Assembly (NCBI RefSeq): GCF_028330965.1
Contig: NZ_JAQMUB010000065.1
Coordinates: 1 to 35,387, forward strand
Direction of reading: 5' to 3'
Length of the DNA stretch: 35,387 nt
Source: Oscillatoria sp. CS-180
GTDB lineage: Bacteria; Cyanobacteriota; Cyanobacteriia; Phormidesmidales; Phormidesmidaceae
Position numbers and translations under genes: made by a program. The notes under the pieces are model-generated. The model did no database searches. It was not told the origin of the DNA and saw only the letters and a program-made list of their open reading frames with translations. Shown here one piece after another: positions 1-35,387 of the stretch (position 1 is its first letter; every line of letters begins with the position of its first letter).

Positions 1-1726
1 GGTGGGCACTGCCCACCGTTTCCCCTCTGGCGACAATCAGCAGCGCCACGTCCGCATCTCCGAGGATGAAGCGCAGGCGCTCAGCAGGATAGGCAGGGTC
101 GAGGGGCAGGTAGGTGGCTCCGACTTTGAGGATAGCGAGGAGGGTGATGACCAGTTCAGTGGAGCGTTCCAGGCAGAGGGCGATGCGATTGCCGGGCTGC
201 ACACCCTTTGCCATCAGGTAATGAGCCAGTTGATTGGCCTGCTGCTCAAGATCTCGGTAAGTGAGGACGATGTCTTCAAAGATGACGGCAGTGGCGTCTG
301 GATTAGCTTGGGCCTGGTCTGCAATCTGCTCATGGACGCAGCAATCAGGAATGGGCTGCTCGGTTTGGTTCCAGGCTGCGAACTGCTGATGCTCGGCGGG
401 GGTAAGCAAAGGCAGAGCTTCTAAAGGCTGATTCGGATCGGCAACCATGCCCTGAAGTATGGTTTTTAGATGACCGAGGAAGCGGTGGATGGTGGTATCA
501 GAGAAACGATCGCGGTCATAGGCCACCCGCATAGAGAGGGTTTCACCGGGGATGACAAAGAGGGCAAGGGGATAGTTGGTTTGCTCGAATCCCTGTCCTT
601 CACGGATGGTGAGGCCGCTTTTGTCATCCGCCAGAGCAGCCGTCAGAGAAACAGGGTAATTTTCGAAGACGAGTAAGCTTTCAAACAGGGGAACGCCACT
701 GGGGACGTGGCTCCAGGACTGAATATCGGTGAGGGTGCTGTAGGCATAGGTTTCGCGATCGCGCTGATGGTCCTGAATCTGTTTTAGCCAAGGCAACAGC
801 GGCATCTCTGAGGGCAGCGAGAGCCTTACAGGCACGGTGTTGATGAATAATCCCACGATGGACTCTGCACCTGGCAGCGTTGGGGGGCGTCCAGACACGG
901 TAGCCCCAAATATCACCTCTGAAGTATTGCTGTAGCGGCTGAGTAATAACGCCCAGGCTCCCTGAAGCAGGGTGTTCAAAGTGAGGTGGTGGCGTTGAGC
1001 AAAGGCATTAATGCTGGCTGTCGTGGTCTGAGACAAGGTGAGCCAGCGATCGCGATTGTCGGGTTGAGAGGATGCCGAAGTGCGGCGATCGATGCCCAAG
1101 GGCGTCGGGGCTGTAAAGCCTGCCAGGGCTTTCTGCCAGTACGTTTGAGCTGCCTGTGGATCCTGCTGCTGTAGCCAGACAATATAATCTCGGTAGGGTC
1201 TAGGAGACGGGAGAATGATAGCTTGCCCTTGGCGCTCTGCTGCGTAGAAAGCTAAGACTTCTTTGATCAAAAGGGCATTGCACCAGCCGTCCATCAGCAG
1301 GTGATGGTGGCTCCAGACGAAGCGATGGCGTATTGGACTGAGCTGGAACAGGGCACAGCGCATTAGGGGAGGCTGATCGAGGCGAAAACCCTGAACGCGA
1401 TCGCCCTGCAAAAAGGCCGCTAACTTTTCTGCCTGCTCTGATTCGGATAATAGCTGCCAGTCGGCTTCAATCCAGGGCAATTCCGCAGTCGCATGAACGA
1501 CCTGCAGGGGTTTGTCGACTTCTTCCCAATAGAAGGCAGTCCGCAGCACGGCATAGCGTTCGACAACTGCTTGCCAGGCTCGTTTGAAGGCATCAACATT
1601 CAGATGCCCTTCCAGTAAACAGCTTCGCTGTTCAAAATAGACCCCGGATTCCGGCGCATACAGCGTGTGGAACAGCATGCCCTGCTGCATGGGGGAAAGT
1701 TCGTAAATGTCCTGGACTTGAGTCAT
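1..1726 (-). CDS. NRPS, condensation (D-acyl type) plus start of adenylation domain; 3' part outside window
   Basis: This is the N-terminal 575 residues of a nonribosomal peptide synthetase that continues past position 1. The ATG at 1726 lies 4 nt after the stop of the upstream NRPS gene, so the two are almost certainly co-translated. Residues 1-20 read as a communication (COM) acceptor segment running into the C1 motif LSPMQQGMLFH. That form is typical of condensation domains that accept a D-residue from an upstream epimerization domain, and such a domain ends the preceding protein. The C3 motif HHLLMDG lies near residues 140-146, so the domain should be active. The condensation domain ends near residue 440. 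An adenylation domain follows, with LTYRDLEQQANQLAHYL and the A2-like LKVGATYLPLDPAYP visible. The window ends before the specificity residues, so the substrate cannot be read. Role: condense the D-aminoacyl chain with the next amino acid. Confidence 0.93.
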   Translation of the reverse strand, partial: MTQVQDIYELSPMQQGMLFHTLYAPESGVYFEQRSCLLEGHLNVDAFKRAWQAVVERYAVLRTAFYWEEVDKPLQVVHATAELPWIEADWQLLSESEQAEKLAAFLQGDRVQGFRLDQPPLMRCALFQLSPIRHRFVWSHHHLLMDGWCNALLIKEVLAFYAAERQGQAIILPSPRPYRDYIVWLQQQDPQAAQTYWQKALAGFTAPTPLGIDRRTSASSQPDNRDRWLTLSQTTTASINAFAQRHHLTLNTLLQGAWALLLSRYSNTSEVIFGATVSGRPPTLPGAESIVGLFINTVPVRLSLPSEMPLLPWLKQIQDHQRDRETYAYSTLTDIQSWSHVPSGVPLFESLLVFENYPVSLTAALADDKSGLTIREGQGFEQTNYPLALFVIPGETLSMRVAYDRDRFSDTTIHRFLGHLKTILQGMVADPNQPLEALPLLTPAEHQQFAAWNQTEQPIPDCCVHEQIADQAQANPDATAVIFEDIVLTYRDLEQQANQLAHYLMAKGVQPGNRIALCLERSTELVITLLAILKVGATYLPLDPAYPAERLRFILGDADVALLIVARGETVGSAH

Positions 1727-1730
1727 GGCG

Positions 1731-4700
1731 CTACTTCCCCCGGATCTTGCTAAGAAGCTGATCAAGCTGCGCCTGATTAACCCGCGCTGCCGCAAAGTCA
1801 GAGGGAGTATAGGCGGCTTCGGGGACTGACTGACTGGACAGGATGAAATAAGATCGCAGCGTTGCCAAATATCGCTGGGCGATCGCCTCAATGGTGGTGC
1901 GTTGATGAATTGCACGGCTATAGCGCCAAATTACCTGAAGCTGCCCTGCCTGAATCAGCGCAATCACGTCTAGCAGGTAGCGGCGGCGGTCCGATAAACT
2001 GCGAAGTGACCCGACTGACTCAGAGGCCAGTGACTGAATCAAACTCTGGGTGTCAGACTCCGAACTCAGCTGAAGCTGACCCAAATAATTAAAGCTGATG
2101 GCTGCGGGTGAAATCAGAGTCGGATCCGGCTCTGGATCTAGATATCGTAGGACGCTGTAACCAATGCCCTGATTTGGAATAGACCGCAACTGCTCCTTGA
2201 CTGCTTTGACTTGTTCAGCGATCGCTCCGGCAGGTAACTCTAATCGCAGCGGATAAACCGTTGTGAACCAGCCTACTGTCCGAGACACGTCCAAACTGGT
2301 CAAGTCTTGCAAATTTTGCAAAGTCAACGCTCGACCATGTCCCTCTAGGTCAAGCAAGATCGTAGGGGACTGCATCCACAATTTCAGCGTTTGTCCCAAA
2401 GCTGTCAGCAGGACGTCATTGATTTGAGCATGGTAGGTCTGGATTGTGGTGTTCAGCAGTGCCTGGGTCTGATCAGCATCTAGCTTGATCGAGACTTCTT
2501 CAATCGACGCTGCTGTGTTGCCGTTGGTGGATTCGTCAAAATCGATTGGCAACAGTGTCAAGGGTAGCGAGCACATCTCTTGCCAATAGGAACGCTCTGC
2601 CTCAAAGTGACCTGATTGCCTCAGTGCCATCAAGTGATTGGCCCAAGCCTGGGTGGAATGAGTTTTAGGCGGCAGCAGGATTGGTTTCCCAGCGGCAATC
2701 TGTTGATAAGCCGTTTTCAAATCTTCTAGAAGAATGCGCCAAGACACCCCATCCACAATTAAATGATGGGCAATCAGCAACAGGCGATTACCCGATTCAC
2801 CCAGTTGCAATAAGGCGGCACGAAATAGAGGCCCTTCTGTCAGATTCAGACTCGTTTGCCAGCTATCGACGGCGTTTGCCAAGGCCTCTACTTGAGACTC
2901 AGAAGACAAATGGGATAAATCCAGGTGATCTAACGGTACGGTTACGGCATCAGGAGCTTGGATGACCTGCTGCCAACGGTTGCCCTGTGAGGAGAAGCGC
3001 GATCGCAGCCCATCATGATGCACCACCAACGCCTGTACGGCCTCAAGCAACCATTGCAGGCGCACATCCGAGCTAACCGTCACCATGACGGCCTGATTGA
3101 AATGATGAACCTCCAACAAGTCTCGGGCAAAAAAGTCCTGTTGAATGGGGGTCAAAGGCACCGGTCCCGTCACCAGTTCTTGGGAGACAGCGGGCACTGA
3201 TCGCACCTCGGCTACAGCTGCTAATTCTGCGACGGTTTGATGCTGAAACAGCTGACGCGGCTTTAAATACAGCCCCTCTTGGTGTGCCTGAGCGATGATC
3301 TGCATCCCCAGAATGGAATCGCCCCCTAGCTCAAAGAAATTGTCGTGAAGACCCACTGTATCTCGCCGAAGCACCTTGGCCCAGACTGCCACTAGCTGCT
3401 GCTCTATTTCTGTCAGGGATCTACTGGTTTGGTTACTCTCGGCAGCCGGTCTGTCAGAAATGGGTAGCGCCTCGCGATCGACTTTGCCATTCACCGTCAG
3501 CGGTAGTGCTGCCATCGCTACGAAGTAGTCGGGAAGCATGTAGGTTGGAAGCTTGTTTGCAAGATGCTGGCGTAGGGAAGGGTTGTGAGTTATGGGTTGT
3601 TGGTTATGGGTTATTGGGGGTTGGTTATTAGTTATGGGTTGTTGGTTGTTGGTTATTGGTTGTTGGTTATTAGGGGTTGGGGATGAATTGCTTGTTCTGA
3701 CTTCTGACTGCTGGCTTCTGACTTCTGACTGCTCTACAACGTAGGCCACCAGCTTGGCTGCTTCACCCATATCCTCTCGCAATAGCACCACGGCCTGCTC
3801 GACATTGGGATGCTGGCATAGAACAGTTTCGATTTCACCGGGTTCAATGCGGTAGCCGCGCAGTTTGATCTGGTCGTCCATGCGACCCAAGTATTCGAGG
3901 GTTCCGTTAGGGCGGTAGCGGACGCGATCGCTGGTCTTGTAGAGAGTTTGGTGTTGGTTATGGGTTGTTGGTTCTTCGTTGCTGGTTCTGGGTTGTTTGC
4001 TATTCGTTTTGCTTTCGGCATTTCCGGCAAACGGATTCGGCACAAATCGCTCTGCTGTTAAGTCTGGGCGATTCAAATAGCCCCGGGCGATGCCTGCGCC
4101 ACTGATATAGAGTTCGCCAGGAACGCCGATGGGAACGGGCTCTAGATTGGCATCGAGAACGTAGAGCTGAACGTTAGCGATGGGGCGACCGATGGGAACG
4201 CGATCGTCGGCAATGTCAAGGGGAACGTCGTAAATGCAGCAGCCGACGACGGCTTCGGTGGGACCATATTCGTTGACTAGACGGAGATTGGGGTAGCGCT
4301 GTTGCCAGGGGACAATGTCGCGACTGTAAAGAGCTTCGCCACCGAGGATAAGGGACTTAGCTGGTAAGGAGAACGTAGAGGAGTGGGGCAGGACGAGAGG
4401 CTCTAGCGCCTTTAGATGGGAGGGAGTTAGTTTGACAAGGCTGAAAGGGCTATTCCTCTGGAATGTGTGACTGAGGGCTTCGATTTCGTGGATTTCGGGT
4501 AGGAGCGTGACAGACTGTCCCGCCATGAGGGGCGCAAAGAGGCCGGTGATGGTCGCGTCGAAGCCGACGGAGGAATTGACTGGAGCACCCTTCCCATCCG
4601 CTACTGTGTAAGCTTGGACGCACCAGTTCAAGTAATTGCTCAGTCCTCTATGCGTCAACAACGTCCCTTTGGGTTTGCCGGTAGAGCCAGAGGTATAAAT

Positions 4701-6692
4701 GACGTAGGCGAGATTCTCAGGATCAAGGTTAACGGTGAGATTGTGCTCAGGAGCCTGGGCGATTTGAGCGCGATCGCCCCTCAAATCTAAGACCGGGTAA
4801 GCACAGACCGCCATTTCCTGGGCTGCCTCAGTATCAGCCGTCACGACCAGCGACACTTGGGCATCGGCCAACATAAAGTGAACTCGCTCTGACGGCAAGC
4901 TGGGATCAATGGGAACATAGGCCCCCCCTGCCTTAAATACGGCCAGCAGAGCCACCATAAGCTCAACGGAACGAGGCAGATATATACCTACCAGAGTTTC
5001 AGGGCCAATGCTCTGACTGTGCAGAATATGGGCAAGTTGGTTGGCGCGATGATTGAGTTGAGCATAGGTGAGCTGCCGGGTAGAATCAATGACCGCGATC
5101 GCCTCTGGTGTGCGAGTAACCTGAGTTTCAAACTGCTGATGGAAGCACTGACTCGGCAGTGGGGTTCGGGTCTGGTTCCACTCCACCAATAGTTGATGCC
5201 GTTCCGCTGCGTTCAACAAAGGCAGTTCTGCCAGCGGACAATTGGGATTAGCGAGAATTCCTTCCAGCAGCGTGTGAAAATGACCCAGCATCCGCTGAAT
5301 GCGGTCTTCTTCGAATAAGTCAGTGCGATACTCCACTGCCAGCAGCAGTCCGTCTTCTCGCTCAATGCCGTGCCAGGTCATGTCAAATTTGGTTTGTCCT
5401 GGATTGAGCCAGTCTTGCTGAATCTCTAGCCCCGGCAAATTCAAATCCAGAGTCGCAGCGTTTTGCTGCTGGTAACCGCTCTGAAGTTGAAACATGACCT
5501 GAAATAGAGGATTTTGGCTCAGGTCACGATCAGGCTGTAAGACTTCGACAACTTTGGCAAAGGGTACTTCTGAGTGCTGAAAAGCATCGGCAGCAACCTG
5601 CTTGACTTGCTGCAATAGTGCTCGAAAGGTCATCTGGCGGGTCAGACGGGTACGGAGCACAAGCGTATTGACGAAGAAGCCAATTAGCGGCTCGACTTCA
5701 GGGTGGTTGCGATTGGCAACGGGCACGCCAACACCAATATCAGCCTGAGCACTGTAACGGTGTAGCAAAAGCTTGAACGTCGCCACCAGCAGCATAAACA
5801 GTGTAGTGCCTTCCTTGCGACTCAATGCTTTCAAAGCGGCAACGCAGGCGGACGAGAGCGTATGGGTGCAGGTATGACTGGCAAAATTGGGCACTGCCGG
5901 ACGGGGGCGATCGCTTGGCAAATCCAAGACAGGTAAAGCGGCCAACTGCGTCTGCCAATAATCAAGCTGAGCGCAACACGCTTCGCTCTTCAGCCACTGC
6001 TGCTGCCACAGAGTATAGTCTGCATATTGAATAGGAATGGCTGGAAGAGAGGACGGTCCTTTCTCGATAGGGTTACGGTAAAGGGTTGCCAGTTCTCGTA
6101 TCAGCACTCCCCGCGACCAACCATCGGCCACAATATGATGCAGAACCAGTATCAAGATGGCCGTGGTTTTATCTAACCTTAGAAGGTGACTGCGGAGGAG
6201 TGGCTCACGACTGAGATCGAAGGGTCGTTTGACAGACTGTTCAGTGAGCCGCTGGATTTCGGCCAGCATAGCCGCTTCTGGCAACAGCCTCAGGTCTGTT
6301 GTTCGTAGTGGCAAGTGGAGGGTGGATAAGATTTTCTGACAAGGCTGCCCCTGCTGCTCAACAAATTGAGTTCTCAGACTTTCGTGGCGCTGAGCGATCG
6401 CCTGCAAACTGTGTTCTAGTGCTAAAACGTCTAGAGATCCAATCAGCCGCCACGACAGCGCAATATGATAGGCCGAGCTTTCTGGGTTGAGCTGATGCAG
6501 CACCCACAGGTTTTTCTGAGAAGGCGACAGCGGTATGACAGCGGGACGAACCTGGGAAATCAAAGGCAGCTCAACCGCTGTTGAAGATAGTCCCTGCTGC
6601 TTTAAACGCTGTTCCAACAACGCTCGCTGCTCTGGAGAGAGGGCCGCAATACGCTGTTGTAGAGCTTCAGAGGTTAGGCGCGAGTTTGTCAT
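1731..6692 (-). CDS. NRPS module C-A-PCP-E, predicted Asn-like substrate converted to the D form
   Basis: A 1653-residue single-module synthetase. Condensation domain at about 50-480 with HHIVADG at 185-191. Adenylation domain at about 520-1075 with TSGSTGKPKG, the YGPTE core at 809-813 and the A10 lysine 1070. Carrier domain at about 1092-1160 with LGGDSI, where Ser1126 takes phosphopantetheine; GGDSI rather than GGHSL is usual before epimerization domains. Epimerization domain at about 1175-1620 with HHLIVDG at 1309-1315. Aligning by eye to the GrsA specificity positions gives D712 A713 T716 K754 I782 G784 E808 V816 G817 K1070. That is closest to the asparagine-type codes I recall (DLTKxGEVGK), so D-Asn is inferred. 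The C-terminus (TPSDFAAARVNQAQLDQLL) looks like a COM donor matching the next protein. Two heptanucleotide-derived inserts lie in the adenylation domain (residues about 890-916 and 988-1037). The protein accepts the polyketide chain from the PKS encoded upstream. Confidence 0.96.
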   Translation of the reverse strand: MTNSRLTSEALQQRIAALSPEQRALLEQRLKQQGLSSTAVELPLISQVRPAVIPLSPSQKNLWVLHQLNPESSAYHIALSWRLIGSLDVLALEHSLQAIAQRHESLRTQFVEQQGQPCQKILSTLHLPLRTTDLRLLPEAAMLAEIQRLTEQSVKRPFDLSREPLLRSHLLRLDKTTAILILVLHHIVADGWSRGVLIRELATLYRNPIEKGPSSLPAIPIQYADYTLWQQQWLKSEACCAQLDYWQTQLAALPVLDLPSDRPRPAVPNFASHTCTHTLSSACVAALKALSRKEGTTLFMLLVATFKLLLHRYSAQADIGVGVPVANRNHPEVEPLIGFFVNTLVLRTRLTRQMTFRALLQQVKQVAADAFQHSEVPFAKVVEVLQPDRDLSQNPLFQVMFQLQSGYQQQNAATLDLNLPGLEIQQDWLNPGQTKFDMTWHGIEREDGLLLAVEYRTDLFEEDRIQRMLGHFHTLLEGILANPNCPLAELPLLNAAERHQLLVEWNQTRTPLPSQCFHQQFETQVTRTPEAIAVIDSTRQLTYAQLNHRANQLAHILHSQSIGPETLVGIYLPRSVELMVALLAVFKAGGAYVPIDPSLPSERVHFMLADAQVSLVVTADTEAAQEMAVCAYPVLDLRGDRAQIAQAPEHNLTVNLDPENLAYVIYTSGSTGKPKGTLLTHRGLSNYLNWCVQAYTVADGKGAPVNSSVGFDATITGLFAPLMAGQSVTLLPEIHEIEALSHTFQRNSPFSLVKLTPSHLKALEPLVLPHSSTFSLPAKSLILGGEALYSRDIVPWQQRYPNLRLVNEYGPTEAVVGCCIYDVPLDIADDRVPIGRPIANVQLYVLDANLEPVPIGVPGELYISGAGIARGYLNRPDLTAERFVPNPFAGNAESKTNSKQPRTSNEEPTTHNQHQTLYKTSDRVRYRPNGTLEYLGRMDDQIKLRGYRIEPGEIETVLCQHPNVEQAVVLLREDMGEAAKLVAYVVEQSEVRSQQSEVRTSNSSPTPNNQQPITNNQQPITNNQPPITHNQQPITHNPSLRQHLANKLPTYMLPDYFVAMAALPLTVNGKVDREALPISDRPAAESNQTSRSLTEIEQQLVAVWAKVLRRDTVGLHDNFFELGGDSILGMQIIAQAHQEGLYLKPRQLFQHQTVAELAAVAEVRSVPAVSQELVTGPVPLTPIQQDFFARDLLEVHHFNQAVMVTVSSDVRLQWLLEAVQALVVHHDGLRSRFSSQGNRWQQVIQAPDAVTVPLDHLDLSHLSSESQVEALANAVDSWQTSLNLTEGPLFRAALLQLGESGNRLLLIAHHLIVDGVSWRILLEDLKTAYQQIAAGKPILLPPKTHSTQAWANHLMALRQSGHFEAERSYWQEMCSLPLTLLPIDFDESTNGNTAASIEEVSIKLDADQTQALLNTTIQTYHAQINDVLLTALGQTLKLWMQSPTILLDLEGHGRALTLQNLQDLTSLDVSRTVGWFTTVYPLRLELPAGAIAEQVKAVKEQLRSIPNQGIGYSVLRYLDPEPDPTLISPAAISFNYLGQLQLSSESDTQSLIQSLASESVGSLRSLSDRRRYLLDVIALIQAGQLQVIWRYSRAIHQRTTIEAIAQRYLATLRSYFILSSQSVPEAAYTPSDFAAARVNQAQLDQLLSKIRGK
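3580..3735 (-). repeat. In-frame heptanucleotide repeat tract in the NRPS A domain
   Basis: On the coding strand about 13 successive 7-nt units of the form ACCAAYA (variants ACCCATA, ACTAATA) run from about 3672 down to 3580. They follow five units of AGTCAGA or a variant (about 3735-3695). Because 7 is not a multiple of 3, three units make a 21-nt, 7-residue period, seen as NNQQPIT repeated in the protein (residues 988-1037). The tract sits in the A-domain C-terminal subdomain between LVAYVV and LRQHLANKLP, normally a short surface loop. The reading frame is kept. Confidence 0.9.
3945..4025 (-). repeat. Second heptanucleotide tract in the NRPS A domain
   Basis: The coding strand shows degenerate 7-nt periodicity (units such as AACCCAG, AACCAGC, AACGAAG, AACCAAC, AACCCAT). 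It encodes a polar Asn/Gln/Thr-rich insert at residues about 890-916, between the A6-like RFVPNPF and the A7 motif YKTSDRVRY. The flanking adenylation motifs are intact, so the insert probably forms a loop between the large and small A subdomains. Confidence 0.75.
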
Positions 6693-6790
6693 GTCCTATG
6701 CGGAACAGGCTGCAAAATGATAGATGAAGAAATCAACGGTTTTAACCGCAAGGTTCCAAAATTCAGCTAATGGATCGCCAAGTTAGACAA
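6693..6790 (-). other. Short intergenic gap within the operon
   Basis: A 98-nt AT-rich gap separates the monooxygenase stop from the NRPS start. A weak inverted repeat CGGTT-TT-AACCG lies in it, too small to call a terminator. An AGGAC directly precedes the NRPS ATG, closer than a usual Shine-Dalgarno. No promoter could be recognised with confidence. Confidence 0.5.
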
Positions 6791-7870
6791 TTAATAAACG
6801 CCACTAGCTATCGCAGTTCTTGACAGATGAATAGCACAATTATCCTTAAGCTGTTTGAGATAGGGTAAGGCTTGCATGACGCGATCAAAGTCTTGAATAA
6901 AATCAATCAAGCAGGCAACTTCAGTAACACCGGCTTGAGCCAATTTTTGTAGAAATGGCAAGCAGGTCTCAGGCGTTCCAATCAGTGAGCGATCGTTCAT
7001 AAATCCTTCCACCCCAAATAGTAACAGACTATCTAAGTCATCGTCAGAAAAATCTTCTAGGCTGATGGATAAACCCATTCCTTTCGCTAAGTTTTCTAGC
7101 AGGCCATAGTGAGTTTTTAGATAATCACAAAAGGGTTGCCTAACATCGGTTTTAACTTGGTCACGTTCGCTTCCCAAAAATGTATGGAGCATCAAAGAAA
7201 CGGTTTTGGAATCGGCATCATGACCATGCTTACTTAAGGATTGTTTATAGGCTTGAATTTTCGGAGCCAGTTGTTCTAATGATCCGCCTAAAAGAGAGGT
7301 CAAGATATTAGCTCCCAATCGCCCTGCTTCAATGAAAGTTTCAGTAGATTGACACGTGATCCAAGTCGGTAATTGGGGCTGAATAGGGCGCGGTAAGGAG
7401 CGGGTCGAGACGGTTTTTCCCGCTGCATCCTGAAAGTCAACGGCTTTCCCCTGCCAGAGCTGTTGCACTTGCTGAATGCCACGCCACATCTGGGCCTTTC
7501 GGCTAGCATGAGGCGTCCGCGACAGAATGAACTCGTCCATCGTCCAGCCTGAGGCAAAGGCGATCGCCACCCGTCCGTTTGAGAGATTATCAACAACGGC
7601 CCAATCCTCTGCAATCCGCACTGGGTGGTGTAAAGGCATGACCACACTGCCCGCCCGGATCTGGACATTGGCTGTTGTCATGGCTAGGGCAGCGCTAGTG
7701 ACGCAGGGATTAGGATAAAGCCCCCCGAAGGCATGAAAATGTCGTTCAGGAGTCCATAGGGCAGTGAATCCGTTGTGGTCTGCAAATTTAGCACTCTCGA
7801 TCAAGAGCTGATACTGATTAGGGCGGGCAACGGAGCCATCACCATCAAAATAGAAGAGGCTAAAATCCAT
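6791..7870 (-). CDS. Luciferase-like FMN-dependent monooxygenase, MupA/Atu3671-type tailoring enzyme
   Basis: A 359-residue free-standing flavin monooxygenase of the bacterial luciferase fold. It has the signature of the subfamily found in NRPS/PKS clusters, often as an integrated domain: MDFSLFYFDGD at the N-terminus, then WTPERHFHAFGGLYPNP (about 40-56), IRAGSVVMPLHHPVRIAEDW (about 71-90) and NGRVAIAFASGW (about 97-109). Such enzymes use reduced FMN and O2 to hydroxylate or otherwise oxidise carrier-bound intermediates. The exact reaction varies and cannot be read from sequence. The ATG at 7870 has an AGGAAA about 10 nt upstream. The gene lies between the last PKS module and the first NRPS module, so the likely substrate is the beta-keto chain or the amino-acylated chain at that junction. 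A separate flavin reductase would be needed; none is in the window. Confidence 0.9.
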   Translation of the reverse strand: MDFSLFYFDGDGSVARPNQYQLLIESAKFADHNGFTALWTPERHFHAFGGLYPNPCVTSAALAMTTANVQIRAGSVVMPLHHPVRIAEDWAVVDNLSNGRVAIAFASGWTMDEFILSRTPHASRKAQMWRGIQQVQQLWQGKAVDFQDAAGKTVSTRSLPRPIQPQLPTWITCQSTETFIEAGRLGANILTSLLGGSLEQLAPKIQAYKQSLSKHGHDADSKTVSLMLHTFLGSERDQVKTDVRQPFCDYLKTHYGLLENLAKGMGLSISLEDFSDDDLDSLLLFGVEGFMNDRSLIGTPETCLPFLQKLAQAGVTEVACLIDFIQDFDRVMQALPYLKQLKDNCAIHLSRTAIASGVY

Positions 7871-8019
7871 TCTTGGTTTTCCTATTTTCGTTAATTAGAA
7901 AGTGTGTTGATTGATGTTTTTTGATTTGTGTCTCGGTCTAATACGGTAGACATTTTCCTTCGATCTTTGTTGGCTTATGAAGTACTAGAGCCTGATTCAT
8001 GCATTCTACAGTTCGATAG
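7871..8019 (-). other. 149-nt gap before the monooxygenase gene
   Basis: This AT-rich stretch, between the PKS stop at 8020 and the monooxygenase start, is the largest gap inside the operon. It contains the monooxygenase ribosome-binding site (AGGAAA). No convincing terminator hairpin or promoter hexamer pair was seen, although an internal promoter cannot be excluded. Confidence 0.45.
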
Positions 8020-11000
8020 TCATGCTTGATGGTTAATTTGATTTTCAACATCTGCCGGCGACATGGTTTCGATTTGTTTCAACAAGTCTTCGATGGCAGC
8101 TTGATCAGCATTATCAAGCTGATTTTCCTGGACGATTTTAGCAATGCCAGCGACGGTAGGCGCTTCGAATAAAAAGGCCCGCATAGGGAGTTCGACTTGG
8201 AATTCTCTTCGCAATCGCGTCACGGCTTGAATCGCCAGTAATGAGTGTCCGCCTAACTCGAAGAAGTTGTCATGAATGCCGACTTTCTCAACGCCAAGTA
8301 AATCCTGCATGGCTTCAGCAACAGCAGCTTCAACAGCGTTTCTGGGAGGAACATAATGATTTGAAAGCTGGGATCTATTGCTGGGGTTTAACAATTCAGC
8401 TTTGTTGCTCTCTGCCAGTGTTTCTGGATGATGAATCCACTGGTCGATGCGATCGCGCAGATTTCCCGGCGATACGGCCACCTGACTCAGGTGGGGCTGC
8501 GCGAGCACTCGCTTCGTCGTTTGCCAAACCTCTTCCGGCGTCATGGCTGAATCCAACCAGGTAGAACCTGTCTGCTGTGGGGCATCATCCAAGCGGCAGG
8601 CATCCCAGTTGATGCTGAGCCACCGCGAGGGATCGTCACGATGGGCCGTTACAAGGCTGTCTAGATAGCTGCTGACCGCAGCGTAAGCTCCAAAACCAAT
8701 GCCGCCGACCACGGAGGATAGAGACGATTGGAGGAGTACAAAGTCGGGCGTTTGTTCCGCGAGAGCCGACATCAGGACTTGGATGCCTGCGATTTTGGAG
8801 CGAAACGTTTGCTTACACATCTGCGGGGTGAGTTCCGGCAGAGGGTAGCTGGCGCGATCGCCCATGACGCCAGTGTGAAAAACGCCGTGGATCTCTCCGA
8901 ACAGGTCTATTCCTTGCTCTACGGCGGTATTCACCTGCCCGGTATCTGCGAGGTCAGCGCTAAACCAGAGGTAATCTGTTCCCACGCTTCCTAAACTTTG
9001 AAGTTTGCGAATCAGCCCGCTCACCTCATGTTGAGGACCGTGGGTCGCCATCCACTGCTCCCAGTTGTCGGCAGCCGGTAGACCAGGACGACCGATTAGC
9101 ACCAACCGGGCCTGACATTCTCGCCTGAGTGCTTGAGCATAGACCAGCCCCAGCCCCTCGACTAAATCTCCGGCGATTAGATAGGTGCTTTGTGATCTGA
9201 AGGGTGATTGACGTTCAGACAGCGGCAGTGGCTCGTAAGTTTGTATCCAACGATAGCCGTCTCGGTAAGCCACGATAGGATTGGACGCCGTGAGTTCTCC
9301 ATACAAGTTGCCTTCCAGCGTCTCAAGTGACATCGCATCCGTCGTTGCTGCAACGATATCTAAGTGCCGACAGCGAACGTGGGCCAATTCTTGAGGAATT
9401 ACCTTGCACAGCCCTGATAGCATTGCCTGTTGAGGTTGAACCGCATCTGTGCCAACGACATCGTGTCCTTGGGTCGTCATAACGGTAAGGTTGGTGGAGC
9501 CAGAGCGATCGCTGGCAATCAGGGCCTGAACGAGATGCAGCACGCTATGGAAGCCCATCGTCAAATCACCAGACTCATCGGCCAGGCTCCAGCCATGAAC
9601 CCAATGGGATGGCTGCTGACCAGCGGTTTCCAGAGTTTGAATGAGGGTTTGGTAGTCCTCGGGATTGTGAGGATTGAGCGTGTAAGCCTGTTCCTGTTGA
9701 GAGAACTGTTGACCAGGTTGAACGGTGATCACCTTCTGTCCGGCTGCTATCAGCCGCTGAGCTAGAGCAGAACTGATGGTGTCCGCAGTGAAGATCCCCC
9801 AACAGTCGCTTGTGGGAGGTTCAGGTTGTGATAAGTACGACCTGCCCCAGGATGGCACATAGAACCAGTCCGCCAAATCCGCTGCCTTCGCCTCTGTTGC
9901 AGGCTCTAATCGCTCAAAGCCTTCTGGGTTCAACGGCACCCAATACCGCTGTCGTTCGAACGGGTAGGTGGGCAACGGCACCCGTCGTCTCGCTTTGTGG
10001 GCAGAGACATTCGACCATTGCACGGATACTCCGGCTAACCATAGCTGCCCCAAACTGCCCAGCATAACGGCAGTATCGGCAACAGTCTCTTGAGGATGAG
10101 GGAGCGAATTCAAAACGAGGTAAGCATCTCGTTGGGTGGGGTCCATCTCCTGATGAGCCAGTGTTTTCAAGGCGCGCCCTGGCCCCACTTCCAGCAAGAT
10201 TGGATTGGATAATTGCAATAGTTCCTGCACGTTGTCATGGAACCGCACGGGCTGTCGTAAATGCTGGGCCCAATACGCTGGGTTGGTCGCTTCTGCCGCT
10301 GTTAACCAGGTGCCCGTCACGTTTGACAGCACATCAATCTGAGGTGGGCTGAGCACCATTTGACCCAACAATGCCTTCAGTTCGGCCACGGCGGGTTCCA
10401 TCAGGGGTGAGTGAAAGCCGTGGGATGTCTTGAGCTGTCGATAGCTGATAGGTTTGGAGTCCAACAGCGACTGGAAAGCGGTAATCGCCGTTTCTGTGCC
10501 CGATACAGCACAGAGTTCTGGCCCATTGACTGCCGCGATCGCCACATCATTCGGCAATAAAGCTGCCAATGCCGCCTCCGACAACGCGACCGACAGCATT
10601 GCGCCCGTTGGACAATCCTGCATCAATTGCCCCCGCGCGGTGACCAGCTGTAGTCCATCCTCCAGAGAAAAGACTTCGGCAACACAGGCCGCTACATATT
10701 CCCCAATACTGTGTCCAATCAATGCCTGGGGTTCAATGCCCCAAGAGCGCCAGAGCTGAACCAGAGCGTATTCGAGCGCGAAGAGGGCAGGTTGGGCGAA
10801 TGCAGTTTGGTGAATGGGGGCTGGAGGTTGGGGGTTGAGAGAGTCTGAATTTTGAATTTTGAATTTTGTAGGGCTTTGCCCTTCCCGGAGGGTAGTTTGA
10901 ATGTCGTCTCCGTAGAGCACCTCTAGGAGGTCAATGTCGTCATCTGCCAGAATCGCAGCGCAACGGTCTATGGCCTGCCGGAAGACAGGCTCAGTGTCGT

Positions 11001-12759
11001 AAAGGTCGCGACCCATGTTGGGGTATTGGCTGCCCTGACCGGAGAACATGAAGGCGATCGCGGCAGGGGCATGACCAGCCACTCGGGTAGGAAGGTTGTC
11101 CGAGATTAACTGCTTGACCGCGTCTGTTGCCGTCTGACACCAACAAATACGGCGATGGGGTAAGGCACGACGACCCACCTGTAAGGTATGAGCGACGTCT
11201 GCCAGTTTCAACTCAGGATGGGCTTCCAGGTGTCGAGCCAAATTCTCCGTGGCTTTATCCAAAGCTGTCGCTGTTTTAGCCGATAGGATTAAAAGCTGCT
11301 CCGCTTCCCCCTGGTCTTGTGAGATAGCAGCCGGACGCCTTGCTTCTCTACCATCCGTTGTCGGACTTTGCCTGTCTATATCCGCTCCTTCTTCTAAGAT
11401 GACGTGGGCGTTCGTGCCGCCCATGCCAAAGGAACTGACGCCAGCGCGACGGGGAGTCTCATCGCGGGGCCAATCGCTGAGTTGACTCTGGATGGTGAAG
11501 GGACTGTTGGCAAAGTCAATTTTGGGGTTGGGTTGTTGAAAGTGAAGGCTAGGTGGAAGCTGGCGATGTTTTAAGGCCAGCGCAGTTTTGATGAGTCCGA
11601 CGATGCCAGCAGCGGCGTCCAGATGACCTAAGTTCGTTTTGATAGAGCCGATCGCGCAGCCACCGGGATGATGGTGGAGGGCCTTTGACAGTGCGGCAAT
11701 TTCGATGGGATCGCCGAGGGCGGTGCCTGTACCATGCGCTTCGATGTAGCTGAGGCTAGCCGGATCAACCTTGGCCCGCTCCAGAGCGGCCATGATAACA
11801 GCCGCCTGGCCAGAGACACTGGGAGCTGTGAGGCTGACTTTCTCAGCGCCATCATTATTGATGGCAGAGCCTCGAATGACGGCATAGATAGTGTCGCGAT
11901 CAGTAATGGCTTCTGATAGGCGCTTAAGGACGACAATGCCCACTCCGTTGCCGAACACGGTGCCCTGAGCCGCAGCATCGAAGGCACGACAGCAGCCATC
12001 GGGGGAGGCAATACCATCACTTTGGTAGGGGTAGCCCTGAGGTGCCGTATTACCGACCGTGACGCCGCCTGCCAAAGCCATGTCGCATTCCGTTTGCAGC
12101 AAGCTCTGACAGGCTTGATGAACGCTCACCAGTGAGGTGGAGCAGCCCGTTTGGACACCGCAGCTCGGTCCTTTGAGGTTCAACTGGTAGGAGACCCGGG
12201 TCGTCATCAGCCCCATGACGTTGCTTACGACTGCCTGCACCGTGTCTGTAGACGCTCGCAGCTTGGGATCAGAAAAGAGGTTGACTAAATAGCTATTGAG
12301 GGCAGCGCCACCGTAAACGCCAATGCGACCGGAATACTGACGGCTGTCATAGCCTGCATCTTCTAATGCCGTCCAAGCACACTCCAGAAAGGCCCGATGC
12401 TGAGGATCGATGAGTTCAGCTTCGCGAGGGGAATAGCCAAAAAAGGCCGCATCAAAGCTGTCGGCTTCAGAAAACCCCGCATAGGCGCGGACATAATCTG
12501 CTTGCTGAAACGTCTCCGATGAGACTCCAGCAGCTTCCAGCTCTTGATCAGACAGCACGCGAATACCGGACTGACCCGCTATGAGCATCTGCCACAGCTC
12601 CTCAAGGCTGTCGGCACCGGGAAACCGACCCGCCATGCCGATGATGGCAACTCGCTCGTTTTTAGCTTGCTCCACCGCTTCGAGCTGCGATCGCGCCTCT
12701 CGCAGTGCCCGTAGAATGCGCTCATCAGTCGATTTTGGGTTAGGTAAACTCTGTGTCAT
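8020..12759 (-). CDS. Type I PKS module KS-AT-KR(degenerate)-carrier
   Basis: A 1579-residue polyketide synthase. A short N-terminal helix (about 12-34) looks like a docking element. The KS (about 36-455) has catalytic Cys206 in GCSTSL, His342 in EAHGTGT and His379 in NLGHLD. The AT (about 565-900) has Ser684 in GHSIGE and HGFH at 780-783, a malonyl-type signature. The KR region (about 965-1400) keeps Lys1322, a Ser pair near 1346 and Tyr1359, but the expected Asn is Ser1363 and the NADPH-binding TGGxGGxG is degraded to AGDLVEGLG (about 1196-1204). Reduction is therefore doubtful, and a 3-oxo chain may be passed on. The carrier domain (about 1475-1550, Ser1506 in LGGHSL) is PCP-like, as expected for hand-over to an NRPS. 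There are no DH, ER or methyltransferase domains. The start ATG overlaps the upstream PKS stop (ATGA), implying translational coupling. A repeat-derived insert occupies AT residues 625-650. Confidence 0.95.
10810..10887 (-). repeat. Heptanucleotide tract in the AT loop of the KS-AT-KR PKS
   Basis: The coding strand has three copies of AAAATTC followed by 7-nt C-rich units (AACCCCC, AACCTCC, AGCCCCC). It encodes a polar, Pro-rich insert (residues about 625-650) directly after the LYGDD motif of the AT and before [16 protein letters not shown]. It lies at the same site as the tracts at 18681 and 26462 in the other two PKS genes. Frame is preserved. Confidence 0.85.
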
Positions 12760-15700
12760 GACGATGGATTGAGTAAGCGTTCGAGGGCAGCTAGTTCTTC
12801 CGCAATGGGATCATCGGGGGAGTTGGGAGGGTTGGAATCGAGTACTTCCAAGGGAGGGAGGGGTGTTGGCGGAGGACTAGCCATTGAAGTTGCCTGCCGC
12901 TGTTCCCGTAACTCCCTTAGCTTTGAATCGGTTTCAGGCCTCGGTTCTGGCACATTGGGAGGAGAAAGCAGCTCGGACTCTGCCAAATGCTGAGCCAGCG
13001 CTGCAATGGTGGGATGTTCAAAGATCACGGTGGAAGAGACCGAAGTCCCCAACTGAGTGTCCAGGCGGTTCTTCAGTTCCACCGCCATCAGTGAATCCAT
13101 CCCCATGTCAAAAAAGCCCAGTTGAGGATCGGGGAGTTGGTTTGTCGATCGCCCCAGCACTTGAGCCACCTCCTGTTGCAGGGCTGTGGTGAGAAAATTC
13201 AGGCGCTGGCGTTCTGGCAAGTCCTGCAAACGCGATCGCCAATTGGCGGTGGAAGCGACAGGAACGGACTGCTGGAACGGCTCAAAGAAAGGATCATCGG
13301 CCCCTGCCCGACTGAGGAACTGAGACCAGCGAATGGGAATGACTCCGACCTGGGCCTCACTGGGATGGGCGAGTAACTGGGAAAGGATATGGAGTCCCTG
13401 ATCTGGGGCGATCGCACCCACTCCTCTCAGCTGCATCTGCTGATCGACCTGTCGTTGGGCGGCTGCCCCCGCTCCTGACCAAGCGCCCCAATTAATGCTC
13501 AGGCCCGGAAGTCCTAAGGTCTGGCGATAGTGAGCGAGGGCATCCAAATAGGCATTGGCGGCGACGTGACTGCCCTGCCCCGGAGACCCCAACAGAGACG
13601 CGGCTGAAGAAAACAGCACAAAGAATTCCAGCGGTTGATCCTGAGTCAGTTCGTGTAGATGCCAAGCTCCGTAAGCTTTGGGGGCCAAGACTGTCTCCAT
13701 CCGCTCCCAAGTCAACTGCTGCAAAATGCCATCATCCAGCACCCCTGCCGCATGAATCACTCCCCGCAGTGGAGCGTTCAAGGACGCGATCGCAGCAGCC
13801 AACTCCTCTCGTTGAGAGACATCTGCCTGAATGACGTTAACTTTGGCTCCTTTGTCGTCTAGTGCCTGTAGCTGAGCTTGCGTTTCAGGTGAAATGTCTG
13901 TGGGCGATCGCCGACTCAGCAGTACCAGTTGACCCGCTCCCTGGTTGGCTAACCAGTCCGCCGTGAGAAGCCCCAAACCGCCGAGGCCACCTGTAATGAG
14001 GTAAGCGGCATCGGGATGAGTAGAGAGAGAAAGATGTTCTGGGTTATGGGGTATGCTTCGTGCAGACAAAGCCCCCTGTTGTTCGTTATTCGTTCTTAAT
14101 TCCGCTTCGAATAAGGAAGGCCCTGCACTGTTCCTTTCTGCGATCGTGAATACAATTTTGCCAACGTGCTTTGCCTGCTGCATAGTGCGAAAGGCGCTGA
14201 TGGCATCGGTGATGGGAAAGACTCGATGGGGCAAGGGACGAAGTTGTGCGGTCTCGAAGGCGTGAGCGAGGGTTTGCAGCATCGCCTGTATCTGCTGCGG
14301 GGCCTGCCGAGTGAGGGACAGGAGATCGACCAGATGATAGGCAACATGCGGCTTCACAGTGGCGACTTGGGCAGCACTCCACACGTCTCGTTTGCCGATT
14401 TCGATGAACCGTCCCTGAGACTTGAGTACAGACAGGCTTTTCGGGATGAATTCGCCGGATAGCGAATTGAAGACGACATCAACGCCATTGCCCTCGGTCG
14501 CTGCGCGGATGTCCTCCGCAAAGTCTAGGATGCGGGAATTCATGACGTGCCGAATGCCCATGCGCTTGAGTGCTGGCCATTTGTAGGGACTGGCGGTAGC
14601 GAACACTTCGGCTCCTCGGCTCCGGGCAATCTGGACCGCCGCCATCCCGGTGCCCCCAGCCGCAGCGTGAATCAGTACCCGTTCCCCGGACTGTAGTTGA
14701 GCCACTTCTGCCAAAGCGTAGTAGGCCGTGAGGAAATTGGCGGGAATGGTGGCAGCTTCTACGGCGCTGAGGTTTTGAGGCTGAGGGACTGCCAGCACCG
14801 CAGGCACGGTAACGGATTGGGCAAAGCTCCCGGCTGCCAGCGCCATAACGCGATCGCCGATCTTCAGATGCGTCACCTCCGCTCCGACAGCAATGACTTC
14901 ACCTACACACTCGACGCCCAGCCAGTCTCGCTCGAAAGGTAGCAGTCCCAGTGCATCCAGTACATCAATAAAGTTGAGTCCAGCAGCATCAACCCAAATT
15001 TCCACCTCGTCAAGCTGAACAGCGCGGCGGGTCGAGGGCTGAAGCTGGAGATTATCTGGCGTTCCCTTGGTAGCGATCGCTAGACGGAAGTTAGCCTCTT
15101 GTGTCCTCAAACTAGGCAGTTCAAGAGAAGGCGGCAGGCTAAACTTCCCGAGCCGAGCCATTCGTCGCTGTCCTTGACGATAGGCGATGGTCTCCGGTTC
15201 AGGTGGGGTTTGCAATTCCGCGGCCAACTCTGCCATCCACTGCTCAAACGTTGCATCGGGGTCGAGATCGAGGCGACAGCAGCGCAGAGCGGGATGCTCC
15301 AGCGCAATCACTCGTCCCAGCCCCCACAGTGAGGCTTGACTCGGATTGGTTACAGGGGAACAAGCCGCCCCTTGGGTCACCAAATACAGTTGGGGCGGCT
15401 GAGATAGCTCAGTCAACATTTGCACCCAGTGCAACAGACCGCTAAAGCTACATTCCAGCGCTTCGGGGGTGAGCGATTTCGACAGACTTGACCAGTAGAC
15501 GACTGTTTCAGGGACAGCGTCAGCAGCATTCAAAGCCTGCCAGAGTCGCCGGAGATCCTCAATTTTGCGGGGGTCAAGGATAAAGGTATCGGGGGACGTT
15601 TGAGCGTAGCGATCGCCCCACTCTGCCCATAGGCAACGGATGCCCTGCTCTACCAAAATTTCAGTCAAACCATCCGCCGGACGTTGCCCCTCAGCCAAAA

Positions 15701-18700
15701 TCAGGCAGGCAGGCGCTTGATTAGGCTGATCCAGGTCCAAATCTCTCTGAGCCACTATCACCGTCTGCGGTAGCAGGTGGTGAGACATACCAGCGTGAAA
15801 CCCAGCGTTACTCTCAGTGTCGTTCGGTTCCGCTGATGCTTCAGCCAACCAATGGGAAGAATCGGGTTGCAGTATCGCCGTCGTGAAGCCACTTTTATCC
15901 AGGAGCGTTTGCCATTGAGCCGCCGACAGCAGGGGATAGTCGGACCGCAAATCACGATCCGTAAACTTCCACCAGCCTTCGGTTAGGCCAAAAATCAGGT
16001 CAAGCCACAGCAGAGGCTGAGTGCTTTCCAGCAAGATCAACTCGCCTCCAGGGGCCAGTAGCTCTCGCACATGGGTCAGCGTTTGTCGCAAGTCAGCTGT
16101 AGCGTGCAGTACATTGGCTGCGATGACCAAATCAAACGGCTGGTGGAATCCCTGATCGGCAGGCGATCGCTCAATATCCAACACGTCATAGCGGACAAAA
16201 GGATAGTCCCGAAAACGCTCCTGTGCCTTGGAGAGGAACATCGCTGAAACATCTGTAAAGATGTACTCCACGTTCTGAAGATGAGGCAGCAGATAAGCGG
16301 TTGTGCCCCCGGTACCCGCACCGATTTCGAGAATGCGAAGGGGCGGTTTAGCGTCTCCAATGGTGGCTGTCACTGCTCGCTGCAACAAGGAATTCATCAC
16401 TTGCGCCCCAACGGAGGACTCGTAAAGCCGAGTCAGATCAGCCATATTGCCTTTGGGAAAGAGCAGTGTTAGCGGATCAACGTCACCCCGGAGCACTGTG
16501 GCCAAGTTTTCGCCACAGCGATTGAGAAGCGTGAGTTCTGCGTCTACGATTTTGGCGTTTGACGTTTGACGTTTGGCATTTGCTATTTCTGATTCCTGAC
16601 TCGCGGCTTCTGACTTCTGCAAAAGTCGCTGAAAGAGTCCTCGCTGTTGCGGTGCGATGTTCCAGAGTGAGGCTAGTTCGGCAGGGCTATCGTCAGGAGA
16701 TGGGTTGCCGAAGGTGGCGATCGCCTGCTGAATATAAGCCAGACTGAGCTGCTCCAGTTCCGGCAAGCATTGTCGATAGGCGATGACCTCGGGCTGATTC
16801 AGCAAATCATCAAAGGCGGATGCGATATGTTGACAGACAGCATCCGGCGATCGCAGCAGCTCAGCGGGGGGTGTCACGTTGGGAAGCAGTTTGATTTGCC
16901 AATCGACCTGATAAAGCCAGTCGTGAAACTGGGGTGTACCTAATACGCGAGCAGGCGTGGCAGGTCGGAGCTTCAGCCCTTCTAGGATGCCAACGAGCTG
17001 GCCATCCTCCAGGAAGATTTGAAGATCTGCGGTGGCTTCTCGCTCTCCGATGTGCACTTGAGCATGACACCACAACTGATAGTTAACCTGCGCCAAATTC
17101 AGCCCCGCCTGAAGATGGACGTTAGCAATTCCAGCTGGCAGGTAAGTTTCCCCATGAGGCTGATCCAGAAAAATGGCAGCCAAACTCTGCAAGCAGGCAT
17201 CTAAGAGAACAGGATGGAGATGATAATTGGTCGCTGTCGGATGCAGGGTTTGCGGTAGTTGGAGGCGACTCAAGACCTCATGCTTTCCTTTCCAAATCGT
17301 TTTGATCGCCTGGAAGCGATCGCCATAAACCACCCCCTGATCCGCTAGCCGCTGATAGCAAATATCAACCGGGACAGGTTCGGAACAGCGCGATCGCAAC
17401 TGGGCCAGCTCTAACGACGAATCGGTTGCCTCTGCCACTACCTGACCACTGGCATGAAGCACCCAGTCTGAGTCGGTCAGGCTGAGTATTTCGAAGTGGG
17501 CAGGCGAATTCTCTTCGGGGAGCAGCAATACCTGTACGGTTTTAGGCTGATCCAGAACCAGCGCTTGATGGAGGGTGACGGCCTCAAGCCTTAGGGGGGT
17601 ATTGGGATAGGTGTGACGGAGGGCGGCGATCGCCATTTCGATAAACCCTGCTGCGGGAAGCACCACTGCTCCAAAAACAAGGTGATCTCGTAAGTAGTCG
17701 GGAGAGTCTGAGCTGATGTAACTCTCGAAGTGAAGGGTGGATGTCCGGGGCAGGTTGAGTGGGTTGCCTAAAAGAGGATGAAAAGACCCACAGGGCGTAA
17801 CCGTACGCCTAATCTGGGCAGGTGCATCAATATCGGCCCAGTAGCGCTGGCGCTGGAAAGGATAGGTTGGAAGGGCAACTCGCTGATGAGAACGGCCCTG
17901 ATCAACAGCATCCCAGTGGATAGCGGCACCTGCTACGTACAGCTCTCCGAGACTGGTAAGTAACGTTTGACTGTTGGCGTCTGATCGCAGGCTGGGCAAC
18001 CAGAGCGCATTCAGGTTGGGTAGGCAGAGTTGTCCCATCGCTAGCAGAATGGGCTTTGCACCCAGTTCCACAAAGGTGTTGTAGTCCTGCGCTGCTAATG
18101 TCGTCATTCCCGCCATAAACTGAACGGGCTGACGGACATGATTCACCCAATAGTCTGCATGGGCAACGTCCGTCACCTGTCCAGTTACGTTAGAAACCAG
18201 CTCTAACTGAGGCGGCCTGTAGCTTACCGTGTTTGCCACTTCCTTGAAGTCGGCCATCATCGGCTCCATCAGCGCTGAATGAAAGGCGTGGGAGACTGGC
18301 AGCGGCTGCGTTTTGATCCCCTGCTCAGTTAGCGTCGCGGTTACTGAGGCAAGCGCAGACTGCTCACCCGAAATCACCGTGGCTTCAGGGCCATTGATGG
18401 CGGCAATAGAAATATCAGGGGGCAGGATTGGAGAGAGGCGATCGCGAGCAGCCTTCACCGCCACCATGCCGCCCCCGACGGGCAGCGCCTGCATCAACCG
18501 CCCCCGGGCGGCCACCAATCGCAGTCCATCCTCTAGGCTAAAGACCCCGGCAAGACAGGCGGCGACATATTCCCCAAGGCTGTGCCCCATGACGCCATCG
18601 GGTTCGATGCCCCAGGCCAGCCAGAGTTGAGCGAGGGCATATTCGAGGGCGAAGAGGGCGGGTTGGGTATAGGCGGGTTGGTGGAGTTTAGCGTCTGAAT

Positions 18701-20594
18701 TGTGAATGATGAGTTTTGAATTGTGAATGTCGCTTCCATAGAGCACGTCTAGGAGATCGATCCCTTCGGCTGTCAGAAGGTCAGCACAGCGGTCCAGGGC
18801 CTGTTGGAAGGTGGGTTCGGTGTCGTACAGCTCTCGGCCCATGTTGGGGTATTGAGAGCCTTGTCCGGTGAAGAGAAAGGCGATTTTTCGAGGTGTGCGA
18901 GTGGGGTGAACGAGGTGCGTTGTTGATGGGTTGGAGAGTATATGCAGTTGATGTTGAGCGTCTTCAATGGAGTTCGTCACGATCGCCAGTCGATGGGCAA
19001 AGTGCGATCGCAACTGATGCCCGCTCCAGCAAATGTCTGCCAGAGATTCCTTTGCTTCCAGGATCCAATCCGCATAGCGCTGGGCTAACTCTTGCAGTGC
19101 TTCTGGGTCCTTTGCTGCCAGTGTCAGTAGTTGCCAGGATCGGGGTGGGGAGTGGGGAGTAGGGTTTTCGCTATGGGGTTGGGGGTGTGGGTTGGCTTGT
19201 TGATTGAGAGGGGCGGCTGCCAAGACCACATGGGCATTCGTGCCGCTAAATCCGAAGGAACTAACGCCTGCCAATCGGGACGGGTCTTGCTGCCAGGGCT
19301 GAGCCTGTCGGGTGACAACGATAGGCAGTTCAGACCAGGAAATATGAGGACTGGGCTGGTGAAAATGCAGGTGGGGTGGCAGGGTTTCATGCTGTAGGGA
19401 CAACACGACTTTAATCAGTCCGGCAATTCCGGCAGCGGCTTCGAGGTGACCGATATTGGTTTTGACGGAACCAATGTATAGTGGCTGCTCTGGCGTATGA
19501 CTGTTGCCGAAAACAGCTCCCAACGCTCCGACTTCTATGGGATCACCCAGGGATGTGCCTGTCCCATGAGCCTCGATATAGCTGATTTGATCGGGTTGAA
19601 CATCTGCGTTCTCCAGTGCCTGACGAATCACCGCCTGCTGAGACGGCCCATTGGGAACCGTCAGTCCACCGCTGCGCCCATCCTGGTTAACAGCAGAGCC
19701 ACGAATTAAGGCCAAGATGTTGTCTCCGTCGGCGATCGCATCGGACAAGCGCTTCAGCACGACGACACCACAGCCTTCTCCACGGGCGAAACCATCAGCA
19801 GCGGCATCGAAAGTTTTGCAGCGACCGTCGGGCGCTAGCATTCTAGCTTTGGAGAAATTGATACTAAATTCAGGCGCAATCAGGCGATTGACGCCTCCAG
19901 TTAAGGCGGCATCGCATTCCCGATGCCGTAGACTCTGACAAGCTAGATGAACGGCTACCAGGGATGAAGAGCAGGCGGTATCCACCGCTAGGCTGGGTCC
20001 CGTTAATCCCAGATTGTAAGACAATCGTCCAGCGGCGGCGCTATGGGAGTTGCCTGTTGCTAGGTAGGCGTCAACATCAGCTTCAGGGCGCTGTAGCAGG
20101 TATCTAGAATAGTCGTTGCTGCTGATGCCTACAAACACGCCGACAGGACGCCCTGACCATTGATCTGGCACCACTCCAGCGTGCTCCAGGGCCTCCCAGG
20201 CCACTTCCATCAGCAGGCGCTGTTGGGGATCAAGGCTAACGGCTTCTTTGGGGGCAATGCCGAAAAAGGCCGCGTCAAATTCTTGCAGATGGTCAACAAA
20301 GCCGCCATAGCGGGTGACGATTTTGCCAGCGGCCTCAGGATTGGGATCGTGATACTCGTCTACATTCCAGCGATCGCTTGGCACAGTCGAAATGGCGTCT
20401 ACTCCTTGCTCTAAAAGCTGCCAGTAGGCGGCAGGACTGTTAGCACCCCCCGGAAAGCGGCAGCCTATGCCAATGATCGCGATGGGTTCCTTGTCCACCT
20501 GCTGCAATTCTGAAACTTTGGCTTGCAGCTTCTCGATGGCCTGAAGTGCGCGGGCCATCCGTTGACTATTCGCAGTGGAGGTGCTGTGAACCAC
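12756..20594 (-). CDS. Highly reducing type I PKS module KS-AT-DH-cMT-ER-KR-ACP (second extension)
   Basis: A 2612-residue single-module PKS. KS (about 36-460): Cys208, His343, His383. AT (about 570-900): Ser672 in GHSLGE, HAFH 769-772, hence malonyl-type. DH: His971 in the HxxxGxxxxP motif and Asp1132 in LLDACLQ. C-methyltransferase: SAM motif [10 protein letters not shown] at 1421-1430. ER (about 1830-2155): nucleotide-binding [10 protein letters not shown] near 1977-1986. [10 protein letters not shown] at 2201-2208, Lys2306, Ser2330, but His2343 where Tyr is expected, then Asn2347. ACP: Ser2501 in GMDSLMA. All reductive domains are present, so the predicted result is a fully reduced, alpha-methylated two-carbon extension. 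The start is GTG at 20594, 8 nt after the upstream PKS stop. N-terminal (about 10-34) and C-terminal ([11 protein letters not shown]) helices look like PKS docking elements. The gene is a close paralogue of the PKS upstream. Confidence 0.96.
14022..14105 (-). repeat. Repeat-derived ER-KR linker tract, copy 1
   Basis: The coding strand begins with heptanucleotide-like units (AGAACGA, ATAACGA, ACAACAG) and continues into a segment containing CGAAGCATACCCCATAA. It encodes residues about 2164-2190 between the ER end and the KR NADPH-binding motif. The paralogue has a related but diverged tract at the same place (21836-21919). Confidence 0.7.
16542..16616 (-). repeat. Heptanucleotide tract in the linker before the cMT domain, copy 1
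   Basis: The coding strand reads as successive 7-mers (AGAAGTC, AGAAGCC, AGGAATC, AGAAATA, then CCAAACG, TCAAACG, TCAAACG). It encodes a hydrophilic insert at residues about 1327-1351, ahead of the conserved [14 protein letters not shown] that opens the methyltransferase region. The paralogue carries a different 7-mer tract at the same site (24260-24331). Confidence 0.8.
18200..18888 (-). repeat. AT-domain block nearly identical to 25981-26668
   Basis: This stretch, coding the AT domain from the start of its catalytic core to past the HAFH motif, is almost base-for-base identical to the same stretch in the neighbouring PKS gene. By hand about 19 mismatches occur over the roughly 475 nt from 18200. 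Only the repeat-filled loop (18681-18731) differs strongly. Flanking KS, DH and KR regions are related but clearly more diverged, which suggests gene conversion. Confidence 0.85.
18681..18731 (-). repeat. Heptanucleotide tract in the AT loop of the second reducing PKS
   Basis: The coding strand shows 7-mers (ACAATTC, AAAACTC, ATCATTC, ACAATTC) encoding residues about 622-638, directly after DVLYG and before [16 protein letters not shown]. The sequence differs from the C-rich tract at the same site in the paralogue, although both flanks are nearly identical. Confidence 0.85.
19137..19205 (-). repeat. C-rich heptanucleotide tract in the KS-AT linker
   Basis: The coding strand contains C-rich 7-mers (CCCAACC, CCATAGC, GAAAACC, CTACTCC, CCACTCC, CCACCCC) encoding a Pro/His/Asn-rich segment (residues about 464-486). 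It lies right after the end of the KS ([13 protein letters not shown]). The paralogous PKS lacks a clear equivalent here. Confidence 0.75.
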
Positions 20595-20602
20595 GAGTTT
20601 GC

Positions 20603-23600
20603 CTAATTGAGTAAGTCTTCGAGATCGGCCAGTTTTTGATCAAGTTGAGCCTCTAAATCTGCCTCCGATGGCAAATCTTCGACGCTGTCTTCAGGATCAG
20701 CGTGAGTCACATCTGGGACTCGCTCAGTTTTGGGGGATAACGGCTCTGCCAGTAGTTGCTCAGTCAGATACGCTAGCAGTCGATCAACTGTGGGATAGTC
20801 GAAGGCTAGGGTAGCGGGCAGCGAACAGTCCAAACTCGCTTGCAGGCTGTTCTTCAGCTCCATTGCCGTCAGGGAATCCAGCCCCAAGTCGAAGAAGCCC
20901 TGCTGCCGATCCAGTTCTTCTGGGGCAAAGCCCAAAACTTGACTGATCTGATTACAGACGTGGGTATCCAACAGGTGTTGCTGTTGGTCTTTGGGGGCGG
21001 CTGCCAACTGTTGGCGGAAAGCCTCTCGCTGGGGTTTCTGAGACCGAGTATGACTGCTTTTAGTTTGATGAAAAGCAGCCTGCCAAAAGGCTTCTAGGAA
21101 GGAAGACTGCCGTAGATGCCCCTGATGGAGAAAAGTCGGCCAGTTAATCGGCACAATGCCAATCTGAGGAAGCGACTGCGACCAGATCTGTGCTAACTGC
21201 TGTAGCCCTTGCTCTGGAGCAATTAACTCGATACCGTGAAGCCCAGCCAGCCCATTACCCCGCTGATACTTCAACGCTGAGCCTACCGTCGACCAGGCCC
21301 CCCAATTGAGGCTGAGACCCGGCAGTCCTTGCGATCGCCGATAGTGAGCCAAGCCATCCAGAAAGGCATTGGCTGCCGCATGGTTGGCCTGTCCTGGTGA
21401 TCCTAACAAAGATGCCGCTGAAGAGAAAAGGATAAAAAAGTCGAGTGGCAAATCTTGAGTGAGCTGATGCAGGTTCCAAGCGCCCTCGACCTTAGGGGCT
21501 AGGACCCGCTCAAACGCATCCCAAGAAAGCTGTTCCAGTCGGCCATCGCTCAACACACCCGCCCCGTGAACTACTCCCTGTAGCGGATAGGGCGACTCAG
21601 CAATACGCTGTAGTAGCGCCACCAATGCCTCAGAATTGCTCACGTCCACCGCTGCCGTTTCAATAATGGCTCCCTGCGTTGACCAAACCTGAATTTGCGC
21701 CTGCACCGCTGCTGTTGGTTCATGACGACTGATCAGCAGTAGATGACGAGCGCCCTGGGCAATCATCCAGTCCGCAACCTGGAGACCCAGTCCGCCTGTA
21801 CCGCCTGTGATCAAATAAGTGGCATCGGCGTGGATAGAGAGAGCAGGCTGTTCTGTATTATGGGTAATGCTTCGCGCGGGCAAGGTCTTGTGTTGTTCGT
21901 TATTCGTTCTTTGTTCTGCGGCGAATGAGGCAGGCTCTCCACTATCCGTTGCTCCGGTCGTTAGTATGATTTTCCCGATGTGCTGCGCCTGCTGCATAGT
22001 CCGAAAGGCTTGAGTGGCTTCACTTAAGCGGAAAGTTGTGTAGGGTAAGGGGTGCAGCAGGCCGGATGCAAACTGCTGGTGTAGGGTTTGCAGCAGGGAC
22101 TGGATCAGGTCGGGCTGTTCCTGGCAGAGGGCTACCAGGTTGATAGGAAAATATGATGAGTCAGGGGGAGGGGGCAGATCGCCGAGTCCCAGTTCAATAA
22201 AACGACCGCTCTGGCACAGCACCTGAATGCTTTTGTCGCGGAACTCGCCTGCTAGCGAATTGAGGACAACATCAACGCCTTCGCCTTGGGTCAGGGCCAT
22301 GACCTCGTCGGCAAAATCGAGGGTGCGAGAGTTCAAGATATGGGTGATGCCGAGCGATCGCAGTGTTTCCCATTTGCTAGGACTGGCCGTTGCTATGATC
22401 TCAGCACCGACAGACTGCGCGATTTGGATAGCAGCCTGCCCAACTCCACCGGCAGCCGCATGAATGAGAATGCGATCGCTGGCCTTAATCTGGGCTAACT
22501 GCACTAGGCTATAGTAGGCCGTCAAAAACGTGACCGGAATCGTGGCTGCGGCCTCCGGAGATAGCGCTGCTGGAACAGGAATCACCATCGCTCGATGCAC
22601 GGTGACGTACTGACCGAAGCTGTTAGACGCGATCGCCATCACGGGCTGCCCAACACCCAAATCCTGGACGGCTTCTCCAGCGGCGACAATTTCGCCGACG
22701 CATTCACAGCCCAGTACGGGTTCGCCAGGATATTGGCCCAGCGCCGTTAGGACATCCCGAAAGTTCAGTCCGGCTGTGGCCACTCGAATCTCAACTTCAT
22801 CCGCGGCAGGAGACCGCCGCTCTACAGGCAAAAAGGTTAGGTTTGCCAACGTTCCCGGCTCTGATAAGGTCAGCCGTACGGAATCATAGGGGGTGACCTG
22901 AACTGGGGTGTAGGGCTGCAAGCGGGCCACTCGACGCTGGTGGGCTTGCAGACTGACGTTTTGCTCAGGGGAGTCGGCCAGCAGTTCTGCGGTCAGGGAG
23001 TCGACAGCAGTGGTGTCAGTGCTATCGAGGTCTATACAACTACAGCGGAGTTCGGGATGTTCGAGAGCCACTGTTTTAGCCAGTCCCCAGAGGGGCGATC
23101 GCGCTAATCCAGTCTCGGTAATGCTCAACGGAGTGGCCTCCTGAGTCACAAAGTAAAGGCGAGGAACTGAGGATAGATTGGCTTCGAGCAGCGCCTGTAC
23201 CAGATGCAAGCCGTGACGGCAGGCTTCTTTAGAGGCTTCAGCAAGAGCATCAGAATTGGTAGCAGGTCCAGTTAGATAAATGACGCCTTGCCAGTGAGAC
23301 TTCATTTGCAAAATTTGCAAGAGTTGCGCTTCTAAATCCGAAGTTGACCAATTGAGGGCAAGCTGATCTTCCAAGCTGTTGGAGGGAGCGAAGGTGACCA
23401 ATAAAGGGGACTGCCCTTTGAGCTGAAGACCGTCCGCTAACGATTTGCCCATCTCCCAACAGTCACACAGGATTAACCAATCGGCAGGTGCTGAGGACAA
23501 TTCCACCTCTTCACGTCGCTGCCCCACAACCACTGCCTGAGGTAAGCTCGGTGCCGCCGTTACCTCATCTGACTTAGGAGAAGTATCTGGCTGAAGAATC

Positions 23601-26600
23601 GCCGGGGTGAATCCACTCTCCTGCAACAGGGATTGCCATTGAGCTGCTGACAGCAGCGGATGGCGGGGCCGCAGATCGCGATCAGCAAATTTCCACCAGC
23701 CTTCCGTTAACCCAAAAATCAGGTCTAGCCAGGTTAAGGATTCTGTTCCCTCCAGCAGAATGAGTTCACCACCGGGAGCCAGCAGTTGACGAACGTGACC
23801 TAGAGTCTGTCGTAGATCCGCTGTGGCATGAAGGACATTAGCCGCAATCACAAGATCAAAAGGCTGCTGAAATCCTTGCTCGATGGGCGATCGCTCAATA
23901 TCCAACAGGTCATAACGCATAAAGGGATAGGCTTGAAAGCGCTCCTTAGCCTGACTCAGGAACAGCGGCGAAACATCGGTGAAAACGTATTCCACCCCAT
24001 GGAGATGAGGCAACAAATGAGCTGTTGTACCGCCGGTGCCAGCCCCAATTTCTAGAATTCGAATGGGGCGTTGGGCAGCGGCGATCGCCGCTGAAACGGC
24101 CTTTTGCACGAGCGTGTTCATCACCTGTGCACCGGGTGAGGACTCATATAGCTGGGTCAAGTCGCTCAGGTTACCGTCTGGGAAAAGTAGCGTTAGCGGG
24201 TCGAGATCTCCGGTCAGAACAGCCGCCAAATTTTCGCCGCAGCGGGTGATGAGGGTCAGCTCAGCGTTGGCAATTGCAGATTGTGGATTGTGGATTTTAG
24301 ATGGGGTGTCTTCTGGCTTCTGTTCGATGCCGTCTACTTTTGCCAAGAGATATTGGAAGAATCGTTCGTGTTGAGGGGCAATTTGTAGCTGCTGGGCGAT
24401 ATCCGGGTGGGTTACTGTCTGGCTCAGCTGTGGCGACCAGCCCAGTTTCTCCAAGGCTTGAGTGATGTAGTGAAGGCTGAGCGCTTCTAGCTGGGGCAGA
24501 AGGCTTTGATAGGCAACAAATTTGGGTTGAGAGACGAGTTGGGTAAAGTCAGGGGCGATGCGATCGCGAATAGCCTCTGGTGCTTGCAGAAAATCTAGAG
24601 GCTGAGCTGATAAGGGCTGAGGCTGCCAGGCCACTTGATACAGCCAGGTCGTGTCGGACTCGTTCGATTGCTGGGAGTCTCCCAAAAGCTCAGGAGAAAC
24701 TGGCTGTAGCTGCAAGCCTTCTATCGCAGCGATGATAGTGCCATCTGCTGCCAAAAGATTGATGTCAATTACTGGATTGAACTGTCTGTCTTCAGGCATT
24801 GCAGTAGGCCGCTGCTGGGCATAAACCCACTGCACGCTGCGGTTGGCTGGATTTGGCCAGCTCAAGCGTTGAATACTAATCGGTAGATAGGTTGTGGTGA
24901 TCCCATGCCAATCAAGGGTTGCCCCTGCCAGCTGTAAACCAGCGTCCAGCAGAATTGGATGAACGTGGTAATGCTCTGAATCAGCCTGTTGCCGATTGGA
25001 GAGGCAAACCTGCGCTAGGGCTTCTCCAGGTCTTCGCCAGATCCGCTGCAGGACGCGGAATTCAGGACCATAGCAAATGCCCCACGCTTGGTACAGGCTG
25101 TAGAAGACATCAAGGGAGATCTCGTTAGTCAGTTCTTCCTGCTTTGCCGTAATGGAAAAGGCCGTCAGAACGGGTGAAGTTGACTCGATTTCACCGGTCG
25201 CGTTGCATTGCCAGGTCGAGGCAGAAGAGGCTGTCTGACTAAAGATTTCGAACTTAAACTGCTCGGTAGACCGAGGGGTCAGAACAGTTTGGATGAGAAC
25301 AGTCTCTAGTTTCGACAATACCAGGGCTTTGGGAAAGGAGACGTCGCAGAGTGTTAGAGATGGATAAGGCAGGGAATGGGCGGCTGCGATCGCGATTTCT
25401 AGATATCCCGCCGCAGGCATGACCACCGCCCCAAATATCTGATGCTCCTTCAAATAGACTGGGGTATCCTGGCTGACCTGCGACTGAAAGTAGCGCACGG
25501 TCTCTCCAGCTAGGGGAAGCGGCGATCCCAACAAGGGATGACTGGGGGAGGTCAAAGAAGGCTCTGGTAGAGAGGCGAGACCTGATGCTTTTCCAGGCAG
25601 ATCGGTTTCGACCCAGTAGCGCTGGCGCTGAAAGGGGTAGTTGGGAACCTGAACAATGCGGCGGGGATAAGCGCGATCGAATCCAGCCCAGTCGATAGTC
25701 GCGCCTAACATATACAGCTTTCCAAGGCTGGTCAATAGGGTTTGCCAATCGGCATCAGGGCGCAAACTTGGCAGCCACAAAGTATCGACTTCGGGCAAAC
25801 AGGCTTGTCCCATGACAGACAGCACAGGCTTTGGCCCAATTTCGATGAACGTGTTGTAGTCCTCTGCCGCTAGCGTCTCCATGCCCGCCGCAAACTGTAC
25901 GGACTGACGAACATGCTGAACCCAGTAATCGGCACTGGCAATTTCTGTCGAAGTAATCTGTCCGGTTATGTTAGAAACCAGCTCTAACTGAGGCGGCCTG
26001 TAGCTTACTGTGCTGGCCACTTCTTTGAAGTCGGCCATCATCGGCTCCATCAGCGCTGAATGAAAGGCATGGGAAACTGGCAGCGGCTGCGTTTTGATTC
26101 CCTGCTCAGTTAGCGTCGCGGTTACTGAGGCAAGCGCAGACTGCTCACCCGAAATCACCGTGGCTTCAGGGCCATTTATGGCGGCAATGGAAATATCAGG
26201 GGGCAGGATTGGAGAGAGGCGATCGCGAGCGGCCTTCACCGCCACCATGCCGCCCCCGACGGGCAGCGCCTGCATCAACCGCCCCCGGGTAGCCACCAAT
26301 CGCAGTCCGTCTTCTAGGCTAAAGACCCCAGCAAGACAGGCGGCGACATATTCTCCAAGGCTGTGCCCCATGACGCCATCGGGTTCGATGCCCCAGGCCA
26401 GCCAGAGTTGGGCGAGGGCATATTCGAGGGCGAAGAGGGCGGGTTGAGTGTAGGCGGTTTGGTGGAGGGGGGTTGGGGGTTGGGGGTTGGGGGAGTCTGA
26501 ATTTTGAGTTTCGCTTCCATAGAGCGCATCCAGAAGATCGATCCCTTCGGCTGTCAGAAGGTCAGCACAGCGGTCCAGGGCCTGTTGGAAGACGGGTTCG

Positions 26601-28390
26601 GTGTCGTACAGCTCGCGGCCCATGTTGGGGTATTGAGAGCCTTGTCCGGTGAAGAGAAAGGCGATTTTGTGATGGAGAGCGCCCTGGGTCAGGGAAGTGG
26701 GAGCGGGCGGGGTGTCTAGGAGATTGTCGAGTTGCTGTCTCAGGTGAGGCAAGTCGGCTGCGATCAGAGCACAACGATGGTTGAAGTGCGATCGCCCCAC
26801 GTTGGCAGAGAAGGCAATATTAGGCAGTTCTGCCTCCACGCCTGAGTTCAACCAATCTCGATAACGCTGAACGAGCTGACGTAGAGCCTCATCGCTACGG
26901 GCAGAAAGCGCCAGCAAGTGTAGTGGCCGCTGGCTGTCACGCAATTCTGCGGCTCTGAACGTGAGGTCAGGCAGTTTGAAGTCATCTTGCGGGGCTTCTT
27001 CCAATATCAGATGAAGATTGGTGCCACTCATTCCGAAAGAACTCAGTCCGGCTCGTTTAGCCTCTGCCGTAGTCGGCCAAGGTGTGAGCTGGGTGGGCAC
27101 GGAAACAGCGAGTTGATCCCAGGGAATATAGGGGTTGGGGGACTGTAGATGAAGGTGAGGCGGAATGTGCTGATGTTGCAGCGACAGGATGACTTTAATC
27201 AAGCCGGCGACGCCAGCAGCCGATTCAAGGTGCCCAATATTCGTTTTGACGGAGCCGATGAGCAAAGGGGTCGGACGTTGACCCATGACCTTATCGAGCG
27301 CCAAGACTTCAATGGGGTCGCCGAGGCGGGTGCCAGTGCCGTGGACTTCGACATACTGCACCTGCTGAGGGTAAACTCCGGCGTTCTCTAAGGCCTGCTG
27401 CAAAACGGCTTCCTGAGCCGCACCATTGGGAGCGGTTAGGCCATTGCTAGCGCCATCGTGGTTAACGGCAGAGCCACGCACTAAGGCTAGAATCGGATCT
27501 TGATTATCAATAGCATCAGAGAGGCGCTTCAGTACGACGATGCCGCAACCTTCACCGCGCCCGTAACCATCAGCCGCAGCATCAAAGGTTTTGCAGCGAC
27601 CATCGGGAGCCAGGGCTTTGAGTTTACAAAAGCCGATGGTGGGTTCAGGCGACAGCATCAGGTTGACGCCCCCAGCCAGCGCTAGATTAGACTCACCACT
27701 GCGGAGGCTTTGACACGCCAAATGCACGGCTAACAATGAGGAAGAGCACGTCGTATCGAGCTGCATTGTGGGGCCGTGGAACCCGAAGGTGTAGGCTAAT
27801 CGACCCGCAGCAATGCTGCGAGTGTTACCTAAGCTGCTGTGAGCATCAATACGAGTCAGGTCGCCTGATCGAACACTGAGTTGGGCATAATCGTCGAAAC
27901 TGACGCCAACGAAGACACCAGTGCGAGTGCCGCGCAAGTCAAAAGGCGGCTGTCCGGCATTTTCTAAGGCAGTGTAGCTGACTTCTAGCAGGAGTCGCTG
28001 CTGTGGATCTAAGCTCCGAGCCTCGCGGGGAGAAATGCCGAAAAACTGCGGATCAAATTGATCCACGTCATCAATGAAGCCGCCATAGCGGGTATACATC
28101 TTACCGGGAGCGTCTGCATCGGGATCGTAGAGCGCTGCGACGTTCCACCGCTGGTCAGGAATTGCGGTAATGGCATCGCAGCCATGACGCAGCAGGTCCC
28201 AATAGGCCTCAAGGGTGTTGGCTCCACCCGGAAATCGACAAGCCATACCGACGATCGCAATCGGTTCGTTTTGCTGCTGTCGTACCGCTTCCAACTCCGA
28301 TCGCAGCGATCGAATCTGTAAAGTGGCTTCTCGAAGCAGGTCACGATAGCTGTTTGGGTGAGGATTGGAAGTGCGATCGCGGGATTGCAT
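20603..28390 (-). CDS. Highly reducing type I PKS module KS-AT-DH-cMT-ER-KR-ACP (first extension)
   Basis: A 2595-residue single-module PKS with the same architecture as its downstream neighbour. KS (about 40-465): Cys215 in DTTCSSSL, His350 in VEVHGTGT, His387 in NIGHLE. AT: Ser677 in GHSLGE and HAFH 774-777, malonyl-type. DH: His983 in [10 protein letters not shown] and Asp1149 in LLDAGLQ. C-methyltransferase: [10 protein letters not shown] at 1445-1454. [12 protein letters not shown] near 1978-1987. [10 protein letters not shown] near 2195-2202, Lys2300, Ser2324, His2337 in place of Tyr, Asn2341. ACP: Ser2506 in GLDSLTA. The predicted reaction is malonyl extension of the FAAL-loaded chain, alpha-methylation and full reduction. 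The ATG shares one base with the stop of the loading gene (TGATG), indicating coupling. The N-terminal helix (about 12-39) and the acidic C-terminal helix ([17 protein letters not shown]) look like docking elements. Confidence 0.96.
21836..21919 (-). repeat. Repeat-derived ER-KR linker tract, copy 2
   Basis: The coding strand begins AGAACAA, AGAACGA, ATAACGA, ACAACAC and continues through CGAAGCATTACCCATAA. It encodes residues about 2158-2185 between ER and KR. It is clearly related to the tract at 14022-14105 but diverged by substitutions, so the two linkers share a common repeat origin. Confidence 0.7.
24260..24331 (-). repeat. Heptanucleotide tract in the linker before the cMT domain, copy 2
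   Basis: The coding strand contains 7-mers AAAATCC, ACAATCC, ACAATCT, GCAATTG, encoding the segment around residues 1354-1377 ahead of [14 protein letters not shown]. It occupies the same position as 16542-16616 in the paralogue but uses different units. Confidence 0.7.
25981..26668 (-). repeat. AT-domain block nearly identical to 18200-18888
   Basis: This is the partner of the near-identical block in the second reducing PKS. Identity starts near the segment coding the C-terminal part of the AT core and continues through GHSLGE to the [15 protein letters not shown] motif. The AT loop (26462-26515) is the only part that is strongly different. A recent recombination or gene-conversion event between the two genes is the simplest reading. 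Confidence 0.85.
26462..26515 (-). repeat. Heptanucleotide tract in the AT loop of the first reducing PKS
   Basis: The coding strand reads AAAATTC, AGACTCC, then CCCAACC three times, CCCCTCC. It encodes residues about 626-643 ([15 protein letters not shown]), directly after DALYG. The peptide resembles the insert at the same site of the KS-AT-KR PKS ([15 protein letters not shown]), although the AT background differs. Confidence 0.88.
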
Positions 28391-31300
28391 CAGGTTCCCC
28401 TCCCTTGCAGGGCCGCCAGTTCCGCGGCCAAGGCATCAGCCATCTCAGTTTCGCTGAGGTCGTCAAGTGCTGTTGGATTGGAGGCAAAAGAATCAGGTCT
28501 AGCGCTGGTCTCGACCCCCTTATATCGTGGTGTTGTTCCACCTAGCTCAGAGGATGTCTGAGCGCTTGCATAAGTGGCCAAATGCGCTGCCAATGCCGCG
28601 ATGGTGGGGAAATTCCAGGCGAGGGTGGCATTCAGAGGGTGCTTGAGTTCCAAAAAGTCCTCTAGATCTTGGGCCAGTTCTACGGCCATAACAGAATCGA
28701 CACCGTAGTCTGCAAACGCTTTATCGATATCCATATCTGAAGTGGAAAGCTTGAGATGATGGGCGAGCCATTGGACTAACCACTGCTCCAGAACTCTGGT
28801 TGTTTGAGGCTGAAGGCGCGGCTGGCTATTGACGGAGGGACGTGAATCAGTGCGGCTCAAGCCTGTTTCTCGATGGTCCTCTTTGTCAACCGGAGGCTTA
28901 GGTGGCACCGATTTCCCACGCCCGTTATCCGTCACATTAGGGGACTCTTCTGCCAATCGCTGTTGTAGAAAAGCATCCAAACGGTGATCTTCTCCAGCTA
29001 GGGTTTGTTCAATGTCGCCGATGGTGTCGGTATAGCTGGTAACCCAGTCGCTCGTAGTGCTAGCTGCCGCAGCAACGGCTTCGTTGGGATTAGGAACCAG
29101 AGCCTGAGAGAGTTTTTGCTCAAAATAACACTGGGTCCACTCTAAGGATCTGGGACAAGTGGATACGGATGCTTGAATGGCTAGGAGCAGCGCGATCGCA
29201 CTCAACTCACCAACTGCCAGATACGCCTGACGCCGTGCTATGACCGCATCCGTAGAAAGGTGCTGATACCGCAACACAATATCGTCTGCGCTTGTAAACA
29301 ACCGCTCCGCCAACTTGGGTGCCTGTAGCTCCTGACTCAGGAAAGGCTGCAAACCTGAGCGGGCATTAAACACCTCTGCCCCCAGATGCATCGCCAGGGT
29401 TTCTGTCGGTCCCTCAAAAATACGCAGGACACGAGCATCCCGCAGGATTTGTGGAGCTAAATTCGTTTCGATATAGCCCCGTCCGCCCAAGCACTGCACC
29501 AAATCATCTGCCGCTTGCCAGTAAAACTCTGGCGCTAGGATTTTGCAGGTCGTGTAGGCTGCGGGCGGCACGACCCTTCTCTGATCTAATCGCTGCCCGA
29601 TCCAGTCCACCAGCGCGGACAAAGCCGAAACCTGGGCAGTGAGGCCGCTCAAACGGGTCAACAGCACTGGATTCTCCAATAGCCGTCCGGTGCTGACGGT
29701 GCGACGATCGCCATAGCGCACCATCAGCTGAGCGCAGCGCTTCATCCCCCCAATGCAGGCAGCCGCGATCGTCAGCCGGCCATACATCATGGCATCCTGC
29801 GCCACGGTCATCCCTTGACCGGGCTGCCCCAAAAGCTGAGCGTCGGAAACAGCGACTCCATCTAGATACACCGTATTTTGCACCATACTTCGCATACCCA
29901 TCGTTAGCGCTTCTGGTCCTTGCCGGAGACCAGAGGCTCCCTTACTAATCGCAAAACCGCTGATGCCCGAGGCGTCTTCATGGCGTACAAAAACATTGAT
30001 CAGCCCAGCCCATGCGGCTGAGCCACTCCAAACTTTCTCACCGTAGAGCCGCCAGTTGTTGTTGGTATCTACCACAAGATGAGATTGAATTGCATTAGGA
30101 TTTGATCCGGCTCCAGGTTCCGTCAGTGCAAAGGCCGCCAGTTCTCGACCTGTGGCCAGTCGCGGTAACCAGTCCGCTTTCAAGGACGGCGTCGCAGCGT
30201 GCAGAATAGGCCGAATACCCAGCACATTGTTGAGTCCGACGAATAGCGCCAGAGTCGGATCGATCGCACCCAGTTGCTCCATCACTCGCAACATATCCTG
30301 ATGGCCCAAACCGAGTCCGGCATACTCAGGGGGCACCTGCATTCCCAGCAGTCCCTGATTGCCAAAATCAAGGACGATGCTCGGTGACAGGCAGCGCCGC
30401 TCGTCCATCAATCGCGAATTGATCGATTCGTGAGCATACTGCCGTAGCCACTGGATTAAGGATTCAGTCCGATCAGGATCGCCGTTGGTGGACTGCGATG
30501 ATGCCTCTTGCTCTGCTGGACTGGGCAACTGAGACACCTGAACTGATTGATCGATTGACCACTGTCCAACAGGGTCGAGCGTATGGTTTTCAAATCCGGC
30601 CTGACAAGCATGGCGCTGTACCTTGCCGCTCGTGGTTTTGGGCAGACTCCCTGGCTTTAGCAATACGATTCCATGGACCTGTAGCCCATGCTGCCGAGAA
30701 ATCGCCGCACGGATGGCAGCAATGACGGCACCTGTATCTAGGGAACGCAACGCGGTTCGCCTGACCTCTTGGACCACCATCAGCCGTTCTTCACCGTTCA
30801 CCTCCAGACCGAAGGCCGCCCCTACTTGAGCTGCCACTGCCTCATGGCTCTGGGCTACCGTCTGCTCAATATCTTGGGGATAGTGATTGTGTCCGCGAAT
30901 GATGATCAGGTCCTTAAGTCGTCCAGTCACGAACAACTCTCCATCTTGCAGAAAGCCCAAATCCCCGGTCCGCACAAAAGGCCCAGCACCGTCAGCGAGT
31001 TTTGCGGCAAAGGTTTCCTGAGTCGCTTCAGGATTCTGCCAATATCCCTGAGCAATGCTAGGACCCGTCAGCCAGATTTCTCCGACTTGACCAGACGGGC
31101 AGCGCTGATGAGTTTCAGGGTCGGCGATCGCAATAGATTGCCCAGCCGTTGTCCGCCCACAACTCACGAACTGCCGTACATCCTCAGTTTGCGATCGGGA
31201 CACGACTTGTCCTTTTGCTAGGGCAGTCTTGTCCACAGAATAAGTTGGAGGTTGAGCGGTCTTGACACCACCCGACACGAAAAGAGTTGCTTCCGCCAGA

Positions 31301-32355
31301 CCATAGCAGGGATAAAAAGCTGTTGACCGAAAACCGCAGCCAGCAAACGTGTCGGAAAACTGCTGTAGAGTTTCAGCCCTGACGGGTTCCGCGCCGATAA
31401 AGGCCACTTCCCAACGACTCAAATCGAGATCCTGGCGCTGCTCCGGTGTAATCCTTTGCAAACAGCGCTCGTAGGCAAAATTGGGGCCGCCACTGGTCGT
31501 ACCACCAAAGACGGAGATGGCTTGCAGCCACCGCAGGGGTTTGCGGAGAAATGAAGCAGGCGACATCAGCGTGACTGGAAAGCCGCCATAAAGGGGCTGT
31601 AGAATGCCGCCAATTAGACCCATATCATGATGGGGGGGAAGCCAGATGACGCCGTGACTATCCGGAGAATGACCGAACTGCTCCTGAATGATCCCCAGAT
31701 TGTGCATCAGGTTACGATGGCTGATCATTACTCCCCGGGGCTGACTCGTGGAGCCAGAGGTGTATTGCAACACAGCAATATCGTCAGCAGCAATCAGAGG
31801 CTGCTCCCAGGACTGACTGGGCAAATTCACTGCTGAAAATTGGGGCGCAATGCAGGCAATGGCATCCTGGCGCAGATCTGTCATCGTCGCCGCCAAAGAC
31901 TGCACCTTAGGCAACTGCCCAGGTGTAGTCACAATCGCCCGTGGCTTGGCATTGGCAACAATATATTGCCAGCGCTCTAGTCCCTGATGGCGACCAGGTA
32001 GCGGCACTGGAACCGCGATCGCCCCAGCCTGCACGCAGCCCAAAAAGGCAGCGACAAATTCTAGCCCTGCTGGCAACGCCAGCAGAACGGGCTGATGGGC
32101 AAATTCGGACAGGTGGATAGCGATCGCCTGCGATCGTCGATACAGCTCTGCATAACTCCAACCCAATCCATCGCTATGAGCAACCTCAGCCTCATCGGGC
32201 AGAAACTGGTAGGCCAAATGCTCCGGCTGATGCATCGCCCGCTGCTGCAAAATGTCTATCAGATGAGTGCTGACTGAATTCAATCCTTGTCCAGTTTCAC
32301 TACTATTATCGTGGTCAAATTCTCGCACCATTGACAGCCCTGTTCGACCTAGCAT
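28390..32355 (-). CDS. Loading protein: fatty acyl-AMP ligase, acyl-CoA-dehydrogenase-like domain, ACP
   Basis: A 1321-residue three-part starter enzyme. The fatty acyl-AMP ligase spans about 28-590: P-loop YTSGSTSQPRGV (198-209), the FAAL-like stretch RKPLRWLQAISVFGGTTSGG (271-290), YGLAEAT (351-357), RTGDLG (462-467) and Lys578 in KTTSGK. It should adenylate a free fatty acid and load it on the carrier. An acyl-CoA-dehydrogenase-like flavodomain spans about 630-1000, with FALTEPGAGS (742-751) and Glu981 in FEGPTE at the usual catalytic-base position. Its inferred role is alpha,beta-desaturation of the ACP-bound chain. The C-terminal ACP (about 1190-1262) has Ser1221 in GVDSVMA. The final helix (EMADALAAELAALQG) resembles a docking element. 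First gene of the operon. The ATG at 32355 lacks a good Shine-Dalgarno; the ATG at 32331 (MVREFD) has AGGG six nt upstream and may be the true start. Confidence 0.94.
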   Translation of the reverse strand: MLGRTGLSMVREFDHDNSSETGQGLNSVSTHLIDILQQRAMHQPEHLAYQFLPDEAEVAHSDGLGWSYAELYRRSQAIAIHLSEFAHQPVLLALPAGLEFVAAFLGCVQAGAIAVPVPLPGRHQGLERWQYIVANAKPRAIVTTPGQLPKVQSLAATMTDLRQDAIACIAPQFSAVNLPSQSWEQPLIAADDIAVLQYTSGSTSQPRGVMISHRNLMHNLGIIQEQFGHSPDSHGVIWLPPHHDMGLIGGILQPLYGGFPVTLMSPASFLRKPLRWLQAISVFGGTTSGGPNFAYERCLQRITPEQRQDLDLSRWEVAFIGAEPVRAETLQQFSDTFAGCGFRSTAFYPCYGLAEATLFVSGGVKTAQPPTYSVDKTALAKGQVVSRSQTEDVRQFVSCGRTTAGQSIAIADPETHQRCPSGQVGEIWLTGPSIAQGYWQNPEATQETFAAKLADGAGPFVRTGDLGFLQDGELFVTGRLKDLIIIRGHNHYPQDIEQTVAQSHEAVAAQVGAAFGLEVNGEERLMVVQEVRRTALRSLDTGAVIAAIRAAISRQHGLQVHGIVLLKPGSLPKTTSGKVQRHACQAGFENHTLDPVGQWSIDQSVQVSQLPSPAEQEASSQSTNGDPDRTESLIQWLRQYAHESINSRLMDERRCLSPSIVLDFGNQGLLGMQVPPEYAGLGLGHQDMLRVMEQLGAIDPTLALFVGLNNVLGIRPILHAATPSLKADWLPRLATGRELAAFALTEPGAGSNPNAIQSHLVVDTNNNWRLYGEKVWSGSAAWAGLINVFVRHEDASGISGFAISKGASGLRQGPEALTMGMRSMVQNTVYLDGVAVSDAQLLGQPGQGMTVAQDAMMYGRLTIAAACIGGMKRCAQLMVRYGDRRTVSTGRLLENPVLLTRLSGLTAQVSALSALVDWIGQRLDQRRVVPPAAYTTCKILAPEFYWQAADDLVQCLGGRGYIETNLAPQILRDARVLRIFEGPTETLAMHLGAEVFNARSGLQPFLSQELQAPKLAERLFTSADDIVLRYQHLSTDAVIARRQAYLAVGELSAIALLLAIQASVSTCPRSLEWTQCYFEQKLSQALVPNPNEAVAAAASTTSDWVTSYTDTIGDIEQTLAGEDHRLDAFLQQRLAEESPNVTDNGRGKSVPPKPPVDKEDHRETGLSRTDSRPSVNSQPRLQPQTTRVLEQWLVQWLAHHLKLSTSDMDIDKAFADYGVDSVMAVELAQDLEDFLELKHPLNATLAWNFPTIAALAAHLATYASAQTSSELGGTTPRYKGVETSARPDSFASNPTALDDLSETEMADALAAELAALQGRGT

Positions 32356-32401
32356 TACCAGCCTGAGACCTCACCAGCCTCTGACCTGAAGCGATCGCTA
32401 T

Positions 32402-32416
32402 TAATAATGATTCTCA
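32402..32416 (-). promoter_or_regulatory. Candidate Fur box at the operon promoter
   Basis: The minus strand reads TGAGAATCATTATTA. Against the classical 7-1-7 Fur motif TGATAATNATTATCA, 12 of 14 defined positions match. It starts 2 nt downstream of the -10 hexamer, so binding would cover the transcription start and repress. This would place the whole operon under iron control. The site is predicted by eye only. Confidence 0.55.
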
Positions 32417-32418
32417 AC

Positions 32419-32445
32419 AGTATAACGAATTGAGCGTGGTGTAAA
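32419..32445 (-). promoter_or_regulatory. Candidate promoter of the biosynthetic operon
   Basis: The minus strand has TTTACA (32445-32440) as a possible -35, a 15-nt spacer, and TATACT (32424-32419) as a -10 matching TATAAT at 5 of 6 positions. The spacer is short; shifting the -35 to GCTTTA gives 17 nt. Transcription would begin near 32412, about 57 nt before the loading-gene ATG. Confidence 0.5.
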
Positions 32446-32927
32446 GCCTTTAGAAAGAGATTAAAAACTTTGAGAACAATTTCCTTGAAACGGTCTGACA
32501 CGGTCAGTCTTAACGCATCTCAAACAGCCAAATTTTCTATGAGACTGAGACCAGACAGCCAGCCAATTCAATAAAAAATCCCCGGCAAAGATAGCACCAA
32601 CCTTGCTAGGTGGAAATTTTCTACATTGCTTTCAGAAATGCTAGCACTTTTAATTTGTGAACGAGTAGAAAAACTGGCCTTGCTGATAACGTACTCCAAT
32701 CAATCCCTTTTTGAGGTTGAGTTCCGCTGATCGTGATTGAGTTCAGCCCATAGGCACTGTTCGCATTCCACATCCCTGAGGCTAGATTAAGACTGCTTGA
32801 TAGAGTCGAATGGTGTATCGAAACACTTGCCCCGCAATCCCTAGCTGTCTCCAAAGAGTACATCTTGCCCGCAAACTTACAGGCTCATTGCAGAATGCTG
32901 CAAGGTGACTTAATAATGGGTAGGGTA

Positions 32928-32970
32928 TTGACACAACTTCTTGAGCGTTTCTTCTAAACCATGCTCAAGA
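32928..32970 (+). promoter_or_regulatory. Candidate promoter/operator upstream of the desaturase gene
   Basis: A perfect TTGACA (32928-32933) resembles a -35 element. No good -10 follows at standard spacing (TTCTAA at 18 nt is poor). An 8-bp inverted repeat, TCTTGAGC (32939-32946) and GCTCAAGA (32963-32970), spaced by 16 nt, covers the place where a -10 would lie. It could be the binding site of an activator or repressor. It lies 56 nt upstream of the ATG. Confidence 0.35.
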
Positions 32971-33025
32971 CTCGTGAGTGCTTTTCAGAACCGCAAGACT
33001 ATTGTAAATTAACTGATCGCTGCTT

Positions 33026-33868
33026 ATGGAATGGCTTGCTGCTCCTTTAGGATTTGCCAGATATCTGTTAACGGCATTCGTGATGTACGGCTGCTTCATG
33101 GTGGCTGAGCGTATTCGCCCAGTAGAGCCTCGTCAGCCCTTAACCCATATCTGGTTCAACCTGCGATGGTACGTGGTTTACAGTATCGTCATTGTTCTCA
33201 TGCAAGCGCTTGGCATCGGTCTGATTGTTTCTGCCTTGCAAAAGTCCTTGGGGGCACCGTTCATCTCATTGCCCATACCTCAGAATATTTGGACTTATGG
33301 ACTGCTAGCGCTGTCCTATTTCCTGATCACAGATTTTTTCTACTACTGGTTTCATCGATGGCAGCATAAAGTTCCTTTTTTGTGGGAACAGCATAAGTTT
33401 CATCACAGTGAAGTCTCCTTGAATGTGACCAGTACTCGCCGAGTTCACTGGCTAGAAGATCCCTTAATCATTATCTTTTTAGCCATTCCGATGGGGTTAT
33501 TGTTTGAGTTCAATGGTTTAGCTTTAGGAATCCTTGCGTTTGTAGAAGTTCTTTGGTTGCAGTTTATTCATCTCAACCTGCGATTAAATTTGCGATCGCT
33601 CTCTTCGGTTGTAACCGGGCCGCAATACCATCGCATTCATCACTCTTTTCAACCAGAGCATCTTGACAAAAATTTTTCGGCGTTTTTCCCCATTTGGGAT
33701 ATTGTCTTTGGGACTTACCATCATCCTCAGAAAAATGAGTTTCCACCAACGGGGTTAACCACTGGCGAAAACTACAACACCATTCTGGAGGCCTCTAATC
33801 TTCCCTTCAAAGAATGGATAGGCCCCCACTATTTAGGGAGATATTTCAGAAAGTCACTCAAGCATTAG
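33026..33868 (+). CDS. Membrane di-iron hydroxylase/desaturase of the sterol desaturase / fatty acid hydroxylase family
   Basis: A 280-residue integral membrane protein. Hydrophobic segments lie at about 8-28, 47-70, 88-108 and 147-180. The three histidine clusters of the family are intact: HRWQH (110-114), HKFHH (123-127) and HRIHH (202-206), which bind the two iron atoms. Members hydroxylate or desaturate lipid or sterol chains using O2 and an electron donor. The gene diverges from the lipopeptide operon, so it may tailor the fatty acyl precursor or finished lipopeptide, but it could equally be an unrelated lipid-modifying enzyme. The ATG at 33026 has no clear Shine-Dalgarno. The stop at 33866-33868 is in the same frame as the regulator remnant that follows. 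Confidence 0.88.
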   Translation: MEWLAAPLGFARYLLTAFVMYGCFMVAERIRPVEPRQPLTHIWFNLRWYVVYSIVIVLMQALGIGLIVSALQKSLGAPFISLPIPQNIWTYGLLALSYFLITDFFYYWFHRWQHKVPFLWEQHKFHHSEVSLNVTSTRRVHWLEDPLIIIFLAIPMGLLFEFNGLALGILAFVEVLWLQFIHLNLRLNLRSLSSVVTGPQYHRIHHSFQPEHLDKNFSAFFPIWDIVFGTYHHPQKNEFPPTGLTTGENYNTILEASNLPFKEWIGPHYLGRYFRKSLKH

Positions 33869-33964
33869 TGTTTTAGTAGAGTTGAGCTTGCTTCAATACC
33901 AGCGAGCTTTATTGATGAACTGCGTCGCTGCAAAAGTTGCCAAGACCCCGAAGTTAGCGCGATT

Positions 33965-34405
33965 TTGCAGACCAAACGGATGTATTTAGAAAGCAAAGCA
34001 ATAGAGCTGCTAGCGCTGCTCATGGAAGAAGAAACCGAAATTCATCAGGACGACGCTCAGACTGCTTTGCTCGATCTGGACTATCGCGATCGCATCCACT
34101 ACGCCCAAGAAATCCTGCTAAAAAATCTAACCGATCCACCGTCACTGATGGAGTTAGCGCAACAAATCGGGATGTGTGACTACAACCTCAAACGAGGCTT
34201 TAAGGAGGTATTTGATAGCACCGTATTTGACTATTTGCGCGATCGCCGGATGGAAAAAGCCCAACAGTTGCTGTTAGATGGGCAACTGAAGATCGCGACG
34301 GTCGCCCGTGCCGTCGGTTACGATAGCCCCACCTCATTCAATGCCGCCTTTAAGCGTAAGTTCGGGATGAGCCCAAAGGTTTATCAACTTTCAGTACGAA
34401 AGTAA
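33965..34405 (+). CDS. AraC-family transcriptional regulator, N-terminally truncated
   Basis: The 146-residue product, starting at a TTG, contains the two helix-turn-helix motifs of AraC regulators at about 50-142 (PSLMELAQQIGMCDYNLKRG, then KIATVARAVGYDSPTSFNAA and FKRKFGMSPKVYQL). The style resembles the PchR-like AraC proteins common near siderophore genes in cyanobacteria. Family-like sequence (PASFIDELRRC, then MYLESKAIELLALL) continues in frame upstream of the TTG back to the desaturase stop at 33868, with no ATG. The normal N-terminal sensor domain, some 150 or more residues, is missing, so this is probably a remnant, though the DNA-binding part could still be made. A 42-bp piece of it is repeated exactly at 35195-35236. 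It ends 36 nt from the convergent toxin gene. Confidence 0.75.
   Translation: MQTKRMYLESKAIELLALLMEEETEIHQDDAQTALLDLDYRDRIHYAQEILLKNLTDPPSLMELAQQIGMCDYNLKRGFKEVFDSTVFDYLRDRRMEKAQQLLLDGQLKIATVARAVGYDSPTSFNAAFKRKFGMSPKVYQLSVRK
34084..34125 (+). repeat. 42-bp direct repeat, copy inside the AraC gene
   Basis: This stretch begins TCGCGATCGCATCC and ends CTGCTAAAAAA. It is identical to 35195-35236 and encodes the DRIHYAQEILLK segment just before the first helix-turn-helix. It includes a HIP1 octamer. Confidence 0.93.
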
Positions 34406-34441
34406 TTAACGCGGTTGATCTCCACCCAAATTCCCCCAAAA

Positions 34442-34849
34442 TTATGGCAAAAGCTGTAGATAAGCCATGCTTTCTGGCTGAATCAGGCTAAAGTGCCGGC
34501 GATCAAGCGTCAAAATTCTTTGAATCTGATATCGCTCTGCTATTGCAACGATGCTGGCGTCTACGATTCCCAATGGAACATCCTTATATTTCTGAATGAC
34601 TCGAATAGCGTGCTTAATATCAGGTAGTTCGACTGCAACATACTGAAATGCACTCTGCATCAAATCTTCGAGAAAAGCGGTGGCTACCTGCACACTGAGA
34701 TACTTAGTCACCATATAATCTACCTCTGGAAGCACAGTAGACGGAACCCATAAGCGTTCAGTCTGAGCAATCCTAACAGCGGCTTCATGATGGAGATCGC
34801 TTTTATCTAACAGGGCGATAATTCCACTCGTGTCAGCTAGTGCTGTCAT
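34442..34849 (-). CDS. PIN-domain ribonuclease toxin (VapC-like)
   Basis: A 135-residue PIN-domain protein beginning MTALADTSG. The acidic residues of the metal site are present: Asp in ALADTSG, Glu in VLPEVDY, Asp in GIVDASIVA and Asp in LTLDRRHF. PIN toxins cleave RNA and are restrained by a partner encoded next to them. The ATG at 34849 overlaps the stop of the upstream gene (TAATG), which supports this start over an in-frame GTG 12 nt upstream and indicates translational coupling. Converges with the AraC remnant. Confidence 0.82.
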   Translation of the reverse strand: MTALADTSGIIALLDKSDLHHEAAVRIAQTERLWVPSTVLPEVDYMVTKYLSVQVATAFLEDLMQSAFQYVAVELPDIKHAIRVIQKYKDVPLGIVDASIVAIAERYQIQRILTLDRRHFSLIQPESMAYLQLLP

Positions 34850-35145
34850 TAGTTTTGCCACAGTAGCTCATCTACCCGCTCGGATAGATCACCTCGATGG
34901 CTATTGCCTAACCCGACTGACTTAAAGGAATTAGGCACAGTAGCGCCTTTTGTATTGTCGGCTGGATCAGCGTCAACATTGATGGTTACAACCTTGGCTG
35001 TCGCTAGCTGAGATTTTAAAGCCACCTTGATTTTTGCGATCGCTTCTTCTTCAGTTTTGCCATCAGCTACCACATTTGATAGCCCAATGATAGAAGCTAC
35101 GAAATGTTGTTCTGATGGTTTTTGTACTAGAACTTGATACTGCAT
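34849..35145 (-). CDS. HicB-like antitoxin, partner of the PIN toxin
   Basis: A 98-residue small protein. Its N-terminal half (YQVLVQKPSEQHFVASIIGL, then DGKTEEEAIAKIKVALKSQL) resembles the HicB antitoxin fold, a partly degraded RNase H-like domain. The C-terminal part is hydrophilic and ends SERVDELLWQN, which may wrap the toxin. It lies directly upstream of the PIN gene with overlapping stop and start, the usual antitoxin-toxin order. A HicB-like protein with a PIN toxin rather than HicA is a mixed pairing. The start ATG at 35145 has only a weak ribosome-binding site. Likely autoregulated, by analogy. Confidence 0.7.
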   Translation of the reverse strand: MQYQVLVQKPSEQHFVASIIGLSNVVADGKTEEEAIAKIKVALKSQLATAKVVTINVDADPADNTKGATVPNSFKSVGLGNSHRGDLSERVDELLWQN

Positions 35146-35194
35146 TGCTTTGCTAGCTGAAGAAGCAGTTTCATGATAGCTGATAGGGAGAGCG

Positions 35195-35236
35195 TCGCGA
35201 TCGCATCCACTACGCCCAAGAAATCCTGCTAAAAAA
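35195..35236 (+). repeat. 42-bp direct repeat, displaced copy of AraC gene sequence
   Basis: Identical over 42 nt to 34084-34125. The following nucleotides still encode the same residues (NLT, then Tyr for Asp, then Pro) with synonymous changes, so this is a fragment of a diverged AraC paralogue. It ends within a few nt of the insertion-sequence end. Confidence 0.9.
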
Positions 35237-35239
35237 CCT

Positions 35240-35387
35240 GACTTACCCCTAAGTACAGGACAAAAGTTTCAACGTGTGGCGAAAGTCATCTTCAAAGAGT
35301 GGAGAGGGATTGAGCAAGAGCTGTCGAAGATAATCGAATCCTAAGCGAAAAAGACTCTTGGCTCGACGACCATGTTTTTTGATAGCA
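35240..35387 (-). mobile_element. Insertion sequence, 3' end (IS4-like), continues beyond window
   Basis: The right edge of the window holds the last part of an insertion sequence, recognised from the transposase C-terminus it encodes. Its outer end must lie close to 35240-35255, where similarity to the AraC fragment stops. The terminal inverted repeat cannot be confirmed because the other end is outside the window. Confidence 0.6.
35249..35387 (-). CDS. Transposase, C-terminal fragment (IS4-like family)
   Basis: The last 46 codons of a gene entering from beyond the right edge. They read AIKKHGRRAKSLFRLGFDYL, then RQLLLN, ending LKLLSCT and stop TAG. This resembles the C-termini of cyanobacterial IS4-type DDE transposases. 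Catalytic residues lie outside the window, so family and integrity are not certain. Confidence 0.65.
   Translation of the reverse strand, partial: AIKKHGRRAKSLFRLGFDYLRQLLLNPSPLFEDDFRHTLKLLSCT

What the first reader, a model, noticed from the sequence alone, without database searches (positions are those of the whole stretch)
1..32355. Hybrid lipopeptide assembly line predicting a 4,6-dimethyl-3-oxo/hydroxy acyl cap on a D-Asn-like residue
Collinear reading: FAAL-loaded fatty acid, two malonyl extensions each with DH, cMT, ER and KR, one malonyl extension with a doubtful KR, then C-A-PCP-E with an Asn-like code, then a D-accepting C domain. This predicts R-CH2-CH(CH3)-CH2-CH(CH3)-CO(or CHOH)-CH2-CO-(D-Asn-like)-X. 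I do not recognise a named cyanobacterial pathway with this exact order.
Basis: partly seen in the sequence, partly recalled or inferred. Interest (0 to 1): 0.75.

Follow-up and report, generated by a model that had tools for sequence, protein, structure and literature searches.

The report
Cyanobacterial lipopeptide assembly line, first half
The window holds the first half of a roughly 75-kb enzyme assembly line that several distantly related cyanobacteria share and that is predicted to build a fatty-acid-capped peptide of ten amino-acid building blocks whose structure I could not match to any described compound.

Summary
The reading holds up. The window (whole contig C5) encodes FAAL-ACAD-ACP, two fully reducing C-methylating PKS modules, a KS-AT-KR-ACP module with a degenerate KR, C-A(Asn-like)-PCP-E, and a C domain of the after-E type. 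The window is about half of the line. Relatives show that it continues on contigs C81, C90 and C46. The full predicted product is acyl-D-Asn-Gly-D-Val-Gly-(C2)-Ala-thiazole-Gly-D-Ala-Ser-X, where X is met by a CmlA-like diiron hydroxylase, a thioester reductase, a methyltransferase and an aminotransferase. All 14 of 388 class genomes with a close LLM also match the diiron-reductase gene. Ten library searches listed no described product; MIBiG was not available. It is an orphan, conserved lipopeptide pathway built from known kinds of parts.

The parts
28390..32355 (-). Loading protein FAAL-ACAD-ACP (1321 aa): AMP ligase 31039-32247, acyl-CoA dehydrogenase 29374-30468, ACP 28579-28785
   Evidence: Pfam AMP-binding, Acyl-CoA_dh_N/M/1, PP-binding; FAAL models; ACAD FEGPTE motif and ACP GVDSV
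20603..28390 (-). PKS1 (2595 aa) KS-AT-DH-cMT-ER-KR-ACP; cMT core 23762-24055, KR 21290-21823
   Evidence: Pfam, motifs, cMT position
12756..20594 (-). PKS2 (2612 aa) KS-AT-DH-cMT-ER-KR-ACP; cMT core 16038-16331, KR 13476-14009
   Evidence: Pfam, motifs, cMT position
8020..12759 (-). PKS3 (1579 aa) KS-AT-KR-ACP, KR (8599-9189) with degenerate cofactor loop
   Evidence: Pfam; motif comparison with orthologs
6791..7870 (-). Stand-alone FMN luciferase-like monooxygenase (LLM), probable alpha-hydroxylase of the PKS3-bound chain
   Evidence: TIGR04020 499 bits against cut-off 244; nearest solved chain 6KET PuwE, 366 bits
1731..6692 (-). NRPS1 (1653 aa) C (5187-6539)-A (4074-5132, code DATKIGEVG, Asn-like)-PCP-E (1803-3164)
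   Evidence: Pfam, genome C/A positions, code, TIGR01720 marker of E domains
2..1726 (-). NRPS2, start only: C (383-1717, after-E type), A (20-322, cut by contig end; Gly in orthologs)
   Evidence: Pfam; start Met read from the translation; orthologs
33026..33868 (+). Fatty acid hydroxylase superfamily protein (PF04116), conserved neighbour of the line; possible tailoring enzyme
   Evidence: Pfam; 78-79% in three Halomicronema loci (one a 113-aa piece) and one Leptolyngbya locus with the FAAL; 58% after the aminotransferase in Acaryochloris and 56% in G159

Best explanation
A type I PKS/NRPS assembly line for a linear lipopeptide. FAAL activates a fatty acid onto the fused ACP and the fused ACAD desaturates it (inferred). 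PKS1 and PKS2 each add malonate, C-methylate and fully reduce it. PKS3 adds malonate, leaving 3-hydroxy or 3-oxo, and the LLM hydroxylates C2 (inferred by homology). NRPS1 adds D-Asn. The line continues off the contig: Gly, D-Val, Gly, a ketide unit (turning that Gly into a 4-amino-3-hydroxy- or 3-oxobutyrate unit), Ala, Cys cyclised and oxidised to thiazole, Gly, D-Ala, Ser and residue X (code DAPTLGAVN). X is probably beta-hydroxylated by the CmlA-like diiron domain. The thioester reductase fused to it releases an aldehyde, which the aminotransferase converts to an amine and the methyltransferase methylates (last two steps inferred). Shown: domains, order, conservation. Not shown: any chemistry.
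For: Domains and active-site motifs. LLM. BLASTN collinearity of a complete line in Leptolyngbya sp. SIOISBB with C5, C81, C90, C46 in that order; C81 and C90 ends share the same repeated A-domain sequence. Same module order and matching A codes in G001 (SIOISBB), G246 (Acaryochloris IP29b_bin.176, one contig) and G034 (one contig), in the NRPS part of G159, and in Halomicronema C176 and Lyngbya aestuarii as far as their contigs reach. C domains after E are the NRPS2 type in 19 of 19 cases, others in 0 of 42. A5 pocket residues equal McyA 8JBR in the printed alignment. Pfam on C81/C46 proteins: nitroreductase-type oxidase in the Cys module, CmlA_N 300 bits, TubC_N docking, NAD_binding_4 reductase, class III aminotransferase, methyltransferase; 8A90 494 bits, CmlA 4JO0 415 bits, AerJ docking, MxaA reductase. 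Reductase-(methyltransferase)-aminotransferase recurs at the end of two other lines with no LLM in the stretches read and in G096, which has no LLM match at 1e-100. Precedents: puwainaphycin 2-hydroxy, cyanochelin B 2,3-dihydroxy acyl chain and reduced C-terminus.
Against: No product is known. The gaps between C5/C81 and C90/C46 are not sequenced, so A2 and the start of the Ser module are taken from orthologs. A10 in this genome is split by a frameshift. The aminotransferase is closer to the mycosubtilin beta-aminotransferase (419 bits) than to GSA aminomutases (182 bits), which fits a beta-amino acyl cap instead. The KR of PKS3 may be dead, and the window copy lacks the Asn its orthologs have. 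The KRs of PKS1/PKS2 carry His for the catalytic Tyr. Eight genomes show a diiron-half match without a LLM of 68% identity or more, so the two genes are not always together. The ACAD role is inference.
Confidence: 0.6

Rival explanations
1. Puwainaphycin-like cap: the PKS3 KR is inactive and the stand-alone aminotransferase acts in trans on the 3-oxo group, so the cap is 3-amino-2-hydroxy-4,6-dimethyl and the C-terminus leaves as aldehyde or alcohol.
For: The aminotransferase's nearest solved relative is the mycosubtilin synthase aminotransferase; [quoted passage not shown] PKS3 KR degenerate.
Against: All nine stand-alone aminotransferase copies in the eight genomes lie within about 2 kb of a reductase match; three further copies sit in long open frames (1645-3133 aa) whose surroundings I did not read. 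The KR Tyr and Ser are kept in the six PKS3 orthologs read.
Confidence: 0.25
2. One reading: 3-oxo or 3-hydroxy-4,6-dimethyl, saturated, unsubstituted C2, with LLM and ACAD idle or acting elsewhere.
For: Core PKS domains predict it. In G159 and G140 the LLM is present although no PKS3 lies directly before it, so its link to PKS3 is not absolute.
Against: LLM at 68% identity or more in 14 of 388 genomes, directly after a PKS3-type module in 8 lines (7, one); ACAD kept in the three relatives whose loading protein lies in the stretches.
Confidence: 0.1
3. The pathway makes a compound already described under a name the searches did not reach (subscription literature or MIBiG).
For: The line is shared by a named strain, Lyngbya aestuarii BL J (that it is cultured is recalled), and much of the cyanobacterial chemistry literature is not in the library.
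Against: Ten searches listed none (several lists were capped); the FAAL review's table of cyanobacterial products (passage) holds no product that I recognise as this.
Confidence: 0.2
4. The line in this genome is decaying and makes nothing.
For: Frameshift in A10 on C46, whereas the frame is open in the five relatives read; PKS3 KR Asn lost.
Against: The window's megasynthase frames are open; the break in A10 may be an assembly error, as these contigs end in repeated sequence.
Confidence: 0.07

Closest known systems
Puwainaphycin/minutissamide pathway (puw)
   Same: FAAL start, PKS with DH-cMT-ER-KR, then a PKS module with flavin monooxygenase before the NRPS (PMC4219810, passages)
   Different: Two C-methylating modules, FAAL fused to ACAD-ACP, KR rather than embedded aminotransferase in PKS3, Asn-like not Val first, thiazole module, reductase rather than the thioesterase shown in the puw figure legend
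Cyanochelin B pathway (ccs) of Leptolyngbya NIES-3755
   Same: FAAL, PKS with flavin monooxygenase and KR giving a 2,3-dihydroxy acyl chain, Cys cyclisation, reduced C-terminus (PMC12628792, section 5 read)
   Different: Methyl on C2 only, beta-hydroxy-Asp siderophore residues made by another hydroxylase type (DOX), methyl-thiazoline next to the acyl chain, ethanolamine end
CmlA-type diiron beta-hydroxylases
   Same: CmlA_N 300 bits (cut-off 25); 415 bits over about 520 residues to CmlA 4JO0 and 494 bits to 8A90; HNHQDH motif in the translation
   Different: Here fused through a TubC-type docking domain to a thioester reductase; substrate unknown
Reductase plus aminotransferase release, as in myxochelin MxcG/MxcL (recalled)
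   Same: Thioester reductase followed by a class III aminotransferase; MxcG is the second NCBIfam match of the reductase half
   Different: The aminotransferase is nearer to the mycosubtilin beta-aminotransferase, and a methyltransferase lies between

Membership tests
Hybrid FAAL-initiated PKS/NRPS lipopeptide line | FAAL loading domain with carrier protein | tested here: met
   (FAAL models match below their full-length cut-offs)
Hybrid FAAL-initiated PKS/NRPS lipopeptide line | Collinear PKS then NRPS modules with intact core motifs | tested here: met
   exception: PKS3 KR
Hybrid FAAL-initiated PKS/NRPS lipopeptide line | Acylated peptide product | not testable with these tools
   no chemistry available
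Puwainaphycin/minutissamide pathway | PKS-embedded aminotransferase in the module before the first NRPS module | tested here: not met
   Pfam finds none in PKS3 or NRPS1; an aminotransferase gene lies at the far end
Puwainaphycin/minutissamide pathway | Valine as first amino acid and cyclising thioesterase | tested here: not met
   Asn-like code; the end is a thioester reductase
TIGR04020 secondary-metabolism LLM | Score above curated cut-off | tested here: met
   499 against 244 bits
CmlA-type diiron beta-hydroxylase (on C46) | CmlA_N domain, full-length match to CmlA and the HxHxDH metal motif | tested here: met
   motif read in the translation; other metal ligands not checked
Thiazole-forming module (on C81) | Cy domain with DxxxxD, Cys-type A code, oxidase domain | tested here: met
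   DVLIGD read in the translation (motif recalled), code DLYNLSLIW, nitroreductase-family domain 51 bits against 23.5
Cyanochelin siderophore pathway | Asp beta-hydroxylase (DOX) and beta-OH-Asp modules | tested here: inconclusive
   no Asp code among the nine A codes read in this genome (code meanings recalled); the DOX domain was not searched for by itself

The most novel reading that the evidence does not exclude
A widespread, undescribed cyanobacterial lipopeptide family: a conserved ten-residue core with one thiazole and one ketide-extended glycine, released reductively as a beta-hydroxylated, methylated terminal amine, onto which lineages fit different fatty caps; the two C-methylating modules reduce through ketoreductases that have His where the catalytic Tyr should be.
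Probability: 0.5. Interest if true: 0.6.

Novelty: new member of a known kind. Interest (0 to 1): 0.47.

Why it matters
If the prediction holds, cyanobacteria of at least three families by the tool's labels (f1, f26, f32), plus Lyngbya aestuarii, make one conserved peptide, and three more families (f4, f24, f40) carry its marker genes. That argues for a shared ecological use and gives a concrete, mass-searchable structure that can be tested in a named strain. The line also pairs parts not usually seen together (FAAL fused to ACAD; diiron hydroxylase fused to reductase, followed by methyltransferase and aminotransferase), so the product would test how such endings work.

Tried and rejected
Considered contig C4 (partial A-domain hit) as continuation: it is a menE-like gene (named from its neighbours by eye). 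Considered C46 as the direct continuation of C5 because it starts inside an A domain: rejected by collinearity with SIOISBB, which places C81 and C90 between. My first reading of the A codes (note) was off by one residue at positions 299/301; corrected from recalled codes, recomputed by alignment, and consistent with the printed McyA alignment. The codes have errors at position 278 and are not used for this line. Cyanochelin pathway considered and set aside. The FAAL review was searched for a FAAL-ACAD fusion: 'acyl-CoA dehydrogenase' has 0 occurrences in its text. KR activity was not tested by structure prediction.

Amino-acid names attached to codes (Asn, Gly, Val, Cys, Ser) are recalled from published specificity tables and come from no call; for Ala the McyA structure sequence shows the same pocket residues. 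That 8A90 is FrsH and that MxcL aminates are recalled.

Papers: PMC4219810 passages; PMC12628792 passages and section 5; PMC11837247 passages; PMC13252402 outline and abstract; all others only as search listings, several of them capped (for example 10 of 300, 12 of 123, 12 of 53).

Limits of the counts: the 388 genomes include the window's own genome and its nearest relatives, and the match list was cut by the tool. In SIOISBB two A domains (A7, A9) were unreadable because of frameshifts. In G159 and G140 the FAAL and C-methylating PKSs were not found in the stretches read. The KR count rests on a regular expression, and loci overlap (L139/L045), so at least one KR may be counted twice.
Full report
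What the window is. The window is the whole of contig C5 (35387 bp) of a 6.53-Mb cyanobacterial genome in 102 contigs. The genus, by the tool's labels, holds genomes that share places with Leptolyngbya sp. SIOISBB (G001 = G010) and uncultured Halomicronema MAGs (G002 = G008, G003 = G007). Everything of the line from 32355 down to 2 runs on the minus strand.

Check of the reading. Pfam finds, in order, AMP-binding, acyl-CoA dehydrogenase (N, middle and C domains) and a carrier domain in one 1321-aa protein; two 2.6-kaa PKS proteins with KS, AT, DH, methyltransferase, ER, KR, ACP; a 1579-aa KS-AT-KR-ACP; a 359-aa luciferase-like monooxygenase; a 1653-aa C-A-PCP-E; and a C-A fragment that runs off the contig. 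Core residues are present in the two reducing modules.

Doubtful KR. The KR of PKS3 has AGDLVEGLG where PKS1/PKS2 have TGG(T/L)GGLG. The same altered loop, with Tyr kept, is in PKS3 of SIOISBB, Halomicronema, Acaryochloris, G034 and Lyngbya aestuarii, and a similar one in the later PKS4. Among these six the window copy alone has Ser in place of the Asn after the Tyr (YAAVS against YAAAN or YTAAN); the more distant G347 has Tyr there. Whether C3 is hydroxyl or oxo therefore stays open.

Where the line goes. A complete line in SIOISBB matches, in order, C5, C81, C90 and C46 of this genome (BLASTN). It spans about 76 kb there (aminotransferase at 7209209, FAAL start at 7285646) and 72 kb in Acaryochloris. 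C5, both ends of C81 and one end of C90 lie in nearly identical A-domain stretches; the C81 start and C90 end carry the same sequence. Ordered domains: FAAL-ACAD-ACP; two times KS-AT-DH-cMT-ER-KR-ACP; KS-AT-KR-ACP; LLM; C-A1-PCP-E; C-A2-PCP-C-A3-PCP-E; C-A4-PCP; KS-AT-KR-ACP; C-A5-PCP-Cy-A6-Ox-PCP; C-A7-PCP-C-A8-PCP-E; C-A9-PCP; C-A10-PCP; diiron-docking-reductase; methyltransferase; aminotransferase. Pfam confirms the C81 PKS, the two NRPS genes around it with carrier domains and a nitroreductase-type oxidase, and the three C46 genes; carrier domains on C90 and the front of C46 were read from translations only.

Codes. Nine pocket residues were read by alignment: A1 DATKIGEVG, A3 DAFWLGGTF, A4 and A7 DILQLGLIW, A5 and A8 DLFNNALTY, A6 DLYNLSLIW, A9 DVWHISLID, A10 DAPTLGAVN. 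A2 is cut in this genome and reads DILQLGLIW in SIOISBB, Halomicronema C176, Acaryochloris, G034, G159 and L. aestuarii. The relatives show the same series with up to two changes per code (for example A3 DALWIGGTF in Acaryochloris, A6 DLYNSSLIW and A8 DLFNAALTY in G034), some of them in the last positions where the alignment may slip. L. aestuarii was read for the first six and Halomicronema C176 for the first five, where their contigs end; A7 and A9 of SIOISBB are frameshifted. From recalled specificity tables these mean Asn, Gly, Val, Gly, Ala, Cys, Gly, Ala, Ser and an unknown residue. For Ala the McyA structure sequence has the same pocket residues. C domains after E domains were best matched by the NRPS2 C domain in 19 of 19 cases (one is the seed itself) and the other 42 by the NRPS1 C domain, which supports D-residues at positions 1, 3 and 8.

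Distribution. In 388 genomes of the class, 14 hold a LLM at 68% identity or more, and all 14 also have a match to the diiron-reductase protein at 1e-60 (13 in the diiron half, G007 only in the reductase half). They fall in six families by the tool's labels (f1, f4, f24, f26, f32, f40). Against a strict pairing, eight further genomes listed have a diiron-half match without such a LLM (G347, G244, G096, G384, G084, G148, G309, G234). G347 has a different peptide but the same ending after a DAPTLGAVN module. G159 and G140 have LLM and the peptide line with no FAAL or C-methylating PKS in the stretches read; in G159 a PKS3-like gene lies after the aminotransferase. So the core peptide looks more constant than the cap.

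How the cap is probably made. FAAL and ACP load a fatty acid; chain length cannot be predicted here. The ACAD keeps its FEGPTE motif; a 2,3-desaturation of the starter would end up as C8=C9 after three extensions (inference). Two rounds of malonyl extension, methylation and full reduction give methyls at C4 and C6. PKS3 sets C3. The LLM scores twice the TIGR04020 cut-off, and its nearest solved relative is PuwE, whose paper assigns the monooxygenase and aminotransferase to the 3-amino-2-hydroxy group (PMC4219810, passages). Cyanochelin B shows a 2,3-dihydroxy chain from a line with a flavin monooxygenase and a KR (PMC12628792, section 5 read).

How the end is probably made. The 1045-aa protein of C46 has CmlA_N, a TubC-type docking domain and a reductase and matches 8A90 (494 bits) and CmlA (415 bits), AerJ and MxaA. 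A beta-hydroxylated residue X released as aldehyde is the simple reading. The aminotransferase beside it is nearer to mycosubtilin's aminotransferase than to GSA aminomutases, so a role on the 3-oxo acyl chain is possible. Against that, reductase and aminotransferase stand side by side at the end of two other lines with no LLM in the stretches read (G010 C2, 40 kb; G148 C21, 27 kb), and in G096, which has no LLM match at 1e-100 and is 88% complete. I give the terminal amine the better odds.

Novelty. Ten searches of the paper library listed no paper that I recognised as describing this line; several lists were capped. The FAAL review's product table (passage seen) lists no product I can equate with it. 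Subscription papers and MIBiG are not covered. Each part is of a known kind; the combination and its conservation are what is new. I file it as a new member of a known kind.

Noticed in passing
window 13476-14009 and 21290-21823; loci: KR domains of the C-methylating modules have His where the catalytic Tyr stands in EryAI KR1 (alignment): 21 of 21 KRs with a cMT upstream have His, against 4 of 22 with no cMT detected (regular expression, slight overlap of loci).
   Followed up: partly
window 33026-33868: A fatty acid hydroxylase superfamily gene is kept beside the FAAL or at the other end of the line in relatives, so it may tailor the product.
   Followed up: partly
L039 (C46) about 3467-3664: The tenth A domain is split by a frameshift in this genome; the frame is open there in the five relatives read.
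   Followed up: partly
G000 C6 39-108 kb (L150-L153): A second large NRPS/PKS region with its own diiron homologue holding one TAG stop (C6:77723-79294, 51% identity) and several Val-like A codes.
   Followed up: no
G159:C1 3.005-3.125 Mb; G140:C103 (L213): The peptide line occurs with no FAAL or C-methylating PKS in the stretches read; the cap-making part seems exchangeable.
   Followed up: partly
G347:C1 330001-390000 (L198-L200): A different peptide line shares the ending DAPTLGAVN module, diiron-reductase, methyltransferase, aminotransferase and also has a PKS3-type module plus LLM.
   Followed up: no
window 34442-34861 and 33965-34405: A PIN-domain ORF and an AraC-type regulator fragment lie beyond the line.
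   Followed up: no
A-domain and linker regions in C5, C81, C90, C46: Coding stretches rich in Asn/Thr/Gln or Pro/Ser/Thr interrupt A domains and PKS linkers.
   Followed up: no
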